Shown here: in pieces, positions 1-64,000 of the stretch | Layout of the letters: each line of letters starts with the position of its first letter | How positions within the stretch are numbered: the first letter of the stretch is position 1 | Assembly (NCBI GenBank): GCA_023136835.1 | Contig: JAGLQN010000140.1 | Span: 1-64,000, forward strand | DNA length: 64,000 bases | Direction of reading: 5' to 3' | Origin: Candidatus Omnitrophota bacterium | GTDB taxonomy: Bacteria > Omnitrophota > Gorgyraeia > Zapsychrales > Zapsychraceae | Made by a program: the position numbers and the translations under genes | Notes under the pieces: generated by a model | Database searches by the model: none | What the model saw: the letters and a program-made list of their open reading frames with translations, nothing else | Told to the model about the DNA's origin: nothing

Positions 1-1005
1 CAAATGTATAAGAACAAAATCAGCCGGCTCATGGCGCGCAAGGTCCCTGCGGGCATGATCGAATTTTCCCGGGGTTGTATTTATAAGTGTGATTTTTGCG
101 CCAGTAAATTAACCATGGCTTTGGGATATCGTAAAAAATCACCCAAACGCTGTGCCCAAGAGGTGCTGCACTTGCACCAGCACGGTTGGAGAGAATTCGG
201 CTTAGCTGATGATATATTCACATCAGATAATCAATGGGCTAAAGAAGTGTGCCGGGAAATCATTAAAATCAATACGGGCGTTCTCTGGAGTTGTACAAAC
301 GGTATTCGCGTGGAATCAGCTGACGAAGAATTGTTTCAATTAATGAAAAAAGCGGGTTGCTATCGCGTGTCCTTTGGATTTGAAACTGGCAATGCGGATG
401 TATTAGCCGCATTCGGCAAAGGGGGCAAAGCATCTCTTGAGAAGGGAATACAAGCGGCGAAAATGGCGCATAAAGCGGGTATTGATGTCTGCGGATTTTT
501 CATACTTGGATTATCACCGGATACCGAACAAACAATGCGAGACACTGTTAATTACGCAAAAAAAGTCCCCTTAGATATTTTAAAGTTTGGCATTGCTATT
601 GCCTTTCCCGGAACAGGCATGTTCAATGAGTACTGGCGTAAGGGACTTATTCAATCCTGGAACTGGGATGACTATGTGATCCATACAGCCAAATCCCTCT
701 TCTCACACCCTAATCTAGAATTCAATACTGTCGCAAAATACAGGAATATCGGATATAAAGAAGCAATCTTGTTTAACCTTAAGTTCATCTTCCGAAGAAT
801 AGCGCATAGTATAAAATCTTTGGAGCTATTATGGGATATCTATTATTTCTTTAAATTCTTTTTTGTGCCTGCTGAAAACATCAACGCCAATACTGCCCAA
901 TACTACGCCAAAAACCAATGGCCGCAGTTTGATTTTGAACATAAAGATATTGAAATCGTTACTTATCGCAACGCCAAAACCAAGCACTCTACTTCATTGA
1001 TTTAA
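1..1005 (+). CDS. Radical SAM protein, C-terminal part (5' end outside window)
   Basis: The frame is open to the left edge, so the protein is N-terminally incomplete; the Met at base 4 is probably internal. Counting from it, a CX3CX2C iron-sulfur motif sits at C25/C29/C32 in the context SRGCIYKCDFC, and a GFETGN segment lies near residue 125, both typical of B12-binding radical SAM enzymes. The cobalamin-binding domain expected upstream is not visible. A basic, aromatic-rich C-terminal region follows the catalytic domain. Substrate is unknown. It is the only plus-strand gene, and its stop lies inside the end of the convergent membrane glycosyltransferase gene (17-base tail-to-tail overlap), which marks the left boundary of the minus-strand cluster. 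Confidence 0.85.
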   Translation, partial: QMYKNKISRLMARKVPAGMIEFSRGCIYKCDFCASKLTMALGYRKKSPKRCAQEVLHLHQHGWREFGLADDIFTSDNQWAKEVCREIIKINTGVLWSCTNGIRVESADEELFQLMKKAGCYRVSFGFETGNADVLAAFGKGGKASLEKGIQAAKMAHKAGIDVCGFFILGLSPDTEQTMRDTVNYAKKVPLDILKFGIAIAFPGTGMFNEYWRKGLIQSWNWDDYVIHTAKSLFSHPNLEFNTVAKYRNIGYKEAILFNLKFIFRRIAHSIKSLELLWDIYYFFKFFFVPAENINANTAQYYAKNQWPQFDFEHKDIEIVTYRNAKTKHSTSLI

Positions 1006-2524
1006 AATAAACCGGACGATTCCACCGCATTGCACGGCTTTTTTCGTCGAGGGTATACTCTCCTACCAAAACACGGCATATGGATACACTTTCATTACGA
1101 GGGTCTTGAGGCCATCCACAATCTCTTAAACGTTGATTCCTTTGAACAATATAATCCAAATGAGCATAAGCATAACCTTTAGGGTTTTTATCTTGAAGGT
1201 TGCTGGAAGATAATTGCTTCCAGGATCCATCAAGTTTTTGCCACGATTGATCAAGATCTTCTTCCACTGCTTGACAAGATTTAAGTGAACTATCATTAGT
1301 CAAACTAAAATAATATTGCCAATGCCAGTTTAAACTAAAGCAAAAAAGAAACACTAAAATACCTTTGGTAAGAGGATTCAGAATCTTTTTATTTAGGCTC
1401 CAGACATAATAAGCGCCCGTAGCAGCTAAAAAAGCATGGCAAATAATTAAATATAAAAAAATCCTTTGAACAAAGTAATAACGTAAATAGACTACTAAAA
1501 ATGCAATAATAAAGGTTACCGCCGCTACCTGAATTAAAGTAACAGCGCTCAACACAAAGATAAAAAAGTCCTTATCTCCAAGTTTTTTTCGGTTATTCCA
1601 CTGGAGAAAAGGAACCCCGATCCCAAGAAGAACAAAAAGATTAGATATATAAGCTCCAAAATACGCATCCCGGCCAGGTTTTGGCAACAATAACCGCGGC
1701 GGCATTTTCAGCAGGCTCATATCCCCTTTTTTGATTTGAGAAATCACGTCAAATTGTGATCCCATAAGGCTGGAATCAAACGCCTGAACACCTTGAAGGG
1801 TGTAATACCCTTGTATCAGAATACACAGTAAAAAAATGGGAGAAGCAAAATTGATCAGCTGCTTTAAACCCTTTGGCCGATCATGGACAAAATACCAACA
1901 AAACAAACAGGTCAATAAAGCCACGGTACTTTGAATAACGCCAAAAGAAATAACAAGCGTTACAGCAAGAATTGAAATGCAAAAGAAGGCCTTATCCTTG
2001 AAACTGCTTTTTTCAAAACTCTGTAAACACATTCTAATAGTTGCTATGACCAGCAATGTAAAAAGCAACATCCACAACATGTACGGTCGATTCTCAGCCG
2101 CGAACTGATAAAATAGATACTGGCTCGTAACACTTACGACGATAAAAACGGCAAATAACAATCCCAATCGCGCGCGAATAAAAACGAACAACATCAAACA
2201 AATTAATAATGCTGCCGCAATACTGACAACCCTGGCATGAATAAGGATATGCGGATCAAATGATCCGATTTTGGAAAGAGAAAGTTTTTGTAACAAAAAA
2301 TATAAAGGATTTTTATTTGCCTGTGGGGTTTTTCCTAAAAACACCCGATCAAAAGAAAGATCACATAGAGAGACAATTTCATATTGCTCATCAACCCAAA
2401 AATTCTTTTGTTCAGCTGTTTGAAGGATAGTCAGCAGAATAATGACAACAAGGATAAGCCCAATAAAGGCCGTTAAAGTTGCGACTATAAAGGAAATGTT
2501 TTTACCGTCTTGCTTAATTATGAT
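989..2524 (-). CDS. GT-C (GT39/ArnT-like) membrane glycosyltransferase, start codon unclear
   Basis: Polytopic membrane protein of about 500 residues with roughly ten hydrophobic segments and a soluble C-terminal tail. The segment FAAENRPYMLW in the middle is typical of GT39-like enzymes, which move a sugar from a polyprenyl-phosphate carrier. A GTG at 2344 would start the frame, but this would remove an upstream hydrophobic segment and a WVDEQYE motif that matches the catalytic acidic loop of GT-C enzymes. Both lie in the same open frame, which runs to 2599 without any ATG, GTG or TTG. A GGAG at 2529-2532 precedes ATC/ATA/ATT codons at 2524-2516. The nearest ATG (2577) is in another frame. 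Either a rare start or a frameshift is needed. The preceding DPM1-like gene may supply its lipid-linked donor (inference). Confidence 0.7.
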   Translation of the reverse strand: MIIKQDGKNISFIVATLTAFIGLILVVIILLTILQTAEQKNFWVDEQYEIVSLCDLSFDRVFLGKTPQANKNPLYFLLQKLSLSKIGSFDPHILIHARVVSIAAALLICLMLFVFIRARLGLLFAVFIVVSVTSQYLFYQFAAENRPYMLWMLLFTLLVIATIRMCLQSFEKSSFKDKAFFCISILAVTLVISFGVIQSTVALLTCLFCWYFVHDRPKGLKQLINFASPIFLLCILIQGYYTLQGVQAFDSSLMGSQFDVISQIKKGDMSLLKMPPRLLLPKPGRDAYFGAYISNLFVLLGIGVPFLQWNNRKKLGDKDFFIFVLSAVTLIQVAAVTFIIAFLVVYLRYYFVQRIFLYLIICHAFLAATGAYYVWSLNKKILNPLTKGILVFLFCFSLNWHWQYYFSLTNDSSLKSCQAVEEDLDQSWQKLDGSWKQLSSSNLQDKNPKGYAYAHLDYIVQRNQRLRDCGWPQDPRNESVSICRVLVGEYTLDEKSRAMRWNRPVYFKSMK

Positions 2525-2639
2525 TTTTCTCCAAGAATGAAAAAGCTGTTTCGCATTAAGGTTTTGAATTCTGCCATACTGCGAAGTGTTTTGAGCCTAT
2601 TGAAGGTAGAGAGAAGCTTTCCGCAACCGTGCGGCAAAT

Positions 2640-3458
2640 TCATGGGACGGGAGTTTGATTGCTATATTCATGAATAATTTGACGATAATACCCTCTTCTA
2701 TATTTATATATTAACTGAAAAATACGAATAATAACACTTACTCCGGTCAAATTGTTCATCTTTTTAAATGTTTTATACCGTTTATAAATCGGAACGGCAT
2801 ATGTTTTTGCGTTAAGAATATGCGCGCACATGAAAAACTCCCCGTCGATATGCATGGTAGACGACAGCTTTTCCAAAGGAATTTTTCTTAAGAAATCGGT
2901 GCGGTACATAACGAATCCACTATACCATTCTTTTTGTTTGATCCCAAGCAAACAACTTTCAATCCAGGATAAAACCTTAATAGTTATATAGCGCGGCCAC
3001 GGGGTTTCTTCTTTGGAATGTTTGCTTTTTGTCCGGTAGCCATAAACAAGTTCATAATCTTGCCCGGTATAAGGCATAATGTAATTAAGCAAAATTGGCG
3101 GATATTGCCCATCACCGTGAAGCATAATGACATGGCTGATACATTCATGTTGAAGCGCGAAACGATACGCGAGTTTTTGAGACCCCGCATATCCAAGATT
3201 TTTGTTTGTGCTAATAAAATGAATCTTAAAAGGATAAATCTTTTCCCGAATGATTTCCTCGATAATATTTTTCGTATTATCCGTGCTATGATTATCAACG
3301 ATCAAACATTCGAATTGACCATAAAGTTCATTAGGAATTTCTTGAAATGTCTGCCTGACCTTCCCCGCGCAGTTGTAGCATGGGATATAGACTAATATTT
3401 TCTTATTCACGGCACCATCCAACCGCTTCACGTCCCTTAAGATCACATCTGTATCCAT
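2640..3458 (-). CDS. GT2 glycosyltransferase, DPM1-like
   Basis: A GT-A fold family 2 glycosyltransferase of 272 residues. The nucleotide-binding start is KILVYIPCYN at residues 20-29, VDNHSTD follows at 54-60, and the metal-binding DxD-type motif appears as HGDGQ at 114-118. The sequence order resembles polyprenyl-phosphate sugar synthases (DPM1/ArnC type), but no C-terminal membrane domain is seen. An AAGGA stretch lies upstream of the ATG. It sits just before the GT-C gene, so making a lipid-linked donor for that enzyme is a reasonable inference; direct transfer to a glycan is the alternative. Confidence 0.85.
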   Translation of the reverse strand: MDTDVILRDVKRLDGAVNKKILVYIPCYNCAGKVRQTFQEIPNELYGQFECLIVDNHSTDNTKNIIEEIIREKIYPFKIHFISTNKNLGYAGSQKLAYRFALQHECISHVIMLHGDGQYPPILLNYIMPYTGQDYELVYGYRTKSKHSKEETPWPRYITIKVLSWIESCLLGIKQKEWYSGFVMYRTDFLRKIPLEKLSSTMHIDGEFFMCAHILNAKTYAVPIYKRYKTFKKMNNLTGVSVIIRIFQLIYKYRRGYYRQIIHEYSNQTPVP

Positions 3459-3509
3459 ATCAAGCTTTTCCTTAGCAAATTTGGATTAACCGGATTTTTG
3501 CTTAATCAT

Positions 3510-4418
3510 TCACTTATCATCAAATGACAATAATTTGGATAAGCCCTCTCTCAAATCAACTTTGGGTTTCCAATTTAATTTTTCCCGTGACTCTTTGATA
3601 TTCGCTTGCGCGCGCATGACTTCCCGTTCGCGGTAAGCTCGACCGCCCCAACGAATATTTAACGGTGTCCCGCTGATATTTTCGTACATGGAAACAATTT
3701 CTTTGAGCTGATAGCTTTGTCCGTAGCCGATAAAAACCGATTCCAGATTTCCATGTTTTCTCAACGTTAAATAGTCGATGGCCTTAATATAAGCTGACGT
3801 TACATCATCAATATACAAAAGATCTAAGTATTGCTCCCCGGGCGAAAGGTCCGTGGGTTCCTGATTATTAGCATTTTTAAAGAATGAAAATAATTTGGGC
3901 CGGAGGTCATTAGGGCCATAAGTATCAAATAACTTGATCGTTAAAGCATTGATATTGTGCGCATTGACATAATATTGCAAAATATCTTCGAAAGCTTTTT
4001 TGGTTGATGCGTATAAATCTACCGGGTCATAATCCTCACACCCATTAAAATGCTCCCATGAAGTCCCCGTATTAATGAAATGTTTGACGCCGGATCCGAC
4101 CATCGCCTCCAGCAATTTCGTTGGAAAAAGTATATTGGATTGAATCAGCTGATCAATCTGGCCTTTTCTATCACCGCGCTGGGTAAGCGACGCTAAATGG
4201 ATTATCATGTCCGGACGCGCGCTTTGAATAATTTGATAAATATTATCAGCGTTCGCGTCCAGCTCAAACATCTCGCAACCGCTTTTAATATCTTTTTCAA
4301 ACTCGAACGTCGATGACATTTTCCGCAATATACAGGGCGCGTGATTGGTCTGGCGCGCTAATGCCTTAATTAAATTCGATCCAATAAATCCTGTCGCGCC
4401 AGTTACAAATATTCTCAT
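3510..4418 (-). CDS. NAD(P)-dependent SDR, CDP-abequose/paratose-synthase-like 4-ketoreductase
   Basis: Extended short-chain dehydrogenase of 302 residues. GATGFIG at 7-13 is the nucleotide-binding glycine motif and Y136-A-S-T-K140 is the catalytic YxxxK. The segments LKxFDTYGPND and SPGEQYLDLLYIDD resemble RfbJ/RfbS reductases, which reduce C4 of CDP-4-keto sugars. It lies directly after a CDP-glucose 4,6-dehydratase and a glucose-1-phosphate cytidylyltransferase, so it is probably the final reductase of a CDP-6-deoxyhexose pathway. No CDP-6-deoxyglucose 3-dehydratase is present in the window, so the product is unlikely to be a classical 3,6-dideoxyhexose. Exact stereochemistry cannot be read from sequence. 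Confidence 0.8.
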   Translation of the reverse strand: MRIFVTGATGFIGSNLIKALARQTNHAPCILRKMSSTFEFEKDIKSGCEMFELDANADNIYQIIQSARPDMIIHLASLTQRGDRKGQIDQLIQSNILFPTKLLEAMVGSGVKHFINTGTSWEHFNGCEDYDPVDLYASTKKAFEDILQYYVNAHNINALTIKLFDTYGPNDLRPKLFSFFKNANNQEPTDLSPGEQYLDLLYIDDVTSAYIKAIDYLTLRKHGNLESVFIGYGQSYQLKEIVSMYENISGTPLNIRWGGRAYREREVMRAQANIKESREKLNWKPKVDLREGLSKLLSFDDK

Positions 4419-4448
4419 AAATAAATAACCATTATCTTAATAAATTTT

Positions 4449-5438
4449 CTAATTCCTTGTTGTTACCCTATTGCTCCGATACCAATGGATAGTTTTATTC
4501 AAACCCTCCTCAAGAGAATACCGTGCCCGCCAGTTTAAGATGGTCCTTGATTTCTTAGTCGATAAATACTGATTTCTGATTTCATTCTTAGCATGATTAA
4601 GAATTTCCGGTTTAACTGTTTTGCTTTTGACTTGTTTTATAATTTTAGAATAAAGTTCCAACACTGTCATAGGCTTTTCATCACTGAAATTAAAAGCTTC
4701 ACCAGCAAGATTTAACTTTTTCATTTTTTGCGCTAATATTAAATATCCCAAGACGATATCTTCAACGTAAATATAGTCCCTTGTATATTTTCCGTCACTA
4801 CGAATTTGAATCTTTTTTTCATTTAACGCATGGCGTATCACATCAGGAACAATGCGTGAAAAATGATAATCACCAGGGCCATAAATATTGCCACAGCGCG
4901 TGATACAAACAGGCATGCCATATGTATAATGGTACGTCTGCGCTAGGAGATCAGCGCAGCTTTTAGAGACGTCATAGGGGTGTTTTCCGTTCAAGGCTGT
5001 CTGTTCCGTATATGGTAGATTCTCATGTTCCCCGTAGGCCTTATCGCTCGACGCGACCACAACGGCTTCAACAAATCTCTTGCCTCGGAGAACCTCAAGG
5101 ACATTCCAAGTTCCATGGATATTCGTCCGAAACGTTTTAACTGGATTTTTCAGGCTATCATCAACAATCGCCTCCGCGGCCAAATGAAAAATAATCTGCG
5201 GCTTAAACTGACAAATAAGACCTTCAACAAATGTCTTATTATTAATATTGCCTTTAACAGCTTTAAACCCATTTCTTTGACCGTTTAAAATAGAATATCG
5301 CCTATTCAAAACCTTATCGACGCCGGTAATATTGGCTTGAAGTCCAATTAATGTCTTTGTTAACCATGATCCTAGAAACCCTTCATGACCGGTCACAAGG
5401 ATCTTTTTTTTCTTCCAAAACTGTCGATCAATGCTCAT
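4449..5438 (-). CDS. rfbG: CDP-glucose 4,6-dehydratase
   Basis: Extended SDR of 329 residues from the ATG at 5438, whose ATGA junction overlaps the rfbF stop. A TTG 15 bases upstream would add five residues and is less likely. The glycine motif GHEGFLG is at 17-23, followed by SDKAYGEHENLPYTE and the YDVSK catalytic pair, the arrangement of CDP-glucose and GDP-mannose 4,6-dehydratases. Pairing with rfbF identifies the substrate: the enzyme oxidises C4 and removes the C6 hydroxyl of CDP-glucose to give CDP-4-keto-6-deoxy-D-glucose. A GDP-mannose dehydratase role is the less likely alternative. Confidence 0.87.
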   Translation of the reverse strand: MSIDRQFWKKKKILVTGHEGFLGSWLTKTLIGLQANITGVDKVLNRRYSILNGQRNGFKAVKGNINNKTFVEGLICQFKPQIIFHLAAEAIVDDSLKNPVKTFRTNIHGTWNVLEVLRGKRFVEAVVVASSDKAYGEHENLPYTEQTALNGKHPYDVSKSCADLLAQTYHYTYGMPVCITRCGNIYGPGDYHFSRIVPDVIRHALNEKKIQIRSDGKYTRDYIYVEDIVLGYLILAQKMKKLNLAGEAFNFSDEKPMTVLELYSKIIKQVKSKTVKPEILNHAKNEIRNQYLSTKKSRTILNWRARYSLEEGLNKTIHWYRSNRVTTRN

Positions 5439-6235
5439 GTCCAAATTTTCCAAGGAGCATTATTATGCGCCCACAGATCATTGAGGAGTGTGTATTCTCT
5501 GGGTGTATCCATACATTGCCAAAATCCTTTGTGCACATAAATACCCACATTTTTGTCCTTGACCATCAAAGGAAGAATGTCACTCTCAAGAATTTGATTT
5601 TCGTCAGATTTGAAATATTTATCAAGTACAGCGGTTTGAAACACCATAAACCCGCCATTGATCAGACCTGTGCCGACATTGGGTTTTTCATTAAACTCCA
5701 CGATCCTATCATGATCATATTCAATCTCACCGAAACGTCCGGATGGATGAACCCCTGTAACAGTTGCCACTAGACCTGACTCATTATGCCTTGCAATTAA
5801 TTCATCAATATTAATATCCGCGACTCCGTCGCCATAGGCGAGACAAAACTGATCAGAGCCTTTCAAATATTTTCGAATTGCATGCACACGCGCTCCGGTG
5901 TGGTGTGCCTCTCCTGTTTCAGCCAATGTGATTTTCCAATTATTTTCGCTATTCATATCGTGATAATTAATGGTATTTTCCTTATCTAACTCAATAGTAA
6001 TATCAGATATTTTGGCATAATAATTGAGAAAAAACTCCTTAATCACCCATCCCCTATACCCCAAACAAAGGATAAAATCATTTAATCCATATTGAGCATA
6101 CATCTTCATAATATGCCATAGAATGGGCTTTTCACCAATGGATAGCATAGGTTTGGGAACAACCTCGGCAATATCCCTGATTCTGGAACCTTGTCCCCCA
6201 CAAAGAATTACAACTTTGGTATTTTTATGCGTCAT
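5435..6235 (-). CDS. rfbF: Glucose-1-phosphate cytidylyltransferase
   Basis: Nucleotidyltransferase of 266 residues that makes CDP-glucose from CTP and glucose 1-phosphate. The signature CGGQGSRI...VPKPM is near the N-terminus, followed by GEKPILWHIMK, the acidic YGDGVAD site, and the terminal FWQCMDTPRE block that distinguishes RfbF from RmlA. Length matches the family. AGGTGAT lies just upstream of the ATG. It overlaps rfbG by four bases and is separated from the rfbC-like gene upstream by a 217-base gap, so a separate promoter for the CDP-sugar genes is possible. Confidence 0.95.
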   Translation of the reverse strand: MTHKNTKVVILCGGQGSRIRDIAEVVPKPMLSIGEKPILWHIMKMYAQYGLNDFILCLGYRGWVIKEFFLNYYAKISDITIELDKENTINYHDMNSENNWKITLAETGEAHHTGARVHAIRKYLKGSDQFCLAYGDGVADINIDELIARHNESGLVATVTGVHPSGRFGEIEYDHDRIVEFNEKPNVGTGLINGGFMVFQTAVLDKYFKSDENQILESDILPLMVKDKNVGIYVHKGFWQCMDTPREYTLLNDLWAHNNAPWKIWT

Positions 6236-6452
6236 ATATCACCTGAATTAGATTTACACGATATAACCATAACAATATGGTCGACTTATTGATAGTAGAA
6301 ACGCTATAAGTCCTTAGAGGTGTTGAAGATAACTACAATAGGCTATCACAATCAAGGTTTAGATTCAATACATTCATTAATAGACACCTGGCAGGGTCGA
6401 TTGAAGCAATATTTGAAGAGGGACTATTAAGAAAAAATTAGAATTGGTCGTA
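6236..6452. other. Intergenic gap upstream of rfbF
   Basis: The largest non-coding gap in the left third of the cluster. No conserved reading frame or strong hairpin is seen. On the minus strand a TTGATT / TATCTT pair about 18 bases apart (6330-6360) could be a weak promoter, but such matches are expected by chance in AT-rich DNA. Confidence 0.3.
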
Positions 6453-6980
6453 TTACTGAAAATCATCGCAATTTTGATCTTTATCAGATACGGAAGTGAC
6501 ATCAACCGGCCACTGAATATGAAACTTTGGATCATTGAACCGTATTCCCTTTTCGCTCTCAGGATTGTATGCGGCAGATGAGTGGTAAAACACGAGTGTT
6601 TGATCTTCGAGTGTTTGGAAGCCATGCGCAAATCCTTTTGGACAATAGAGCATTGTGTTGTTTTGTGCTGTTAATTCTACACCGAACCATTGACAATAAG
6701 TTGGTGAGCCCTCGCGCGCATCGATAATGACATCAAAAATAGAGCCGCTAAACACTTGTACCAGCTTCGATTCCTGATGCGGTTCGCGTTGGTAATGGAG
6801 TCCTCGAATAGTGCCCTTTTGCGCGCTATAGGATTTATTGTATTGATTGACCGGTTCGATTAATCCGTGTTTTTTAAATTCATTTAGGCAGTAAGTTCTA
6901 GCAAAAAACCCGCGCTGATCAACGAGCGGTTCTATCTCAATAACAAAAGCACCCTTTAATTTTGTCTCAATAAATTTCAT
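6453..6980 (-). CDS. rfbC: NDP-4-keto-6-deoxyhexose 3,5-epimerase (RmlC family)
   Basis: Cupin-fold epimerase of 175 residues, the normal length for RmlC. DQRGFFART at 21-29, the catalytic-His block TIRGLHYQ (H62), YxPESEKGIRFNDP (138-151) and IQWP are all family hallmarks. RmlC inverts C3 and C5 of dTDP-4-keto-6-deoxyglucose; relatives in CDP-ascarylose pathways act on CDP-sugars. It lies next to rfbF/rfbG, about 4.5 kb from rmlA/rmlB, so it could serve the CDP branch, the dTDP branch or both. No strong ribosome-binding site is visible before the ATG. Confidence 0.88.
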   Translation of the reverse strand: MKFIETKLKGAFVIEIEPLVDQRGFFARTYCLNEFKKHGLIEPVNQYNKSYSAQKGTIRGLHYQREPHQESKLVQVFSGSIFDVIIDAREGSPTYCQWFGVELTAQNNTMLYCPKGFAHGFQTLEDQTLVFYHSSAAYNPESEKGIRFNDPKFHIQWPVDVTSVSDKDQNCDDFQ

Positions 6981-7066
6981 TTTTTTGTATCTAACGTATC
7001 GGGTTTTGAGTAATTATACACCTTTTTAAGATTAAGGAAAACAAGTACCGCGGGAAAAACCTGCCC

Positions 7067-7411
7067 TTACTTTCTCTTCTTCTCCGCTATCTTAATTGCC
7101 GGTTCGATATGAGAGTAAACGATTTCCGCTACTTTTTGGGCCGCCACATCATTATAATGAACCCAGTCTAAGAAAAGAGACTCATTGATACCATCAAATG
7201 AATGGGTAATATCGCTATAAGTGAAATCTTTTTCTGCTACATCGAATTCCATGAAAAAGGCACGGTTAAAATCAGATTTCCCAGGCTCGTCCCCCATGCA
7301 ATCAACCTCTGCCCGGGTTAATGAAGCCTTCAATGCTACTACTGGCTGAAGAAACATAATGAACGGCATAATGTAATACGGAATAACAGGGGAGTTTCCC
7401 CGACCCCTCAA
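7067..7411 (-). pseudogene. C-terminal remnant of an SGNH/GDSL hydrolase-like protein
   Basis: A frame of 114 codons resembling only the last third of SGNH-hydrolase-like proteins of polysaccharide clusters. The segment ending FLQPVV is a strand expected in mid-protein, and LFLDWVHYND near the end carries the Asp-x-x-His pair of the SGNH catalytic dyad, followed by the usual terminal helix. The N-terminal GDS block is absent. Only nine bases separate its apparent start from the stop of the TPR gene, so the 5' part seems deleted. A short functional protein cannot be excluded. Confidence 0.6.
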
Positions 7412-7420
7412 ATATTTAAT

Positions 7421-8158
7421 TTAATTATTATCCGGTAAAACGCTAGAAGTTTTAGAGAACTTAATCGCTTCAAAGTACTGCTCCAATTGATCCGCTAAAG
7501 CATAATGCTTCCAATGCCGCATCACATGCAACATTTCCATTATGGCATTCTCATCAAGATATAAATAATAAATTTCGGCAACTCGTGGATATATTTCTGG
7601 CGCATATTCCGCGTTAGTCAAAACAAAATCGCAGTAATAACTAACGGCTAAATCATATTTCTTCAAATAATCATAAATTCGAGCAAGATAGCGCTTCGTA
7701 TCATCTGGTATTCCTATTCGACTTTTTGTAGCTTGAAGGAAGTACCGTCGCGCATATTCATAGGCGCCTTCTTTGAAATAGTTCAGCCCTATCCCGTAAT
7801 AAGCTAATGTGTTCAATTGATAAAGCTCTATTGCTCTCATCAAAGATTCTAACGATTTAGCATGATCCCCCATTTCTTCGTAAATAAGCGCCGAGCGATA
7901 ATGCGCGTCACTTAACTTTTCAGCGTAATAGGTGTCATATAATTTGGAGTCGTAACGAACAGCCCTCTGGAAATACTTTAATTGCTTATCCTGCCCACAC
8001 TCGTCTTCACAGCTTAATCCCATTTCATACAACACAATACCGTATTGAGGAATCCGCTTTGCTTTCTCGATATACCAGAAAGTTACAATTGATGTAATAC
8101 TAAGTAATACCACAAGGGATTTATTAATCTTTATTTTTAATATTACATCAAGAAACAA
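7421..8158 (-). CDS. Membrane-anchored TPR-repeat protein
   Basis: Protein of 245 residues with one hydrophobic segment at about 14-30, followed by a helical repeat region. Blocks such as HYRSALIYEEMGDHAKSLESLMRAIEL and the following helix pairs fit tetratricopeptide repeats. The start codon is TTG at 8158; an AGGAGG stretch lies upstream at somewhat long spacing. It directly follows the O-antigen-ligase-like gene. Such ligases and PglL-type oligosaccharyltransferases often carry or neighbour TPR domains, so a partner or acceptor-binding role is possible (inference). No catalytic motif is seen. Confidence 0.75.
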   Translation of the reverse strand: MFLDVILKIKINKSLVVLLSITSIVTFWYIEKAKRIPQYGIVLYEMGLSCEDECGQDKQLKYFQRAVRYDSKLYDTYYAEKLSDAHYRSALIYEEMGDHAKSLESLMRAIELYQLNTLAYYGIGLNYFKEGAYEYARRYFLQATKSRIGIPDDTKRYLARIYDYLKKYDLAVSYYCDFVLTNAEYAPEIYPRVAEIYYLYLDENAIMEMLHVMRHWKHYALADQLEQYFEAIKFSKTSSVLPDNN

Positions 8159-8207
8159 TTCTTTTTCTTCCCCCTCCTATTGCCATCAATTAAAGAACGT
8201 ATCTTTA

Positions 8208-9524
8208 TTATCCTTCAATAACCACATCTTTCCAAACTTTTTGCGCGTCTAAAATCTTATCAATAGACACCAGCATTCCAACCATAAACCATAAATAAAC
8301 CGAAAGCTGCAAAGAATAAAAATTTGTGTCGAAGAAACTATGAACTAAGAAGGCAAAAATCCCGGACAACAAGCCAACAGCCAGCGCCGCTAAATTCCGA
8401 TTTTGCGCAAAATTAAGTTCAATTTTTCCTAATGATTGGTGAAATGCCGTCACAATAATCCAAAGAAAACAAAGCAGCCCTACAACACCAGTCTCTGCTG
8501 CCAGCTGAATATAACAATTATGCGCATATGTTGGCCCCATGAAAAAATTTCCGCGGTAGGCCTGAAAGACTCTCATAAAAGTATTAATCCCATGTCCAAA
8601 GAGAAATTTATCTTTAATCATCTCCATGCTAATGCTCCAAATGCTCAGCCTCCACTGGATCGTATAATACCTGGCAAATAGTTCCTGATCGGAACCATTC
8701 GCTAAAATCAAAAAGACTGAAATGCCAAGAGCGATTGCCGCAAAAATAATCCCTAAGGAAAAATAAAGTTTTAATCTTTTTTTAGGAAACAAACCCAAGA
8801 ACAACAAAAACATTCCTCCGAAAAACACCCCCATCCAAGCTCCTCGAGAAAATGTTATCATTAAAGACCATATCATCAGGAGGAAGATTAACAAGACAGC
8901 TAAACGATAGAAAGCTTTTTGTTTCCCCCAAAAAATCCATGCGGCTAGAACAGGAATAATTCCGGTTAAATACCCGCCTAAACCATTCGGCGTTCTAAAT
9001 CCTGCCGTAGCCCGGCTTCCAGGATCAATCACGCGCCCATAGAAAATATCTTTGTAGGTCATGTAAAATTGAACCAGACTATCTAAGACCGTAGAAAATG
9101 CTGTAAATGTAAAGACTGCAAGCGCAATATAAATATGCTTTTTGTCCTTAAAAACCTCGACAACAAGGAAATAAACAATAAACCACTCTAATGTCTTTGT
9201 AAGAAAATTGTGTAAAGACTGCGCAAAAAAAGCGCTGCTTGTTACGGATAAAATACAAGCGAACAAAAAATAGGCAATAGGCTTATTGAGAAAGGTAGGC
9301 TCCGGTTTAATATCTTTTAAAAATCCGGATAATCTCTCTTTTGGCGTCCTTGCAGACCTTTTTGGGCTTGTTACGATAACGCCCCGTTTTATGAGCCATA
9401 AAATGAAACAGATAATAACGCAGCTTTCAATAACAGCAGGACTGTAGGGCAGCCAGAAAATTAAAATATAGAGAAAAATTCTGATTAATGAATCTATTCT
9501 GTCAACCAATAATGAATTGCTCAT
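8208..9524 (-). CDS. O-antigen ligase/polymerase (Wzy/WaaL/PglL superfamily) membrane protein
   Basis: Polytopic inner-membrane protein of 438 residues with about eleven hydrophobic segments. Typical family features are FSRGAWMGVFFGG in the centre, the large outer loop with WSISMEMIKDKFLFGHG, and the motif AHNCYIQLAAETGVVGL. Members either polymerise O-units, ligate glycans to lipid A-core, or transfer them to protein; the sequence alone does not decide. The neighbouring TPR gene is compatible with the ligase or PglL role. A second, different member lies at 13287-14942, so one may polymerise and the other ligate. Confidence 0.88.
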   Translation of the reverse strand: MSNSLLVDRIDSLIRIFLYILIFWLPYSPAVIESCVIICFILWLIKRGVIVTSPKRSARTPKERLSGFLKDIKPEPTFLNKPIAYFLFACILSVTSSAFFAQSLHNFLTKTLEWFIVYFLVVEVFKDKKHIYIALAVFTFTAFSTVLDSLVQFYMTYKDIFYGRVIDPGSRATAGFRTPNGLGGYLTGIIPVLAAWIFWGKQKAFYRLAVLLIFLLMIWSLMITFSRGAWMGVFFGGMFLLFLGLFPKKRLKLYFSLGIIFAAIALGISVFLILANGSDQELFARYYTIQWRLSIWSISMEMIKDKFLFGHGINTFMRVFQAYRGNFFMGPTYAHNCYIQLAAETGVVGLLCFLWIIVTAFHQSLGKIELNFAQNRNLAALAVGLLSGIFAFLVHSFFDTNFYSLQLSVYLWFMVGMLVSIDKILDAQKVWKDVVIEG

Positions 9525-9541
9525 AAGAATGAATTTCGTAT

Positions 9542-10660
9542 TTATGATAACTGATTGATTCCGTCAAAAGCTTCAATCATTTTCCGTCCATATTCCTTTG
9601 GCGAATAGACTTTTGAATATCGTTGCCGATTGGCCTCTCCCATTGATTTCCGTAATTGACGGTCGTTTGCCAGTTGAAGAATCCGTTGGGCTAATTGTCC
9701 ATCATCGCCTTTATCGATAAGGAAACCATTTTCTCCATCCTTAATAATCTCTGGAATCGTTCCCTCAATGGAAGCAACAATAGGAAGCCCTTCGGCCATA
9801 GCATGTAGAAGGACTAATCCAAAGACATCTCGGTGAGTCGGAAAAATGAAAATATCTGAATCGCGATATATCTTAGTCCGTTCAGATATGTCTCCGATGT
9901 AGCCAAGATATCTAACCCGTGAATTATATTTATCTTTTAGCTGATTAAACGTCTCCTGTACTGATCCCGGTTCCATCGGTCCAGCAAAAGTAAAACGAAC
10001 AGAATTGTCACTGTCTAAAACTTTTTGCGCTGCTTTAAACGCTATCAAAGCACCCTTTGATTTCGCCATAAACGAAAAATATAAAACATTAACATCCTGC
10101 GTTGTTGCTTTAGGCGTTTCTTCCGTGATAATAATATCTTGTGTATCTTCAACGCTTCCTGGCACGGAAAACAGCCGGTACGGCTCTATAAAACCTTCAT
10201 ACATTAATTTTGTCTTCTCGCCAAGAAGAATACTAGCAGTTGTATTTTTAAGCAGCCAGCGTATAAGCAATCTATAAACCTTTCCACTTGATTGATATAG
10301 CTCCTTCACATACTGCCCCATATCATGAAGCACAATGCGGCATCCAAATATTTTTCCAATGAAACAAAACAAAAAATCTTTTAAAAGCGGCATCTTGTCA
10401 AAACTCATATTATAAAGGACATAGCGGGGACGCTTGACAATGACAAGAAAGATATACTGCAAGAGATACTGCACAAGCTTCAGCAGCTTTACAATATTTA
10501 TTTTTTTGTGCTGGTCATACGACCAGAATTTCATATCGAGAAAAGTAATGTCGAAGGCCTCAACAAAAGCCGACTCCATGAGGATCTTGTACATTGCACT
10601 ATGCCCAAATAAAGGCGGAGGCAAAATGCCGCAAATAAGGATCTTTTCTTTTTTTGTCAT
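9542..10660 (-). CDS. GT4 family glycosyltransferase
   Basis: GT-B fold glycosyltransferase of 372 residues. The donor-binding C-terminal half carries SDIFIFPTHRDVFGLVLLH followed by AMAEGLPIVAS and PEIIKDGENGFLID, the classical GT4 layout. The EX7E motif is altered: the two glutamates are replaced by Asp (RDVFG) and His (LLHAM), an uncommon change that may affect donor use. Its ATG overlaps the stop of the upstream SDR gene by four bases, placing it as the last gene of a coupled unit with rmlA and rmlB. Donor and acceptor unknown. Confidence 0.87.
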   Translation of the reverse strand: MTKKEKILICGILPPPLFGHSAMYKILMESAFVEAFDITFLDMKFWSYDQHKKINIVKLLKLVQYLLQYIFLVIVKRPRYVLYNMSFDKMPLLKDFLFCFIGKIFGCRIVLHDMGQYVKELYQSSGKVYRLLIRWLLKNTTASILLGEKTKLMYEGFIEPYRLFSVPGSVEDTQDIIITEETPKATTQDVNVLYFSFMAKSKGALIAFKAAQKVLDSDNSVRFTFAGPMEPGSVQETFNQLKDKYNSRVRYLGYIGDISERTKIYRDSDIFIFPTHRDVFGLVLLHAMAEGLPIVASIEGTIPEIIKDGENGFLIDKGDDGQLAQRILQLANDRQLRKSMGEANRQRYSKVYSPKEYGRKMIEAFDGINQLS

Positions 10661-11535
10661 CCATTTATACCTGAAACAAACTCATAATAGTTTTTTAAGA
10701 TGTCTTCCACAGACATTCGAGCCCGCCATCCAAGAACATCCTGCGCTTTTTGGGATGTGACCTTTGAACAAATAATCTCTTTATCGCTCTTAGAATAAAT
10801 GTGTGATTTTGAGCGGCAGATAGAAACGATCCTTTCAGCAAGTTTTCCGATGGGAATCGTTTCTTCAGAACAAAGATTTATAACGCCAGCACCCCGGTCC
10901 TTTTCCAACAGCAAGATAAAAGTCCGCGCAAGATCTCCTATATAAAGCATTTGCAGCAAAGTGTGGACAGAATAAATGATTTCCAGAGGTTCGCTGTTAA
11001 GTGCTTTTTTAAAGAACACAGGAATAACTGCCTTTTCAGCCTGGCCGGGACCGACAATATTAACAGCTCTAAAAATTGTCAGATCTTTTTCATCAAAATA
11101 TCGACGGCAAAGTTCTTCGGCCTCCAGCTTACTTCGTTCATAATCCCCTTCAGGCCCCACAGGAGATCCTTCATCGATAACACCTTCCTGCCTCTGATAA
11201 ACCTTTGCCGTAGACATAAGGACAAACTTCTTAGTATTAACGGCTTTTATCAGATTTTCCGTTCCCTGAACATTAACACGATGATATTCCGGATACTCCG
11301 CCCTACCAACATGGGTCACATTCAGCGCTCCCAAGTGAAACACGTAATCAAAAGGTATTTCAAGATGAAAAGGTTGGGTGAGATCTTGGTCGAAGAATTG
11401 TTTAACCGGGAAGCTCTTAAGGTCTTGTCCGTTATTTTTGTTATCAAGGCCAAAAATATTATGGGAGGATTGAACGAGCTCGTGAATCAAAGCCTTGCCA
11501 ATAAAACCGGTTGCGCCGGTTACAAGAATATTCAT
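10657..11535 (-). CDS. Extended SDR, probable dTDP-4-keto-6-deoxysugar reductase/epimerase
   Basis: NAD(P)-dependent extended SDR of 292 residues with GATGFIG at 7-13, LMSTAKVY and YERSK as the catalytic Ser/Thr-Tyr-Lys region. It is separated by one base from the rmlA-like gene and coupled to the GT4 gene. Its position after RmlA and RmlB suggests that it reduces the C4 keto group to form, for example, dTDP-D-fucose or a talose-type sugar instead of rhamnose, since it is not RmlD-like. The stereochemistry and even the reductase (rather than epimerase) role are inferred from context. Confidence 0.78.
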   Translation of the reverse strand: MNILVTGATGFIGKALIHELVQSSHNIFGLDNKNNGQDLKSFPVKQFFDQDLTQPFHLEIPFDYVFHLGALNVTHVGRAEYPEYHRVNVQGTENLIKAVNTKKFVLMSTAKVYQRQEGVIDEGSPVGPEGDYERSKLEAEELCRRYFDEKDLTIFRAVNIVGPGQAEKAVIPVFFKKALNSEPLEIIYSVHTLLQMLYIGDLARTFILLLEKDRGAGVINLCSEETIPIGKLAERIVSICRSKSHIYSKSDKEIICSKVTSQKAQDVLGWRARMSVEDILKNYYEFVSGING

Positions 11536-11536
11536 T

Positions 11537-12280
11537 TTACTTTTTCTTTTTCCTTTGACGGTCTTCCATCTTTTTCATCAAGACTGTCGCCGCGTATAAA
11601 GATTCAAACGAGCCGGCATCGGTCCATTTGGATTTCAGCGCGGAAAACGAGAGAGTCCCCTGTTTGGCATAATGGGACAAGACATCAGTCACTTCATATT
11701 CTCCCCTTGAACTCTTTTTCAACTTTTTCAATAACGTGAATACCTCCGGTTTAAACATCCAGAGGCCAGTATTCACATAGGAAGAATTTGGTTTTCTTGG
11801 TTTTTCTACAATATTGATAATCTTATTACTCTGAAATTCGACGACACCATATTTCTGAGGATTTTTGGCTTTCGCTACAAGAATCTTAGCGTCAAATCTA
11901 TCTTTTTCCCGCCTAAATTGTTTAACAAATTTCCCAATGTCTTCGTGAATAACATTATCACCCAAGATAACCAAAAATTCTTCATCACGCGCAAAATCTT
12001 CAGCCAAAAGGAGCGCCGCGCCTGTCCCCTCACTCCCCTCTTGAATTTCATAACTAAACCGTGCCCCCCATTCTTTGCCGGAACCAAGAAGCCGAAAAAA
12101 GTCACCAACATGCTCGCCGCCGGTTACAATCAAGATGTCTTTAATGCCTGCTTTAATAAAAGTTTCCAGCGGATAATAAATCATCGGCTTCTTGTAAACG
12201 GGTAACAAATGCTTATTGGTCACCTTGGTTAACGGTCGCAACCGTGCCGCTGATCCACCCGCAAGTAATACGCCTCTCAT
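11537..12280 (-). CDS. rmlA: Glucose-1-phosphate thymidylyltransferase, short form
   Basis: Nucleotidyltransferase of 247 residues. LAGGSAARLRPLT at the N-terminus, NKHLLPVYKKPMIYYPL, the metal site ILGDN, VEKP and WTDAGSFESL match RmlA-type enzymes that form dTDP-glucose. It is about 40 residues shorter than enterobacterial RmlA, as in the short RmlA subgroup. The glycine loop has AA where GT is usual. Its ATGA junction with the rmlB stop shows translational coupling. A highly basic Lys/Arg tail ends the protein. Confidence 0.9.
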   Translation of the reverse strand: MRGVLLAGGSAARLRPLTKVTNKHLLPVYKKPMIYYPLETFIKAGIKDILIVTGGEHVGDFFRLLGSGKEWGARFSYEIQEGSEGTGAALLLAEDFARDEEFLVILGDNVIHEDIGKFVKQFRREKDRFDAKILVAKAKNPQKYGVVEFQSNKIINIVEKPRKPNSSYVNTGLWMFKPEVFTLLKKLKKSSRGEYEVTDVLSHYAKQGTLSFSALKSKWTDAGSFESLYAATVLMKKMEDRQRKKKK

Positions 12281-13290
12281 TTCTTTGCCCCCCAGAATCC
12301 GACAGTATATCGTTTATCCATCTTTTCTTTAACAGGCCGCCACCAAGCTTCATTATTTTTGTACCAATCCGCTGTTATTTTAAGTCCTTTTTCCAATGTA
12401 TATTCCGGCTTCCAACCAAGCCTCCTTAATTTAGAACAATCAAGGCTATAGCGAAAATCATGTCCTGGCCGGTCCTGCACAAACTCAATAAATGATTCAT
12501 CCTTGCCCATTAATCGAAGAATAGCCCGCGTCAATTCAATGTTTGCGCATTCCTCCACCCCTCCGATATTATAAACATCCCCGTCAACACCTTTTTCAAC
12601 AAGCAAAGCAATAGCACGGCAATGATCTTCCACATGAAGCCAATCACGCGCCTGTTTTCCTTCGCCATAAACAGGCGCCTTTTGACCATCAATAAGATTA
12701 GTTATAAACAAAGGAATAACTTTTTCCGGATATGCCATAGGGCCATATGTATTTGAAGCACGCGTTATCACGACAGGAAGGTTGTAGGTGGCAAAGAAAC
12801 TATAAGCAAGACGGTCTCCTCCGAGTTTGGAAGCGGAGTAAGGATTGCGAGGCTTCAATTCAGACTTCTCCGTAAAGCTCCCCTCTAAAATCTGCCCATA
12901 AACCTCATCCGTTGAAACTTGAATAAATTTTTTTACCATCCCCCGCTTTTTTACCTCATTTAAAAGTACATGTACACCAAAAATATCTGTCTTAAGAAAA
13001 GATTGGGGATCATCAATAGACCGGTCTACAGCTACTTCAGCCGCAAAATTAACAACAACATCAACATCCCGCATGGCTTTCTTAACAATATTCTCATCAC
13101 ATATGTCACCTTCAATAAACTCAAAGCCCCTTTCCTCTCGAAAATCTTCAAGATTAGTTAGATTGCCAGCATACGTTAGTTTATCAAGAACGCGAACTTC
13201 GACATCTGTAAAATCACGAAACAACATACGAACAAAATTACTTCCGATAAATCCAGCCCCGCCTGTAATTAAATATACTCCCTTGTTCAT
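12277..13290 (-). CDS. rmlB: dTDP-glucose 4,6-dehydratase
   Basis: Extended SDR of 337 residues, standard RmlB length. GGAGFIG near residue 10, the catalytic STDEVYG block, YSASK and RPGHDFRYS are diagnostic. It converts dTDP-glucose to dTDP-4-keto-6-deoxy-D-glucose, the branch point for rhamnose, fucose and amino sugars. It overlaps the downstream rmlA and the upstream O-antigen ligase-like gene by four bases on each side. This coupling ties the dTDP pathway to that polymerase/ligase. Confidence 0.95.
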   Translation of the reverse strand: MNKGVYLITGGAGFIGSNFVRMLFRDFTDVEVRVLDKLTYAGNLTNLEDFREERGFEFIEGDICDENIVKKAMRDVDVVVNFAAEVAVDRSIDDPQSFLKTDIFGVHVLLNEVKKRGMVKKFIQVSTDEVYGQILEGSFTEKSELKPRNPYSASKLGGDRLAYSFFATYNLPVVITRASNTYGPMAYPEKVIPLFITNLIDGQKAPVYGEGKQARDWLHVEDHCRAIALLVEKGVDGDVYNIGGVEECANIELTRAILRLMGKDESFIEFVQDRPGHDFRYSLDCSKLRRLGWKPEYTLEKGLKITADWYKNNEAWWRPVKEKMDKRYTVGFWGAKK

Positions 13291-14942
13291 TTCGTCTCTA
13301 CCATGACTGTTGTCGTCTCCAATTTACCAACATAAGCATAAGTTAATCCAAATATTGACCAAATAGGTATAGCCGTATACGGCAATTCAAGGATCAATAG
13401 AAAGTTTGCGGCGATGAACCAGTTAATAATTATTCCACAAAGTAATATACCTATAAGAGAATGACAGCGAATAGATTTTATAACCATCCTAAATAATGCG
13501 AACAAAATAAAGCCTATTAAAAACAATCCAATAATTCCTGACCTGTAAATAATATGCACAAAGGAATTATGGGCTCCGATCCATCCATCTCGATGCCAGT
13601 CACCGTATCCCCACATAAGAGCTTCTAAAGTGATGGAGCGAAAAGGTTTCCCAAAATTAAAACCAAAAATTTGTTTTTCTTTAATCAATTCCGCAAACAT
13701 ATCCCGCCAAATGAATAATCGAAATGCCGCATTGCCATAGGCCGGACCTAAATCTCTTTCAAGATTAATGGTCTCGACTTTACTTGATTCCTGGACACTC
13801 ATCTCCCCATCCAACATTCTGCCATCCTCAATTTCCGCCAATTGATCAAGATTCATCTTCCTATCCAACATTCTGCCATCCTCGATTTCTGCCAATTGAT
13901 CAAGATTCATCTCCCCGTCTAAGGCATCGTCTTCCTGCGCCTTCACTGTGCTTTCTGAAAGACGTATCAAACCCTTGTTTAATTTTTTTAATATCTTTCC
14001 TCTTTTTATTTTCGCAGGCATATCCTTTTCCAAACGTTCAGTACGCCTGAACCATTCAGGATTGTAAATCCGAACTTGTCGAGTTTGACCGTATCCCATT
14101 CCTTTTTCAAAGTCGCCCCATCCCCCTTCCCGTTGAATTTCCTCTAGTATAACCTTAGACCGCATATCTTGCGTCCTGAATGCTTCCAATATTTTATCCG
14201 CGCGAACAAGAGTTGTCAGAGCGTTTCTGTCCGAAAATTTTAAAAACATTCCCACAATGAGAAACATTCCCAAAATAATCACAATCCATTTTATCGCCTT
14301 TCTAATTCTTAAAATACAATAAAGCCCAATGATAACATAGATGAATGTGGAAAAATTCGCAACCATCATCATCCTTGATGTTGCAAAGAGAAGCTTATAA
14401 GGAGTGGCCCAAAAAAGCGCAGCTAATGCTAAATATTTAAGTGTCTTATTAGGATACGCATAGCTGAAAATAAAAGCCAAAGTAAAACAGGTAAATAGCC
14501 AATATTCACCAAATCCTCCACGGGAGAGTAACAATATAATCATTGCTGAATAAAGGATATTTATTTTATTTTTAAAGAAATCTTTTTGGAAAAATGAATT
14601 AACAAAAATAATGAAAACAGGATAATAAAATAGCGCGGCATTTCTAAAAGCCAATGGTCCAAATTTTGAATAACCGCGCAATGCCTTGACTATAACAAAC
14701 ACAAAATAAGCAATAATCCAGAAGCTTTTTTTGTTAATCCTCAGATCTCCTTTGTTCAAAAATAAGCATAAACACAAAAAAAGCAGCATCTCGCCAATAA
14801 ATATAGGGAAGTCCAAAAAAGGTAATTGAACATTCAATTCGGCAAAAGACCGATTGAATATTATATACCCAAAAGAAAATATCCCAATACTAACCAGGCC
14901 GCAAAAATCAAGACAGTACCGCTTTTTATTAATATTGTCCAT
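13287..14942 (-). CDS. O-antigen ligase/polymerase-like membrane protein with tandem repeats
   Basis: Polytopic membrane protein of 551 residues. Hydrophobic segments fill the N-terminal half, and the C-terminal part has GAHNSFVHIIYRSGIIGLF, the HN...G motif of the O-antigen ligase/polymerase family. The large extracytoplasmic loop is unusually long and charged and contains an 18-residue unit, MNLDQLAEIEDGRMLD plus two variable residues, repeated in tandem and encoded by the 54-base repeat at 13800-13907. It heads a coupled unit with rmlB, rmlA, SDR and GT4 genes. Polymerase versus ligase role is not settled by sequence. Confidence 0.82.
   Translation of the reverse strand: MDNINKKRYCLDFCGLVSIGIFSFGYIIFNRSFAELNVQLPFLDFPIFIGEMLLFLCLCLFLNKGDLRINKKSFWIIAYFVFVIVKALRGYSKFGPLAFRNAALFYYPVFIIFVNSFFQKDFFKNKINILYSAMIILLLSRGGFGEYWLFTCFTLAFIFSYAYPNKTLKYLALAALFWATPYKLLFATSRMMMVANFSTFIYVIIGLYCILRIRKAIKWIVIILGMFLIVGMFLKFSDRNALTTLVRADKILEAFRTQDMRSKVILEEIQREGGWGDFEKGMGYGQTRQVRIYNPEWFRRTERLEKDMPAKIKRGKILKKLNKGLIRLSESTVKAQEDDALDGEMNLDQLAEIEDGRMLDRKMNLDQLAEIEDGRMLDGEMSVQESSKVETINLERDLGPAYGNAAFRLFIWRDMFAELIKEKQIFGFNFGKPFRSITLEALMWGYGDWHRDGWIGAHNSFVHIIYRSGIIGLFLIGFILFALFRMVIKSIRCHSLIGILLCGIIINWFIAANFLLILELPYTAIPIWSIFGLTYAYVGKLETTTVMVETK
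13800..13907. repeat. 54-bp tandem repeat inside the O-antigen ligase-like gene
   Basis: Two 54-base copies, 13800-13853 and 13854-13907, differ at only a few positions, and a partial third copy begins at 13908. The period is a multiple of three, so copy number changes would keep the reading frame. Each copy encodes an acidic 18-residue unit in the extracytoplasmic loop. Confidence 0.92.
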
Positions 14943-14981
14943 TGACTAATTAAATATCCCCATACATAACTGTCCAAATTA

Positions 14982-15051
14982 TGTCATCCTGAGCGTAGCG
15001 AAGGATCTCAACCTGTCGAGATTCTTCGGTCTTTCAGACCTCAGAATGACA
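14982..15051. repeat. Intergenic palindromic (REP-like) repeat
   Basis: A 70-base imperfect inverted repeat in the gap between the GT2 and O-antigen ligase-like genes. The outer arms TGTCATCCTGAG (14982-14993) and CTCAGAATGACA (15040-15051) pair with one mismatch. An inner stem pairs 15001-15009 with 15018-15026. The sequence resembles the widespread bacterial intergenic palindromes of the type TCATTCTGAGCGAAGCGAAG. It could form nested hairpins in the transcript and may attenuate or process it; it is the only copy seen in this window. Confidence 0.85.
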
Positions 15052-15066
15052 GAGTTAAATTCATAT

Positions 15067-16236
15067 CTAAAAAAGTTTTGTCGTCGATAAACACCTTTTT
15101 ATTTGGACACGCATGATCCCCATATTCGGCTGAATGCCCAATTGAAGACACGCTTTTCTTTTAAGAATTTTGTTATAAAATCCCGGAATATGGCTTAATG
15201 CCATCCCGCCCAACAAAGACACCCCCCAAAGGATCGTAAACGCGCTTAAAGGTCCAAACACTATTACACCCTTCCAGGAAAGCCTCCTTGATGCGGCATA
15301 ATTCTTTTGTGTTATAAAATAATAAATTCTCTTCAAATACGCGGTTGTGCGGCGGGCCTTCAGCCATTTATTAATGATGTCCTTGGAGGCTATTCCAGGC
15401 AGAGAAAGGTCGCTATAAACTCTTGTAAGAACCTTAATCGCTTGATCAAATTCACCATCGGACAAAACCTTCTCCTGGTATAACGCGCCGCACACTAAAT
15501 CAGCCTCGTCTTCTTTAATCCCAGAACACGTGAAATAATCGATGTTTTTTTTCATTATACTTGAAATTTCAGTGAGTCCGCTTTTATCGATCTCCGTTAT
15601 CGTCAATGAAGCCGCATGAACCCTGATAGCCATAAGAACATCCCGCGTGCTGCTGATTCCTACGCTATTTCTCAAAAGCTTTCCCCAAAGGTTATAATCG
15701 GCCGCTGTTTTATAATTCTCGTCATAGCCTCCATTGTCTAAAATGATTTCCTTTTTCAATAGAGAGCCCACATGATTGATGGGGGAAAAAGTTAATGAAC
15801 GCAAAATAATTTCTTCTAATGTTGCCGGCGATCCAGAAACTTTCTTAATTTTATTAGACTCGTCAATAACGATCGCCGGGGTACTTATAACCGCGTCCCC
15901 CGGGTTTTCGATTGCAGCAGAAACTTGCCGCTCAAGCCAATGCGGAAGCGCAATATCATCAGCATCAATACGGGCAACGTATTTTCCTCTTGCTAATTTT
16001 AACCCTACATTCAAAGATCGAGTCTGACCCAAGTTCTGTTCATTGCAATGGATAACTATTCGCTTGTCATCGAAAGATTTAACCACTGTTAACGAATCGT
16101 CTGTACCGCAATCATCAATAATCAGAAATTCAAAATCTTTATAAGTTTGCGCCAGCACACTTTCAACAGCCATTTTTAAGTAATGCCCGCCATTATAAAC
16201 AGTCATTAAAACAGTAACCGTAATATTTTCCCTCAT
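15067..16236 (-). CDS. GT2 family glycosyltransferase
   Basis: GT-A fold protein of 389 residues. TVLMTVYNGGHYL near residue 8, LIIDDCGTDDS and the DxD block ARIDADD at about 91-97 are GT2 hallmarks. A C-terminal hydrophobic stretch (about 310-345) may attach it to the inner membrane. Its ATG overlaps the stop of the large upstream gene (16233-18056) by four bases, so both probably act on the same glycan. Donor unknown. Confidence 0.9.
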   Translation of the reverse strand: MRENITVTVLMTVYNGGHYLKMAVESVLAQTYKDFEFLIIDDCGTDDSLTVVKSFDDKRIVIHCNEQNLGQTRSLNVGLKLARGKYVARIDADDIALPHWLERQVSAAIENPGDAVISTPAIVIDESNKIKKVSGSPATLEEIILRSLTFSPINHVGSLLKKEIILDNGGYDENYKTAADYNLWGKLLRNSVGISSTRDVLMAIRVHAASLTITEIDKSGLTEISSIMKKNIDYFTCSGIKEDEADLVCGALYQEKVLSDGEFDQAIKVLTRVYSDLSLPGIASKDIINKWLKARRTTAYLKRIYYFITQKNYAASRRLSWKGVIVFGPLSAFTILWGVSLLGGMALSHIPGFYNKILKRKACLQLGIQPNMGIMRVQIKRCLSTTKLF

Positions 16237-18056
16237 GATCCCTCTAAAATCTGCTCAAAAAGCAATTCGTTTCTTTTGCTTAAATATGAATCTACATATT
16301 TTTTCCCGTCATCAAACTTTATATTCCTCCCGCTTAACCGATCTAATACCTCCACTAACTCTTCCGGAGAAGACACTACTTCACATCTAGAAGGATAAAA
16401 GCCAAGTGGATTGTTATTTAAAAAAGGAGAAACGTCCAAATATATAATCGGAACGCCAGCTGATAAAGCTTCAACAGACACTGTAGATGAAGCAAAAAGC
16501 ACCAAATCAGCACCATATAAAGCCTCATCCAGAGGGGTCGCGGAGCTTTGCTCGTTTAATGGGAATGATAATTCAGGTAAATCTTTTAATGCTGAAGCTA
16601 ATGGAATAACCGGATGAGGGCGAATAACGATATTATACATCACTGTCTCAATTCTCGAAAATTCCTCTAAAAAAAGTAATACACGCTTATATTCGTCCAA
16701 ATCCGTTGATATAATAACAAGAATGTCCCTAATTTTCACCGGTCTTAACCGATTATTTATGTTTAAAGGATTTCTGCGTAAAGAGTTTCCTACAATGAGT
16801 TTTTCACGGGAATGCCCAAAAAACTCCTGTAGAATATTTTTAGGAACCTCTCCAGTTGTCACAATACGGTCCGGCAACGGCATATACTTCCTTTCGTTCT
16901 CTCCCAAGAAATAATTGAGATGCCTCTTTGTCAACGCGGCATGCTGATATCCAAAAAGTTTCATATCAGGCGCGGTTTCTTTTATGCCCTTGATAAACAT
17001 TCTTTCAAATGCCCGATTCTCAAATGGATAAATAACTTTTGCTCCAGGAAAATGGCTCGCGATTTCTCTTCCCACATGAAACAACAGCATACTCAAAAAA
17101 AGACTCGAAGAAAACTCTTCCTTACGTTTATACTTTTTGAGCAATTCCAAAAAAGAATATCCTTGAACACAAAAATCTCCCTGTATTTTCTCTCGCAAAA
17201 ACACTTTACTAAGAATTTTTGCAAACACTTTTATCAAGTCACTAAAATGGAGGAAACATTCTAAAGGCAGCACATCGTGGGAAATAGGATAGCACTGTTT
17301 AAGACGATTAAGATTCTTAGCATACGGCGCCCATACCAACACTAAATTCAGACAACGATTATTTGCCTTGCTTAAATGTTCTAACAGCGGTGAGAAATAA
17401 AAATCTTTATAGGAATGTGTTTTATCAGAAAACGATTGCTGATTCAGTAAAGATAAAAAAACATATTTATACTGGCCGGAAGACTGTGCCGACTTGCGAA
17501 ACATGAAAAAAGCAATAATTTTAGAAAAAATTTTATTTAAGAAAAATAAGACCGGCGATAAAGGCGCGGCATTCTTAATAACTTCACGTAAATTAATCTT
17601 TTTTATACCCTTAAAAAGAACTTCACAGGAATCTTTCAACGCCGCCTTAACTTGGCAAAAGATATCATGGTCGTTCGTCAAAATTATGAATACATCCGCA
17701 TCTTTCACCCCGCCTTTTAAAATAAAATTCAAGATCACAATAGACCAGGCAACCTTATCAAACAGCTCCGTTGCTATAGGGCTCTTGCTAACAAAATTAT
17801 ACGCCCACCAATCAAACGATCGATTCTTTTCAGTTAATATATCAACAGCTTTGGCATAATCACTCCCAACAATATCCCGCTTAATCCAGAATTTTGCTTC
17901 TACAAATCTATCCGCCATTCCCTGATCAATGATTTGTTTTCGAACCATCTGGATATTACTGGTTATGCCTATACTTAAGAAATACACCTCACCTTCTTTG
18001 TCAGCTGTATACTGCTTAATGCATGAATAATTGTCTGTAAAAATAACCTTTTTCAT
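16233..18056 (-). CDS. Large GT-B-like surface carbohydrate biosynthesis protein
   Basis: 607 residues. The C-terminal half has features of nucleotide-sugar-binding GT-B folds and of polysialyltransferase/CDP-glycerol transferase-like proteins: GYQHAALTKRHLNYF, VIIRPHPVIPL, then YGADLVLFASSTVSVEA and LSAGVPIIYLD near the end. The N-terminal half starts with a Rossmann-like strand and contains LTNDHDIF, but I recognise no named family there. Proteins annotated as surface carbohydrate biosynthesis proteins (TIGR04326 type) look similar, from memory. It is coupled to the downstream GT2. Glycan transfer is likely; donor unknown. Confidence 0.65.
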   Translation of the reverse strand: MKKVIFTDNYSCIKQYTADKEGEVYFLSIGITSNIQMVRKQIIDQGMADRFVEAKFWIKRDIVGSDYAKAVDILTEKNRSFDWWAYNFVSKSPIATELFDKVAWSIVILNFILKGGVKDADVFIILTNDHDIFCQVKAALKDSCEVLFKGIKKINLREVIKNAAPLSPVLFFLNKIFSKIIAFFMFRKSAQSSGQYKYVFLSLLNQQSFSDKTHSYKDFYFSPLLEHLSKANNRCLNLVLVWAPYAKNLNRLKQCYPISHDVLPLECFLHFSDLIKVFAKILSKVFLREKIQGDFCVQGYSFLELLKKYKRKEEFSSSLFLSMLLFHVGREIASHFPGAKVIYPFENRAFERMFIKGIKETAPDMKLFGYQHAALTKRHLNYFLGENERKYMPLPDRIVTTGEVPKNILQEFFGHSREKLIVGNSLRRNPLNINNRLRPVKIRDILVIISTDLDEYKRVLLFLEEFSRIETVMYNIVIRPHPVIPLASALKDLPELSFPLNEQSSATPLDEALYGADLVLFASSTVSVEALSAGVPIIYLDVSPFLNNNPLGFYPSRCEVVSSPEELVEVLDRLSGRNIKFDDGKKYVDSYLSKRNELLFEQILEGS

Positions 18057-18081
18057 GGAGTCGCTTGATCGGACAAAAAAA

Positions 18082-19098
18082 TTATATCGGTCTCTTTAAG
18101 AGTCTTTTGATAAATATCTTAAGTCTGTTTTTAAGTGAGATTCGTTTTTTGTAATCATTCCGATAATATCTGTTCATTTTATGAGCCATAAATTCATTCA
18201 TAAACGTTGTGAATCCAAACCGGTAATTAGTTAGCTTGTCAAATTTCTTTATACTACGTTCGCAGCTCCTTAGATCATCAGTTTGCTCGAGGGACATTTC
18301 CAAAATGATACAATTGATCAGTTTTTTATTTTCCCATTTATGGGCAAGATATCTATGATGCCCGTTAACAATACAATACTCCTCTTTGTCCGGGTTCTTT
18401 GAAAGAAGAATTGGAGGAATGTACTCTCCATTTCGTATCTTTTCGCATAAAACCTTGACATATTTATGATCGCACACCCCCTTCTCTTCTATATCCTTGT
18501 GCCAAGGTGAAGTAATCTTAGCCACTTCTACATTACTTGACCCCACCAGATCATCCCCTCCAAGATCCTCATTGTTAAAATTCTCGATCTCTCGATCCGG
18601 ATGTCTTGAGCGCTTGTAATTGTTGTTTGTTTCAAATTCCTCAAGCTTGGCAAGAGCTCCCGCAAAGCCCTTAGCAATATCTTTAAAGTTTTCACGATTA
18701 AGCGCTAAACGAAAATCTCTATAATGAACATGAATCTCATCTGTTATGTTCTCTTCTTGAAGCTCAATAGCAAAAACATTGTTATCATGAAACGACTCAT
18801 TTGGAAACGGGGAATTCTTCAGAAATTTCTTCTGCCTATCCCCACCACATGCCACCATAAGAGTTGTCGGATAAGCTTTCTCCTTATAATCTAAATTTTG
18901 CGTCAGATAATTCCTGACATCATGCGTAGAACGCGTAATAATGTCATAAAACTCATAATACTCATCGAGAGAAAACATTAAGCGATATTCTCTATAGTGA
19001 ATGTGAATATTTTCACAAAGGTCGACAAATAACCGGCTATTATGCAACTCCCGGTCTTTTAATTCCTTCCTAAATAAGTACTCTTTTACTGAACCCAT
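18082..19098 (-). CDS. ParB/Srx-fold protein with duplicated HxHYRxxR element
   Basis: 338 residues. Residues about 225-265 match the ParB/sulfiredoxin fold, with the core IVNGHHRYLAHKW preceded by PPILLSKN. The first half has an internal duplication: NIHIHYREYRLMFSLDEY at 30-47 and EIHVHYRDFRLALNRENF at 121-138, each followed by a helix. The C-terminus is strongly basic. A good AGGAG lies upstream of the ATG. There is no helix-turn-helix and no parA neighbour, so chromosome partition is unlikely. ParB-fold proteins can be nucleotide-dependent kinases or nucleases, so a sugar- or nucleotide-modifying role is conceivable, but no function is assigned. Confidence 0.65.
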   Translation of the reverse strand: MGSVKEYLFRKELKDRELHNSRLFVDLCENIHIHYREYRLMFSLDEYYEFYDIITRSTHDVRNYLTQNLDYKEKAYPTTLMVACGGDRQKKFLKNSPFPNESFHDNNVFAIELQEENITDEIHVHYRDFRLALNRENFKDIAKGFAGALAKLEEFETNNNYKRSRHPDREIENFNNEDLGGDDLVGSSNVEVAKITSPWHKDIEEKGVCDHKYVKVLCEKIRNGEYIPPILLSKNPDKEEYCIVNGHHRYLAHKWENKKLINCIILEMSLEQTDDLRSCERSIKKFDKLTNYRFGFTTFMNEFMAHKMNRYYRNDYKKRISLKNRLKIFIKRLLKRPI

Positions 19099-19215
19099 AA
19101 CGTCTCCTAAAATTTGTTAACATTGTATTTCCATTTTTCCCGCATAAGATACTTTTGACTTTCAAACTCCCATTGCCTTTAAAAAGTTGCCAAGAAATGA
19201 AAACTCTAAAAAAAC

Positions 19216-20592
19216 TTAGTGTTTTCGATTTAATGCCAATCGTTTCAAACTTCGAAGATATTTCCAAGCAACGGTTTTTCTTGCTGAATTTAAAAAAGTC
19301 CTTTTTAGATCAAAAGGATAAACCAGTTTTTCCCAATTCTCCCTATAGTGAACAAGCATTTCTCTCTGCTCTACTGGATAATTAAGCACCGTATCTCTCC
19401 TCTCAGAGGAAAACGAATCATAAAGCTCCCTATTAACAAGGTTTTGTTCAAAGCAATAATCACCAAGTTCGGTTCCTTTATATGGATAAAAAATATTGAT
19501 ACCGCTATAGGTAGGACGAATTTCCCGATTCAATTTAATCGTATCCTTTATCATTTCTTCCGTTTCTCCCGGAACTCCAATAATATTCAAAGAAGTTGTT
19601 TCTAAACCATATTTTCGTACTAAAGCAAATGCATTGACAATTTGCTCTCTCTTCATTTGCCGTTTCATAACTTTATTCCGGATATAATCATTGCCTGATT
19701 CAACGCCAAAAGATATGCGATAGCACCCCGCCTCTTTTAGCAGCCGTATGAATTCGTCATCAACTACATTGACGCGCAACAAACAATTAAACTTGATCTT
19801 AATTCTGTCCTTATACTTCTGAAGAAACTCTGTTCTCCACTTCTTATTTATTCCAAAAATATCATCTCCAATGGTTATCGAACTTATCGAGAACTTCTCC
19901 ATTACCTCTTCAATCTCGCGAACACTGGATTCCGGACTTCTGTACCGCGTAGGATTACTGTGAAAACCATACACTTTAGCAAGCGCATGATTACTGCAAT
20001 ATGTACATAAATAAGGACACCCTCTCGAAAAAAAGAAAGGCGCAACACCCGTCTTCTCTAAAGTTTCTTTGAAAGAATGAATATCCTTATCAGGATACGG
20101 CAATTTGTCCAAATCGCTAACAAGAGGCTTGCATTTATTGATCACCAGCTTGCCATTATCTGCCCAAGCAAAATTATCCGTGTCCTTATAGGGCTCCTCC
20201 TGTTCAATCTTTTCCAGAAATTGAGCAAAAGACAATTCAGATTCTCCGATAAAGATACCATCTAACGATTTCGTTTCTAAAATACACGTTTGGTTAATCG
20301 TTGGATGCACACCGCCGCAAACCGTAATAACATCCGAGTATCTTTCTTTTATAAGAGCTGCAATTTCCTTAACAAAATGAAACTGTGACGAAACAGAGGA
20401 AAACCCTACAATTTTAGGCTCAAATTCATTGACGGCCTCGAGAACTTTTTGATACTCTTCCTTTGTTACAACAGTGACCATTTTAGCTTCATGGCCGCTT
20501 TGCCTAGTCATCGCAACAATAGAGGCTAACCCAATCGAATAGCAATCTTCATGAAACCCATTGATGTTAGTATAAACGAACAAGACTTTCAT
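19216..20592 (-). CDS. B12-binding radical SAM protein
   Basis: 458 residues. The N-terminal 130 residues look like a cobalamin-binding domain (VGFSSVSSQF, VCGGVHPTIN, GESELSF), though the B12-ligating DxHxxG is not evident. The radical SAM cluster motif is SRGCPYLCTYC with C192, C196 and C199, followed by SFGVESGND. This architecture covers methylases, ring-forming enzymes and other carbon-bond chemistry. It shares the design of the truncated gene at the left edge. The neighbours are methyltransferases and glycan enzymes, so it may modify a sugar or lipid; the substrate is unknown. Confidence 0.88.
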   Translation of the reverse strand: MKVLFVYTNINGFHEDCYSIGLASIVAMTRQSGHEAKMVTVVTKEEYQKVLEAVNEFEPKIVGFSSVSSQFHFVKEIAALIKERYSDVITVCGGVHPTINQTCILETKSLDGIFIGESELSFAQFLEKIEQEEPYKDTDNFAWADNGKLVINKCKPLVSDLDKLPYPDKDIHSFKETLEKTGVAPFFFSRGCPYLCTYCSNHALAKVYGFHSNPTRYRSPESSVREIEEVMEKFSISSITIGDDIFGINKKWRTEFLQKYKDRIKIKFNCLLRVNVVDDEFIRLLKEAGCYRISFGVESGNDYIRNKVMKRQMKREQIVNAFALVRKYGLETTSLNIIGVPGETEEMIKDTIKLNREIRPTYSGINIFYPYKGTELGDYCFEQNLVNRELYDSFSSERRDTVLNYPVEQREMLVHYRENWEKLVYPFDLKRTFLNSARKTVAWKYLRSLKRLALNRKH

Positions 20593-20784
20593 AATATCAA
20601 TTCCTTGTTGTTAAACAAATCAGAATTAAATGAAAAATTGTACACCTTTAACACTATTGTTAGCAGCACCAATGTCCTATTGTTGCACAAAACTATAATT
20701 CAAATTTCTTGAATGAATGGTTGCAAGTAAAACATCATCGGGAAGATTCCCTTTCCCCCTGTAAAATCTAAGAAACTTTTGATT
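20593..20784. other. Intergenic gap between radical SAM and methyltransferase genes
   Basis: 192 bases, AT-rich. No reading frame, strong hairpin or convincing promoter is seen. Confidence 0.4.
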
Positions 20785-21810
20785 TTAGAGCTCCTGCCCC
20801 CCTCTTAAAAAATTACCAACCGAATGCTTAACCCTTCTATAGGGAAAATATTTATCCTCCAACAATGTCTTGAAAATATAATCCTGTATTGAAATATAGT
20901 GTCCCCTTAAAGAGCCGTCATTTATGGCAACATCAGTCCGAGGCCGCCAACTCTCGGGCTTTTTTAAAACAAACCTGCATATATCATCAGAATGCAAAAT
21001 CTCCAACCCCATAGTTGTAAAAAATACAGCCAGGTGCTTTTTGTTGAAATGAAAAATGTGATCATTCTGGAAATAATTTAATGGCGTATACACACTATTG
21101 CCGATATGCAAAACCCCGGGAACTTCAATTAATAAATGTTTGTTCTCTTTAATTTTTTCAATGACCTTACATATCTCGCGAATCGGGTCCCGAAAATGTT
21201 CTAATACATGAGAAAGGATAACAAGATCTTGCGAGTTTGAAGAAACCTTCTGATAAAAATCGCCTTCAACAAGGTTCATTCCTAGTTTTTGACCATATTC
21301 AAGATAATTAGCATCATAATCAAACCCGATCACATTCTTTCCAGCCAAAAATAGTGGATATAAATTACCTCCCGCTGAACAGCCAACCTCTAGTATATCC
21401 CTCACATCATCAAATACATCAAGCCGTTTTAACAGTTCTAAGAAAGACTCCCCTTGCGCCAGAAATCTTTTAAAATATTCATCCGTTGCGGTCAAACTGC
21501 CTCGATGCATCAGACTAAAATCATTTTTATAAAAAGAATCTAAAGACTTCTGGTCAAGAGTGGGATCGGTTCTAATTAAGCTGCATTCTTTACATAACTT
21601 AAAACTAAAGGGAAGTCCGAAGCGGTCATAGTTCGCCAAAACAATGTCATTGGCTTTGCTTCGGCATAAACAATTATTCTCAACTGTAGAATATTCCCTA
21701 CTCCGCAATTGCGCAGACACCCGATTTAATGCTGACCTCTGCGCTTCCTTCATTTTTGGCCAGCATTGGCCATTCGCTTTTTTTAAAGGAAAAATTTTCT
21801 CAACCCTCAT
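20785..21810 (-). CDS. Class I SAM methyltransferase with N-terminal zinc-binding cysteines
   Basis: 341 residues. Cysteines at 47, 49, 73 and 76 (CLC...CKEC) form a likely zinc site, as in sugar C-methyltransferase-like proteins. The SAM-binding motif I ILEVGCSAGGN is at 139-149 with FDYDANYLEYG after it, and LVILSHVLEHFRDP marks the motif II region. The ATG shares one base with the stop of the upstream 706-residue gene (TAATG). A role methylating a nucleotide sugar or glycan fits the context. Confidence 0.82.
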   Translation of the reverse strand: MRVEKIFPLKKANGQCWPKMKEAQRSALNRVSAQLRSREYSTVENNCLCRSKANDIVLANYDRFGLPFSFKLCKECSLIRTDPTLDQKSLDSFYKNDFSLMHRGSLTATDEYFKRFLAQGESFLELLKRLDVFDDVRDILEVGCSAGGNLYPLFLAGKNVIGFDYDANYLEYGQKLGMNLVEGDFYQKVSSNSQDLVILSHVLEHFRDPIREICKVIEKIKENKHLLIEVPGVLHIGNSVYTPLNYFQNDHIFHFNKKHLAVFFTTMGLEILHSDDICRFVLKKPESWRPRTDVAINDGSLRGHYISIQDYIFKTLLEDKYFPYRRVKHSVGNFLRGGQEL

Positions 21811-23930
21811 TAAACCACCTGCTCGTAATCCATTCCTCTTTCTTGCCTTTTCTTATCTGTGCAATCCGAAAAGTCGGTGGACACTACTTTATCTTTGCCA
21901 AATTTATCGGCATAAATCTTATTCGTATTCGTTATAGCCGTTTCCTTCTTAAAACCGCTGTCCATACCAGAGAGAAGTGTCTTAATATAAAATCCGATCC
22001 TCTGATTTGCTTTCCCATCTCGAAATGGATCTTTTTCACTGATAAATGGCGACCAATCCGCAAACCCATTGGATAAATCCTTCGTTGTTCGATAATGATC
22101 AATGCTCGTAATCATTGTTTTAATATCATCAAATATAACCTTATTCTTTCCAGGAACATAATCCGGATTTAAAGGACCGATCATGGCACTGTCATAAAAA
22201 ATTGACGGAACACCGGCAAGCCAGCACTCTAATGCGGCAGCAGAATTACTGGTCATTCCTATAGACAAATCAGAAGCCTTTCCCGCCTCAGCTGGAAATT
22301 TTTCCGTTTCAAGAAATTTCACCCTTCCCTCTTTTTCTAAACGCTGAATTAATCCTGCAGTACATTCTGAAGATTTTAGAAAATTTTCATTCCACTTTTT
22401 CTTAGTTTTAACAATTATTGCAACAGTCGGATTATTTACCGCATATTCAAATAAAGCCCGATATACAGAAAACATATTCAATACAAGGCTTTCTATAAAT
22501 GCAAAGTTGGCAATATTAAGATTTTCATCGAAAACGCTTAATACAAATTTAGCCTCCTCACCTATAAAATCTTTCTTTAGAGCTGTTGCTTTTCCACCCA
22601 AAAGATCAAAAGCATAATCAAAAATATATCCCGTTTGAATGAAATTTCTTACTTCAGAATGCCTATGCTGATATGCCCTTTCATAAGCTTTACCCCAAAC
22701 AAAAAAAACATCGCAACTGTCATGATGTCCCATATCGCTAGCAAAATGATTCGAATATTGATAAGATATTGTAACAGTTTTCGCAAGTTTTGCCGCAATA
22801 TCCAAATCAGAAAAAAGAACTCCGGACTTAAAAAGGACTTTTACATTATTTAGCCTGAAAAAATCTTCCCAATAAGGCAAGGACATAAGCAACAGGGATA
22901 ACATCTTCCATTGTTCGTACTGAACCATAGTTTTTACCTTAAACAATAATCTTATGCTCTCTTTTACATTTCCGAAAAACAGCCGAAATGCCTGTAGAGA
23001 ACACCGGTGCCTCGGAATTAATCTATTTGATTTTTTCATAAATCCGTCACAAGACCATAAATCGAATCCGGCATCCTTAATCTTCTTTATCCCTCTCTTT
23101 TTCATCTCTCCGGAATTTCTTGAAAATATAGATATTTGATCCGAAGAAATACCCGAGCCCGGATACCAAAACAAATTATAGTTTTTCCGAGAATAATCAC
23201 AAAAATTATCCAGAGCATCATGAAAAGTGCAAATACAACTTTTTGTCTTATTGATCCGCCGACTTTTTCTATCAAATAAAGGAATAATACTCATCGCCAC
23301 TAGTTGCATTAACTGATAAAAAAAGACGATTAATCCATTTTCTTTCATTCCTTTCCATGACCTAAAGGATAAAACAGAAAGATTTTTTTCACGCGCATAA
23401 TCTATAATCAGACCCATGCAATAGGTTTTCTTATCGACAATAACCCCTACTTCCTCCCCACGTAATCGGCTTTTCGGGCTTGAAGCCGCCCAGGCAGATA
23501 CTTCAATAAGTAGCGAAACATCAAAATTTGGCCACGCAATACGGTGTTTTATCCAAAGCTTCAAATCATCTTTCAGAACCAATAATCTGCCGTTGACCTG
23601 ATTAAGAAGGGTATCCTTTGTGTTAAAGTATACATTATCAAGCCTGTCCATAATCCTATCCATAGCATCTATATTGCCGGTGTCAACGATGGATCTATTA
23701 TTGGAATCTCGCATTTTACTGGAATCAATACAAAACTTTTCAACCGTAATTCGGCTAAGTAACGCTTTAAGAATAGGATTCTTATACCTACCTATCCATA
23801 CAGACGCTTTATTCGGAACAAGATAGTAGAGTGTAATATTATCATTCCCTATCCAAGACCTAGGAACTATCTTAAGAAGGTATTTAAGCCTGAGATGGAC
23901 ACAAAAATAATGTATTTTTTTTCGAGACAT
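21810..23930 (-). CDS. Large GT-B-like protein of unknown family
   Basis: 706 residues, no named family recognised. The C-terminal third has the features of a GT-B donor-binding half: IIVKTKKKWNENF, ASDLSIGMTSNSAAALECWLAGVPSIFYDSAM and a final KxxFDDI segment. The preceding region (YQYSNHFASDMGHHD, FFVWGKAYERAY) parallels the acceptor-side layout of the 607-residue protein at 16233-18056, suggesting distant kinship. The gene starts with ATG but has no clear ribosome-binding site, and it follows a 200-base gap. Glycan transfer is inferred; donor unknown. Confidence 0.55.
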   Translation of the reverse strand: MSRKKIHYFCVHLRLKYLLKIVPRSWIGNDNITLYYLVPNKASVWIGRYKNPILKALLSRITVEKFCIDSSKMRDSNNRSIVDTGNIDAMDRIMDRLDNVYFNTKDTLLNQVNGRLLVLKDDLKLWIKHRIAWPNFDVSLLIEVSAWAASSPKSRLRGEEVGVIVDKKTYCMGLIIDYAREKNLSVLSFRSWKGMKENGLIVFFYQLMQLVAMSIIPLFDRKSRRINKTKSCICTFHDALDNFCDYSRKNYNLFWYPGSGISSDQISIFSRNSGEMKKRGIKKIKDAGFDLWSCDGFMKKSNRLIPRHRCSLQAFRLFFGNVKESIRLLFKVKTMVQYEQWKMLSLLLMSLPYWEDFFRLNNVKVLFKSGVLFSDLDIAAKLAKTVTISYQYSNHFASDMGHHDSCDVFFVWGKAYERAYQHRHSEVRNFIQTGYIFDYAFDLLGGKATALKKDFIGEEAKFVLSVFDENLNIANFAFIESLVLNMFSVYRALFEYAVNNPTVAIIVKTKKKWNENFLKSSECTAGLIQRLEKEGRVKFLETEKFPAEAGKASDLSIGMTSNSAAALECWLAGVPSIFYDSAMIGPLNPDYVPGKNKVIFDDIKTMITSIDHYRTTKDLSNGFADWSPFISEKDPFRDGKANQRIGFYIKTLLSGMDSGFKKETAITNTNKIYADKFGKDKVVSTDFSDCTDKKRQERGMDYEQVV

Positions 23931-24130
23931 AATGTGGAATTGAACAATTACGTTGTGACCAAGAAATGCATGAACGACCCCTTATCTAAGTTCACAAAAC
24001 AAACATAATCTTCAGCTAAATAGCTGCATAAGAAATCCTCATTTATAAGCTTTGGGAGAATCTCGATCTTCCTCTTTGGGATTATAATTATTCTCTACAT
24101 TAACAGATACCCAGCCTGCTGCCTGACAGT
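23931..24130. other. Intergenic gap, possible short reading frame
   Basis: 200 bases between the ATP-grasp gene and the 706-residue gene. On the minus strand an ATG at 24158, inside the ATP-grasp gene's end, opens a 39-codon frame ending at 24039; it has no recognisable motif. No terminator-like hairpin with a T-run is obvious. Confidence 0.3.
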
Positions 24131-25087
24131 TTAAATTCGGTCCATTTCTACATAACATTCGGTAAAATAACGTACACCCTTACCAGATTTGCATTGCCTC
24201 CTATATGTATATTCTCCTCCTAAACAAATCCTTGGCCACCACAGACAATCAGAAAATCCAAATTGTTTCCGAAAACCCAAAGTGCTGGAAAATCTCGGAT
24301 TTATTTCAAATGGAATAAATTCGCCATTACATAATCGCGTTTGGATATTAATGGAGCCAACCAAATTTATCTTACAAGCAAGCTTCTGCACCATATCATC
24401 CATTATTTCCGAATCCATGAGAATAACCTCCGCAGACGTACCCCCCGGGCCTAATTTACGTTTAAATGTTATGCTTGCAATATCCTTTCCATCAGAAAAA
24501 ATACCTGTCGTATATTCCTGGTCATCTCCCCCTAGATATTCTTGAATTAAATATATTCCATCATCTTTTTGTTTAAAATAATCAATATCGAGATCAGATT
24601 TAATTTTCCAAATATCCTTGCTCCCACAGCTATTTATCGGCTTAATGATCATCGGGAAACTCAATTGATTTTGATAATCTTTTAAGAAATAAGTTTTTGG
24701 AGTCTTAAAGCCTATTGATTCGAGATATTTTACAGTTTTATATTTATCCAGGAAATTATCCAGAATGAGCTCATTATTAATCAATACTCTTTCCTTCCAC
24801 GAAGACCAGATTCCGCGGTTATCATGAAAAGTTTTTATTTCCGGTTCTGAAATCGGCACAATCAAATCAACATTACTTTTCTCAACAATATCCTTTATAG
24901 CGTCAAGATATTCATGAGGCTGACTCGCTGGTGGGACTTGAAAAAACCGCTCGATATCTGCGTTTTGACAAAGCAATTGGTTCATATCGCAGCCAATAAG
25001 CGAAAACTCTTCCCCACAAACAAACCTGGCATAAGAATTGCCGATATCCCCTCCAATAGCCGTAACTAATACTGTCTTTTTATTCAC
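24131..25087 (-). CDS. ATP-grasp enzyme (PylC/CarB-like)
   Basis: 318 residues. The first 110 residues look like a Rossmann-type pre-ATP-grasp domain beginning VLVTAIGGDIGNS, followed by MIIKPINSCGSKDIW and the acidic metal site FIPFEINPRFSST, typical of ATP-grasp ligases. Such enzymes join a carboxylate to an amine or similar nucleophile using ATP through an acyl-phosphate. Its start overlaps the end of the metallophosphoesterase gene by eight bases. A role in attaching an amino acid or carboxylate to a glycan is plausible; substrate unknown. Confidence 0.82.
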   Translation of the reverse strand: MNKKTVLVTAIGGDIGNSYARFVCGEEFSLIGCDMNQLLCQNADIERFFQVPPASQPHEYLDAIKDIVEKSNVDLIVPISEPEIKTFHDNRGIWSSWKERVLINNELILDNFLDKYKTVKYLESIGFKTPKTYFLKDYQNQLSFPMIIKPINSCGSKDIWKIKSDLDIDYFKQKDDGIYLIQEYLGGDDQEYTTGIFSDGKDIASITFKRKLGPGGTSAEVILMDSEIMDDMVQKLACKINLVGSINIQTRLCNGEFIPFEINPRFSSTLGFRKQFGFSDCLWWPRICLGGEYTYRRQCKSGKGVRYFTECYVEMDRI

Positions 25088-25775
25088 TTTCTTTCCTGTT
25101 TAAAACGCTAAACAAATATTCATTTTGTTCATTATGCCGCTTAAGATCATTTCGCAATGAATCGATATCGTAGTCAACACGCTTAAATTTCAAAATATTT
25201 TTATCCAAATCCAACACAGCAAATGAAGCCTGAGAACAATCTCTCGGCTGGCCAACCGAGCCCGGATTGATGATTTGAACATTGCGAACCTGTTTATGCA
25301 TAGGATAATGCGTGTGCCCTAAAAAGATATATTTAAAATCGAGATCTTTAAATTTATCTACAGAATCCGTAGGATAAACATAATCATTTAATGCATCCCA
25401 GGGGCTTCCGTGAAACATTGTCAATCCTAATTCCTTATCCTCAAACGAGAGTGGCAAGTCTTTTAAAAACTCTAAATGATCCCGGGTAATAGTACTTTTC
25501 AAATATGCCAGTGAACCGCCATACCGATTAGAATATTTCCCCAACACTTCCTCATTTTCAAGGCAATTTAAAAAAATTTTATCGTGATTCCCTTTAATGC
25601 AAATAAGGTTATCAATATTTTGAACAGCATCTATAACCTCATCCTGAGAATAATAGTACCCGCATAAGTCCCCCCCGCAACAATACATATCGCAAGACTC
25701 CTTTAAAAGGGCCTTCCATACTTTATCAAACGCATAAATATTGCCGTGAATATCAGAAAAAATACCTACGCGCAT
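25080..25775 (-). CDS. Calcineurin-like metallophosphoesterase (YfcE-type)
   Basis: 231 residues with the full set of metal ligands: SDIHGN (D8, H10), GGDLCGY (D36), KGNHD (N63, H64), FHGSPW and GHTHYP. The family hydrolyses phosphodiesters or phosphomonoesters. It overlaps the SDR gene before it by ten bases and the ATP-grasp gene after it by eight. This embedding in the glycan cluster suggests removal of a phosphate from an intermediate, not general housekeeping (inference). Confidence 0.9.
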   Translation of the reverse strand: MRVGIFSDIHGNIYAFDKVWKALLKESCDMYCCGGDLCGYYYSQDEVIDAVQNIDNLICIKGNHDKIFLNCLENEEVLGKYSNRYGGSLAYLKSTITRDHLEFLKDLPLSFEDKELGLTMFHGSPWDALNDYVYPTDSVDKFKDLDFKYIFLGHTHYPMHKQVRNVQIINPGSVGQPRDCSQASFAVLDLDKNILKFKRVDYDIDSLRNDLKRHNEQNEYLFSVLNRKESE

Positions 25776-26602
25776 TTTTTTATATCCAATATGGCTTCTT
25801 CAAAAGATCGTCCTTTTGGCAAATGCATGGAATGCTCTACGATTTGATCACTGCCGTTTTCTATCCCAGTATTTATTATATTTTTTCCAGGCAAAAAAAC
25901 ATTACAAATAGTCTGCAACATTGCACTCATAGAACTAGCCTCTGTGCCTGCAACAAGATGTGTCCCTTCTTTTTTATTTTCCATACAAAAATAAATAATT
26001 TCCGCTAAATCTTTTACATATATATAATTACGTTTTATTTCTCCTAAACCATATTGAATAGGCACATCCCCAACTAATGCACCGCTGATCGTCCGATTAA
26101 TACCGAGATGATTCGGGCCATTTTTCCCAAAAATACCCCCTACCCTCAGTATCGTATATTCCACTTTCGACTCTTTAATCTTCTGTTCTGCTAACAACTT
26201 ACTGTGACCATAACCAATATCCGCGCTTGGAACACTTTTTGAGGTAATTAAATTTGTTTTTGCGCCGCATACTATAGTGGCAGACGCAAAGATAAAATGT
26301 GCTTTAATGTTAGAAGCCCATTTAACTAAGCACTCTGTCGCAAAAACATTAGGAATAAAAAGTTCTTCTATTGTAGCTTCAAAATCAGCTTTAACACCAA
26401 GATGAATAATTGTATCCACTTCAGGCAAGCTATTAATCTTTAAAGAAATATTTGGATCGCAAAAATCCATTATTACTTCATCCTTAAGACCGCTTTCGCG
26501 CCTTACAAGCGGTATAATATCCCAATCCTTCGATGCCAGATATTCAATCAAAGCTGATCCGACAAAACCACTTGCCCCGGTTATAAGCACTCTTTTTCTC
26601 AT
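25766..26602 (-). CDS. NAD-dependent epimerase/dehydratase (extended SDR)
   Basis: 278 residues with GASGFVGSALIEYL at the N-terminus, FASATIV and the YGHSK catalytic pair. The short length and the absence of a TDE triad argue for reductase or epimerase activity on a nucleotide sugar, not for a 4,6-dehydratase. It is coupled to the metallophosphoesterase gene. Substrate unknown. Confidence 0.8.
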   Translation of the reverse strand: MRKRVLITGASGFVGSALIEYLASKDWDIIPLVRRESGLKDEVIMDFCDPNISLKINSLPEVDTIIHLGVKADFEATIEELFIPNVFATECLVKWASNIKAHFIFASATIVCGAKTNLITSKSVPSADIGYGHSKLLAEQKIKESKVEYTILRVGGIFGKNGPNHLGINRTISGALVGDVPIQYGLGEIKRNYIYVKDLAEIIYFCMENKKEGTHLVAGTEASSMSAMLQTICNVFLPGKNIINTGIENGSDQIVEHSMHLPKGRSFEEAILDIKKCA

Positions 26603-26647
26603 AACTTAAGATAATTGAAAGCTGCGCATAAAAGACACCTCTTCATT

Positions 26648-27529
26648 TTATTTTGAACAAAAATATGTAAGATCTCTGCCAACACCCATGGATCCTAAAA
26701 TTTCATAAATATCCAGCAATTTTTCTTCACTTATGCTCGCCAAGAAATTATCCGAATCCACTCTAAAATAATGTATATTTTTGCCTTTTTCCGGATTTTT
26801 AATATAATTGGAGTTCTTATTAAGCAAATTATTGTCAACAGGATTATCGGCCACAACCACATCCACACGGAATCCTTTGTTCGTTAATAGATTTTCCATA
26901 CTGTTTTTATTAAAATATGAAATATGGTCTGGGTAACCAAGCCAAAAGGGCTCATCAATAATTTTATTCTCAAGCAAATGTTCGTGAAAAATAGAAAAAT
27001 CATTTGGTGCGACAATAATCAAAACACCTTGATCCGCAAAAATACCTTTGATCGTCTCAAGCAAATTAATCGGGTCTAAGACATGCTCGATAACATTGCC
27101 TAACATAATAATATCGTATTTCTGGCTGTCTTTTATCTTCTGCAAGATCAAATCATTGTAATCTCCCTGCTTCAAATATGGCAACAGATGCGGATTAAAA
27201 GATTTTAATCCATATTCACTGAAATCTATTCCCTCAACAATATGGCCTTCTTTTAGAAATCGGTCTAAAACCCAACCTTCTCCGCAACCGATATCTAATA
27301 AATACTTTTTTGCTTTTAGATCTCGCAGCCGGTTTAATTGTCTATAAATTAAATCCGCTTTTAGCCTAAAATATTTAAGCTCTGCGTCAGAATAAGAAAC
27401 TTCATAGCTGCCTTTTCCCTCCTGATAATACTTTTGAGAATAATATTCCCGCAGCTCTTCTCTCGATGGCAGTGGACTATATTGATAAAATCCATATTCC
27501 GTCTTAACAAGCGTTAAACTTTCTTGCAT
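26648..27529 (-). CDS. Class I SAM-dependent methyltransferase
   Basis: 293 residues. Motif I LLDIGCGEGWVLDRF, then GIDFSEYG and MLGNVIEHVLDPINLL are the standard SAM-binding blocks. LGYPDHISYFNKNS in the C-terminal half is often seen in glycan-cluster methyltransferases of the Methyltransf_23 type. The PIG-L deacetylase gene lies upstream, so methylation of a sugar hydroxyl or amine is likely, though the target is unknown. Confidence 0.85.
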   Translation of the reverse strand: MQESLTLVKTEYGFYQYSPLPSREELREYYSQKYYQEGKGSYEVSYSDAELKYFRLKADLIYRQLNRLRDLKAKKYLLDIGCGEGWVLDRFLKEGHIVEGIDFSEYGLKSFNPHLLPYLKQGDYNDLILQKIKDSQKYDIIMLGNVIEHVLDPINLLETIKGIFADQGVLIIVAPNDFSIFHEHLLENKIIDEPFWLGYPDHISYFNKNSMENLLTNKGFRVDVVVADNPVDNNLLNKNSNYIKNPEKGKNIHYFRVDSDNFLASISEEKLLDIYEILGSMGVGRDLTYFCSK

Positions 27530-27569
27530 AAAATGATCCTAAATAGAACAACCCCGAATCTGAAGTCGT

Positions 27570-28256
27570 TCATCGTATTATTCTCACCAACTTAAAAGCT
27601 TCAACATAAGGCAATCCTGTCTTTATTCCCCATGACTTAGCTCGGTGCTCTGCCCCCTTAAGGGACCGCGGATGATCCGAGTCCTTCATCTCGGTAATAT
27701 ACTGCTCAAGCGACTTTAACTTCAAATCGATTGTTTCAGACACATCAATAAAAACATCTGGTGAAAACGTTAATGGATAATTCCATTCCGTAGAAGAAGC
27801 AACCTCAAAGGAATAAATTTCCTTAACAGTCTCATCCGTCATCGGTCTTGTTGCCGTAATGACTGCCCTATATGTTATTTGATGATCTACATTTAGATCA
27901 TTTTGATAGTGAGTGAATATAATATCAGGCCTTATATCCTTTTTGACTTCTTCCACGATCTTAACAATATCTAATAGGGGAAGTGAATCGAATCTATTAT
28001 CCGGCAAATCCTTCAGTATGGCATCTTCAACTCCGATAATCTTATTCGCTTTATGAACATGCCCTTTCAATTCTTCAATTTCTGCTTTTCTACTGTCTGC
28101 ATCTCTCTGCTCATCTCTCGACGTTACACCCTCTCCCAATATCAATGTATGCGCCTCGCACCCCTCTTTGATCATCCTTGCGATTGTTGCCCCGCATCCA
28201 AGAATTTCATCATCAGGATGAGCAGCAACCACTAAAATCCTTTTCTTTTCAGCCAT
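27570..28256 (-). CDS. PIG-L family N-deacetylase
   Basis: 228 residues. AAHPDDEILGCG at 11-22 is the zinc-binding PIG-L/LmbE motif (H13, D15, D16), and FTHYQNDLNVDHQITY supplies the third metal ligand. The family removes N-acetyl groups from GlcNAc-containing lipids or nucleotide sugars. The ATG is separated by one base from the stop of the upstream methyltransferase gene. A free amine made here could be the site for later acylation or formylation by enzymes in this cluster (inference). Confidence 0.9.
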   Translation of the reverse strand: MAEKKRILVVAAHPDDEILGCGATIARMIKEGCEAHTLILGEGVTSRDEQRDADSRKAEIEELKGHVHKANKIIGVEDAILKDLPDNRFDSLPLLDIVKIVEEVKKDIRPDIIFTHYQNDLNVDHQITYRAVITATRPMTDETVKEIYSFEVASSTEWNYPLTFSPDVFIDVSETIDLKLKSLEQYITEMKDSDHPRSLKGAEHRAKSWGIKTGLPYVEAFKLVRIIR

Positions 28257-28257
28257 T

Positions 28258-29466
28258 TCATTTAACTCCTTCTAATTGGTTCACAATTCTTACCTGAGAA
28301 TGCACTGTTACTATCTTTAAATCTGGCACTCCCATCTTCTGAGCTTGGTCCAAAAGTTCCGCCTGATGGAGATATGTAGAAATTATTAGCACGTCAGGAT
28401 TATCCGACTTTATGTATTTTGGATCCCGAACTTCTATGGGTATTTCGGAAAGAAAGTTACCATGTTTTAAAGGATTGTTATCATATACAAACTTAATCTT
28501 TTTCCTGAACTCCTCATCAATCATATATGTTAACCCTGTTGTGTGTCCTCCTGCTCCAAAAAAAGCCACATTATCTTCTTTCTCCAATAATGCATTCAAA
28601 TCTTTTTTCTTTCTATTGTATCCTTCAAAATATTTATCAATGTTTTGATGCGTCATATCGAGTTGATCATTGTTAGAAGAAATGACTGGCTTAGCATCAA
28701 CATTCTTTTTCACGCAAAGATACATAAAATAATCTTCTAGCGAATGAACATGCTCAAGGGAATGCCGGGAAAGAAAATGAAGAATCGTGCCAAGTGAGAA
28801 ATAAGACAAATGCTGATGAAAAAAACATCCAACATGCCCTTCCCGTAAAGAAAGAGCACTGTTTGGAACTTCAATAAATATATGTCCGCCTAGTTTTAAA
28901 ATTTTATAAACTTCCTCAAGAAAACCGTTTGCATCAGACATATGTTCCAAAATATTCCTCAAAATAATTATGTCGAATGAATTTTCTTCAAAATATTTAG
29001 CTGAAAAGTAATCCTTGGTAATTGGTATTCCATATTTTTTTTGGGCGACATCACCAATAGCATTAGGTTCAACACCTTGAACATCATATCCCTGCGCTTT
29101 AAGAAGAGAAAGGAAATAACCATCACAACAGCCGATATCGAGAACCTTTCCTTTCGGCAGATTGCAATCTTTAAAAAAATTAAAAGAATTCTGAGCCTCA
29201 ACTAATCCAACATTCGTTTTAGATGGAATACTCACAGAGGAAAGTAACCCGGAATTTTCACTGCCATATAAAACATCATTATGTTCATCTGCGACAGGGT
29301 TCATTTGCTGAAGGTGTACGCATTGATCGCAACTACCGAGCGTCAAAGGAAAACTTTCCACTTTTCCAAAAAGTTCCGGTGGTTGAACTCCAATGCAAAG
29401 GGGATAACTGTCAAAAAATATCTTTTCACTCAATTCCGAACTACCGCAAATTATACATTTAGCCAT
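28258..29466 (-). CDS. Zinc-binding class I SAM C-methyltransferase (NDP-sugar type)
   Basis: 402 residues with the three-part layout of TylC3/Methyltransf_14-type sugar methyltransferases. Residues C4, C7, C46 and C49 form an N-terminal zinc site; VLDIGCCDGYF (108-118) is SAM motif I with IILRNILEHM as motif II; and a Rossmann-like C-terminal domain starts around VAFFGAGGHT. Relatives methylate carbon 3 of 4-keto-6-deoxy nucleotide sugars. It overlaps the upstream VOC-family gene by eight bases. A branched, C-methylated sugar is a plausible product. Confidence 0.85.
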   Translation of the reverse strand: MAKCIICGSSELSEKIFFDSYPLCIGVQPPELFGKVESFPLTLGSCDQCVHLQQMNPVADEHNDVLYGSENSGLLSSVSIPSKTNVGLVEAQNSFNFFKDCNLPKGKVLDIGCCDGYFLSLLKAQGYDVQGVEPNAIGDVAQKKYGIPITKDYFSAKYFEENSFDIIILRNILEHMSDANGFLEEVYKILKLGGHIFIEVPNSALSLREGHVGCFFHQHLSYFSLGTILHFLSRHSLEHVHSLEDYFMYLCVKKNVDAKPVISSNNDQLDMTHQNIDKYFEGYNRKKKDLNALLEKEDNVAFFGAGGHTTGLTYMIDEEFRKKIKFVYDNNPLKHGNFLSEIPIEVRDPKYIKSDNPDVLIISTYLHQAELLDQAQKMGVPDLKIVTVHSQVRIVNQLEGVK

Positions 29467-29875
29467 CTTCTTTTGTCCTTTCGATTAATTCGATCAATTC
29501 CCTGGATCGAGTATAAAACCAGATAACTCTCCGTCCATTATGTCCGGCGCCTGGATAAATTGTACCTACGGGTAAAGCCTTCATATTTTTAAAATGCTCA
29601 ATTGACTCATCTAAATCCTCAACTTCATAGGATAAATGATGAATCCCGCCTCCCGTTTTTTTTAAGAAATTATATACAGAAGAATCTTCACTCATCGGCT
29701 GGATCAGCTCTATATCGACAGATCCCGGTTGACTTGTCCTCACAAAAATAATCTTAACTTTTTGTTCCGGCTCATCAATAACCGAAGAAAACTCATTAAA
29801 ACCAAAATAGTCTTGATAATATTTCCTGGACTCCTCTAAATCCTTTACAATGACACCTATGTGCTCTAATCTCAT
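29459..29875 (-). CDS. VOC-superfamily protein, methylmalonyl-CoA-epimerase-like
   Basis: 138 residues with the paired beta-alpha-beta modules of glyoxalase/VOC proteins. MRLEHIGVIVKDL carries the first metal-ligand His, VDIELIQP supplies an acidic ligand, GGGIHHLSYEV the second His, and LIELIER the final Glu, the pattern of methylmalonyl-CoA epimerases. AAGGTGATGTT precedes the ATG. In this sugar context it may epimerise or isomerise a CoA- or ACP-linked acyl group or a sugar acid; that is inference. Confidence 0.83.
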   Translation of the reverse strand: MRLEHIGVIVKDLEESRKYYQDYFGFNEFSSVIDEPEQKVKIIFVRTSQPGSVDIELIQPMSEDSSVYNFLKKTGGGIHHLSYEVEDLDESIEHFKNMKALPVGTIYPGAGHNGRRVIWFYTRSRELIELIERTKEDG

Positions 29876-29879
29876 AACA

Positions 29880-30986
29880 TCACCTTATCATATCCCAAGA
29901 AATAATTTCTTCTGCTGAGATATCCTTATTTGCTTTACGCCCTTCCATTTCTTCTTTAAAGAGATTGGGCGATATGCCTTCGCCAGGTCGGGCAAATTTA
30001 ACCATATCAGGAGTAATCACTTCATCTTTTTTAATATTTTTTTGAGCAACAATGCTTCTTCTGACCATTCTTCGAATAGCCAACTCATCTTCAAATAAAA
30101 TCCTCTTCTCTTTTCCTAAGGCGCTTTCGGTCTCCCTTACAGACTTCACAAGATCGATCATATCTTTTGGCTCAAGCGCGAAAAAATGGTCTGGGCCTTC
30201 CATCTTCCTATCAAGGGTGATATGCTTTTCCACAACACAAGACCCCAAGGCCAACGCGGCTAAAGTAAACGCATTGCTGATCGAATGATCCGAGTACCCG
30301 ACCGGAAATCCATAACGCTCCTCGAACATGGCAATGTTCCTAAGATTAATAACTTCCGGTTTGGGTGGATAGCATGAGACACAATGCAGGATGATTAATT
30401 CTTTATTTCCTGCCTCAACTAACATTTTTATTGTTTCGTCTATCTCTTCAATGCGGGCCATGCCTGTAGAAATGATCAAAGGCTTATTACACTTTGCCAC
30501 CTCTTTCAGTAACGGTAAGTGATTGCAATCAATAGACGCAATCTTAAACACGCCTACTCCCAGCTTTAACAGGAAATTAATATCCTCTATTCTGTGTACC
30601 GTTGAAAAAGGAATGAGACCCTTTTCTCTAACGTAATCAAACATTTCTTCAAACCATTCCCTCGGCATTAATATTCTGTCACGCGCTATTTCCCACCAAG
30701 GTTTTTTTCCATACATATATTCAAGGCCAACATCCGTTGTGGTAACATTCTTGCTAAAAGCTTCTTCAGGGTCATAAACTTGAAATTTTACAGCATCAAA
30801 CTTTGCTTCTGCTGCAGCATCGATCAATTGACGCACGACATTTTTATCACGATTATGGTTAGATCCCACTTCCCCAATGATAAAACTTTTCATGCCGTCC
30901 CCAACGACTGCATTTTCAATCTTTATCTTTTTTGGAGCATCTTTTATTTTAAAATCACTTAGACAATTATCTATTTTACTTCTCAT
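29880..30986 (-). CDS. N-acetylneuraminate-synthase-family (NeuB/PseI/SpsE-like) NulO synthase
   Basis: 368 residues. The TIM-barrel domain begins with FIIGEVGSNHNRD (E39, N43, H44) and contains IISTGMA, LHCVSCYPP and the YSDH...VEKHITLDR block, all NeuB family hallmarks. A C-terminal SAF (antifreeze-like) domain starts with RRSIVAQKNIKKDE. These enzymes condense phosphoenolpyruvate with a six-carbon amino or deoxy sugar to form a nine-carbon nonulosonic acid. Substrate specificity (ManNAc, 6-deoxy-AltdiNAc or legionaminic precursor) is not readable. GAGGGTGAA precedes the ATG. Confidence 0.92.
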   Translation of the reverse strand: MRSKIDNCLSDFKIKDAPKKIKIENAVVGDGMKSFIIGEVGSNHNRDKNVVRQLIDAAAEAKFDAVKFQVYDPEEAFSKNVTTTDVGLEYMYGKKPWWEIARDRILMPREWFEEMFDYVREKGLIPFSTVHRIEDINFLLKLGVGVFKIASIDCNHLPLLKEVAKCNKPLIISTGMARIEEIDETIKMLVEAGNKELIILHCVSCYPPKPEVINLRNIAMFEERYGFPVGYSDHSISNAFTLAALALGSCVVEKHITLDRKMEGPDHFFALEPKDMIDLVKSVRETESALGKEKRILFEDELAIRRMVRRSIVAQKNIKKDEVITPDMVKFARPGEGISPNLFKEEMEGRKANKDISAEEIISWDMIR

Positions 30987-31043
30987 TTCACCCTCTCTTT
31001 TAAGAGTTCACTATCAGGAAAGTGCTTTTATCGACAAAAAACA

Positions 31044-31328
31044 TCAGCTTATTTTCCTGGTTAGTACATTCTTAATATCCCCTACTACTGTTATTTCCAG
31101 CATGTCTTCAAAACCTAACTCAACACCAAATTCATCCTGTAATGCCATAACAAGATTTAAATGGTTAAGAGAATCCCAATCTGAGATTCCATTGGGACCA
31201 TCAGAAATATCAAAACGGCCTTCATGCGAAGTAAATACCGAACTTAAAACTTTTTGTATACGCTCTTCCATTGTGTTTTCCTTAGTTGCCGGTTCTTCTT
31301 CGCAACAATATTGCTCATCGTTACTCAT
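31044..31328 (-). CDS. Acyl carrier protein
   Basis: 94 residues. GISDWDSLNHLNLVMAL carries the phosphopantetheine attachment serine (S53) in the DSL motif; the four-helix pattern and acidic C-terminal half fit an ACP. The ATG overlaps the stop of the preceding aminotransferase gene by four bases and has GAGGAG upstream, so the 94-residue form is preferred over an internal ATG at residue 20. No fatty-acid synthesis genes are nearby, so it most likely carries an acyl or aminoacyl group made by the cluster's acyl-AMP ligase (inference). Confidence 0.88.
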   Translation of the reverse strand: MSNDEQYCCEEEPATKENTMEERIQKVLSSVFTSHEGRFDISDGPNGISDWDSLNHLNLVMALQDEFGVELGFEDMLEITVVGDIKNVLTRKIS

Positions 31329-32608
31329 AGACTCCTCGCTGATTGTTTAGCTGTAGAACACTGTAATTGATCCGAAAGAGACCCATCCTCCAATGCTTTT
31401 TTGATAAGCCTGAAGACTTCGGCATATGTATCGAGAGTACAAGAAATCTCATTGTCCTGGTGAGTGAGGCCGACCATATGATAGCCTCCGCTTAGTATAT
31501 TACGCTTAGCTAACTCCTGTATCCAGTACGTACGAATGTCAGCCGCCGGGACTTCACCTGAATCTTTAAAAATCATAACATTTCTACAGAAGAACCCATC
31601 AGCAACAACGACATCATTCAATTCATGTGAATGAATAGTTTTTTTAACTCCTTCTAAAAGTTTCCTGCCATTGCACTCAATGGCTTCTATCACATTCTCT
31701 TTATCAAAAACCTCCATCACAGCCTTAGCGGCAGCCAAACTCACTGTTTCTCCCGCTGTGGTTAAGGAAAAAAAGATTTCTGAACAGCGTTCCATAATTT
31801 CTTTCTTTCCTACTAACGCCGATAAAGGTAACCCATTTGTCATCGCTTTGCTAAAACACGCTAAATCTGGTATGACACCGCTTAAAGCTTGATAGCCGCC
31901 GCGATGAAAACGAAAACCCGTTACTACCTCATCAAAAATCAAAACAACCTTATACTGATCGGCTAATTTCCTGACGGCTTCCAAATAACCCTCTTTAGGA
32001 GAAACGCGTGAAACCGGTTCCATAATGATACATGCTGTACTGCCTTTGTATTGACGAAGCAAAGATTCCAAACTTTCTAAATCATTATACGTAAAGCGAT
32101 GTGAATATTCTTTAATAGTATCCAGGATTCCCCCATTCATAGAAGTCTGAGAAATATACCAATCCTGCCAACCGTGATACCCGCAAAAAAGGACATGGTC
32201 TTTGCCTGTAACATAGCGTGAAAGTCTGACGGCGGCAGAGGTCACATCGTTTCCATTCTTTCCAAAACGTGCCATTTCCGCACAGGGAATACGCTCACAT
32301 AACATCTCTGCTACTTCTACTTCAAGATAATGAACGAAAGAAAAAGAAAAGCCTTTTTCAGCCTGCTTCTTTACAGCTTCTTCCACATAAGGATGGCAGT
32401 ACCCAAGTATCACGCATCCTAAGGCCACTGTATAATCAAGGTATTTATTGCCGTCAACATCCCATACATAAGCCCCTTTGCCATGGCTAACAGCGTAAGG
32501 AGTAATTCCTTGAGCAAATTGATCCGGGCTTTTTCCAAATGTCGATGGCCCAGCAATAACTTTCTGACTGCGTTCATATATTTCCAGCGATTTCTTTAAT
32601 GTATTCAT
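31325..32608 (-). CDS. Class III PLP-dependent aminotransferase (GSA aminomutase-like), copy 1
   Basis: 427 residues from the ATG at 32608, which has AAAGGG upstream; a longer in-frame extension is not needed. Family signs include FGKNGNDVTSAAVRLSR, the CGYHGWQDWY cofactor loop, LIFDEVVTGFR and the PLP lysine in FSKAMTNGLP. Although similar to glutamate-1-semialdehyde aminomutase, the context rules out heme synthesis. It shares the GYHGWxDWY loop with the copy at 42105-43415, so the two are paralogues. It probably transaminates a keto or aldehyde group on a sugar. Confidence 0.87.
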   Translation of the reverse strand: MNTLKKSLEIYERSQKVIAGPSTFGKSPDQFAQGITPYAVSHGKGAYVWDVDGNKYLDYTVALGCVILGYCHPYVEEAVKKQAEKGFSFSFVHYLEVEVAEMLCERIPCAEMARFGKNGNDVTSAAVRLSRYVTGKDHVLFCGYHGWQDWYISQTSMNGGILDTIKEYSHRFTYNDLESLESLLRQYKGSTACIIMEPVSRVSPKEGYLEAVRKLADQYKVVLIFDEVVTGFRFHRGGYQALSGVIPDLACFSKAMTNGLPLSALVGKKEIMERCSEIFFSLTTAGETVSLAAAKAVMEVFDKENVIEAIECNGRKLLEGVKKTIHSHELNDVVVADGFFCRNVMIFKDSGEVPAADIRTYWIQELAKRNILSGGYHMVGLTHQDNEISCTLDTYAEVFRLIKKALEDGSLSDQLQCSTAKQSARSL

Positions 32609-32672
32609 TATTACCCTTTCTTTCCATATTAATTGTGTGCAACCTACGACAGCGTTATATAGATCCAGAAGC

Positions 32673-33734
32673 CTAAGAAATTTCGATAATCGCTCTACCC
32701 AAGACTCTGCCCTCCGACAGATCCTGAACAGCTTCATTAATCTGATCAAGTTTATAACGATTTGTGACCGCCTGATCTAGAAGTAAGGCTCCTTCTTTAT
32801 AATCTTTGTAAAAAATGGGAAAATCTCTCTTGGCAATACAAGCTCCTCCCCGAGAACCCTTGTACGTCCTTTGTCCCAAAAGGATAGAACGGGAATTAAA
32901 CTCTGCTGCTCCTTTCGGAAACCCGACAAGTACTGTTGTTCCTCCTTCGCAGAAACCACAAACACCTTCCCGTGCAGCTAAAATCGTGCTTTCCACTATT
33001 TGAGGTATACCGACCATATCAAAAACAAAATCGGCCCCTCCATTCGTAATTTCCTTAATCGCTTCCACAACATCAGTAGTATCAGAATTTATTGTATGTG
33101 TAGCACCAAAGAGCTTGGAAAACTCCAATTTTTTATCTTTAATATCAACCGCTATGATCGGATTTGCTCCTAAATTTTTTGCCGCATTTACCGCCAGAAC
33201 GCCTAGCCCTCCTGCGCCAAAAACAACAACCGATTGGCCCGGTTTAATATTCACGATATTTCTGACAGTTCCATAACCCGCAACTCCAGCGCAACCTAAA
33301 ACGGCAGTTGTATATTTCTCAAAACCCTTATCCATCTTCGTGATGAATTGACCATCGAGCAATGTATGTTCAGCCCAAGTAAAGAGAACAGTTTTTATTT
33401 CATGCCCGGACCAGCTAACAGTATTCCACTTCAAATATTCTGTGTTTGCATCCGCATTGTATGGTATCCAACTGACCAGAACATGATCGCCTTCCTCGAC
33501 ATGAGTAACAAGTTTTCCTTTTTTAACAACAATACCCGTCGCCTCATGCCCTAGTAATCGCGGAAGTTCAATTTTGGGATGAGTTAAATCATAGAGCTGA
33601 GAACCACATATTCCACTTGCAATAATCTTGATTATGGCTTGATCCGGTTTGGGTTCGGGGATGCTAATCTCATCTATAAAAAGAGGTTTATTGCGTTCGG
33701 CATAAATGACAGCCTTAGTTTTTCGCGTAGACAT
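32673..33734 (-). CDS. Medium-chain (zinc-type) dehydrogenase lacking structural-zinc cysteines
   Basis: 353 residues. GICGSQLYD (catalytic-zinc Cys), LLGHEATG and the Rossmann motif GAGGLGV identify the zinc alcohol dehydrogenase family. The four-cysteine structural-zinc lobe usually found around residue 90-115 is missing. A related copy with the same loss is at 58387-59430. It may oxidise or reduce a hydroxyl of a sugar or polyol, preparing a ketone for the adjacent aminotransferase (inference). Confidence 0.86.
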   Translation of the reverse strand: MSTRKTKAVIYAERNKPLFIDEISIPEPKPDQAIIKIIASGICGSQLYDLTHPKIELPRLLGHEATGIVVKKGKLVTHVEEGDHVLVSWIPYNADANTEYLKWNTVSWSGHEIKTVLFTWAEHTLLDGQFITKMDKGFEKYTTAVLGCAGVAGYGTVRNIVNIKPGQSVVVFGAGGLGVLAVNAAKNLGANPIIAVDIKDKKLEFSKLFGATHTINSDTTDVVEAIKEITNGGADFVFDMVGIPQIVESTILAAREGVCGFCEGGTTVLVGFPKGAAEFNSRSILLGQRTYKGSRGGACIAKRDFPIFYKDYKEGALLLDQAVTNRYKLDQINEAVQDLSEGRVLGRAIIEIS

Positions 33735-33784
33735 AATACAACTCCTATGTAATTTATTATTCCCTAAATAAAATATTTAGTATT

Positions 33785-35881
33785 TTAGATAGATAAGTTA
33801 GTAGAATGGGCATCCCGCCCGTCTCTTTCCGATGATGTAACTCCAATCTTATTTTCTAAAATTCCCTCAACTTTTCTCCTCAGTCGGGACAAGTAATATC
33901 GACTTCGACTATCCGTACCAACAGGCAGTTGATAAGAATCGGATTTATAAAATCCAAAACTATTCCAGAGTTCTTGCCTACTTAATCCTGAATATTCTGT
34001 TTGCGTAAAGGTATAGTTTACTGGATACTTAAAGTCCTTTAGAGGGGAAAATTTATCAGTTCTAAACCATTTGTGAATATCGTAATCAAAGGAAGCTTCT
34101 ATCACAGGTGAGGAAGAACTATCTTCTGATCTATCATAGTAAAGGTGACGTGTATAAAGCTCTAAGTTTTTCAGTTCTTCAAAGACACTGCCATCCTTAC
34201 CCTTAGCAAGGTCTCTAATCATATTAAAAAGCCAGTTCATCATAGAACTATAATGCTCAATCCATAACTTCATTGAGTATTTTAAGAGATCTCCACCTTT
34301 ATTGCCCAACATATAATCTTTACAATGTTTTTTCATGTACGCGAGGACTTCTTCTTCAGTATCAAACATTGCTTCCATATAGCTCTCTCTATACTCTTGC
34401 AGCCAATCTCTGATATCAACAGGAGCCTCGGGGAGATCATCACAAAGTTTCGATATTAAATCACTCATTTGAATCCCAATGGATTTTAGATAGGCAAACA
34501 ATTCGCGTAGTGGCGCTTGCCTTAAAATAGCATCTAATATTACCGTATAAACGCGGCAATAAAAAACACCATCTAGACTCATATCTTTAGTTGCGAGGAT
34601 AATGTTCTCAATTTCACAAATAAATTCACCATCGCAATATCCTATAAAATTACTAAACTGTCGATATTTGGTGTAAAAACCATACCGGTCAATTGTATCT
34701 TGAGAAGCTAATTCTGTTGCACTTAACAATGCAGTCGGATGTACCCTGGGCCTAACATCGGCACCTGTATCTAAAAGCGCTTTTAAACCAGCAATGAAAC
34801 TTTCCTTTGTTTCCCCGGGAAGCGGAAGGATAAAATCAGGGCTTTGGACTTGTCCGCCGAAATCCTTTATCAATTCGACTCCACTTTTAATTTGCCGTCG
34901 TTTTATGTTTTTCAAAACTTCTGGATTGGAACTTTGTAGGGAATTTGAAATAGTCATCATTCCTGGCAAAATATCCTGTGCAATATGTTTTATCCGATCA
35001 TATTGTGATTTACCAGAGTCACAATCAATGAACTGCGGCCAATTTTTTGTTTCATTTAGATACTTCAGGTGCCTGGCTATCGGGATGTCTTGCTTGTAAC
35101 TACCCCAATTATTATCAAAGATATATAAACCGGCTTCTGGGTGAACTCTTTCGGCGATGTAATTTAATTCTTCCTTAACGTGGTCAAGAGATTTGAATTT
35201 GACTTTACTATAGTAAGGATCACCTTGTTGGCAATAAGTGCAAGAGAATGGGCATCCTCGATTTGTTTCGACCATAGGCACAAGGTGCTTGTTTGCTAAA
35301 AACTTATCTAGAAGTCCTGTTAAGTAAGGAGATGGTATCGTGTTAAAATCAACTATTTTTGGTAGAAGAGGGCCGCTTATAATGCTTTCATCATCCTTGA
35401 CAAAAAAACAGTTTCCCAGTTCCCCAATACGTTCCCGAAGTTTACCGGGGTTTTGATCGCAATCCAGATAAGTTTTTATAATATTCGTGAACGCAACTTC
35501 TCCCTCAGTTTCGACTAATAGATCAATATGTGAGTACAATTTGGCGAAACGTTTTTTGTCCACATGTTGCCGATTAATCTCTGGGCCTCCAAAAACAAGC
35601 AAAATATCGGGGTTGATCTCTTTTGCAATTTTTGAGATTTTAAGGCAAAGATTTGTATTCCACACGTAGTTTGCTACTCCAAGAACATCGGGTTTTTTTT
35701 CTTTTATATATTTTAAAATCGGTGTAAGAAGTTTATGAATTTGTAAATCTACCTCAGGCAGACTTTTTTTCAAATAACTCCCCAGTAGACCCGATCCATA
35801 GGGGATACATTGAGTCCCTATTTTATCAAAACGCGGTTCGATGAGTAGTATTTTTAGGTTTTCAATTGACTTGTTACTCAT
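33785..35881 (-). CDS. B12-binding radical SAM protein, long form
   Basis: 698 residues from the ATG at 35881, chosen because AAGGA lies eight bases before it; an ATG three codons upstream is too close to that site. The N-terminal part looks like a cobalamin-binding domain (LLVFGGPEINRQ, VETEGE). The radical SAM cluster motif is NRGCPFSCTYC with C210, C214 and C217. A C-terminal region of about 350 residues includes FILPLPGETKESF and then no known motif; it is longer than in most family members. Reaction unknown. It lies inside the nonulosonate cluster. Confidence 0.87.
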   Translation of the reverse strand: MSNKSIENLKILLIEPRFDKIGTQCIPYGSGLLGSYLKKSLPEVDLQIHKLLTPILKYIKEKKPDVLGVANYVWNTNLCLKISKIAKEINPDILLVFGGPEINRQHVDKKRFAKLYSHIDLLVETEGEVAFTNIIKTYLDCDQNPGKLRERIGELGNCFFVKDDESIISGPLLPKIVDFNTIPSPYLTGLLDKFLANKHLVPMVETNRGCPFSCTYCQQGDPYYSKVKFKSLDHVKEELNYIAERVHPEAGLYIFDNNWGSYKQDIPIARHLKYLNETKNWPQFIDCDSGKSQYDRIKHIAQDILPGMMTISNSLQSSNPEVLKNIKRRQIKSGVELIKDFGGQVQSPDFILPLPGETKESFIAGLKALLDTGADVRPRVHPTALLSATELASQDTIDRYGFYTKYRQFSNFIGYCDGEFICEIENIILATKDMSLDGVFYCRVYTVILDAILRQAPLRELFAYLKSIGIQMSDLISKLCDDLPEAPVDIRDWLQEYRESYMEAMFDTEEEVLAYMKKHCKDYMLGNKGGDLLKYSMKLWIEHYSSMMNWLFNMIRDLAKGKDGSVFEELKNLELYTRHLYYDRSEDSSSSPVIEASFDYDIHKWFRTDKFSPLKDFKYPVNYTFTQTEYSGLSRQELWNSFGFYKSDSYQLPVGTDSRSRYYLSRLRRKVEGILENKIGVTSSERDGRDAHSTNLSI

Positions 35882-35925
35882 AAATATCATCCTTTTTTCA
35901 TGGCGAATTAATCATAAAAAACACT

Positions 35926-36708
35926 TTATAAATTAGCTAACCTATTTGAAAGATTTTCATAAATAAATTTATTTGATGCAATAAGTACGCTGTCTTGAAA
36001 TTTATATTCCCTGCCTTTGCCAGACATCACCATTCCATTGGACTCTCTCACTAAAATTATCCCCGCAGCTAAATCCCAAGAGAACAGTTCTTTTGACCAA
36101 AAACCATCTATTCTACCACAAGCTAAATAGGCAAGACTTAAAGCCGCAGAACCAGTTCTTAATACGCCTCGTGTAGTATCATTCATGTTGCCGAATATTT
36201 CATATTCTCTTTTCTTCTGCTCTGAACGCGCTGATGAAAAGGCAGCAACATATAGACCGTCTTCAACTTCTCTCTTTTGAGAAACATTAATCTGTTGTCC
36301 ATTCAAGAAAGCGCCCTGACCCTTGGATGCATAAAATAGCTCTTGCGTAAAAGGGTTATAAATTGCTCCCGCAACAACCTTTCCATTCTTTTCAACGCCC
36401 ACGGATACAGCGCAAAAAGGGATCTGCTGGCTATAATTAACCGTGCCATCCAAAGGATCAATATGCCATACATATTCAGAATTCATTTTCTCAACTTTTT
36501 CCTCTTCTCCAATAATAGTGTGATCAGTAAAAACTTCTCTGATTTTTTCTTTAATATTTTTTTCAGATAAAATATCAACGTCGGTAACAAGATCTCGAAT
36601 ATTTTGATTTTTCTGCTTGAAATCATGCAGTTTTCCAAAATAATCCACCAAAATATAGCCGCTTGTTTCTACCGCTTTTATCGCAACGGCTAAACACTCT
36701 TTACGCAT
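35926..36708 (-). CDS. Inositol-monophosphatase-family phosphatase
   Basis: 260 residues. GEEEKVEK (E68/E69), the metal-binding HIDPLDGTVNY (83-92) and SWDLAAGIIL are the three diagnostic blocks of the Mg-dependent IMPase/FBPase superfamily. These enzymes remove phosphate from inositol, sugar or polyol phosphates. It overlaps the mannitol-dehydrogenase-like gene by 19 bases, so the pair may turn a sugar phosphate into a polyol phosphate and then a free polyol (inference). Confidence 0.9.
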   Translation of the reverse strand: MRKECLAVAIKAVETSGYILVDYFGKLHDFKQKNQNIRDLVTDVDILSEKNIKEKIREVFTDHTIIGEEEKVEKMNSEYVWHIDPLDGTVNYSQQIPFCAVSVGVEKNGKVVAGAIYNPFTQELFYASKGQGAFLNGQQINVSQKREVEDGLYVAAFSSARSEQKKREYEIFGNMNDTTRGVLRTGSAALSLAYLACGRIDGFWSKELFSWDLAAGIILVRESNGMVMSGKGREYKFQDSVLIASNKFIYENLSNRLANL

Positions 36709-37796
36709 TCCAAACTCCTTTTTGTAAATTTTGACAAATCCTGACCAATAATATATTTTCCTAAAGGATCATAAACCTCTATCCCCGAATACCTTTTTAA
36801 TACTTCTACATCCTCAAGACTTTCCCTTAAATTTTGCAAAAAAACAGCTTCTTTATCATTTGAATCATCATAAACTAAAGCTGCCTTTGCTCCGATCGAA
36901 GTATATTTAGGGATCATTCCACCAAAAAGTGCTATGCGTAACCCGAGAATAATACGATTGTCTTTACCCATTTTGCGAAGTGGTTCCCTGGCAACCCTTG
37001 ATATCGTGTCATAAAGAAACCGGTTGCGAAAACGTCTCAGCTCTTTTTCTCTATACATACTTGCAAATTCCTCGGTAACATATTTTGCGGCTATAACCCC
37101 CTCTGTCATCTCGTTGATCGAACCAACAACCACTTCCTCAATATCTGGATCCGCCATGGCCTCATGAATATAGGTATATCCTTTAAGCCAACCTAAATAA
37201 GCGACAATAGCATGAGGGGTGTTATGAATAAACAATTTACACATCCAATGCATATTTAATTCTTCTGAATCCACCTGCAATATTTCGTCAGGAAATGAAC
37301 AATTACCCTTCTCAAGGACGAGAATTCCTTTTTCGGTTACCGTTATTAAAGGATCCTTTTTTATAATATCCGCGGAGGCCGTATTAGAAGTAATAACATC
37401 AGGAATACCGAAAAATATTCGAGGATTACCAGATAATTCCCGCAGTTTAATCGCCGTTGAAGCATCATTTTCACATGATATTACGGTCTTCGCCTCCTTG
37501 AATTTTTCAGCTAAGTCGTAGCAATTATTAGGGCCCACACAGCAAAAAACAGTATCATACTTATCAATATTCCTTTCCTCACCCAACAAAAAAGCTTCTT
37601 TTATAGGAACATCAACAATTTCATAACCGGCTTCTCCTGTAATGGCAGCCTTATATTGGTCACGCTTTTTCATTTCACCGATAATCCAGCTATCGACATC
37701 AACAAAGCTTAACTCAACGTCATATCTTTGGAAAAGAGGCCCTAAAAACCCTCTTCCTATAGCTCCGGCTCCGTAAATTAAAATTTTTAATGACAT
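36690..37796 (-). CDS. Mannitol-1-phosphate 5-dehydrogenase-like (polyol dehydrogenase family)
   Basis: 368 residues. GAGAIGRGFLGP at 9-20 is the nucleotide-binding loop. K187, N192 and H195 (KLFIHNTPH) match the conserved Lys-x5-Asn-x2-His catalytic set of the long-chain mannitol dehydrogenase family. MtlD converts fructose 6-phosphate and mannitol 1-phosphate; here the true substrate may be another ketose phosphate or uronate. No mannitol PTS genes are nearby, so sugar import is an unlikely role. It overlaps the IMPase-like gene. Confidence 0.85.
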   Translation of the reverse strand: MSLKILIYGAGAIGRGFLGPLFQRYDVELSFVDVDSWIIGEMKKRDQYKAAITGEAGYEIVDVPIKEAFLLGEERNIDKYDTVFCCVGPNNCYDLAEKFKEAKTVISCENDASTAIKLRELSGNPRIFFGIPDVITSNTASADIIKKDPLITVTEKGILVLEKGNCSFPDEILQVDSEELNMHWMCKLFIHNTPHAIVAYLGWLKGYTYIHEAMADPDIEEVVVGSINEMTEGVIAAKYVTEEFASMYREKELRRFRNRFLYDTISRVAREPLRKMGKDNRIILGLRIALFGGMIPKYTSIGAKAALVYDDSNDKEAVFLQNLRESLEDVEVLKRYSGIEVYDPLGKYIIGQDLSKFTKRSLECVKSV

Positions 37797-37836
37797 ATAA
37801 AGTTATTTCTCCTGAACATTCCCATGTTTACTCCGT

Positions 37837-39375
37837 TCATACCCTTGTAAATTCTTTTTCACGCAGCTTTCGCCTAAGCACTTTCCCCGAGGGCCCCTTT
37901 GGCAATTCCCGGACAAATTCAATTTCAGACGGCACTTTAAAGTCTCCCAGATGCTCCCGGCAATGCGCTTTCAGCTCTTTAACGCCAACAGCCAAACCGC
38001 CTTTCAAAACAACATAACTTTTAATCACCTCTCCCAAAAACATATCCGGCTTGCCAATAGTCGCAGCATCTTGAACATATTCATGCAACAAGAGCGTTTC
38101 ATCAATTTGAGAAGGGACGATGTTGACCCCTCCTTTGATAATTAAATCTTTTTTCCGGTCAGCATAATAAAATATCCCTTTCTCATCCATATACCCCAAA
38201 TCGCCGGTCAAGAAATATCCGTTTTTGAAAGATTGTTCGTATTGTGCCGTATTTTCATAATATCCTTTTAACAAACTCGGACCTTTTACGGCAAATTCTC
38301 CGGATTGACCTGTTTCGACCTCACGCCCCGCTTCATCAAAAACTCTGATATCCATAATATCGATCAGCTTTCCGATCGTACCTGTTTGCCGGTCAGGCTC
38401 AAAAGGGTTATCAAAATGCGTTGCCCCTGTTTCAGAAAGACCATACATATTCGCAAGCGGAATATTAAATTTTTCCTCAAATTTATCTTGCAAACTTTTA
38501 GAAAGATAAGCGGAACCGCAACCTATAAACTTTAAACTGGAAATATCATATTTATTAAAATTCTCATAACTCGTGTTTAAAATGGCAATTAATATCGATG
38601 GAACTATTTCAAAGAATGTAACTTTATGCTCCTGAACAATATTCCATAGATCGGCTCTCGTTTTCCAAAACGACTCATATAAAACAACTTTTGAACCGGA
38701 AAGAAGGCACGGCCAAATAGAGTATCTTATTGCCGCTGTATGCCCCAAAGGTAGAACACAAAGATGGCAAGAACCGGGCTCGATAAATGCGCTCCTTAGC
38801 AGAGAAGCCATGGCCAGAATCTCGCTTCGTGTTGAATATTCAATAATCTTAGGAGACCCCGTCGTACCGGATGAATAATACATAAATGCGGTCGCATCAG
38901 GATCAATATCCTCAGAAGGATATTCATCATCCGAGAAATTTTTAATCCGGTTTTCAAGGATCATTTTCCCATCAGACTGTATCGCCTGAACATCCAATCC
39001 CTCTTGCTTTAGTTTGTCGGCGTGCTGGGCATGCGTATAAACGGCCCTGGAACCAATAAAATCAATTTTTTCTTTAATTTCTTCACTGCCCAAATGGAAC
39101 GGAAAAGGATTGATTGTGCATCCCATCCTTAGCGCCGCAAAGTATATGATTAAGTAATCAAGTGAATTCTTCAATACAATGGAAATAATGTCGCCTTTGC
39201 AAACGCCGTCACTCTCCAGCATCCGGCTACAACGGTTTACCAAACGATTAAACTGCTCATAAGAATATTCTTTTTTATTCTCAACAATGAAGACTTTTCC
39301 GGCGAATACATTCGCGGCATCAGAAAGTATTTCAGAAAAGTTGTCATATTCTTCTATATTTTTAACAATTTTCAT
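37837..39375 (-). CDS. AMP-dependent acyl/aryl ligase (ANL superfamily)
   Basis: About 512 residues from the ATG at 39375; a longer in-frame extension would overlap the acyltransferase gene and is not needed. The phosphate loop YSSGTTGSPK (about 167-176), the YGLSETG-type block, LTGDLGYMDEKG and the terminal LPKGPSGKVLRRK with the catalytic lysine are all present. The enzyme adenylates a carboxylic acid and loads it on CoA or an ACP. An ACP gene and a GNAT transferase in the same cluster suggest a three-part acyl delivery route. Confidence 0.9.
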   Translation of the reverse strand: MKIVKNIEEYDNFSEILSDAANVFAGKVFIVENKKEYSYEQFNRLVNRCSRMLESDGVCKGDIISIVLKNSLDYLIIYFAALRMGCTINPFPFHLGSEEIKEKIDFIGSRAVYTHAQHADKLKQEGLDVQAIQSDGKMILENRIKNFSDDEYPSEDIDPDATAFMYYSSGTTGSPKIIEYSTRSEILAMASLLRSAFIEPGSCHLCVLPLGHTAAIRYSIWPCLLSGSKVVLYESFWKTRADLWNIVQEHKVTFFEIVPSILIAILNTSYENFNKYDISSLKFIGCGSAYLSKSLQDKFEEKFNIPLANMYGLSETGATHFDNPFEPDRQTGTIGKLIDIMDIRVFDEAGREVETGQSGEFAVKGPSLLKGYYENTAQYEQSFKNGYFLTGDLGYMDEKGIFYYADRKKDLIIKGGVNIVPSQIDETLLLHEYVQDAATIGKPDMFLGEVIKSYVVLKGGLAVGVKELKAHCREHLGDFKVPSEIEFVRELPKGPSGKVLRRKLREKEFTRV

Positions 39376-39385
39376 AAGCATCCAC

Positions 39386-40369
39386 TTAGAATATTTCGGT
39401 CGTGTCCCCCATAGTGAAATACCAGTTTGCACCATCCAACATAGGCCTATATTTTTCTTGATCACAATTTAGTCTGCATATTAATGGCCGCGGCCTTACT
39501 GACTTAAATCCATTTTCTAATAAAATATCCCTATATATTGCGGCTCCTATCATCCAAGTGCTTACAACGTTAGTGTTATTATCAACAAAAAAAATGTCGC
39601 TTTGCCCCAGCAAGTAAGCAGCCACATCGCCCCTTCCCGACAATGAATAAATATCTACAATATGTCCTCTTAATATTTCCCCATCTTGATATAATTTCAA
39701 AATAACATAGCCTACCAAAATATTATTCTCGTACACACCAAAGGCGTGATATTTTTGATCCGGCCTCTCTAAATATCTCCAATTCAAGAAAGCGGCGTCT
39801 CTAATAACCGATATTTTATAATCATCCTTCCCTTGATCCCACAAAGCATCAACAGAATGGTCAAATTGCGTTATTGGTAAAAATTCAAAATCCGCAGAAA
39901 CATTCTTTCCCCCAGACGGCCCGTCAACACGTGTTTCCTTTTCCAGTGTGTCAACCATAATCACATCGCTGTAGCCCATTAATTTTTTATGCAAATCATA
40001 GGCTAAATCATTAGGAAAACCATAAGAAAACGCCATATCTTTCGTTACAATATCCTCAAAAAGTTTATCCGCGACGAATTTAATAAGACCTTTGCCTTGA
40101 TATTCAGGCAAAACCATTGACCCAATAGAATGCGACCCGAGCACGTCTTTACCTAACACCCTCAATCGATATGGAATGGCTGCAAAATGAACAATAATCT
40201 TCCCTTCATGCTCCATAAGATAAATAGTCGCATTACCCGCTGGATTATTGCCAGTGTGCTTCCAATACCAATTATCCAAATCCCGCTTATTCCAGGGGTC
40301 CGGAAACAAGATCCAATCCAGTTCTAAAATTTGATTCTCATCTCCTGGCTGATATGACCTGATTTTCAT
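39386..40369 (-). CDS. GNAT-family acyltransferase, two-lobed
   Basis: 327 residues. The first 150 residues follow the GNAT layout, with MVLPEYQGKGLIKFV as the acyl-CoA/pantetheine loop motif and FSYGFPNDLAYDLHKKLMGY after it. The second half is about as long and may be a degenerate second GNAT lobe, so it is larger than PseH/SpsD. It overlaps the PseG-like gene by 32 bases. In nonulosonate pathways this position is taken by the N-acetyltransferase acting on the 4-amino sugar. It could use an ACP-bound acyl donor, given the cluster's ACP. Confidence 0.75.
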   Translation of the reverse strand: MKIRSYQPGDENQILELDWILFPDPWNKRDLDNWYWKHTGNNPAGNATIYLMEHEGKIIVHFAAIPYRLRVLGKDVLGSHSIGSMVLPEYQGKGLIKFVADKLFEDIVTKDMAFSYGFPNDLAYDLHKKLMGYSDVIMVDTLEKETRVDGPSGGKNVSADFEFLPITQFDHSVDALWDQGKDDYKISVIRDAAFLNWRYLERPDQKYHAFGVYENNILVGYVILKLYQDGEILRGHIVDIYSLSGRGDVAAYLLGQSDIFFVDNNTNVVSTWMIGAAIYRDILLENGFKSVRPRPLICRLNCDQEKYRPMLDGANWYFTMGDTTEIF

Positions 40370-41345
40370 AAATCAATAACTCCTCTGCTATTCTTTTTGC
40401 ACCCTGCCCATCAACTAATCTTATTCCAACATCCCTACAGCGTAGCCGTTCTTCTTTCGAATCAAGCTTGTTAAGCGCTCGGATCAACTTCTCTTCGACT
40501 CTGCCAAAATCCCCAATATATTCAATAAAACCTTCCCGGCTCCATCCCTCCAAATTTAATATCTGATTGTCTGATTGACAAAAGGCTATCGTCGGCACTC
40601 CAGATCTTGCAAGCTCGTAGAGAGTCTGCCCTCCTGAAGAAATCGCAATATCTGCCTGTGTCATGATTTCAGCCATTTTCCTCACGTCGGGATAATACAC
40701 TAGATGCGTATTGATATCGGACACACTCTTGATCTCATTTATGTTGTCAAATCCGTTACCTATAATGATATCTTTTCTTAACGTCGGATACTGGTCTTTT
40801 AAAAACTTAACCATTTTAGGTATAATATTTTTAGGATCATTTCCCCCGGTTGTTATCATAACGCTTTCAATTGAATCACCCGGTTCTTTTAGCTCCATCT
40901 CCCAGAACAACTTTCTTAAAGGAGCATACCCGCATCCCAAAAGATATTGAACATCTTCCCTCTCTGGATATTTTAACGTTGTCGCATGAATACCACTATT
41001 AATGACGACACCTCTGGGATAATCCAATCTCTTATTATCATCAATATAAACCGGAACCCTTACCCGTTCAGATAACTCTCTATAAAAATTAAGATCCGCC
41101 AAGTAAGAATCGATAATGACAACATCAGCTTCTTCAATAAATTTAATACACTCCCACTTTTCATGGAGCCAATTACATGCCTGATAACTACCTTCCTTGA
41201 GTATCCTTCTTATACTTTCGTCGCCATTAACAACAAATGTCGGGATTACCCCTTTCTCCGCAAACGCCTGCACAATAGAACTGCATCTGATGATGTGCCC
41301 CAAACCGCCGATCGCACCACCTTCTGTTAAAAACAAGACTTTCAT
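40338..41345 (-). CDS. pseG: PseG/SpsG-like UDP-sugar hydrolase
   Basis: 335 residues with a GT-B fold. GGLGHIIRC at 13-21 includes the catalytic His equivalent to PseG H17, and SSGGQTLYELARSGVP is the nucleotide-binding C-terminal motif. PseG releases UDP from UDP-2,4-diacetamido-2,4,6-trideoxy-altrose, giving the free sugar that a NeuB-type synthase uses. Its ATG overlaps the spsF-like stop by four bases. Given the NeuB-like and PseC-like genes, this role fits well; a true glycosyltransferase role is less likely. Confidence 0.85.
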   Translation of the reverse strand: MKVLFLTEGGAIGGLGHIIRCSSIVQAFAEKGVIPTFVVNGDESIRRILKEGSYQACNWLHEKWECIKFIEEADVVIIDSYLADLNFYRELSERVRVPVYIDDNKRLDYPRGVVINSGIHATTLKYPEREDVQYLLGCGYAPLRKLFWEMELKEPGDSIESVMITTGGNDPKNIIPKMVKFLKDQYPTLRKDIIIGNGFDNINEIKSVSDINTHLVYYPDVRKMAEIMTQADIAISSGGQTLYELARSGVPTIAFCQSDNQILNLEGWSREGFIEYIGDFGRVEEKLIRALNKLDSKEERLRCRDVGIRLVDGQGAKRIAEELLIYENQVISARR

Positions 41346-42100
41346 CCATTGACCTCTTGATCGCGCTCCAAGGATTTGATTAAACCTTCATTTCTCACGA
41401 TGTTCATATTAAGCTCGTAAACATTTTCATGTTCGTCTAAATACGCCTTAACATCGTCTCCGGAAAAATTGAATATACTTTTTTTATGGAAATATTCAAA
41501 GACGGCCGTCACCACCTGAAAATCACTTTGTTCATCCACTGAAAATCTGTACCGGCCATCATTCGTTGTATTTTCCAACACTGATGTTTTGAACTCGTCC
41601 TGATGATTGAACACATAGAGCATGACATGTTCTCTTTCTGATGAGAGCTTTGCTTGCGCCCAAACTTTCTTTAAGGTATTCAATGTAAAGACCTCGCAAT
41701 CCAGTCCTTCCGCAAAAGTGAGTCCGACTTTCACATAATCAAATTTTTCCTTCAAAAAAGCACCTATAACTTGGTCGCACACTTTAGGATCAACCAAAGG
41801 ACAATCACCGGTAATTCTTACTATGCCATCGGGGTCGTACTGTTTTGCGACTTGACAAAATCTATCTAAGACGTCACTTTCGCTGCCTCGATAGACATCA
41901 AATCCACAGTTTTGCACATAATCAGCGAGTTCATTATTCTCTGATAAGTGTGACGTAGCCAATATGATCTTATCGATTCCTTTAGACAAAGATAATCTTG
42001 CAAGCAAATGGCCAATCATTGGCTTACCAAGAATTTTTTTCATTACCTTTCCGGGTAAACGGGTTGAAGACATTCTCGCTTGTACAATGGCTAAAATCAT
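41342..42100 (-). CDS. spsF: SpsF-type CMP-sugar cytidylyltransferase
   Basis: 252 residues. IVQARMSSTRLPGKVM at the start, RITGDCPLVDP in the middle and DSxxDFQ-like blocks are the pattern of COG1861 proteins (SpsF), relatives of acylneuraminate cytidylyltransferases. They are expected to activate a nonulosonic acid with CTP. The ordering next to PseG-like and aminotransferase genes parallels the Bacillus spsCDEFG operon. Substrate choice not determinable. Confidence 0.87.
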   Translation of the reverse strand: MILAIVQARMSSTRLPGKVMKKILGKPMIGHLLARLSLSKGIDKIILATSHLSENNELADYVQNCGFDVYRGSESDVLDRFCQVAKQYDPDGIVRITGDCPLVDPKVCDQVIGAFLKEKFDYVKVGLTFAEGLDCEVFTLNTLKKVWAQAKLSSEREHVMLYVFNHQDEFKTSVLENTTNDGRYRFSVDEQSDFQVVTAVFEYFHKKSIFNFSGDDVKAYLDEHENVYELNMNIVRNEGLIKSLERDQEVNG

Positions 42101-42104
42101 ATTT

Positions 42105-43415
42105 TCACGTTAACCTTTTAAATCCCGAGTGACAAACGGGGCCGTCTAACATCTCCTCTAAAGCCCCGGATCTTACCGCTTCAGAAATCATTGCGAAAAC
42201 GTCACCGGCGGCATCTAAATATTTATCGACAATCTCCTTTGTGTGCGCATAAGATACATAGATAGCATTAGTCGCCAAAAATCCTCTCTTTAACATCTCT
42301 TGTGTAAATATTGTTTTAATCACAAGCGGCTGATCTTCCTTGATCTCCATAACCGGTAGAGAAGCGATTCCGGCCATATCGATTTTTAAAGAACATTTCT
42401 TAAAAATATTTTTTAATTCATTCGACAAATAGTTCCCCGTCTCAACTATTTTCTGTGATACATTGTCCCGTTTAAATATCTTTATGGTTTCTAGCGCGGC
42501 CGCAAAACCTGTTCTCTCCGTCCAGAAAGTACTACTAATGAAGGTCGTCTGTGCCGCTTGCATAACATCACGCGTCCCGAGCACGCATGAAATAGGATAA
42601 CCATTGCCCAGCGCCTTCCCAAGAATGATCATGTCCGGTATAATTCCATAAACCATATGCATTCCGCCCGTTGTAACCCTGAAGCCCGATGACACTTCAT
42701 CAAACACAAAAACAGCACCGATTTCTTCACTGATCTTTCTGACCTCTTTTAAAAAATCTGGATCAACTTCTTTGTGCCTGCAGACTTCCATCATAACAAC
42801 GCCGATGCTGTTTTTATTCTCTTCAACCAATTTCTTAAATCCTTGAATATCACCATAATTAAAAGGTATTGATGTGCTTATCAACCCTTCAGGAACGCCG
42901 CACGGATCTAATCCCGGAAGAAGCTGACCATTAAGATTTTCTTTATCAGCTAAATTCGAAGCCAGATACCAATCGCTCCATCCATGGTAACCACAAAAAG
43001 CAACCTTATCTTTCTTTGCGAAAGCTCGGGCGATGCGAACGGCGATCGCGCAGGCTTCACCACCTGTCTTGGCATATCTCACCATTTGGGCCCAGGGATG
43101 CAATTCAATTAATTTCTGAGCCAAATGGACTTCTTCATAACAATTAAGAGTCGACATATTCCCATCAGTAACAGCAGCTACAACAGCATTATTGATCTCG
43201 TCATTTGCATATCCCAATATGCATGAACCGATCCCCATAAGGCTCATATCATAATAATGTTGATCATCCAGATCCCAAACCTCAGCCCCTTTCGCTTTCT
43301 TATAATAGGAAGGCCATTTCTCCGGCAAAAACATTTCCCCCCGCTTTGATAAGAGCTGCGTTCCTCCCGGAATAATTTTTTTAGCTTCTCTATATAATTC
43401 TTGAGATTTTCCCAT
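42105..43415 (-). CDS. Class III PLP-dependent aminotransferase (GSA aminomutase-like), copy 2
   Basis: 436 residues from the ATG at 43415, which has AGAGG at good spacing; an ATG three codons upstream directly abuts the ribosome site. Motifs: RYAKTGGEACAIAVRIAR, FCGYHGWSDWY, FVFDEVSSGFR and the PLP lysine in LGKALGNGYP. It lies between the SpsF-like gene and a formyltransferase. This fits a keto sugar or NulO side-chain aminotransferase whose amine is then formylated (inference). Not hemL: no tetrapyrrole genes nearby. Confidence 0.87.
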   Translation of the reverse strand: MGKSQELYREAKKIIPGGTQLLSKRGEMFLPEKWPSYYKKAKGAEVWDLDDQHYYDMSLMGIGSCILGYANDEINNAVVAAVTDGNMSTLNCYEEVHLAQKLIELHPWAQMVRYAKTGGEACAIAVRIARAFAKKDKVAFCGYHGWSDWYLASNLADKENLNGQLLPGLDPCGVPEGLISTSIPFNYGDIQGFKKLVEENKNSIGVVMMEVCRHKEVDPDFLKEVRKISEEIGAVFVFDEVSSGFRVTTGGMHMVYGIIPDMIILGKALGNGYPISCVLGTRDVMQAAQTTFISSTFWTERTGFAAALETIKIFKRDNVSQKIVETGNYLSNELKNIFKKCSLKIDMAGIASLPVMEIKEDQPLVIKTIFTQEMLKRGFLATNAIYVSYAHTKEIVDKYLDAAGDVFAMISEAVRSGALEEMLDGPVCHSGFKRLT

Positions 43416-44460
43416 CAATATCATCCTCTAATGGCGGACAGAGTACTTCATCTTTCAACCCCATGGGCGTATAAACCGCTTTAAACATTTTTGCCTGCTC
43501 TAAATATTTTAGTGGAGTATAAAATCTCTCCCCTAAACGTAATTCATCTTGCACTCCCTTACCATCCTCATTCAATACCTTATTAATAATCAGTGTTCCT
43601 TCATTAACCGAAACTAAGATTTCATCTTCCATTTTTCTGTAGATAATGCCCTGTTGAAATGGATGAAATGACCCGTCATTATAATCAACTTGACACCCTT
43701 TCAAAAAAACTTTTTGCCCATTAATGAATGTCGCGGCTCCACCATAAGGAGCATCAAAGGCATTAATAAAAGTCTCAACATGTTCTAATAACCAGCTCCA
43801 ATCAATAAAAGCGTGATTTTTTGTGTTTAGCCGCGGCCAATACATGCTGAGATATTCGGGTTGACCAACTACCTTAAAGTCATTTTTGGCCTTTACCTGA
43901 GACATAAACTCCTTAAAAAAGATAATACTTTTCTGATTATGATAATCAATGAAATCTTGAGGAATCTGGCACAACGCAGGATAAATAAACTCTTTATATT
44001 TAACGATATCACCATTATCAATGCCCGGAAAAACTTGATGAACAAGGCAATATCCTAATTTATTTTTTCCTAATATTTGCCAGGTAAACCCTCCTCCTCC
44101 TCTATTCTGAGGAAGCCTGGTTCCATGCATATTAATAAGTCTTCCGTTAAAGAGTTGAATAAATTGTTCTTTGAAAATCCAGGCGGCACCCAGACTTAAA
44201 CCCAATGTTTTGTCGGTAATATTGCTCAAAACCTTCTTGTTAGTACTGATACCCTCTACCTCATAAAAATCGATACCATCTTTTATTAACAATTCTTTTA
44301 GAGTTCTCCCCCCTTCCCATTGTTCTTTTAAATGCCTTGGCGCGCTAAACACAACGACCTCATATCCACTATTACTTAATTGCTTTGCCACATCGCGTAA
44401 AAACAATCCGCCACCAAAAAGAATTACTTTATTAATGTCACCAAAATTTATTTTGATCAT
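43390..44460 (-). CDS. Formyltransferase (Fmt-like), probable amino-sugar N-formyltransferase
   Basis: 356 residues. The catalytic triad of tetrahydrofolate-dependent formyltransferases is intact: N110 and H112 in LINMHGTRLP and D148 in PGIDNGDIV. The C-terminal third resembles the Fmt OB-fold (FINGQKVFLKG, GTLIINKV). Family members formylate Met-tRNA, UDP-amino-arabinose or dTDP-amino-6-deoxyhexoses. Position next to an aminotransferase and NulO genes favours formylating a free amine on a sugar. It overlaps the aminotransferase start by 26 bases. Confidence 0.85.
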   Translation of the reverse strand: MIKINFGDINKVILFGGGLFLRDVAKQLSNSGYEVVVFSAPRHLKEQWEGGRTLKELLIKDGIDFYEVEGISTNKKVLSNITDKTLGLSLGAAWIFKEQFIQLFNGRLINMHGTRLPQNRGGGGFTWQILGKNKLGYCLVHQVFPGIDNGDIVKYKEFIYPALCQIPQDFIDYHNQKSIIFFKEFMSQVKAKNDFKVVGQPEYLSMYWPRLNTKNHAFIDWSWLLEHVETFINAFDAPYGGAATFINGQKVFLKGCQVDYNDGSFHPFQQGIIYRKMEDEILVSVNEGTLIINKVLNEDGKGVQDELRLGERFYTPLKYLEQAKMFKAVYTPMGLKDEVLCPPLEDDIDGKISRII

Positions 44461-44472
44461 ATTAGCCTTCTT

Positions 44473-45351
44473 TCAATTAACAGCCCATTTATAAGGTAAA
44501 AGAGTATTCTCGTTCTGGATTGCAATCGCGCTCAATTGCCCATACACGTTTCTGACTTGGCCAATCAAATTTAAGCTCACAACATTATTTTCAAAATGAG
44601 CTAAACAATCCACCCCAATAATAACTTTATCAATATGAGGGCTTAATAATACAAAATTTAAACAAAGCGCCTCGACAGAGATTTTTCGGATTTCCGCAAT
44701 CTGCTGTAATTTTTCTAATTGCGGTCTTGCCTCTTGAAGTGATCCCGTCAAATGCTCCGAACTCAAGAAAGCCAATCCCTGCAGAAATACGGATCTCACC
44801 TGAATTTCAATTTCCCGTTCTTTCAACATGTCAAAATAACCTTCAAATCTCCGATCAAAAACGCTGTAAGGAATCTGTATAATGTCAAAATCTAATTCAT
44901 TTTTTAATAAACATTCTAACTCGTCCGGAGAGTATAAAGAAAATCCTATTTTCTCTATCCGTCCATCATCTTTTAGGCGAACCAAACTATTCCAAATGTC
45001 ATCGTTTATTAAAATATCCGAAAATTGATGCACTAAATATCCGTATATTCTTTTTAAACCTATCCTCCTGAGGCTTTCCTCTAAGCTTTCTTCAACTTTA
45101 CCCAGGTTAAATAACTCCATAGAGGGTAATTTGGAAACAATTTTAAATTCACTTGGATTTTCTTTTAAATATTCACCAATAATCAACTCACTATCACCGT
45201 AGGAATAAGCTGTATCCAAATAACTTATGCCAACGTGATTGGCATGATCAAGGATTTCAAACACTTCCTTTTTTGATACTTTTCCCGTTGTGTTGGCTAT
45301 CCCGTAATCTTGTCCGAATTGAACAGTTCCCAAACTAATCTTGGATATCAT
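44473..45351 (-). CDS. Aldo/keto reductase
   Basis: 292 residues, TIM-barrel. The catalytic tetrad is visible as YLDTAYSYG (Asp, Tyr), a Lys in KIVSKLP and a His in YLVHQF. Aldo/keto reductases of this kind recur in cytidylyltransferase-aminotransferase clusters for nonulosonic acids. It might reduce or oxidise a side-chain carbonyl to feed the adjacent class III aminotransferase. The gene lies between the fusion protein and the formyltransferase with short gaps. Confidence 0.88.
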   Translation of the reverse strand: MISKISLGTVQFGQDYGIANTTGKVSKKEVFEILDHANHVGISYLDTAYSYGDSELIIGEYLKENPSEFKIVSKLPSMELFNLGKVEESLEESLRRIGLKRIYGYLVHQFSDILINDDIWNSLVRLKDDGRIEKIGFSLYSPDELECLLKNELDFDIIQIPYSVFDRRFEGYFDMLKEREIEIQVRSVFLQGLAFLSSEHLTGSLQEARPQLEKLQQIAEIRKISVEALCLNFVLLSPHIDKVIIGVDCLAHFENNVVSLNLIGQVRNVYGQLSAIAIQNENTLLPYKWAVN

Positions 45352-45355
45352 AAAG

Positions 45356-47509
45356 TTACTTCGCGATTTCTTTTATATCTTTGATTACTTTATTTACTTC
45401 CGCTTTTGCCATCATCGGATATAGCGGAATAGAAAGACAATTGCGATAATATCGTTCCATATTAGGAAAATTTCCCTCATTTGTTTTGAAACATTCTCTA
45501 TAGTAGGGCTGTGTGTAAACAGGTATATAATGAACCTGTGTCTGAATCCCCTTATTTCTTAATTCAAGCATGACCTGCGCTCTAGACTTTCTGATTTTTT
45601 CAAAATCAAACTGAAGAACGTAAAGATGAAAATTACTATCACAATAATCTTTTTCTAATGGAGTTTTAAGCCACTCGATATTCTTAAATGTATCATTGTA
45701 AAGATCAACAATCTCCCTTCTTCGTTGACGAAAACCATCTAACTTCTTTAACTGAGAAATCCCTAACGCGCATTGAATTTCAGTAATACGGTAGTTGTAT
45801 CCCAAACAATTTTGCTCATAATACCATGGATTTCTTAACGGCTTATCTCCGGTATACTTGCTTTGATCAACAGCATTCTCCTTATACAGCAGTTCATCAA
45901 AATCACTAGTGATCCCATGGGAGCGAAAATAACTTAATTTCCGGCGCAATTCTTTATTATTGGTTAAAACAGCCCCTCCTTCACCTGTCGTGATATGTTT
46001 GATAGGATGAAAACTCATAACCGTCATATCCGAATAAGCACAAGAGCCAACCTTTGTTTGTTTATAAGAAGATCCCAACGCATGGCAAGCATCTTCAATA
46101 ATATAAATTTTATGTCCAAACTTTTTTTCATACGAATGTACGCAATCGTGAATGGCCTCCATATCACAGCTTTGTCCGGCAAAATGAACAAGAATGATCG
46201 CCCTAGTCTTTTTGTTAATCCTCTTTTCAATTCCCTGTAAAGAAATATTGTATGTTTCTGGATCAATATCGACAAAGACAGGCTTCCCCCCACAATAAAC
46301 AACACAATTAACCGAGGCAACAAAAGTATTGGGAGGGACAATTACTTCATCACCATTGCTTATGCCCGCAGCTAAACAAGTAATATGTAACGCTGATGTT
46401 CCTGAATTGACAACAACACCTAAAGAAGCATCTGTTACCTGGCATAAAGCGGATTCAAACTCACGAATTCGGGGGCCCTGTGTAATCGCTTCTGATTTTA
46501 AGGTCTCAACAACAGAATTAATATCATCATCATCAATACACTGCTGGCCATAGGAAATAATACCCGATGCGGAAGGATAAATATTAATATGACGCCCGCT
46601 TGATTTTATTTTCTCAGGGACACCCTTTTTAAAATCTTCCACAAAACGTTCTATTGAATAAGATATCGGGGGAATATCTATCGAAAGATCTTTAGCTAAT
46701 TTTCTAGTATTAAGGCTCAACTGTTTATTGCGTTTGGCTTTAAACTCAAATTCATCGATAGAAATTGGCTTGATCAGATTCTGTTTAAGATTTAACTGAT
46801 TCGCGATCTCAGAAACAAATTCATATTTGGACATCGAAGAACTGCTGGCGCAGTTATAAATTCCTGATAAATTCTTTTTTATAGCTAAATCCAGAAGTTT
46901 TGCTAATTCAAATGTGTAAATCGAGGAAAAAAAACAATCCATAAACCCATACATTTCTCTATTTTGTGTCAACTCATGGATCACCCACTCTCCGAGGCTA
47001 TATTTATTCTGAACATTCCATCCGAAGAAATTCGTTCTCAAAACCAAGGAATCCTTCTTTTTCAAGACTTCTTTTTCAGCTTGGCATTTTGTCGTTCCAT
47101 AATGATTGAGTGGCTTAACCGGGTCCGCTTCAGAAAACGAATCCTTTTCTCCACTATAAACCAAATCCGTAGATATATAGACTAGCGTAATTCCAGCCCC
47201 ATTCACATTTTCTATCAAATTCTGCGTTCCTAAAACATTGATACGCTGAGCATCTTCGGGGTGCTCTTCACACACATCCACATCAGCCTGGGCCGCACAA
47301 TGGACAATGATTTCAGGGCTGAATTCACGGATAAGCCTGCTGACATCTTTGCCCGACGTAAGATCTATATTGATGGTCTCAATTCCTGCCATCTCAACTT
47401 TATGAGTATGATACACTCCTAATATGTTATAGGAATCTCTCATGAGATAGGCTAGATTACTTCCCAAAAGACCGCTAATTCCGGTAATTAACATCTTCTT
47501 TTTTTTCAT
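45356..47509 (-). CDS. pseC: Fusion: RmlD-like SDR + PseC-like DegT aminotransferase
   Basis: 717 residues. Residues 1-300 form an extended SDR related to dTDP-4-dehydrorhamnose reductase: G10/G13/G16 loop, YISTDLVYSG at 111-120 and Y137-GTT-K141. Residues about 308-717 form a complete DegT/DnrJ/EryC1 aminotransferase: NSGTSALH, EDACHALGS (472-480) and PLP lysine K504 in SFHPIKHITTGEGG, the signature of PseC (UDP-4-keto-6-deoxy-GlcNAc C4 transaminase). One frame without interruption covers both parts, so this is a genuine fusion. The SDR could make or reduce the keto substrate passed to the aminotransferase. Confidence 0.9.
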   Translation of the reverse strand: MKKKKMLITGISGLLGSNLAYLMRDSYNILGVYHTHKVEMAGIETINIDLTSGKDVSRLIREFSPEIIVHCAAQADVDVCEEHPEDAQRINVLGTQNLIENVNGAGITLVYISTDLVYSGEKDSFSEADPVKPLNHYGTTKCQAEKEVLKKKDSLVLRTNFFGWNVQNKYSLGEWVIHELTQNREMYGFMDCFFSSIYTFELAKLLDLAIKKNLSGIYNCASSSSMSKYEFVSEIANQLNLKQNLIKPISIDEFEFKAKRNKQLSLNTRKLAKDLSIDIPPISYSIERFVEDFKKGVPEKIKSSGRHINIYPSASGIISYGQQCIDDDDINSVVETLKSEAITQGPRIREFESALCQVTDASLGVVVNSGTSALHITCLAAGISNGDEVIVPPNTFVASVNCVVYCGGKPVFVDIDPETYNISLQGIEKRINKKTRAIILVHFAGQSCDMEAIHDCVHSYEKKFGHKIYIIEDACHALGSSYKQTKVGSCAYSDMTVMSFHPIKHITTGEGGAVLTNNKELRRKLSYFRSHGITSDFDELLYKENAVDQSKYTGDKPLRNPWYYEQNCLGYNYRITEIQCALGISQLKKLDGFRQRRREIVDLYNDTFKNIEWLKTPLEKDYCDSNFHLYVLQFDFEKIRKSRAQVMLELRNKGIQTQVHYIPVYTQPYYRECFKTNEGNFPNMERYYRNCLSIPLYPMMAKAEVNKVIKDIKEIAK

Positions 47510-47537
47510 TTTCTACTCCAACACGTTTTGCTTAAAA

Positions 47538-49364
47538 TCATGATCCATTCGTTTCTGCTGTAGATACTTTTGCCATTTTCCGAAATTGCTGATTCTTTGA
47601 TAAAAGTTCGTCGTATGCTCCCTGGTCAACAACCTTGCCATGACTCAACATATAAATAATATCGCACTCTTTAACCGTACTAAGCCTATGCGCAATAAGG
47701 ATGATCGTTTTCTTGTGAGCCAAATTATGGATCGCCTCCAAAATAATATCTTCAGTGATTCCATCAAGGGCACTTGTCGCTTCATCAAAAACAAGCAACG
47801 ACGGGCTGTGATACAATGCCCGGGCTATCCCCAAACGCTGCCTCTGTCCGCCGCTAAGCCGCACACCCCGTTCTCCAACCTCTGTTTCATAACCGTTTGG
47901 AAGTTCTTGAACAACAAAATCATGAATACTAGACAATCGAGCAGCGCGCTGTACAGCCTTGCGATCAATTTCTTCATCCGACACACCAAAAGCAATATTT
48001 CGAGTAACCGTATCATCACATAAATAAATATGCTGAGGAACATATCCAATATTGGCCTGCCACTGCCGTAGATTCTCTTGGTTAATGATTTGTCCATCAA
48101 CAATAATCTCCCCTTGCTGAGGACGAAACAACCCAAGAAGAATATCCGTCAAGGTTGTTTTCCCTGCTCCAGAGCCGCCAACTAGACCGACCGTTGTATT
48201 CGCCTTAATTGTAATATTAAGGTTTCCAATAACTGGCTCTTGGGCCTTAGGGTATTGAAATGATACATTTTGAAACTTAATTTCTTTCGAGAACGAAAAT
48301 TTCTGATCCCGGCGTATTAAATTTGTTTCCGGTTTCCCGGAACACGTCATATAATCCTGATAGACTACATTTAATGCGAATAAAGAAGAACGTATGTTGG
48401 CAATATCCTGATATATTTGCTGTAAGGTAGGCATGAGACGATACGCGGCAAACGCATACAAGCCAATAATTGGAACAACATTTTGATAATTATCTTGAAT
48501 AACTACAATAAAAATGACAATAAACAACATCCCGCCAAAAACTAATATTTCAAAAGCGTAACGCGGCATTTGAAAAATAATATATTTCCAACAAAAGCAA
48601 TCATTGCTCCTTTTGACTGAAGCAATAAACTTATCAATAAAGATCTCTTCCCTGTTTAAAACCTTTATATCCTTAATTCCACCAAAAGCCTCACTCAAAG
48701 CCTTATATATTTTTTTATTATGTTTTGTCATCTCAGCGCCAAGATGAGAAAGTGTCTTTCTAACCAAGCCGTACATAATGATATAACCTCCGCCAATAAC
48801 AACAATGACAACAGAGGCGACAACGGGATTAACCACAACTAATAAAATGATTATTAGTAACGCCATCAAGGCCCTGGCAAACACCTGCAAACATGGAATA
48901 AGAATGCCGCTGACAATTTGCGCTATCTCCGATGCCAGGTAAGCGGTTAACTCAGAAGTATTCCGATTAAGGAAGAAAGCGTAGGGCTCATAAAGGTATT
49001 TCTCTAACAATAATTTTGATAGGGTGTACCGTTTTAAATAGGAAAACCTAATCAAAACTATAGAAATACCCGCACGTAAAAGATTATTAACAATCAGAAG
49101 AACAAATGCAGCAATCCCAAGGGCAACAAGAAAAGAGTCTTTGTTATTAAAATTAAAATAATTGTAAGCCCATTTCAATTGCGGATTTTCCTGAATAACA
49201 TCAGGATTAGTCATAACATTTAGAAAAGGGAAAATAGATGCGATCCCCACCATGTCAAGTACAGCCATTATGACAACAGCTACAATCAACCAGTAAAGTT
49301 TTTTTCTCCCATTAAGAGAGAGTAAATGAAATATTTTCTGAAATGTTGTTGACGTTGCTTTCAT
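47538..49364 (-). CDS. ABC exporter/flippase, fused permease and ATPase (PglK-like)
   Basis: 608 residues. Six predicted membrane helices fill about 22-310. The nucleotide-binding domain has Walker A GGSGAGKTT (396-404), signature LSGGQ (503-507) and Walker B LLVFDEATSALD (523-). The size and half-transporter design match PglK/MsbA-type flippases that move lipid-linked oligosaccharides across the inner membrane. It lies between the nonulosonate genes and the transferase genes, and no Wzx flippase is seen in the window, so it likely exports the cluster's product. Confidence 0.9.
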   Translation of the reverse strand: MKATSTTFQKIFHLLSLNGRKKLYWLIVAVVIMAVLDMVGIASIFPFLNVMTNPDVIQENPQLKWAYNYFNFNNKDSFLVALGIAAFVLLIVNNLLRAGISIVLIRFSYLKRYTLSKLLLEKYLYEPYAFFLNRNTSELTAYLASEIAQIVSGILIPCLQVFARALMALLIIILLVVVNPVVASVVIVVIGGGYIIMYGLVRKTLSHLGAEMTKHNKKIYKALSEAFGGIKDIKVLNREEIFIDKFIASVKRSNDCFCWKYIIFQMPRYAFEILVFGGMLFIVIFIVVIQDNYQNVVPIIGLYAFAAYRLMPTLQQIYQDIANIRSSLFALNVVYQDYMTCSGKPETNLIRRDQKFSFSKEIKFQNVSFQYPKAQEPVIGNLNITIKANTTVGLVGGSGAGKTTLTDILLGLFRPQQGEIIVDGQIINQENLRQWQANIGYVPQHIYLCDDTVTRNIAFGVSDEEIDRKAVQRAARLSSIHDFVVQELPNGYETEVGERGVRLSGGQRQRLGIARALYHSPSLLVFDEATSALDGITEDIILEAIHNLAHKKTIILIAHRLSTVKECDIIYMLSHGKVVDQGAYDELLSKNQQFRKMAKVSTAETNGS

Positions 49365-49373
49365 CAGGAATAA

Positions 49374-50339
49374 TTAATTAACATTAAGTGATTCGATAAA
49401 CTTCTTGTTTTTTAGTTTAATCTTATTATTCACAAACTTTAACACCTTTCCCTGCCCAAACATCAGCATAAGCGCAATATATTTTTCTTCCCGGGATTGA
49501 ATTAATTCGATTCCTTCGGACTCTGTCCAGCTTGGCATAAAATACCCATCGCCGTAAACAGGGCAAAAAGTCGGAGCTGGAGAAGATGTCAACGCAAAAG
49601 GGATATATCCTAATTTAAAAAGATATTGACAAACGTCATAGGCATTGGGTTGTCCATGGTAAAGCGGCAAATACTCTATTTCTGTCATAATCATTAGTGG
49701 TTGATAATCTCCCAATCCCCTTAAAATATTCAATTCGGAGCCTTGTGTATCCAGTTTTAAGAAATCAATCTCCGGAATCTTTAAATGAGAAAGTTCTTTT
49801 GAAATTGTAGAACATGGCACAACAGTTTCTCGAATAGTATCGTACAAAGAAACATAATCCGGATCCGGATTATAAAAATCTAAATATGGCCCTTGAGGCT
49901 TATAAACCGAAGAACCGTAAGGTAGGCGCGTTTCAAAAAGAGTAATTTCTCCGACTTTGTCGGATAAGGCTTTCTCAATAACCTTATAACCCTCTTTTCG
50001 TAAAAGCTCAGCTTCTTCTTTAGCGGGTTCACATAGGATCACGTTAAAGAAGCTTGAATATTTCTGAACGATATCAACCGGACCAGCGGATGCGCCTACA
50101 TCCAAATGAGTCATTTTCCCGTTAAAAATTTTCGATATTAATCCTGAGTAATCATGCCGTAAGCAATAATCATCAAAGCGCCGATTGATATAACACTTTA
50201 ATTCAAATCGAATTCTTGAAGCTTCAGACAGGAATATAATAACGTTCATCGTTTTTTCTAAGAAACAACGTACTATCTTCTTTGAAATTCGTAAAAACTT
50301 TCTAAATATAGTCACTTCCTCTGTAGATTTCTTTCTCAC
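49374..50339 (-). CDS. FkbM-family SAM methyltransferase
   Basis: 321 residues. HLDVGASAGPVDI at 78-90 is SAM motif I, ILCEPAKEE follows, and FLKLDTQGSELNILRG near 192-207 is the FkbM hallmark. The start is GTG at 50339 after a G-rich stretch; an internal ATG at residue 31 is an alternative. FkbM proteins O-methylate sugars or polyketides. Adjacent glycosyltransferase-like genes suggest methylation of a glycan, possibly a chain-end cap. Confidence 0.85.
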   Translation of the reverse strand: MRKKSTEEVTIFRKFLRISKKIVRCFLEKTMNVIIFLSEASRIRFELKCYINRRFDDYCLRHDYSGLISKIFNGKMTHLDVGASAGPVDIVQKYSSFFNVILCEPAKEEAELLRKEGYKVIEKALSDKVGEITLFETRLPYGSSVYKPQGPYLDFYNPDPDYVSLYDTIRETVVPCSTISKELSHLKIPEIDFLKLDTQGSELNILRGLGDYQPLMIMTEIEYLPLYHGQPNAYDVCQYLFKLGYIPFALTSSPAPTFCPVYGDGYFMPSWTESEGIELIQSREEKYIALMLMFGQGKVLKFVNNKIKLKNKKFIESLNVN

Positions 50340-50404
50340 TTACTCTAGACCCCCTTAAATCCGTTACGGCAATGACCGCCGATTTGATAATATAGTAATT
50401 TCAT

Positions 50405-52009
50405 CTATTTAATATCGATAGTTACGACAGACCCTTCTCTTGATGGCAAAAGCGCAGCATGTTTCCGCAAAAACTCTTTTCCAATTCGGGCATTAACAAC
50501 AGCCCCTTCTTCACCATAAAGCTTTCCACAATCCAGTGTTACTGATCTAAAAAGCCCCTGCAGCCCTTCATCTTCTTCGCTGTATTTCAAGTTTCCATCA
50601 CACTTTCTCAGCATTTCCCCAACTAAACTCTTAATTTCCTCTTCCGAATTCTCTATAATTTCAATATCCTCTTGATCATATCTGCTTTGAACAGCTGCCG
50701 TTCCTATTTTTGGAGAGAATAATTCATTAAAATTTAAAAAACGATCTTCCCTCTTGAACTTGCAAGCTCTGGGAATAAATAAATCAGCGCTTGTTAAATA
50801 ATAAGCACAGCAAGTCGGCATAAAATTCGTTGCAACGATAGGGGTCCCAAAGGTTATTGCAAAAATGAACAATCCAGAAGATGTCCCTACAAAAAACCGG
50901 CTTTGGGCACATAAAAAGACATCCATCCAATCACTTTTTTCATCACTATGCGCATAATCAATAACTTTCGGCATTTCCGGCAAGGGCTCCATTGTAGAAT
51001 CTCCCATACGGACAACCCATCCTCCAGCATCCGTGACCGCTTTAATAGCAGGTATATATGTCTGGATATTCGCATTACGGAAATTTTCTACCAAAGAATT
51101 TTTATCCTTCCATCCTCCTTCTCTCACGTGCAGGCAAACAAACCAATCGCCTTGCCGCATACCGAAAGATTTCAGGCATTGCCAACCACGCGCATAATCT
51201 TCATCCGAAATCGTTAAGATGGGCTTTCTTTTATCCTTGATCCATTGTTCCCGTATAATCCCGAGAGCTAAAAAACTTTTATACGTTTTTCCGTTAAGCG
51301 TCATATATGAGTTTAACGGAACTTCAAACCGTTTCTGCAGCGGAGAAAGCGTCCGAATTAACCTGGGATCAGAAATAATCGTAATATAACGACGCCAATA
51401 GTTCAGATAACACGGATTATTTACAGACGCCTTAGGATTAACAAGTAAGATCATTTTTTTGGAAGGACGTAATCCAAGTATCCCCGATTTCACATGAGTA
51501 TCGAGAAACTCATAGGTACCGATGCTGCCCACAGCTAAAAACTCCGAGAGAAATTCGATTCCCAAATCGTCAAATTGATACGCCTTAGCGATGTCGCGCT
51601 GAACCTCCGCTGTTTTCTGAAGCACAGCATTCATCTTGTTTATTTCCCCGGTAAAGAAATACATCCCCTCTAAGATCCGGCTAGCCTCTATCCAGTCCTG
51701 CACATCGACCGGGACAGGATCACGGTCAGCTATGGTTTTAAAATATCTAATCACCAGATCCCCGGTTCTTTTAATTGCCAGTTCATCCGGATTTGCTTGT
51801 GTATAAAGTTTTTTCAGCCTTTTAATATTCTTTTTCCCGACAAAACCATATGCTTTCGGCCAATCAGCCTTAAGCCATACCGCTAACAGCGCGAATATGT
51901 TCATGAAAAGTAACCAAGATAGCTTTTTAACCTTTTTATATAAAACATGCAGACCGCCTTCACAGATTTGATTGATTTGACGATTAATAAATGAAATGTA
52001 TTTCGTCAC
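50405..52009 (-). CDS. TIGR04372-type glycosyltransferase-like protein, copy 1
   Basis: About 534 residues from a GTG at 52009 that overlaps the SDR stop (GTGA); an ATG 39 bases upstream would overlap more. One hydrophobic segment lies near 30-50. The C-terminal half has VCLHVREGGWKD, WVVRMGDS, DVFLCAQSRFFVGTSSG and TPIVATNF, the layout of TIGR04372 proteins found in polysaccharide clusters. The fold is expected to be GT-B-like. Substrate unknown. It is a paralogue of the gene at 52937-54127. Confidence 0.75.
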   Translation of the reverse strand: MTKYISFINRQINQICEGGLHVLYKKVKKLSWLLFMNIFALLAVWLKADWPKAYGFVGKKNIKRLKKLYTQANPDELAIKRTGDLVIRYFKTIADRDPVPVDVQDWIEASRILEGMYFFTGEINKMNAVLQKTAEVQRDIAKAYQFDDLGIEFLSEFLAVGSIGTYEFLDTHVKSGILGLRPSKKMILLVNPKASVNNPCYLNYWRRYITIISDPRLIRTLSPLQKRFEVPLNSYMTLNGKTYKSFLALGIIREQWIKDKRKPILTISDEDYARGWQCLKSFGMRQGDWFVCLHVREGGWKDKNSLVENFRNANIQTYIPAIKAVTDAGGWVVRMGDSTMEPLPEMPKVIDYAHSDEKSDWMDVFLCAQSRFFVGTSSGLFIFAITFGTPIVATNFMPTCCAYYLTSADLFIPRACKFKREDRFLNFNELFSPKIGTAAVQSRYDQEDIEIIENSEEEIKSLVGEMLRKCDGNLKYSEEDEGLQGLFRSVTLDCGKLYGEEGAVVNARIGKEFLRKHAALLPSREGSVVTIDIK

Positions 52010-52911
52010 TTGTGGCCTTTCCAGTTTTCCGCAACCGTTTGTATACATTGCATTATTGGTGTACTTTTGTAACTAATTTCCCGTTTCAATCTATCTGTAT
52101 TCAAACTTGTGTTTCTAGGACGTATGAACGGCTCCTTCAAATCATCTAATGATATCTTTTTGATCTTATCGCGGCTTATGTTCATTTGATCGGCCAAAGC
52201 TAAAGCTAGATCATGCCGGGACCATATCTCGGAAGAACCAACATTAACAACCCCTGTCACATTTTTCATTTGTAATTTTAAAACAGCATTCACAACATCC
52301 AAAACAAGCGTTGGGCAAAAGATCTGGTCATAAGCAGTCTGTATAATCTTGCCTGAATACAGCGCAGAAGCCATTTCATCAAGCAGGGTTCCGTCCCCTT
52401 TGTTAAGAGCAAATACTTTTGACAAACGAACAATGAGATATTCTTTACCGGAACAAATTTCTTTTATTTTTTGCTCAATTTCCGCTTTTTGTCTGCCGTA
52501 TTCATTTAAAGGATTAGGCGGAAAGTTTTCATCATATAAACCAGAAATACCATCAAAAACCATGTCACTGGAGAAATATATTGGTTTAATATTTCTATCA
52601 ACGAGTTTCCGTATAAGATTCACAACTCCTTCGACATTAATCTTTCTGGCTAATTCTCGCTCTTTTTCGCATATAGAAATTCCGGATAGCCCGGCAAAAA
52701 TTAAAGCCTCTTGATAGAAAGATTCAAAAAGTTTTAAAGGCTCGATTTCTGGATAAGCCAGATCAAAATAAGAAAACCCCACTTCATCCGGATTCTCACA
52801 AGTACCAATGCAGTCAGAGTGGATTTTTCTATGTTCTGAGAGAAAATACCCCCCAAGGAATCCCGTTGCGCCAATAATAGCCGTTTTTGGTAAAGCTAAA
52901 GTTATACTCAT
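52006..52911 (-). CDS. RmlD-like SDR (dTDP-4-dehydrorhamnose reductase family)
   Basis: 301 residues. IIGATGFLGGYF near the N-terminus, YFSSDMVFDGISG and the YGRQK catalytic pair match the RmlD family. It sits between two TIGR04372 genes and is coupled to the downstream one. It could complete dTDP-L-rhamnose synthesis with the RmlA, RmlB and RfbC-like genes elsewhere in the window, or reduce a different keto sugar. Its similarity to the SDR half of the PseC fusion is at the family level only. Confidence 0.8.
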   Translation of the reverse strand: MSITLALPKTAIIGATGFLGGYFLSEHRKIHSDCIGTCENPDEVGFSYFDLAYPEIEPLKLFESFYQEALIFAGLSGISICEKERELARKINVEGVVNLIRKLVDRNIKPIYFSSDMVFDGISGLYDENFPPNPLNEYGRQKAEIEQKIKEICSGKEYLIVRLSKVFALNKGDGTLLDEMASALYSGKIIQTAYDQIFCPTLVLDVVNAVLKLQMKNVTGVVNVGSSEIWSRHDLALALADQMNISRDKIKKISLDDLKEPFIRPRNTSLNTDRLKREISYKSTPIMQCIQTVAENWKGHK

Positions 52912-52936
52912 AATCGTTTAAAAATAAAAGTTACCA

Positions 52937-54127
52937 CTAAAATACACTCGGTTCTCTAGCAGGTAAGCCTAGCAATCCCTTATGCGCTCTTAAAAACTTA
53001 GCCCCAATAAGCCCAAAAGTCTTACACTCTTTTATGTTACCGACGATCTTTAGAAATCTTTGTTGAAGTTCTTTATCTTCTTCTGTTTCCTTCCATGTCC
53101 CCTGTAAGCGTTCTTCCATTTCCATAGCAACATCAATAATTTCTTCTGCAGAATTATCAATAACCTTTATGCCAGCTTTCTGATAAGCTTCTGTTGTACA
53201 ATATTTTGCAACCTCCGAATTAAGTATCTCATCAAAAGTCAGCATGCGGTTCTCCTTCAATGACCAGAGTTTCTTAGGAATAAACATATGTTCGATAGTG
53301 GGTATAAATACAGCGCTAAGGGGAATATAATCTATCCAAACAACCGGGCGTCTAAATACAGTTGGCACATAAGCTAATCCGTCTGATCCAGCAAGAAAAA
53401 AACAACAATGGGCGCTTAAATACATATCGAGAAAATCTGTTCTGTGATTTGTTGCATAATCAATTATTCTGGGATTGTTTGTTTTTACTGCGCCTTCAAC
53501 ATGTCGTCCCATTCTGATCGCAAAATATCCTTTGCTAGCTAATTTCTCAGCGGCAGGGATATAATTGCAAATATCTGCATTTCGGTATGAATGATAATCC
53601 CAATTGACCTCCGGTTGATGCGTATTTAAATAGGATGCCTCACGCGCATGGAAACAGATAAAGGGATGATTATCTGATATACCTAACTTTTTAAGTTCTT
53701 CTTTACCGCTTTCATGCTCTTTTTGAGTAAAGCTTATATGAGGAGGTATTTTGCTATCTAAGTCACTATTCAACCGGTTTGATTCTGGAACAACATGTTT
53801 TTCCCAGCCAGGCAAGCGTTTATTGACTTTATCGACCCAAAAAGCAAGAGGATAAGTCGGGATAGCTCTTTCCACCATCTTTTTTATCTGATAATTGACA
53901 ACTTTTCCTCTTTTAAAACAACAAATATCAAAATTTCGGGAGTCATCTACTCTCGAATCGCGCCGACTAACATACATATCAAAATGCGGTAAAATATGTC
54001 CGATTCTACTGAGATCCCAAACGCAAATCCTTACAATCACGAATGGATACAATATTCGCATCAATAAAACAAATGGCAACGCAATTGCTCCGATTATCAC
54101 ATTACCTATTTTTTTTAAAATCATCAT
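52937..54127 (-). CDS. TIGR04372-type glycosyltransferase-like protein, copy 2
   Basis: 396 residues. A hydrophobic N-terminal segment (about 10-35) precedes a cytoplasmic domain with ICFHAREASYL, FAIRMGRHVEGAVK, DMYLSAHCCFFLAGSDG and RRPVVWIDY. These are the same blocks, in the same order, as in the copy at 50405-52009. Transferase activity is presumed; donor and acceptor unknown. Confidence 0.77.
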   Translation of the reverse strand: MMILKKIGNVIIGAIALPFVLLMRILYPFVIVRICVWDLSRIGHILPHFDMYVSRRDSRVDDSRNFDICCFKRGKVVNYQIKKMVERAIPTYPLAFWVDKVNKRLPGWEKHVVPESNRLNSDLDSKIPPHISFTQKEHESGKEELKKLGISDNHPFICFHAREASYLNTHQPEVNWDYHSYRNADICNYIPAAEKLASKGYFAIRMGRHVEGAVKTNNPRIIDYATNHRTDFLDMYLSAHCCFFLAGSDGLAYVPTVFRRPVVWIDYIPLSAVFIPTIEHMFIPKKLWSLKENRMLTFDEILNSEVAKYCTTEAYQKAGIKVIDNSAEEIIDVAMEMEERLQGTWKETEEDKELQQRFLKIVGNIKECKTFGLIGAKFLRAHKGLLGLPAREPSVF

Positions 54128-54167
54128 AATATTTTTTTCGGATAAATGCCGACAGCGTTTACTATTA

Positions 54168-55118
54168 TTATCCGCTCATGTTAACTGCCTGTACAGCCTT
54201 CCCTGCCTTAACTAAAGCGGTAATCTTTTCTGATAGCTGATGAGGTTGTAGGCCATATTTTTCCAATAGTGAATCTTGATCCCCATAAGCCTGAACAAAA
54301 GCATCCGGAAGTCCAAACCTATAAATTGGAGGAAGATCTGACGAAGTAAGATTATCCACGAGAAATTCTACACACGCGCTTCCCAGGCCCCCGATTAGCG
54401 TGTGTTCTTCAAGCGTTATCACCATCTTGGATTTTCTTACGTGCTCCACAATATCTTTGTCTAAAGGTTTAACAGTATGAACATGCAAAACGCCGCATTC
54501 TATTCTTTGCGCAGAAAGCAACTCGGCCGCCGATATCGCCCTATTTGTCATCGCCCCGTTAGCAATAATAAGGATATCCCCTTCCCGCATCAGAATAGCT
54601 TTCCCAATTTCAAAACCAGCATCATTCTTGCTTACGATCGGCTTACCATACTTTGCCATCCTGATATACATCGACCCAGGCCAACTGATCGTCAATGGCA
54701 TGAGCCGGGTTACCTCATCCGCGTCACAAGGAACAACGACGGTCATGTTCGGAATCGCGCGCATGATAGCAACATCTTCAATCGCCGTGTGCGTGGGGCC
54801 AAGATGAGCGGTTGTTAAACCACCTCCCATTCCAATCACTCTAATGGGCCGATTCTGCAGACACGAATCAAGAGCAATTTGCTCATAACACCGTCTAGTA
54901 TTAAAAGTTGCGTGGTTCAATATATAAGGTATGTATCCTTCAGCCGCCAACCCCGTTGCCATTCCAATAATGTTGGCTTCAGATATTCCCTCCATAAAGT
55001 ATCGGCCCGGAATAACATCCTGAAAATCCAACCCCGGTGTTTGATCACCACAAATCAAAACTACGTTCGGATTTGCTTGCGCCATTTGATAAATCATCTT
55101 CATGCATGCTCGAAGCAT
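54168..55118 (-). CDS. Split transketolase, C-terminal (pyrimidine-binding) subunit
   Basis: 316 residues. ICGDQTPG, FMEGISEANIIGMATG (with the catalytic Glu of ISEANIIG) and GPTHTAIEDVAIMRAIPN match the transketolase central domain, and the transketolase C-terminal domain follows (ITLEEHTLIGGLGSA). The ATG shares one base with the stop of the N-terminal subunit gene (TAATG). The two proteins together form one TPP enzyme that transfers a two-carbon ketol unit. The location suggests a dedicated sugar pathway, not the pentose cycle (inference). Confidence 0.92.
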   Translation of the reverse strand: MLRACMKMIYQMAQANPNVVLICGDQTPGLDFQDVIPGRYFMEGISEANIIGMATGLAAEGYIPYILNHATFNTRRCYEQIALDSCLQNRPIRVIGMGGGLTTAHLGPTHTAIEDVAIMRAIPNMTVVVPCDADEVTRLMPLTISWPGSMYIRMAKYGKPIVSKNDAGFEIGKAILMREGDILIIANGAMTNRAISAAELLSAQRIECGVLHVHTVKPLDKDIVEHVRKSKMVITLEEHTLIGGLGSACVEFLVDNLTSSDLPPIYRFGLPDAFVQAYGDQDSLLEKYGLQPHQLSEKITALVKAGKAVQAVNMSG

Positions 55119-55957
55119 TAATAGTCCTCCAGAACCGAATACATACGATTCATCAAATCATCATCGATTTTACTTTTCCAATGCCATTGGGCGCTTCCTT
55201 CCGCAAAGGGAAATCCCTTTCCCTTGACCGTATGGCAAATAATAGCCGTTGGCCTTTCAACCGACTTTTCAAAAGCGCGTTTAAGCTCATTAACATCATG
55301 GCCATTGACCTCAACAGGATCAAATCCAAAACTTCTCCATTTGTCAGATAATGATTCAAGACACGTGATCTCATTGGTAGAACCGGCAAGCTGGACTTTG
55401 TTATAATCCACAATCGCGACAAGATTAGATAAATTATGCTTAGAAGCACTTAAAGCCGCCTCCCAAACGGAACCCTCTCCGAGCTCTCCATCCCCCAGTA
55501 ATACATAAACCTTGTTTTTCCTATTTTTCATTAAAGCCGCCAGGGCCATGCCAACTCCGACAGACAAGCCATGGCCCAGAGCGCCTGTCGTTACTTCGAT
55601 TCCCGGCACGATAATTTCGCAGCATCCGCCAAGCCGTGAATCCTTCATGCTGTACGTTTTTAACTCTTCAACAGGAAAAAATCCTTTATCCACCAAGACC
55701 GCGTAGAGCCCGAGACATCCATGACCTTTGCTAAGTATAAACCGATCCCGTCGATCCCAAGCGGGTTCATCGGCCTTATATTTCATAATGTGATCATAGA
55801 GAACCCGGACGATTTCGATCAATGACATCGCTGATCCAAAATGGCCTTTGCGCGGCCCTTGCAGCCCTTGCAAAACAAGTCCCCGAAGGTATTTCGACCT
55901 TTCATCAAGCTTAATTTTTATTGCCTCTTCAGCTAATTCCGCTGTGACATTGGACAT
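55118..55957 (-). CDS. Split transketolase, N-terminal (TPP-binding) subunit
   Basis: 279 residues from the ATG at 55957, which has AAGGA eight bases upstream; an ATG eight codons earlier lacks one. FILSKGHGCLGLYAVL, TTGALGHGLSVGVGMAL, the TPP-binding GDGELGEGSVWEA...VDYN and the terminal FxTVKGKGFPFAE-type block identify the transketolase N-terminal subunit. It overlaps the kinase gene upstream by 29 bases, so both genes are probably co-translated. Confidence 0.92.
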   Translation of the reverse strand: MSNVTAELAEEAIKIKLDERSKYLRGLVLQGLQGPRKGHFGSAMSLIEIVRVLYDHIMKYKADEPAWDRRDRFILSKGHGCLGLYAVLVDKGFFPVEELKTYSMKDSRLGGCCEIIVPGIEVTTGALGHGLSVGVGMALAALMKNRKNKVYVLLGDGELGEGSVWEAALSASKHNLSNLVAIVDYNKVQLAGSTNEITCLESLSDKWRSFGFDPVEVNGHDVNELKRAFEKSVERPTAIICHTVKGKGFPFAEGSAQWHWKSKIDDDLMNRMYSVLEDY

Positions 55958-56966
55958 AAGGAAATTCCTTATAAGATTCATGAATCGACTTCATTAAATT
56001 CCTCACACGTTTAAGCTGTTGATCCCTTTGCGCATCCGCGCTTGATGCCAGAAGCTGATACCCCGGCTGGAACGGATTAAGCATGATCATGCACCATTTC
56101 AATCCGAACAGCGGATACAACAGCTTAAGCCTTGTCACAAACATTTCATCTTTTTCGAAAATCTTAACAAGGCTTGAACGCAATGCCTGCTTCTTTTCTT
56201 CATCTAATACCATCCCCGGATGTTGAAGAGTATCGGCGACCAATTTAACCGGATCATCCCAACCAAAGAACTCAAAATCTAGAAAATAGAGCTTATCATC
56301 TTTTCTCAAGACATTGTGACAGCCAACATCTACAAGGCTAAGCGTTTGTTGTTTGAAAGAAATATTTTCTGAGAAATTTAACCCTGAATGCTTATATTGC
56401 TTTTGGCTCCAGTCGGAAATTTCATTGAACACAGGGATAAACCCTTCATCAATAAATGCGCGTAATTCCGGATATTGATCTTTCGAAGCGTCCAATCTGC
56501 TTAACCGCAAACTTATCTGCCTGACAATCTCGCTTCCGTTTAAACACGCTTCTGTTGCGTGTCTAATATCCTGACCGGACTGTTTTTCAGCGACATCATC
56601 CACCACCTGAATAAACGCGGCCAATTCACCTATTTCATTAATGCCAAAGTCGTCAACCGGCTTGCCCTCAATCCATTCCATCAAGACGCAATTATTTGTT
56701 TTATCTTCTGCAACAACGCGGGGAGTCGCTTCTATGCCGTTCTCAGAAAACAAACGTAATGCCGTTGTCTCCGCCTCAAACCTCTCTCTCTTGCCCTCCT
56801 TGTCCGGCCGGAAAAACTTCAAAGCAAAGACGTTTCTGTCATTTTCTACCTTATAAATACGGCTGTTTCTTCCACCTTCAATCGGGGAAACATTCAAAGC
56901 CGTTGTTCCACAAAGAGAACCGGCAATGTCTTTAACATATTGATCGTTGTTTTCTGTACTACGCAT
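55929..56966 (-). CDS. APH/choline-kinase-like phosphotransferase
   Basis: 345 residues. IEGGRNSRIYKV (nucleotide loop), FALKFFRPD (ATP-binding Lys), LMEWIEGKPV (hinge) and FLDFEFFGWDDP (metal-binding Asp) define the aminoglycoside phosphotransferase fold. The catalytic loop reads SLVDVGCHNVL: Asp and Asn are kept, but the usual His of HxD is replaced. It would phosphorylate a small hydroxyl compound, probably a sugar made by neighbouring genes. Confidence 0.78.
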   Translation of the reverse strand: MRSTENNDQYVKDIAGSLCGTTALNVSPIEGGRNSRIYKVENDRNVFALKFFRPDKEGKRERFEAETTALRLFSENGIEATPRVVAEDKTNNCVLMEWIEGKPVDDFGINEIGELAAFIQVVDDVAEKQSGQDIRHATEACLNGSEIVRQISLRLSRLDASKDQYPELRAFIDEGFIPVFNEISDWSQKQYKHSGLNFSENISFKQQTLSLVDVGCHNVLRKDDKLYFLDFEFFGWDDPVKLVADTLQHPGMVLDEEKKQALRSSLVKIFEKDEMFVTRLKLLYPLFGLKWCMIMLNPFQPGYQLLASSADAQRDQQLKRVRNLMKSIHESYKEFPYVQCHSGIS

Positions 56967-56967
56967 A

Positions 56968-57576
56968 TTAGAACACCAATTCTTCTATTTCACTCCAATG
57001 ACGGCACACTTTAAATGACCCGTCATCACAATGCTCATTATTACTGGAAAACAATATCCTGGTAACATTTTTGGGGAATTCCGGCTCCAATAAAACATCT
57101 TTTAAATCATCAATAAAATGCGTGCATTGAAGCTCATTGATGCGACGAAGCTTATTCTCCCGGGGATTTTCGAAGAATATCTTATTCTCGTCTAAACATG
57201 GCTTCCCTAAATCCAAAAACCCTTTAACCTTAAACCAATTCAGAGAAACTTCTCTTAAATTTATTTTCTCCTCTAACGTTTCGGCATATTCTGTCTTATG
57301 ACTGACTACAAAAACAGGAATATTCTCAGACGCACATCTTTTAATAAATTCCATAACGCCGTCAAAAGGCATTGCGTCATTTATAAACTTTCCATAAACT
57401 AAACCTTGTAATTTCCTCCATTTTATTTCCCCATCAGGCAATTCTCTGACCGCATCACGTACCTGCTGCTTTGTCTTTTTAGTATTAACCTTTATCCAAC
57501 CAAGATTACACGCCTGTTTTGTGAAAATGTCGCTATAGTCTATGATTGTATTGTCAAAATCAATTCCAATTCTCAT
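56968..57576 (-). CDS. HAD-superfamily phosphatase-like protein
   Basis: 202 residues. The N-terminal IGIDFDNTI carries the nucleophile and acid Asp (D6, D8); VFVVSHKTEY is motif II and HFIDDLKDVLLE is motif IV. It resembles small haloacid-dehalogenase-like phosphatases in polysaccharide clusters, including those next to phosphotransferases. It is one base away from the kinase gene, so a kinase/phosphatase pair acting on the same intermediate is possible. Confidence 0.82.
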   Translation of the reverse strand: MRIGIDFDNTIIDYSDIFTKQACNLGWIKVNTKKTKQQVRDAVRELPDGEIKWRKLQGLVYGKFINDAMPFDGVMEFIKRCASENIPVFVVSHKTEYAETLEEKINLREVSLNWFKVKGFLDLGKPCLDENKIFFENPRENKLRRINELQCTHFIDDLKDVLLEPEFPKNVTRILFSSNNEHCDDGSFKVCRHWSEIEELVF

Positions 57577-57585
57577 AACACTCTT

Positions 57586-58365
57586 CTAGACTCTTCCACC
57601 GCTTACCGAAACAACTGAACCCGCGGCAAAAGAAGCTTCATCTGAGGCTAAAAACACCACAAATGATGATATTTCCTCAGCATCCGCAAAACGGCCTATC
57701 GGATAATGTTGATTTAAGAATTCATCAACAAGCTGTGGGTTTTCATCCTTTAACTTATCCCAATATTTACCTTCTGATAAAACCGCACCTGGCATAACAC
57801 CAGTTACAACCACATTATCCTTTGCCATCTCCCGCCCTAAACCCCTTATATAGGCATTAAGATATGCTTTTGCCGCCGCATATGGAAGAGCGCCTCCAAA
57901 AGGTTCAACTAAAGGCTCTCCTAATTCTGCTGAAATTGAAGAAACATGAACTACCCGTCCCCAACCTTGTTTTTTCATCTCCGGCACCAAAACAGCGTTC
58001 ATCTCAATGGCTATTCCAACATTAAACTGCCAAACAGCGTTGTAATCTTCAACTTTTCCTAAAGGATTTTTTTCTCCAAGCGCGCCTCCGACGTTATGCA
58101 CAACAATATCAACCTTCTTATGTTTAACGATCATCTCTCGCGCAACTCTTGTAGGCTCTCCACCATCTCTTAAATCTGAAACAATATATTCATGGCCTTT
58201 GATCGCGCCGCCTAATTCATCTATTTCTTTTTTCAATCTTTCTTCATTACGGGAAACTATAGATACTTTTGCCCCTTCATTTGAGAAGTCTTTAGCAATA
58301 GCGGCACCGATGCCTTTGCTGCCTCCAGTAATCAAAACTCTTTTTCCTTTAATCCCTAAATCCAT
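57586..58365 (-). CDS. Classical SDR oxidoreductase
   Basis: 259 residues. GGSKGIGAAIA near residue 14, NVGGALG, HVSSISAELG and YAAAKAYLNA give the classical (FabG-like) nucleotide loop and the Ser-Tyr-Lys catalytic set. It lies in the split-transketolase unit, next to a zinc dehydrogenase, suggesting stepwise oxidation and reduction of one sugar intermediate. A fatty-acid role is unlikely here. Confidence 0.87.
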   Translation of the reverse strand: MDLGIKGKRVLITGGSKGIGAAIAKDFSNEGAKVSIVSRNEERLKKEIDELGGAIKGHEYIVSDLRDGGEPTRVAREMIVKHKKVDIVVHNVGGALGEKNPLGKVEDYNAVWQFNVGIAIEMNAVLVPEMKKQGWGRVVHVSSISAELGEPLVEPFGGALPYAAAKAYLNAYIRGLGREMAKDNVVVTGVMPGAVLSEGKYWDKLKDENPQLVDEFLNQHYPIGRFADAEEISSFVVFLASDEASFAAGSVVSVSGGRV

Positions 58366-58386
58366 AAGAACACCCTTTGTTATTTT

Positions 58387-59430
58387 TTAAAACTTTACAA
58401 CACAACGACCTGAAACATCGCCTCTCATCTTTTCTATCGCGTCATTAATATTCTCAAAATCCCCTACATAGGAAACTAATTTCTCAAGTCGCAATTTACC
58501 TTCGTTTTGAAGTTTAAAATATTCTGGTATCGCTTCATCAGGATAAGTTCCTCCGCCAAGTGTCCCGATAATATTTCTTTCATGCATGACAGCGTGAGCT
58601 TCAACTTTCATTTGTGCCCCTTTTGGCGGAACTCCGACAATATAGCATTCTCCTGGAATTGAAGTCATCTCAACGCCTTCTTCAAGAACTTTTATAATAC
58701 CGACACAAACAAAAACTTTACTAACTCCTTTTCCCTCTGTCATTTCTAAGACACGCTTTAAGGCATCCTCTTTACCTGGATTAATAATGTCTGTTGCTCC
58801 AAACTCCTTTGCCATATCCAGAGCTTTTTCATTAACATCAATGGCAATAAGCTTCTTGGGCTTCTTTGAATTAGCTGCCTGAACAGCGCATAATCCTATT
58901 CCCCCGCACCCGTAAATAACAACCGTATCGTCCGATTCCACTTTCGCTTCATTCAAAATAACTCCGACGCCTGTCGTCACAACACAACCAAATAAAGCGG
59001 CGACTATAGGATCGCTTTTCTGTGGAATGACGGTTAGACGATTTTCAGAAACAACGGCATATTCATTAAAAGTAGTCACCCATCCAGAATTGACTCGAAT
59101 TCTATTTCTATAATACAGTGGTGTCTCAGACTGAATACCGCTTCCTTTTCTCCAATGCAAAACCACAAGATCGCCTTTTTTAGTCTTTGTGACTTTAGAC
59201 CCGATATCCATGACCTCCGCGCTTCCTTCATGACCTAAAAGATGCGGAATAAAAGCGTCCGGAGCCTTACCGTCAATCTCATCAGTTTGTTTTCCACAAA
59301 TACCGCTATATTTCATTTTCACCAAAATTTGTCCGTCTAAAAGAGGACCTTTAAACTCGATATTATCGATAACAAGCGGTTTGCCGATTTCCGTAAGAAT
59401 AGCCGCTTTAAAAACTAATGGATAATTCAT
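58387..59430 (-). CDS. Medium-chain (zinc-type) dehydrogenase, second copy
   Basis: 347 residues. GICGKQTDE, LLGHEGSAEV and GCGGIGLCAVQ carry the catalytic-zinc and NAD-binding motifs. As in the copy at 32673-33734, the structural-zinc cysteine lobe is missing and is replaced by an aromatic segment starting LHWRKGSG. The two proteins are probably recent family relatives with different substrates. It belongs to the transketolase unit. Confidence 0.86.
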   Translation of the reverse strand: MNYPLVFKAAILTEIGKPLVIDNIEFKGPLLDGQILVKMKYSGICGKQTDEIDGKAPDAFIPHLLGHEGSAEVMDIGSKVTKTKKGDLVVLHWRKGSGIQSETPLYYRNRIRVNSGWVTTFNEYAVVSENRLTVIPQKSDPIVAALFGCVVTTGVGVILNEAKVESDDTVVIYGCGGIGLCAVQAANSKKPKKLIAIDVNEKALDMAKEFGATDIINPGKEDALKRVLEMTEGKGVSKVFVCVGIIKVLEEGVEMTSIPGECYIVGVPPKGAQMKVEAHAVMHERNIIGTLGGGTYPDEAIPEYFKLQNEGKLRLEKLVSYVGDFENINDAIEKMRGDVSGRCVVKF

Positions 59431-59448
59431 CTGTATTTTCTTCCCTTT

Positions 59449-60294
59449 CTATGTCAAGACAATCCCAAAAATATTGTTTAATTTATCCGTATTTAAATTT
59501 TGCCTTAAAGGTTTTGCGTTTCCTTCTACAGGTATAATTTTATCTTTCCAGTCTACCCCTAATTCATCACACAAAGCACAAAGCCTGTCATAATAATTCA
59601 TCATCTTAGTTCCGACATGATACGTGCCGTAATTCGTATCACCAATAAAAACCTCAAATACATGGAGAAGCTCTTCAATCCTTAAAAAACATCTTTCGAC
59701 ATTCTTAAACACGGTCACCTCTTTACCCGATTCAAGATCAATAATCGCTTTGTCTATGAACGACCCTCGGCCAGTTTTAGTAGAAATACTTGTAGGCTGT
59801 CCTAGGGAATGAACTATGGGAAGCCTTACAATATGAAACTTATCCGTCTTTTTCTTAATAATTTCTTCACATTGATATTTCAGCTCAGCATAAAGCCATA
59901 ACGGTTTAACTTCAGATGCTTCATCCGGGTTTGGATCAGAACCATCAAAAACTTTATCTGTCGATGGAAAAATAATGTGAGCATCATCAGATAAATTATC
60001 CACAATGTTCTGTGTTATCCCCATGTTCGCTTCCTTTGCCTGTTCAGGATTTTCCTCATTTCTTTTTGGAGACAAAAAAGCCGCGAAGTGGAACACTGTG
60101 GCAGGTTTAAATTTATCAAAGATTTCTTTTACTCTTTTTCCGTCTCTTAAATCCGCTTCGATAAAGTTCTCATCATTAAGGCCTTCTCTCAAATTAAAAA
60201 CAACACCTGTTGGGTTGTGGTGTTTTAATTTTTCAAAAAGGCCTCCCCCTATAAATCCTCCCGCTCCTGTTATCAATATTTTCTCAGAATTCAT
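59449..60294 (-). CDS. NAD-dependent epimerase/dehydratase (extended SDR, RmlD-like)
   Basis: 281 residues. GAGGFIGGGLFEKL at the N-terminus, IIFPSTDKVFDG and YAELKYQCE (YxxxK) define an extended SDR; the STDKVFDG block resembles RmlD. It probably reduces a keto nucleotide sugar or aldose. The preceding gene encodes a sugar O-methyltransferase-like protein. Substrate unknown. Confidence 0.82.
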   Translation of the reverse strand: MNSEKILITGAGGFIGGGLFEKLKHHNPTGVVFNLREGLNDENFIEADLRDGKRVKEIFDKFKPATVFHFAAFLSPKRNEENPEQAKEANMGITQNIVDNLSDDAHIIFPSTDKVFDGSDPNPDEASEVKPLWLYAELKYQCEEIIKKKTDKFHIVRLPIVHSLGQPTSISTKTGRGSFIDKAIIDLESGKEVTVFKNVERCFLRIEELLHVFEVFIGDTNYGTYHVGTKMMNYYDRLCALCDELGVDWKDKIIPVEGNAKPLRQNLNTDKLNNIFGIVLT

Positions 60295-60361
60295 TCTCTT
60301 TACCCTGCCTTATACAGTTTATTAACATCTTTGCTATTTACACCATTTAAAGCAAAACTGA

Positions 60362-61411
60362 TTAGCTGATTTGTCCTGCCGGCAGATTTTGCACATAGTC
60401 TCCCCCGTGCACGGTAATACCGAATTTGCCGATACATTTATCCACCAGCTCAAAAAAATTATAGGACGATTCTGTGTCTTTGTAATAAGCCCGCGGAATG
60501 CCATGCAAATCTATCCGATTGCGGACATTCGCTCTTCCCGCTTCTTTAAAACCTAGATCAATAAGAAGCTCATCATAATTAATTTGGTGTCGTAACGGTT
60601 TCAATTTAGAACTGTCCCTTATATAGAAATACCCGCCCTTCTTGAGTGCCCGTGAACAATGGGATATGAGCCACATAATTCCTGAGAACGTAACTTCGTT
60701 TAAAACCCACGTTGCCGTGACAAGATCAATAGAATTATCATCGATCATTCCAAAATGCCACGAAGGAACATGTTTTATTTTGTATTGACCGAAACTGTTG
60801 ACTAATGCCTTCATTTGAGAATTATTCAAATTGAAATTTTCACATTCCACCAGATCCAGATAAACAGGATTTCCCTCTGATAAAAACCTGTAAAAATCCC
60901 TTTGAACGGCATATGTGTGGGACACCGCCTCGATAGAATAAAAGCATGAGTCAAAACCCTTCAGGCTGTAGACCGCATGGCTTCCGATTCCGGATCCGAT
61001 ATCAAGATGATTAATACCCTTCTTTTTCATATCCGGACATAGACTGCATATTATCGAATAATCTTGTGCCCTTACTAGCGCAGAGCTTTCAATATAAGCT
61101 TTTGGGTCTAGGTCAACAGCAGGCTCAAAAGGAACCAAATTATTATAGAGACGCCGGATAACACCCTCAATATATTGCCGCATTTGGTCATAATCCTCTG
61201 TTTTTATTGAATCAGGCAGAGGGTATTGTTCATAAAACAGAGACAAATACTGTAACAAACCTCTGACACCCGTAAACGCCCCTAAATTCGCTGTAAGATC
61301 ACCGTCTACCCATTCAAAAGGATTACCGATACGATGCTGCCTGTCAGCATAAATCCATCCTTGATCAGATATTGCTTTTTTTAATGATTTTCTTATATCA
61401 TCCATTTTCAA
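60362..61411 (-). CDS. Putative sugar O-methyltransferase (TIGR04371-like)
   Basis: 349 residues. HLDIGSGIGSHAVYS at about 135-149 is SAM motif I, with IDLVTATWVLNEV as a later motif. The N-terminal helical part of about 130 residues (GVRGLLQYLSLFYEQYP) and the C-terminal DLHGIPRAYYKDT block resemble putative sugar O-methyltransferases. Acts on a glycan or nucleotide sugar by inference. Confidence 0.78.
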   Translation of the reverse strand: MKMDDIRKSLKKAISDQGWIYADRQHRIGNPFEWVDGDLTANLGAFTGVRGLLQYLSLFYEQYPLPDSIKTEDYDQMRQYIEGVIRRLYNNLVPFEPAVDLDPKAYIESSALVRAQDYSIICSLCPDMKKKGINHLDIGSGIGSHAVYSLKGFDSCFYSIEAVSHTYAVQRDFYRFLSEGNPVYLDLVECENFNLNNSQMKALVNSFGQYKIKHVPSWHFGMIDDNSIDLVTATWVLNEVTFSGIMWLISHCSRALKKGGYFYIRDSSKLKPLRHQINYDELLIDLGFKEAGRANVRNRIDLHGIPRAYYKDTESSYNFFELVDKCIGKFGITVHGGDYVQNLPAGQIS

Positions 61412-61470
61412 TCCCCCTTAATATTGAAATTTTGTTTCACCGAAAAGATGGAAAAACGCGCACCCCTTAT

Positions 61471-61710
61471 TTAATTAACAGTTAGATTTTTTAATATCTT
61501 AGTGATTTCTTCAGAATAAATACGATGCCCTTCATCATTGAAATGTAAATTCTTGACGTGTAAAAATAATTTCTTTGAAGCCGCACGAAGAGCAGGGGTC
61601 ATGTCAAAATATTCGATTTTTAAACTGTCTGCCAATTTATGCAGAATTTCTGCATTTGCAAGTTCCCGGCTTGCTGCAACTTTACAGCCCCTGCAATAAA
61701 TGCCTTTCAT
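61471..61710 (-). pseudogene. C-terminal remnant of an SGNH/GDSL hydrolase-like protein (second)
   Basis: 79 codons matching only the end of an SGNH hydrolase: ILHKLADSLKIEYFDMTP, then NLHFNDEGHRIYSEEI with the Asp-x-x-His dyad (NDEGH). The nucleophilic Ser block and the Gly/Asn oxyanion blocks are missing, and only 41 bases separate it from the radical SAM gene. A GGAT upstream of the ATG means a short protein might still be made. It is not identical to the remnant at 7067-7411. Confidence 0.6.
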
Positions 61711-61751
61711 TGTTTATCCATTTTGCCATGTAAATTGCCCCCGCGAAAAGA

Positions 61752-62822
61752 TTAAATAAACTCCAAATGCTCCTGATCAGCATTTAAATAATCCAGAACC
61801 AATTCATTCTTGATATTTGAAACACAGTGATGATTACAAACCTTTGAAGGGTTTATCTTGAAAAAATTCTTCTTATCGGAAAACCAGAAATCTTTAAATC
61901 GCTGATTCTTAATGGACCCTAGCAGTCCCTCATCAAGATTGTAGGCCTTGTCCTGACAAGAATATACATTTAAGTCCGCCCCTATAACCGTCAAACTCTG
62001 AAGATACGGACACCATGTGTAGTCTTTAACAAACTTTTCCTCAACATCATGATAAGCATCAAATATTTGCAATTTGTCCTGCGGGTTATCCTTCTGAAAT
62101 TTCTGCAGTTGTTCTTTGACACTGCCAAAAAACGGTTTATGATATTCATTCGTTTCCCGTCCATCATTACTGACAATGCATGGTGAAACTTTTATACTAT
62201 CGACCCTAATATCTCTTAACTTTTGCAACATATCATAAACACGCGATTGATTATCCTTGTCAACAATATAACTGACTCCAAGCAAGCAGTCTCCCCCATA
62301 AGATTTAAAATCTTTCATATTCTGGACAACCTTATCAAACTCTGATTCTTTTACCCCTCGATATTTTGCATAACTTGGGCCATCCCACCCATCCATTGAA
62401 ACCCTTACCCATTTGGCATGATGCGCAAAAACTTCAGCAACTTCCCCTTTCATCCTCGCCCCGTTTGTTAAAGAGGCGAATTTAACAGGAGTTTGCGATA
62501 ATCGTTTTGCTGTTTTTAATAAATGAGGGTAACAAAACGGTTCTCCGCCTCCGCTAAACGTAACAGCCTTCACATCCATTTCGATGATATCGTCGACAAT
62601 CTCCATCATCTTTTCTTCAGGGATATGGTCTTTTTCAACCATATCCTGACCCAGCTGTATGCCCTCTTTCTTATAGGAGCAATACCAACAATTATGATTA
62701 CATACATTCGTCGGCTTAATACGTATCTGAACGGGTGATTTTATTTCCTTTTCACTCGCAGGCAATCCATCAATCTTGTCCTTAAAGTGAAATATTTTCA
62801 TGTTTGTATATAAAAGCCCCAT
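61752..62822 (-). CDS. Radical SAM/SPASM-like enzyme
   Basis: 356 residues from the ATG at 62822, preceded by GAGGAATAGA. The radical SAM motif TNVCNHNCWYC has C41, C45 and C48, and FSGGGEPF is the SAM-contacting block. C-terminal cysteines in TWCPYLQSL, YSCQDKAYN and KVCNHHC suggest auxiliary iron-sulfur clusters (SPASM type). Such enzymes modify peptides or sugars, for example by dehydrogenation or epimerisation. The neighbours are methyltransferases. Confidence 0.9.
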   Translation of the reverse strand: MGLLYTNMKIFHFKDKIDGLPASEKEIKSPVQIRIKPTNVCNHNCWYCSYKKEGIQLGQDMVEKDHIPEEKMMEIVDDIIEMDVKAVTFSGGGEPFCYPHLLKTAKRLSQTPVKFASLTNGARMKGEVAEVFAHHAKWVRVSMDGWDGPSYAKYRGVKESEFDKVVQNMKDFKSYGGDCLLGVSYIVDKDNQSRVYDMLQKLRDIRVDSIKVSPCIVSNDGRETNEYHKPFFGSVKEQLQKFQKDNPQDKLQIFDAYHDVEEKFVKDYTWCPYLQSLTVIGADLNVYSCQDKAYNLDEGLLGSIKNQRFKDFWFSDKKNFFKINPSKVCNHHCVSNIKNELVLDYLNADQEHLEFI

Positions 62823-62860
62823 TCTATTCCTCACTCAACTATTCAGATTTCATAAGATTG

Positions 62861-63523
62861 TTATTTTGCAATAAACCAATAATAATCTTTTGTATAAGAA
62901 GCCTCTTTGAAGAGACTAACCCAGTCATCTGTATGCATGTAGGTTTCTGCCGTTAAATTCCACTTGAGCATACTTTCCTTTTCCGCGTCACCGCGCCAGG
63001 CATCAACGGTGAGAAACCCATGTGCACGGGAAACGCGGTCAAGCTCCTTCAATGCCTGCTTGCATTCTTCCCGCACTAAGTTATGAACCGTGTTAACGCA
63101 TATGGCCAGATCAAAAGAGTTATCTTCAAAAGGCAACTCCTTGGCATTTCCAATTCGAATAAAAGGTTTCATGTCTTCGAGAGCATGATCCTTGGCATAT
63201 TGGGATATATCAATACCCTCAATATGAGCCTCAGGCATTAAGGTTTTAAAATCATGCATCATGAATCCTTTAGCGCAACCCACATCTAATATTCTTGCGT
63301 CACTGGGCAAATCATAGTGATCACGAAAACGTTTAACCGTATCTTTCCAAAACCGTTCGTTATAGGAATACCCTCCATACCCATACATACGATCCCCGTC
63401 AAAATATTCTTTTCCATATTGCTTGGCAATACGCTTATTTTCATCTGTAGCTAACGTCCCCCTCTCATCAATCGGACGTTTTGATTTTGGATATAGATCT
63501 AATAAATTAATTTCTTTTCCCAT
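62861..63523 (-). CDS. Class I SAM-dependent methyltransferase
   Basis: 220 residues from the ATG at 63523, which has GGGAG seven bases upstream; an ATG 11 codons earlier has no such site. RILDVGCAKGFMM (about 77-89) is motif I, then GIDISQYA and FDLAICVNTVHNLV. The C-terminal YWFIAK ends the domain. General methylation of a small molecule or sugar is likely; nothing more specific is visible. Confidence 0.85.
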   Translation of the reverse strand: MGKEINLLDLYPKSKRPIDERGTLATDENKRIAKQYGKEYFDGDRMYGYGGYSYNERFWKDTVKRFRDHYDLPSDARILDVGCAKGFMMHDFKTLMPEAHIEGIDISQYAKDHALEDMKPFIRIGNAKELPFEDNSFDLAICVNTVHNLVREECKQALKELDRVSRAHGFLTVDAWRGDAEKESMLKWNLTAETYMHTDDWVSLFKEASYTKDYYWFIAK

Positions 63524-63611
63524 TTCAATTCTCCCGTCATTCTCATCATTTACCATTGAGATAAAATGATAAGGCTAGCCACAAAATTTCTGTTTCTGGC
63601 AGCCTCGCTTT

Positions 63612-64000
63612 TTAAAACGGCCCCTGAAAAACTTCTTCTTTTTCCTCTTCGACTAATACAGATTCCTTGGAAATGCCTAAAGCCTTTAAAGCTTTCGCGT
63701 AAATATCCGTCGCTGTTGGATAAAAAGCTTTCTCAAGCGCAACGCTGGTTGGAACCGGAATATCCGGCCAAGTTACTCTTTGGGGAGAAGCCTTGAGATG
63801 TTCATGGCAATTTTCTGCCGCGATCGCGACGATCTCACCGGAAACGCTGCAGTTCCTCCAGTCTCCATCGGCAACAACAAGTCTTCCGGTCTTTTTGACA
63901 GACTCAATAACTGTTGAGGTATCCAGCGGGCGCAAACTGCGCAGATCAATAATCTCGCACGAAACTCCGTCCTTTTGTAGCGCTTTAGCTGCTTTTTTCG
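63612..64000 (-). CDS. E1-beta-like thiamine enzyme subunit, C-terminal part (5' end outside window)
   Basis: The frame is open to the right edge; about 129 residues are visible. CEIIDLRSLRPLDTS, LVVADGDW, RVTWPDIPVPTS and LEKAFYPT correspond to the C-terminal transketolase-like domain of pyruvate/2-oxo acid dehydrogenase E1 beta subunits. The TPP-contact region lies outside the window. It may form a second thiamine-dependent activity in this cluster alongside the split transketolase. Its stop precedes the methyltransferase gene by 88 bases. Confidence 0.85.
   Translation of the reverse strand, partial: KKAAKALQKDGVSCEIIDLRSLRPLDTSTVIESVKKTGRLVVADGDWRNCSVSGEIVAIAAENCHEHLKASPQRVTWPDIPVPTSVALEKAFYPTATDIYAKALKALGISKESVLVEEEKEEVFQGPF

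Follow-up and report, generated by a model that had tools for sequence, protein, structure and literature searches.

Gene content of the locus

The window, which is the whole stretch of 64,000 nucleotides of Candidatus Omnitrophota DNA analysed here, carries on its minus strand, at 29459-47509, genes for a pseudaminate-type nonulosonate (NulO) pathway together with candidate tailoring genes (Table 1). A preliminary description had named core genes of the spsCDEFG type, and profile matches place all of them where they were expected. The AMP ligase, acyl carrier protein (ACP), two-lobed GNAT, intact formyltransferase, two class III aminotransferases and aldo/keto reductase (AKR) that it listed are likewise present. 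The span also contains genes that were absent from that list, namely those for the VOC protein, the Zn-dependent alcohol dehydrogenase (ADH), the B12-binding radical SAM protein, the inositol-monophosphatase-type phosphatase and the MtlD-like dehydrogenase. Glycosyltransferase, O-antigen-ligase-like, nucleotidyl-sugar and export genes mark the contig as a large island for surface polysaccharide. No linked flagellin or Maf gene is found among the window proteins scanned.

Table 1. Genes of the NulO locus and its proposed tailoring cassette, with the matches that identify them
Feature	Position	Strand	Evidence
PIG-L/LmbE-type deacetylase	27570..28256	-	PF02585 89.9 bits
SAM methyltransferase with C-methyltransferase C-terminal domain	28258..29466	-	PF13489, PF08484
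Methylmalonyl-CoA-epimerase-like VOC protein	29459..29875	-	PF13669 77.6 bits
NeuB/PseI-type nonulosonate synthase with SAF domain	29880..30986	-	PF03102 257 bits
Dedicated ACP, DSL Ser53	31044..31328	-	PF00550 22.3 bits; directly upstream of neuB
Class III aminotransferase a, GSAM / aminoglycoside C-6' aminotransferase-like	31325..32608	-	PF00202 158 bits, PDB matches
Zn-dependent ADH	32673..33734	-	PF00107, PF08240; 76% in L075
B12-binding radical SAM protein, KedN5-like	33785..35890	-	PF04055 + PF02310
Inositol-monophosphatase-family phosphatase	35926..36708	-	PF00459 216 bits
Mannitol-1-phosphate-dehydrogenase-like NAD(P) oxidoreductase (MtlD-like)	36690..37796	-	PF08125, PF01232
AMP-forming acyl ligase, candidate acyl-ACP loader	37837..39375	-	PF00501 249 bits, PF13193
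Two-lobed GNAT, candidate acyl transferase	39386..40369	-	PF13527
PseG-type UDP-sugar hydrolase	40338..41345	-	TIGR03590
SpsF-type cytidylyltransferase, probable CMP-NulO synthetase	41342..42100	-	PF02348 131 bits
Class III aminotransferase b, widespread NulO-locus type	42105..43424	-	PF00202 150 bits
N-formyltransferase	43390..44460	-	PF02911 43.9 bits
AKR	44473..45351	-	PF00248 133 bits
RmlD-like reductase fused to PseC aminotransferase	45356..47509	-	PF04321 170 bits, PF01041 390 bits

The nonulosonate core pathway

The core pathway is complete, since a PseB homologue, 69% identical to PseB from a related genome, is encoded on the same contig (69808-70893, about 6 kb past the end of the window). 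The PseB, PseC, PseG-like, NeuB and SpsF genes that define a pseudaminate-type gene set all lie on this one contig. The protein previously called PseC-like exceeds the TIGR03588 cut-off (489 bits for the PseC part), but it is a 717-residue RmlD-PseC fusion and not a plain PseC. The same fusion recurs in L043, a related Omnitrophota NulO locus. NeuB also matches TIGR03569 and the PseI models, below both the NeuB and the PseI cut-offs, and is 68% identical to its homologue in Omnitrophota STC_87 (L075) and 58% to that in Humidesulfovibrio (L159). PseG reaches 146.8 bits, just under the TIGR03590 cut-off of 153.55. The pathway is predicted to be a pseudaminate-type NulO route whose product may have the stereochemistry of pseudaminate or another, as PseG and NeuB fall below equivalog-level cut-offs.

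Two of the enzymes that had been counted as part of a special combination, the AKR and one of the class III aminotransferases, belong instead to a widespread type of NulO locus. Many NulO loci have the AKR beside class III aminotransferases, and with this pair among PseB, PseC, SpsF, PseG and NeuB genes the locus fits the published Aeromonas FGI group I type (PMC7874193). Phage, Nitrospirota and Chitinispirillales loci, among others, carry the same set. Aminotransferase b is 62% identical to its homologue in Omnitrophota UBA10174 (L041) and 47% to that in L043.

Candidate tailoring genes

The ACP is weak by sequence, with a score close to the PF00550 cut-off of 20.8 bits. Its predicted fold (AF2) has a mean pLDDT of 86 and about 95 in the core, the serine of the DSL motif lies at the start of helix II, and the best 50 PDB matches of the model are carrier proteins, alone or in complexes. 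All five adenylation motifs sought (A3, A5, A7, A8 and A10) are found in the ligase, whose closest solved relatives are CoA ligases. In a tree with 28 other Omnitrophota ligases and three from the phylum of Humidesulfovibrio, the three NulO-linked ligases (window, L077 of Humidesulfovibrio and L041) form one clade with support of 1.0, apart from ordinary CoA ligases. Those from the phylum of Humidesulfovibrio, which share 33-35% identity, were considered as further members and rejected, as they lie in loci for acyl-CoA or fatty-acid metabolism and outside the clade.

The GNAT gene sits beside PseG, where PseH would be expected. The protein is 43% identical to the GNAT of L077, which also neighbours PseG, and its weak profile match to N-myristoyltransferase is the only sequence link to a larger acyl donor. 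A scan of viral contigs with the GNAT gave no match. An AlphaFold model of the GNAT, built from a two-sequence alignment, was discarded as too poor for fold comparison (pLDDT 48).

Several further genes may make or modify an acyl group. The MtlD-like dehydrogenase matches NCBIfam MtlD models with up to 155 bits, below cut-off; matches in two Omnitrophota genomes proved to be giant ORFs of another kind and were set aside. The VOC protein scores 87.7 bits against TIGR03081, below cut-off, and its best PDB matches are methylmalonyl-CoA epimerase, making it a candidate epimerase of an acyl thioester; homologues occur in L075 (61%) and L077 (47%). The B12-binding radical SAM protein has the CX3CX2C motif and matches NF033712 with 145 bits, below cut-off, and is possibly a C-methyltransferase. 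Radical SAM proteins differ in subfamily between the compared loci. The SAM methyltransferase probably belongs to the cassette, with homologues in L075 (59%) and L159 (31%) that in both cases lie beside the ACP-NeuB pair.

Other genes may concern amines and their formylation. The formyltransferase is intact, with the N-x-H motif (N110-H112) and Asp148. Aminotransferase a, whose start is most likely at 32608 and not 32749, falls in a five-member clade (support 0.999) with all members in NulO/ACP loci, and the Zn-ADH is possibly its partner. Homologues of the PIG-L deacetylase stand beside PseB in L160 (48%) and beside NeuB in L043 (40%); the enzyme may expose an amino group on the NulO precursor.

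Conservation in other genomes

The preliminary description expected the ACP and ligase genes to stay with NulO genes in relatives, and this holds in other genomes, including one of another phylum. A Humidesulfovibrio genome has the order PseG-GNAT-(VOC)-ligase-MtlD-phosphatase, the same as in the window, with identities of 43% for the GNAT, 51% for the ligase, 59% for MtlD, 57% for the phosphatase and 23% for PseG. Its ACP immediately precedes NeuB, and a formyltransferase is also present in the locus. In the stretches of Humidesulfovibrio examined, nothing clearly corresponds to the ADH, AKR, SpsF or aminotransferase b. Chance clustering of the cassette genes was rejected as untenable because the gene order is common to another phylum.

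STC_87 keeps the window order ADH-aminotransferase-ACP-NeuB-VOC-methyltransferase on a short contig that shows the ACP-NeuB pair without a loader. In UBA10174, the ACP adjoins a ligase-phosphatase fusion near AT-SpsF-PseG-NeuB. An ACP and an acyl-ACP loader are thus kept with NulO genes in the window, Humidesulfovibrio and UBA10174. Enzymes of the FkbH type charge ACPs with glyceryl groups. In L043, FkbH (TIGR01686, 263 bits against a cut-off of 147) replaces the ligase, and GNAT, VOC and an ACP remain next to the NulO genes. This FkbH-ACP-VOC-GNAT arrangement follows the same plan with another loader, whereas the window has the AMP ligase, MtlD and the phosphatase in the place of FkbH; an FkbH query gave no match in the window and the contig end.

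Comparison with known systems

UBA10174 also encodes a DUF2172/DUF4910 protein directly 5' of the ACP, the architecture of Cj1295. No DUF4910 protein is seen in the window cassette. For Campylobacter jejuni (Cj1295), a di-O-methylglyceryl pseudaminate is reported, a pseudaminate bearing a small acyl group derived from a hydroxy acid, as proposed for the window (PMC3068675).

The claim of an undescribed tailoring system was overstated. Acylated and formylated NulOs, as well as ACP and ligase genes in NulO islands, are already known; it is the gene set of the window that is new. In Aeromonas flagellin islands, ACP and AMP-synthetase genes stand beside pse genes, and some subgroups of the polar-flagellin islands (groups I/II) have a deacetylase, as does the window; unlike the window, the parts of that account at hand report no MtlD/phosphatase pair, NeuB-adjacent ACP or RmlD-PseC fusion, and the group II genes there are fatty-acid-like, including luxE and luxC (PMC7874193). 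Bacillus subtilis spsCDEFG shares the SpsC-, SpsE-, SpsF- and SpsG-type core enzymes, to which the window adds a tailoring cassette (PMC7439481). PseJ (PDB 6ci2, 6ci4), the formyltransferase of the pseudaminate pathway, is among the weak PDB matches of the window formyltransferase, which adds a Formyl_trans_C domain and is matched as well or better by other formyltransferases.

Proposed mechanism and alternatives

The earlier idea of a NulO with an ACP-delivered acyl group and an N-formyl group gains from the linkage of ACP, ligase and formyltransferase genes to NulO genes elsewhere; the reactions themselves we infer, including the chain from ligase to ACP to GNAT, the acyl identity, the acceptor position and the order of steps. 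Judged from sequence, it is reasonably probable that a horizontally mobile cassette within a pseudaminate-type pathway makes, activates, loads onto an ACP and transfers a custom acyl group, and adds a formyl group. A small polyhydroxy (sugar) acid would be made or trimmed by the phosphatase and the MtlD-like dehydrogenase, starting from a phosphorylated precursor. The presence of these two neighbouring genes points to a sugar acid more than to a fatty acid, and the cassette contains no genes for fatty-acid elongation. The ligase, as candidate loader, would activate this acid and load the ACP. The bound acid may then be epimerised by the VOC protein or methylated by the B12-radical SAM protein and the SAM methyltransferase, before the GNAT would move it to an amine of a UDP-sugar or NulO. 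The formyltransferase would acylate another amine, and PIG-L and the aminotransferase/oxidoreductase pairs possibly supply the amines.

The ligase, ACP, GNAT, MtlD and phosphatase might serve a different residue from the NulO, such as an N-acyl amino sugar in the polysaccharide that the NulO belongs to, so that the linkage would only reflect clustering of glycan genes. The many other sugar genes of the island fit this idea, as do loci that have a GNAT of this family but no recognised gene for a NulO or an ACP, but ACP and NeuB are adjacent in three genomes of two phyla, PseG and GNAT in two genomes, and the window genes overlap or almost do so as one operon; we hold it to be unlikely. The ligase might also be of an ordinary kind, acting on fatty or short-chain acids, and give the NulO a simple acyl group such as hydroxybutyryl or propionyl. 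Among NCBIfam models it matches a fatty-acid CoA-ligase subfamily best, with a score below cut-off, and published Aeromonas and enterobacterial flagellin islands combine an ACP, a FabG-type reductase and an AMP synthetase (PMC7874193, PMC4875605). This is rather improbable, given the separate ligase clade, the absence of FabG, FabZ and ketosynthase genes within the cassette, and the presence there of a phosphatase, of the kind fused to the ligase in L041, and of a polyol-phosphate-type dehydrogenase.

It is very doubtful that the dehydrogenase and phosphatase have nothing to do with the ligase and produce some free polyol or inositol-like component. MtlD is indeed nearer to models of mannitol-1-phosphate dehydrogenases, which use a carboxyl-free sugar phosphate, than to uronate reductases. 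However, MtlD, phosphatase and ligase are contiguous in both phyla, the phosphatase-ligase fusion ties two of them together, and a 38% MtlD relative beside an altronate-dehydratase gene suggests sugar-acid substrates in the family.

Within the sugar-acid reading, a more specific version is a long shot: the acyl group would be a 3-deoxy-aldonic acid made from a keto-acid phosphate of central metabolism, such as 2-keto-3-deoxy-6-phosphogluconate, and placed by the GNAT at N-7 of the NulO. The MtlD-like enzyme would reduce C2, the phosphatase would strip the phosphate, and the ligase and ACP would activate the product; methylation and C2 epimerisation would finish the acyl group before transfer. 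Kurniyati et al. are said to have found in 2017 that the flagellin NulO of Treponema denticola is acylated with a sugar-acid-like 2-methoxy-4,5,6-trihydroxyhexanoyl group. If this version is true, the window would be the first case in which a gene set is assigned to NulOs acylated with sugar acids, of the kind reported for Treponema.

Significance

Many bacterial NulOs bear unusual acyl groups, and the enzymes for several of these are without assignment. The compact cassette, present in two phyla with a swappable loader (AMP ligase or FkbH) and constant GNAT, VOC and ACP, offers a candidate gene for each step. It also suggests that glycan decorations pass between phyla as units.

Gene Content of the Operon and Its Island

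All genes between 27570 and 47509 are encoded in a single direction, on the minus strand, with short gaps or overlaps. Searches with Pfam and NCBIfam bore out the gene list that the preliminary description had proposed for this nonulosonate (NulO) operon. Together with loci from other genomes, including one of another phylum, they confirmed that candidate tailoring genes lie inside it. These genes, here called the cassette, include the acyl carrier protein (ACP), the AMP ligase, the two-lobed GNAT, the MtlD-like dehydrogenase, the IMPase-type phosphatase, and the VOC protein. The source assembly is fragmented (3.17 Mb), and a PseB homologue is found outside the window, on its contig. Since the wider island carries glycosyltransferase, O-antigen-ligase-like, ABC-exporter, and sugar-nucleotide genes, its product, as judged from gene content, is probably a surface polysaccharide. 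A split transketolase-like enzyme and two more radical SAM proteins are also encoded in the island.

Features of the NulO operon, its island, and related loci (AKR, aldo/keto reductase; ATa and ATb, class III aminotransferases a and b; L041, UBA10174 locus; L043, Omnitrophota locus from the same order as the window genome)
Feature	Position	Basis or remark
RmlD-PseC fusion, AKR, formyltransferase, ATb, SpsF, PseG, two-lobed GNAT, AMP ligase	27570-47509	Pfam, NCBIfam
MtlD-like dehydrogenase, IMPase-type phosphatase, B12-radical SAM, Zn-ADH, ATa, ACP	27570-47509	Pfam, NCBIfam
NeuB, VOC, SAM methyltransferase, PIG-L deacetylase	27570-47509	Pfam, NCBIfam
RmlD-PseC fusion	45356-47509	Same fusion in L043
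PseB homologue	C47:69808-70893	Outside the window, on its contig
Transketolase-like enzyme	54168-55981	Two halves as adjacent genes, within the surface-glycan island
Two radical SAM proteins	19216-20592 and 61752-62834	One B12-binding, one SPASM-like
AMP ligase + inositol-monophosphatase domain	L041:4849-7146	766-aa open frame; adjoins ACP and PdxA-like genes
DUF2172+DUF4910 protein	L041:7309-8682	Immediately upstream of ACP
FkbH, ACP, VOC, two-lobed GNAT	L043:7950-11242	Omnitrophota NulO locus
Giant open frames (about 2,200-2,300 aa)	L168:126-7049 and L169:6523-13131	Omnitrophota; one stretch matches the mannitol-dehydrogenase-type protein

The window ACP is marginal in Pfam (22.3 vs. a cut-off of 20.8). 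The DSL serine is found in this protein. Its structure model, built from a two-sequence alignment, has a confident core, and the top 50 hits of the model in the PDB are all carrier proteins, either on their own or as part of a complex. Active-site motifs are present in all of the enzymes checked, namely the ligase, aminotransferases, formyltransferase, AKR, phosphatase, radical SAM, and VOC proteins.

Conservation of the Cassette with NulO Genes

Three informative loci emerged when genomes were scanned with ATa as the seed. The 5.2-kb contig of Omnitrophota STC_87 encodes ADH-ATa-ACP-NeuB-VOC-methyltransferase in the same order as the window, with 57-76% identity. Omnitrophota UBA10174 carries ATb-SpsF-PseG-NeuB and, at a distance, a DUF2172/DUF4910 protein, an ACP, and a ligase fused to an inositol-phosphatase domain. 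These are followed by a PdxA-like dehydrogenase, a B12-radical SAM protein, a VOC-like protein recognized by eye (without a Pfam match), AAC(3)-like and GNAT-type proteins, and ATa. The DUF2172 and DUF4910 pair is presumably also the domain content of Campylobacter Cj1295. In Humidesulfovibrio Ess09-03, a member of another phylum, the locus comprises PIG-L, PseB, PseC, formyltransferase, radical SAM, ATa, radical SAM, PseG, GNAT, VOC, ligase, MtlD, and phosphatase, with methyltransferase-ACP-NeuB on the opposite strand. The ligase, MtlD, and phosphatase of the window and of Humidesulfovibrio share 51-59% identity. Thus, the ACP and the ligase are conserved with NulO genes in both UBA10174 and Humidesulfovibrio Ess09-03, the opposite of what the preliminary description had named as grounds for refuting its proposal.

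One clade, with a support of 1.0, unites the window ligase with those of Humidesulfovibrio and UBA10174. All 28 other Omnitrophota ligases compared fall outside it, as do the three ligases that ranked next in the Humidesulfovibrio phylum; these three are located in acyl-CoA or fatty-acid metabolism loci. Among 81 genomes from the order, 2 encode ATa at E<=1e-110, and a single genome out of 297 from the Humidesulfovibrio class encodes MtlD at E<=1e-60. This rare and scattered distribution of the cassette is what horizontal transfer would predict. In contrast, the combination of AKR, aminotransferase, and SpsF adjoining PseB/PseC/NeuB is widespread on bacterial and viral contigs. Many contigs catalogued in IMG/VR (L052-L074) carry NulO-type sets of PseB, SpsF, class III aminotransferase, AKR, and NeuB.

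Comparison with Known Systems

The AKR/aminotransferase/SpsF arrangement with PseB/PseC/NeuB matches the published layout of Aeromonas group I, and in group II islands an ACP, a 3-oxoacyl-ACP reductase, and an AMP synthetase accompany the pse genes (PMC7874193). Enterobacterial islands carry ACPs, ligases, and formyltransferases (PMC4875605). A Vibrio Pse cluster contains a fusion of SpsF with AKR and, following PseH, a methylmalonyl-CoA-epimerase-like gene (PMC7371886), and production of di-O-methylglyceryl-Pse in C. jejuni depends on Cj1295 (PMC3068675). Because of these precedents, the principle of acylated NulO with ACP and ligase genes is not new. The suggestion of an undescribed tailoring system is overstated as regards the principle. 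For the gene combination, a NeuB-linked ACP with ligase, MtlD, phosphatase, VOC, and GNAT, no description turned up in the accessible portions of the literature on comparable NulO islands. The proposed decoration of NulO is supported in part, insofar as ACP and ligase travel with NulO genes across phyla.

Proposed Acyl Group, Acceptor Position, and Alternative Loaders

No fatty-acid elongation genes are found within the cassette. Two enzymes go with the ligase. One is a phosphatase, which forms a fusion protein with it in UBA10174; the other is a dehydrogenase, which is MtlD-like in the window and PdxA-like in UBA10174 and belongs to a family reducing phosphorylated keto-sugars. An altronate-dehydratase gene also adjoins a 38% MtlD relative. 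For these reasons, our best guess for the acyl group is a polyhydroxy acid. Since the GNAT adjoins PseG in two phyla and no other PseH candidate was seen in the operon, N-7 of NulO is its inferred acceptor. The two-lobed GNAT would acylate this position, and the formyltransferase would act on a different amine.

The Omnitrophota locus L043 retains the RmlD-PseC fusion, ATb, AKR, PIG-L, NeuB, and PseG. Genes beside them encode a GNAT related to the two-lobed one (28%) and a VOC protein, along with an ACP and FkbH, an enzyme type that charges ACPs with glyceryl groups. Because L043 keeps the GNAT, VOC, and ACP together with such a loader, the ligase and FkbH look, from their gene neighborhoods, like alternative loaders for one kind of GNAT. 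The FkbH-ACP-VOC-GNAT locus predicts a glyceryl-type acylated NulO.

Follow-up and report, generated by a model that had tools for sequence, protein, structure and literature searches.

A conserved fusion of an RmlD-like SDR with a PseC-type aminotransferase in one bacterial phylum and its possible branch-point role in the synthesis of pseudaminic-type nonulosonic acids

RmlD (dTDP-4-dehydrorhamnose reductase) reduces a ketone comparable to the product of PseB. PseC is a single-domain aminotransferase in the solved structures, among them that of H. pylori PseC (2fnu). In the UDP-L-FucNAc pathway, the product of WbjB/CapE is reduced at C4 by a dedicated reductase, WbjC/CapF (PMC5774825). In the Pse pathway of Bacillus thuringiensis, PseB is known to be replaced by two enzymes, Pen and Pal (PMC5109656), and an additional SDR accompanies a PseB-like dehydratase. 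The Pse clusters of Vibrionaceae and Moritella are known to contain an SpsF-AKR fusion (PMC7371886), and a fused gene is therefore in itself nothing unusual in a cluster of this kind.

The window, i.e., the whole stretch of 64,000 nucleotides analysed here, encodes a 717-residue protein that joins an SDR to a PseC-type aminotransferase. Its C-terminal half has the fold of H. pylori PseC and passes the PseC model TIGR03588, and to this the protein adds a 300-residue SDR at the N-terminus. The SDR half has the PF04321 family, the GxxGxxG motif and the S/T-Y-K residues in common with RmlD; however, it falls below the RmlD equivalog cut-off, and a true RmlD is encoded elsewhere in the genome. Unlike in the WbjB/CapE and WbjC/CapF pair, the candidate reductase is fused to an aminotransferase; the dehydratase here is PseB-type, with Y and not M in its YxxxK motif, and no CapF chain was found among the matches listed for the SDR half. 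In contrast to Pen/Pal, the SDR half resembles RmlD much more than Pal, and the PseB is FlaA1-like. The Vibrionaceae and Moritella fusion joins other enzymes, although AKR and SpsF-type genes are present here too. Both halves belong to known families, and we found no description of an SDR-aminotransferase fusion in the open-access papers searched, in agreement with the earlier note on this DNA, which knew of no characterised enzyme with this domain order.

The earlier note had read a single uninterrupted frame encoding a complete extended SDR and a complete DegT aminotransferase, and this reading was confirmed. The open reading frame has 717 codons and a stop, starts with ATG and ends with the stop codon at 45356-45358 on the minus strand; the plus strand has many stops and no open frame across the interval. 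In Pfam, RmlD_sub_bind (PF04321) matched residues 5-293 with 169.7 bits (gathering score 27) and DegT_DnrJ_EryC1 matched residues 324-712 with 390 bits. NCBIfam PseC (TIGR03588) matched residues 318-715 with 488.6 bits, above its equivalog cut-off of 423.5. The SDR half scored 167.8 bits against NCBIfam RmlD (TIGR01214), below the cut-off of 224.05, and 29.3 bits against PseB (TIGR03589), far below the cut-off of 407.75. By these profile scores, the SDR half is RmlD-like and not RmlD. The predicted YxxxK motif (YGTTK at 137-141) and PLP lysine (K504 in SFHPIK) are in place, both halves are complete and conserved, and the catalytic residues are kept in 16 of 16 fusions. The GxxGxxG motif, S/T at 113-114, Y137 and K141 are kept in fused and stand-alone SDRs alike. 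An AlphaFold2 model built from 40 sequences had a mean pLDDT of 94.2, which dropped at the linker to a mean of 61 over the block 301-310, with 305-307 as the sole run of at least three residues below 50; its pTM of 0.70 does not fix the relative orientation of the halves. VIA-align, whose results concern the PseC half only, superposed this half on H. pylori PseC (2fnu) with Z 51.1 and rmsd 1.5 over 367 residues, with ArnB chains tied in Z, and the SDR fold was judged from sequence and secondary structure. The coordinates of the gene, its parts and its neighbours are given in Table 1.

Table 1. Features of the fusion gene and of the surrounding nonulosonic acid locus.
Feature	Coordinates	Strand	Basis or remark
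SDR-PseC fusion gene, 717 aa	45356..47509	(-)	ORF, domains, fifteen further full-length fusions
SDR half, RmlD-like extended SDR, residues 1-300	46610..47509	(-)	PF04321; GxxGxxG, S113/T114, Y137, K141
SDR YxxxK motif (YGTTK), residues 137-141	47087..47101	(-)	Y and K kept in all 16 fused and all 9 stand-alone SDRs
Linker, residues 301-314	46568..46609	(-)	pLDDT drop
PseC half, DegT-family aminotransferase, residues 315-717	45359..46567	(-)	TIGR03588; Z 51.1 to 2fnu
PLP lysine codon, K504 (SFHPIK)	45998..46000	(-)	K kept in 16/16 fusions
Aldo/keto reductase (AKR), next gene downstream of the fusion, 4-bp gap	44473..45351	(-)	PF00248; after or near the fusion in most fusion loci
Formyltransferase-like protein	43390..44460	(-)	PF02911 over, PF00551 just under gathering score
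Class III (GSA-like) aminotransferase, nonulosonic acid module	42105..43424	(-)	PF00202; AKR and SpsF-type genes close by in most fusion loci
SpsF/PseF-type cytidylyltransferase	41342..42100	(-)	PF02348, 130.6 bits
PseG-like UDP-sugar hydrolase	40338..41345	(-)	TIGR03590, 146.8 bits, just below cut-off 153.55
GNAT acyltransferase, candidate PseH role (from position)	39386..40369	(-)	PF13527/PF00583
NeuB/PseI-type nonulosonic acid synthase	29880..30986	(-)	PF03102, 258.5 bits at G000:C47:30105-30827
PseB, just outside the window	contig 69805-70863 (L011:9806-10864)	same as fusion	TIGR03589, 485 bits, cut-off 407.75

The fusion family comprises 16 full-length proteins in 15 genomes of the host phylum, with two copies in one genome (G026). 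The other 15 proteins are 49-64% identical to the window protein and have the same domain order and linker position. A chance or assembly join is excluded, because these 15 full-length fusions come from 14 other genomes. The hosts, 13 of which were found in a sample of 384 genomes of the phylum, belong to several families of the host order and to other families of the class (G184, G211, G240), and one (G096) is placed only in the same phylum. Members of one bacterial phylum thus share the fusion as a conserved family, and it is not a one-off; the contig scan used one protein query and finds close relatives only, so that the spread is known within the host phylum. The earlier note had named a common and already characterised fusion as the finding that would overturn its view: the fusion is indeed recurrent in this phylum, but no characterisation of it was found. 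In phylogenetic trees, the fused PseC domains formed one clade (support 0.998), and the fused SDRs were nested among stand-alone SDRs, which were basal, with many deep nodes weak. The stand-alone SDRs of G070 and G061 grouped inside the fused set, which suggests that these genes lost their PseC half.

Some apparent homologs were rejected. A full-length match in Holosporaceae (L009) arose because tblastn joined adjacent, separate PseB and PseC genes, and another match (L010) covered the PseC stretch only. A plasmid search with the SDR half found RmlD-type genes at about 30% identity only. A 726-aa frame in G257 (L084:8587-10767) is not a family member: it joins an SDR_5572-like part (37%) to a DegT aminotransferase (34% to PseC), and is a second, different fusion. 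In G100 (L096), a PseC N-terminal segment at G100:C12:143999-144835, 52% identical over query residues 314-609, lies within a 24,293-codon open frame that sits directly after a PseB gene. Open frames of such length are reminiscent of Omnitrophota, which may be the host phylum.

The contig of the window encodes, by homology, a near-complete pseudaminic-type set, i.e., PseB, the fused PseC, a PseG-like hydrolase, a GNAT protein, an SpsF-type cytidylyltransferase and a NeuB-type synthase, the last being the only one found in the genome. Downstream of the fusion, the interval 36690-44460 holds formyltransferase, class III aminotransferase, acyl-CoA ligase-like and mannitol dehydrogenase-like genes, which may point to a nonulosonic acid with an unusual N-acyl or N-formyl decoration; no homolog of the formyltransferase-like gene was seen in the other fusion loci examined. 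At 54168-55981, a transketolase-like protein is split over two adjacent genes inside the glycan locus, as judged by eye from the translations.

The PseB gene lies 22 kb upstream of the fusion. Among solved structures, its protein is closest to FlaA1/PseB (E 1e-110), followed by CapE (7.5e-65) and Pen (8.6e-62). The earlier note had suggested that the fusion could channel a keto sugar. A role of the SDR as supplier of the PseC substrate in place of PseB was rejected, because a bona fide 485-bit PseB is encoded on the same contig and strand; SDR homologs also occur in genomes without a PseC over the cut-off. The PseB proteins of the host order fall into two score groups, one at about 540 bits and above (PseB-A) and one at 419 bits and below, and PseB-A proteins are 68-79% identical to the PseB of the window contig and keep the standard active site STDK...YGATK. 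Among 81 genomes of the order, the SDR, fused or alone, was found in 16 of 16 with PseB-A versus 3 of 65 others (Fisher p 2.9e-14, uncorrected for kinship or linked inheritance). In the class sample the SDR again accompanied PseB-A in 16 of 16 genomes, mostly the same ones as in the order set. A C-terminal tail, DDYxIExSRWxMDDVPE with some substitutions, was present in 18 of 18 PseB-A sequences and in none of 26 other PseBs. Because the tail is conserved in sequence yet disordered in a single-chain model (pLDDT below 50 at residues 342-347 and 349-352 at its end), it is a candidate docking motif. The PseBs of G096, which has the fusion, and G063, which has a stand-alone SDR, have no tail; therefore, the tail is not strictly required.

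To annotate the neighbouring genes of the fused and stand-alone SDRs, we compared them with the proteins of the window. Downstream of the fusion there are usually, in varying order, genes for an AKR, a class III aminotransferase, an SpsF-type protein and NeuB. PseB is directly upstream of the fusion in six loci (L044, L047, L049, L081, L082, L083) and further off elsewhere. A stand-alone SDR directly follows PseB in L058, L059, L060, L061 and L151. In L059 the gene order is PseB, SDR, SDR_8790, HddA, SDR_5572, which is matched, minus the stand-alone SDR, by the order PseB, SDR_8790, HddA, SIS, SDR_5572 on the window contig. Four loci (L058, L152, L170 and L168, the last starting at a contig end) had PseB, SDR and NeuB and no PseC in the stretch read. 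Two others (L097, L161) had PseB, PseC, AKR, SpsF, class III aminotransferase, PseG-like and NeuB genes, and no SDR was seen in them. In L097 (6692-8368) and L170 (3625-5280), the AKR is fused to the SpsF-type cytidylyltransferase. Among genomes with a stand-alone SDR only, 9 of 13 lacked a PseC over the TIGR03588 cut-off, some being incomplete MAGs or having contigs that end nearby; in G370, G325 and G021 a PseC is encoded on a different contig, and in G471 an unfused PseC gene sits about 7 kb away from that of the SDR. None of the 15 fusion genomes has a PseC over the cut-off besides a fused one; G026 has two, both fused.

Because the SDR and PseC swap in otherwise similar loci and both accompany PseB, the two are probably alternatives that act on the C4 ketone of the PseB product, one reducing it and the other aminating it. 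PseB would make UDP-4-keto-6-deoxy-L-AltNAc. The PseC half is predicted to transaminate C4 of this ketone with PLP, giving UDP-4-amino-4,6-dideoxy-L-AltNAc, which would lead to a 7-amino (pseudaminic-type) nonulosonic acid. With NAD(P)H, the SDR half would reduce this C4 ketone as well, to a UDP-2-acetamido-2,6-dideoxy-L-hexose, which could serve as a direct sugar donor or as a route to a 7-hydroxy nonulosonic acid. The fusion would thereby hold both consumers of the labile ketone in a fixed ratio, and the conserved C-terminal tail of the cognate PseB may dock the complex. We infer the SDR's substrate and direction from homology and gene context and its 4-ketoreductase role on the PseB product from gene context; its product and stereochemistry, any docking and the operation of both activities are likewise inferred. 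With moderate confidence, we read the fusion as a branch-point enzyme in the synthesis of pseudaminic-type nonulosonic acids, in which the SDR reduces and PseC aminates the PseB ketone. The added reduction step suggested in the earlier note is, on this evidence, probable as a reduction, though one that runs in parallel from the ketone used by PseC and is not a further step on the PseC product, since the swap is between a stand-alone SDR and PseC.

Several observations argue against this branch-point role. It would be an unusual design for a single chain to carry two enzymes that compete for one ketone. A single NeuB is present in several fusion genomes, among them that of the window and G184 (94% complete), so that a 7-hydroxy nonulosonic acid made separately would require a promiscuous synthase, or else the SDR product must have another use. 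The presence of a GNAT acetyltransferase in L058, where the SDR was found and no PseC was seen, hints at an amino group. Furthermore, the unfused PseC of G471 lies near its SDR, and the fusion of G096 is accompanied by a tail-less PseB.

Alternatively, the two halves might act in sequence on the same molecule, e.g., with the SDR adjusting the PseB-A product by epimerisation or a Pal-like finishing step before amination. Consecutive steps are often joined by fusion, the SDR goes with a single PseB subfamily, several fusion genomes have only one NeuB, and Pen with Pal offers a precedent; nevertheless, we consider this order of steps unlikely. PseB-A keeps its standard active site and is nearest to FlaA1/PseB, and the match of the SDR half to Pal (6bwl) was weak and partial (residues 45-150, E 1.7e-6, compared with 2e-26 for the best RmlD-type chain), so that an assignment as Pal was rejected. 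The SDR and NeuB also occur together in loci that showed no PseC, in which a mere ketone-maker would leave C4 unresolved, and related loci go from PseB to PseC without an SDR.

It is somewhat less probable still that the SDR acts on another substrate of the pathway, e.g., a later keto intermediate from the AKR or the class III aminotransferase, with the fusion only coordinating expression. The AKR and class III aminotransferase genes do lie near the fused and several of the stand-alone SDRs alike. However, L097 and L161 have these genes and SpsF without an SDR, and in L059, L060, L151 and L152 the SDR adjoins PseB, and neither an AKR nor a class III aminotransferase was seen close by. The SDR half could also be a non-catalytic NAD(P)-binding domain with a regulatory or scaffolding function, as MAT2B is for methionine adenosyltransferase, and MAT2B chains were among its closest solved sequences (E about 8e-26). 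We regard this as improbable, given that S/T, Y and K are kept in fused and stand-alone copies and that genomes without a PseC over the cut-off still keep the SDR as a gene of its own. That the SDR half is the cell's own RmlD for dTDP-L-rhamnose, accidentally fused, is hardly credible despite its PF04321 membership and the presence within the window of an RmlC over the cut-off and RmlA/RmlB-like genes (translations read by eye), as it reached 167.8-170.9 bits against a cut-off of 224, a separate RmlD over the cut-off (274 bits, C564:1503-2333) lies beside an RmlC in the same genome, and 12 of the 15 fusion genomes had no RmlC match.

The branch-point reading can be extended to a complex, in which the PseB-A tail docks on SDR-PseC and the ketone is split into 4-hydroxy and 4-amino products, yielding a pseudaminic-type acid in amounts matched to those of either a 7-hydroxy (L-altro series) nonulosonic acid or a UDP-6-deoxy-L-HexNAc donor. 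This full picture is speculative, and we would not expect all of it to hold. To our knowledge, a 7-hydroxy (L-altro series) nonulosonic acid has not been described. The PseB tail offers a simple docking hypothesis, and, for annotation, RmlD-like SDRs beside PseB should not be named rhamnose genes. If the branch-point reading is true, the loci in which the SDR replaces PseC would be predicted to make a nonulosonic acid with oxygen in place of the 7-amino group of pseudaminic acid, and the fusion would be a natural means of setting the ratio between two sugars that derive from a single unstable intermediate, with both of its consumers on one chain.
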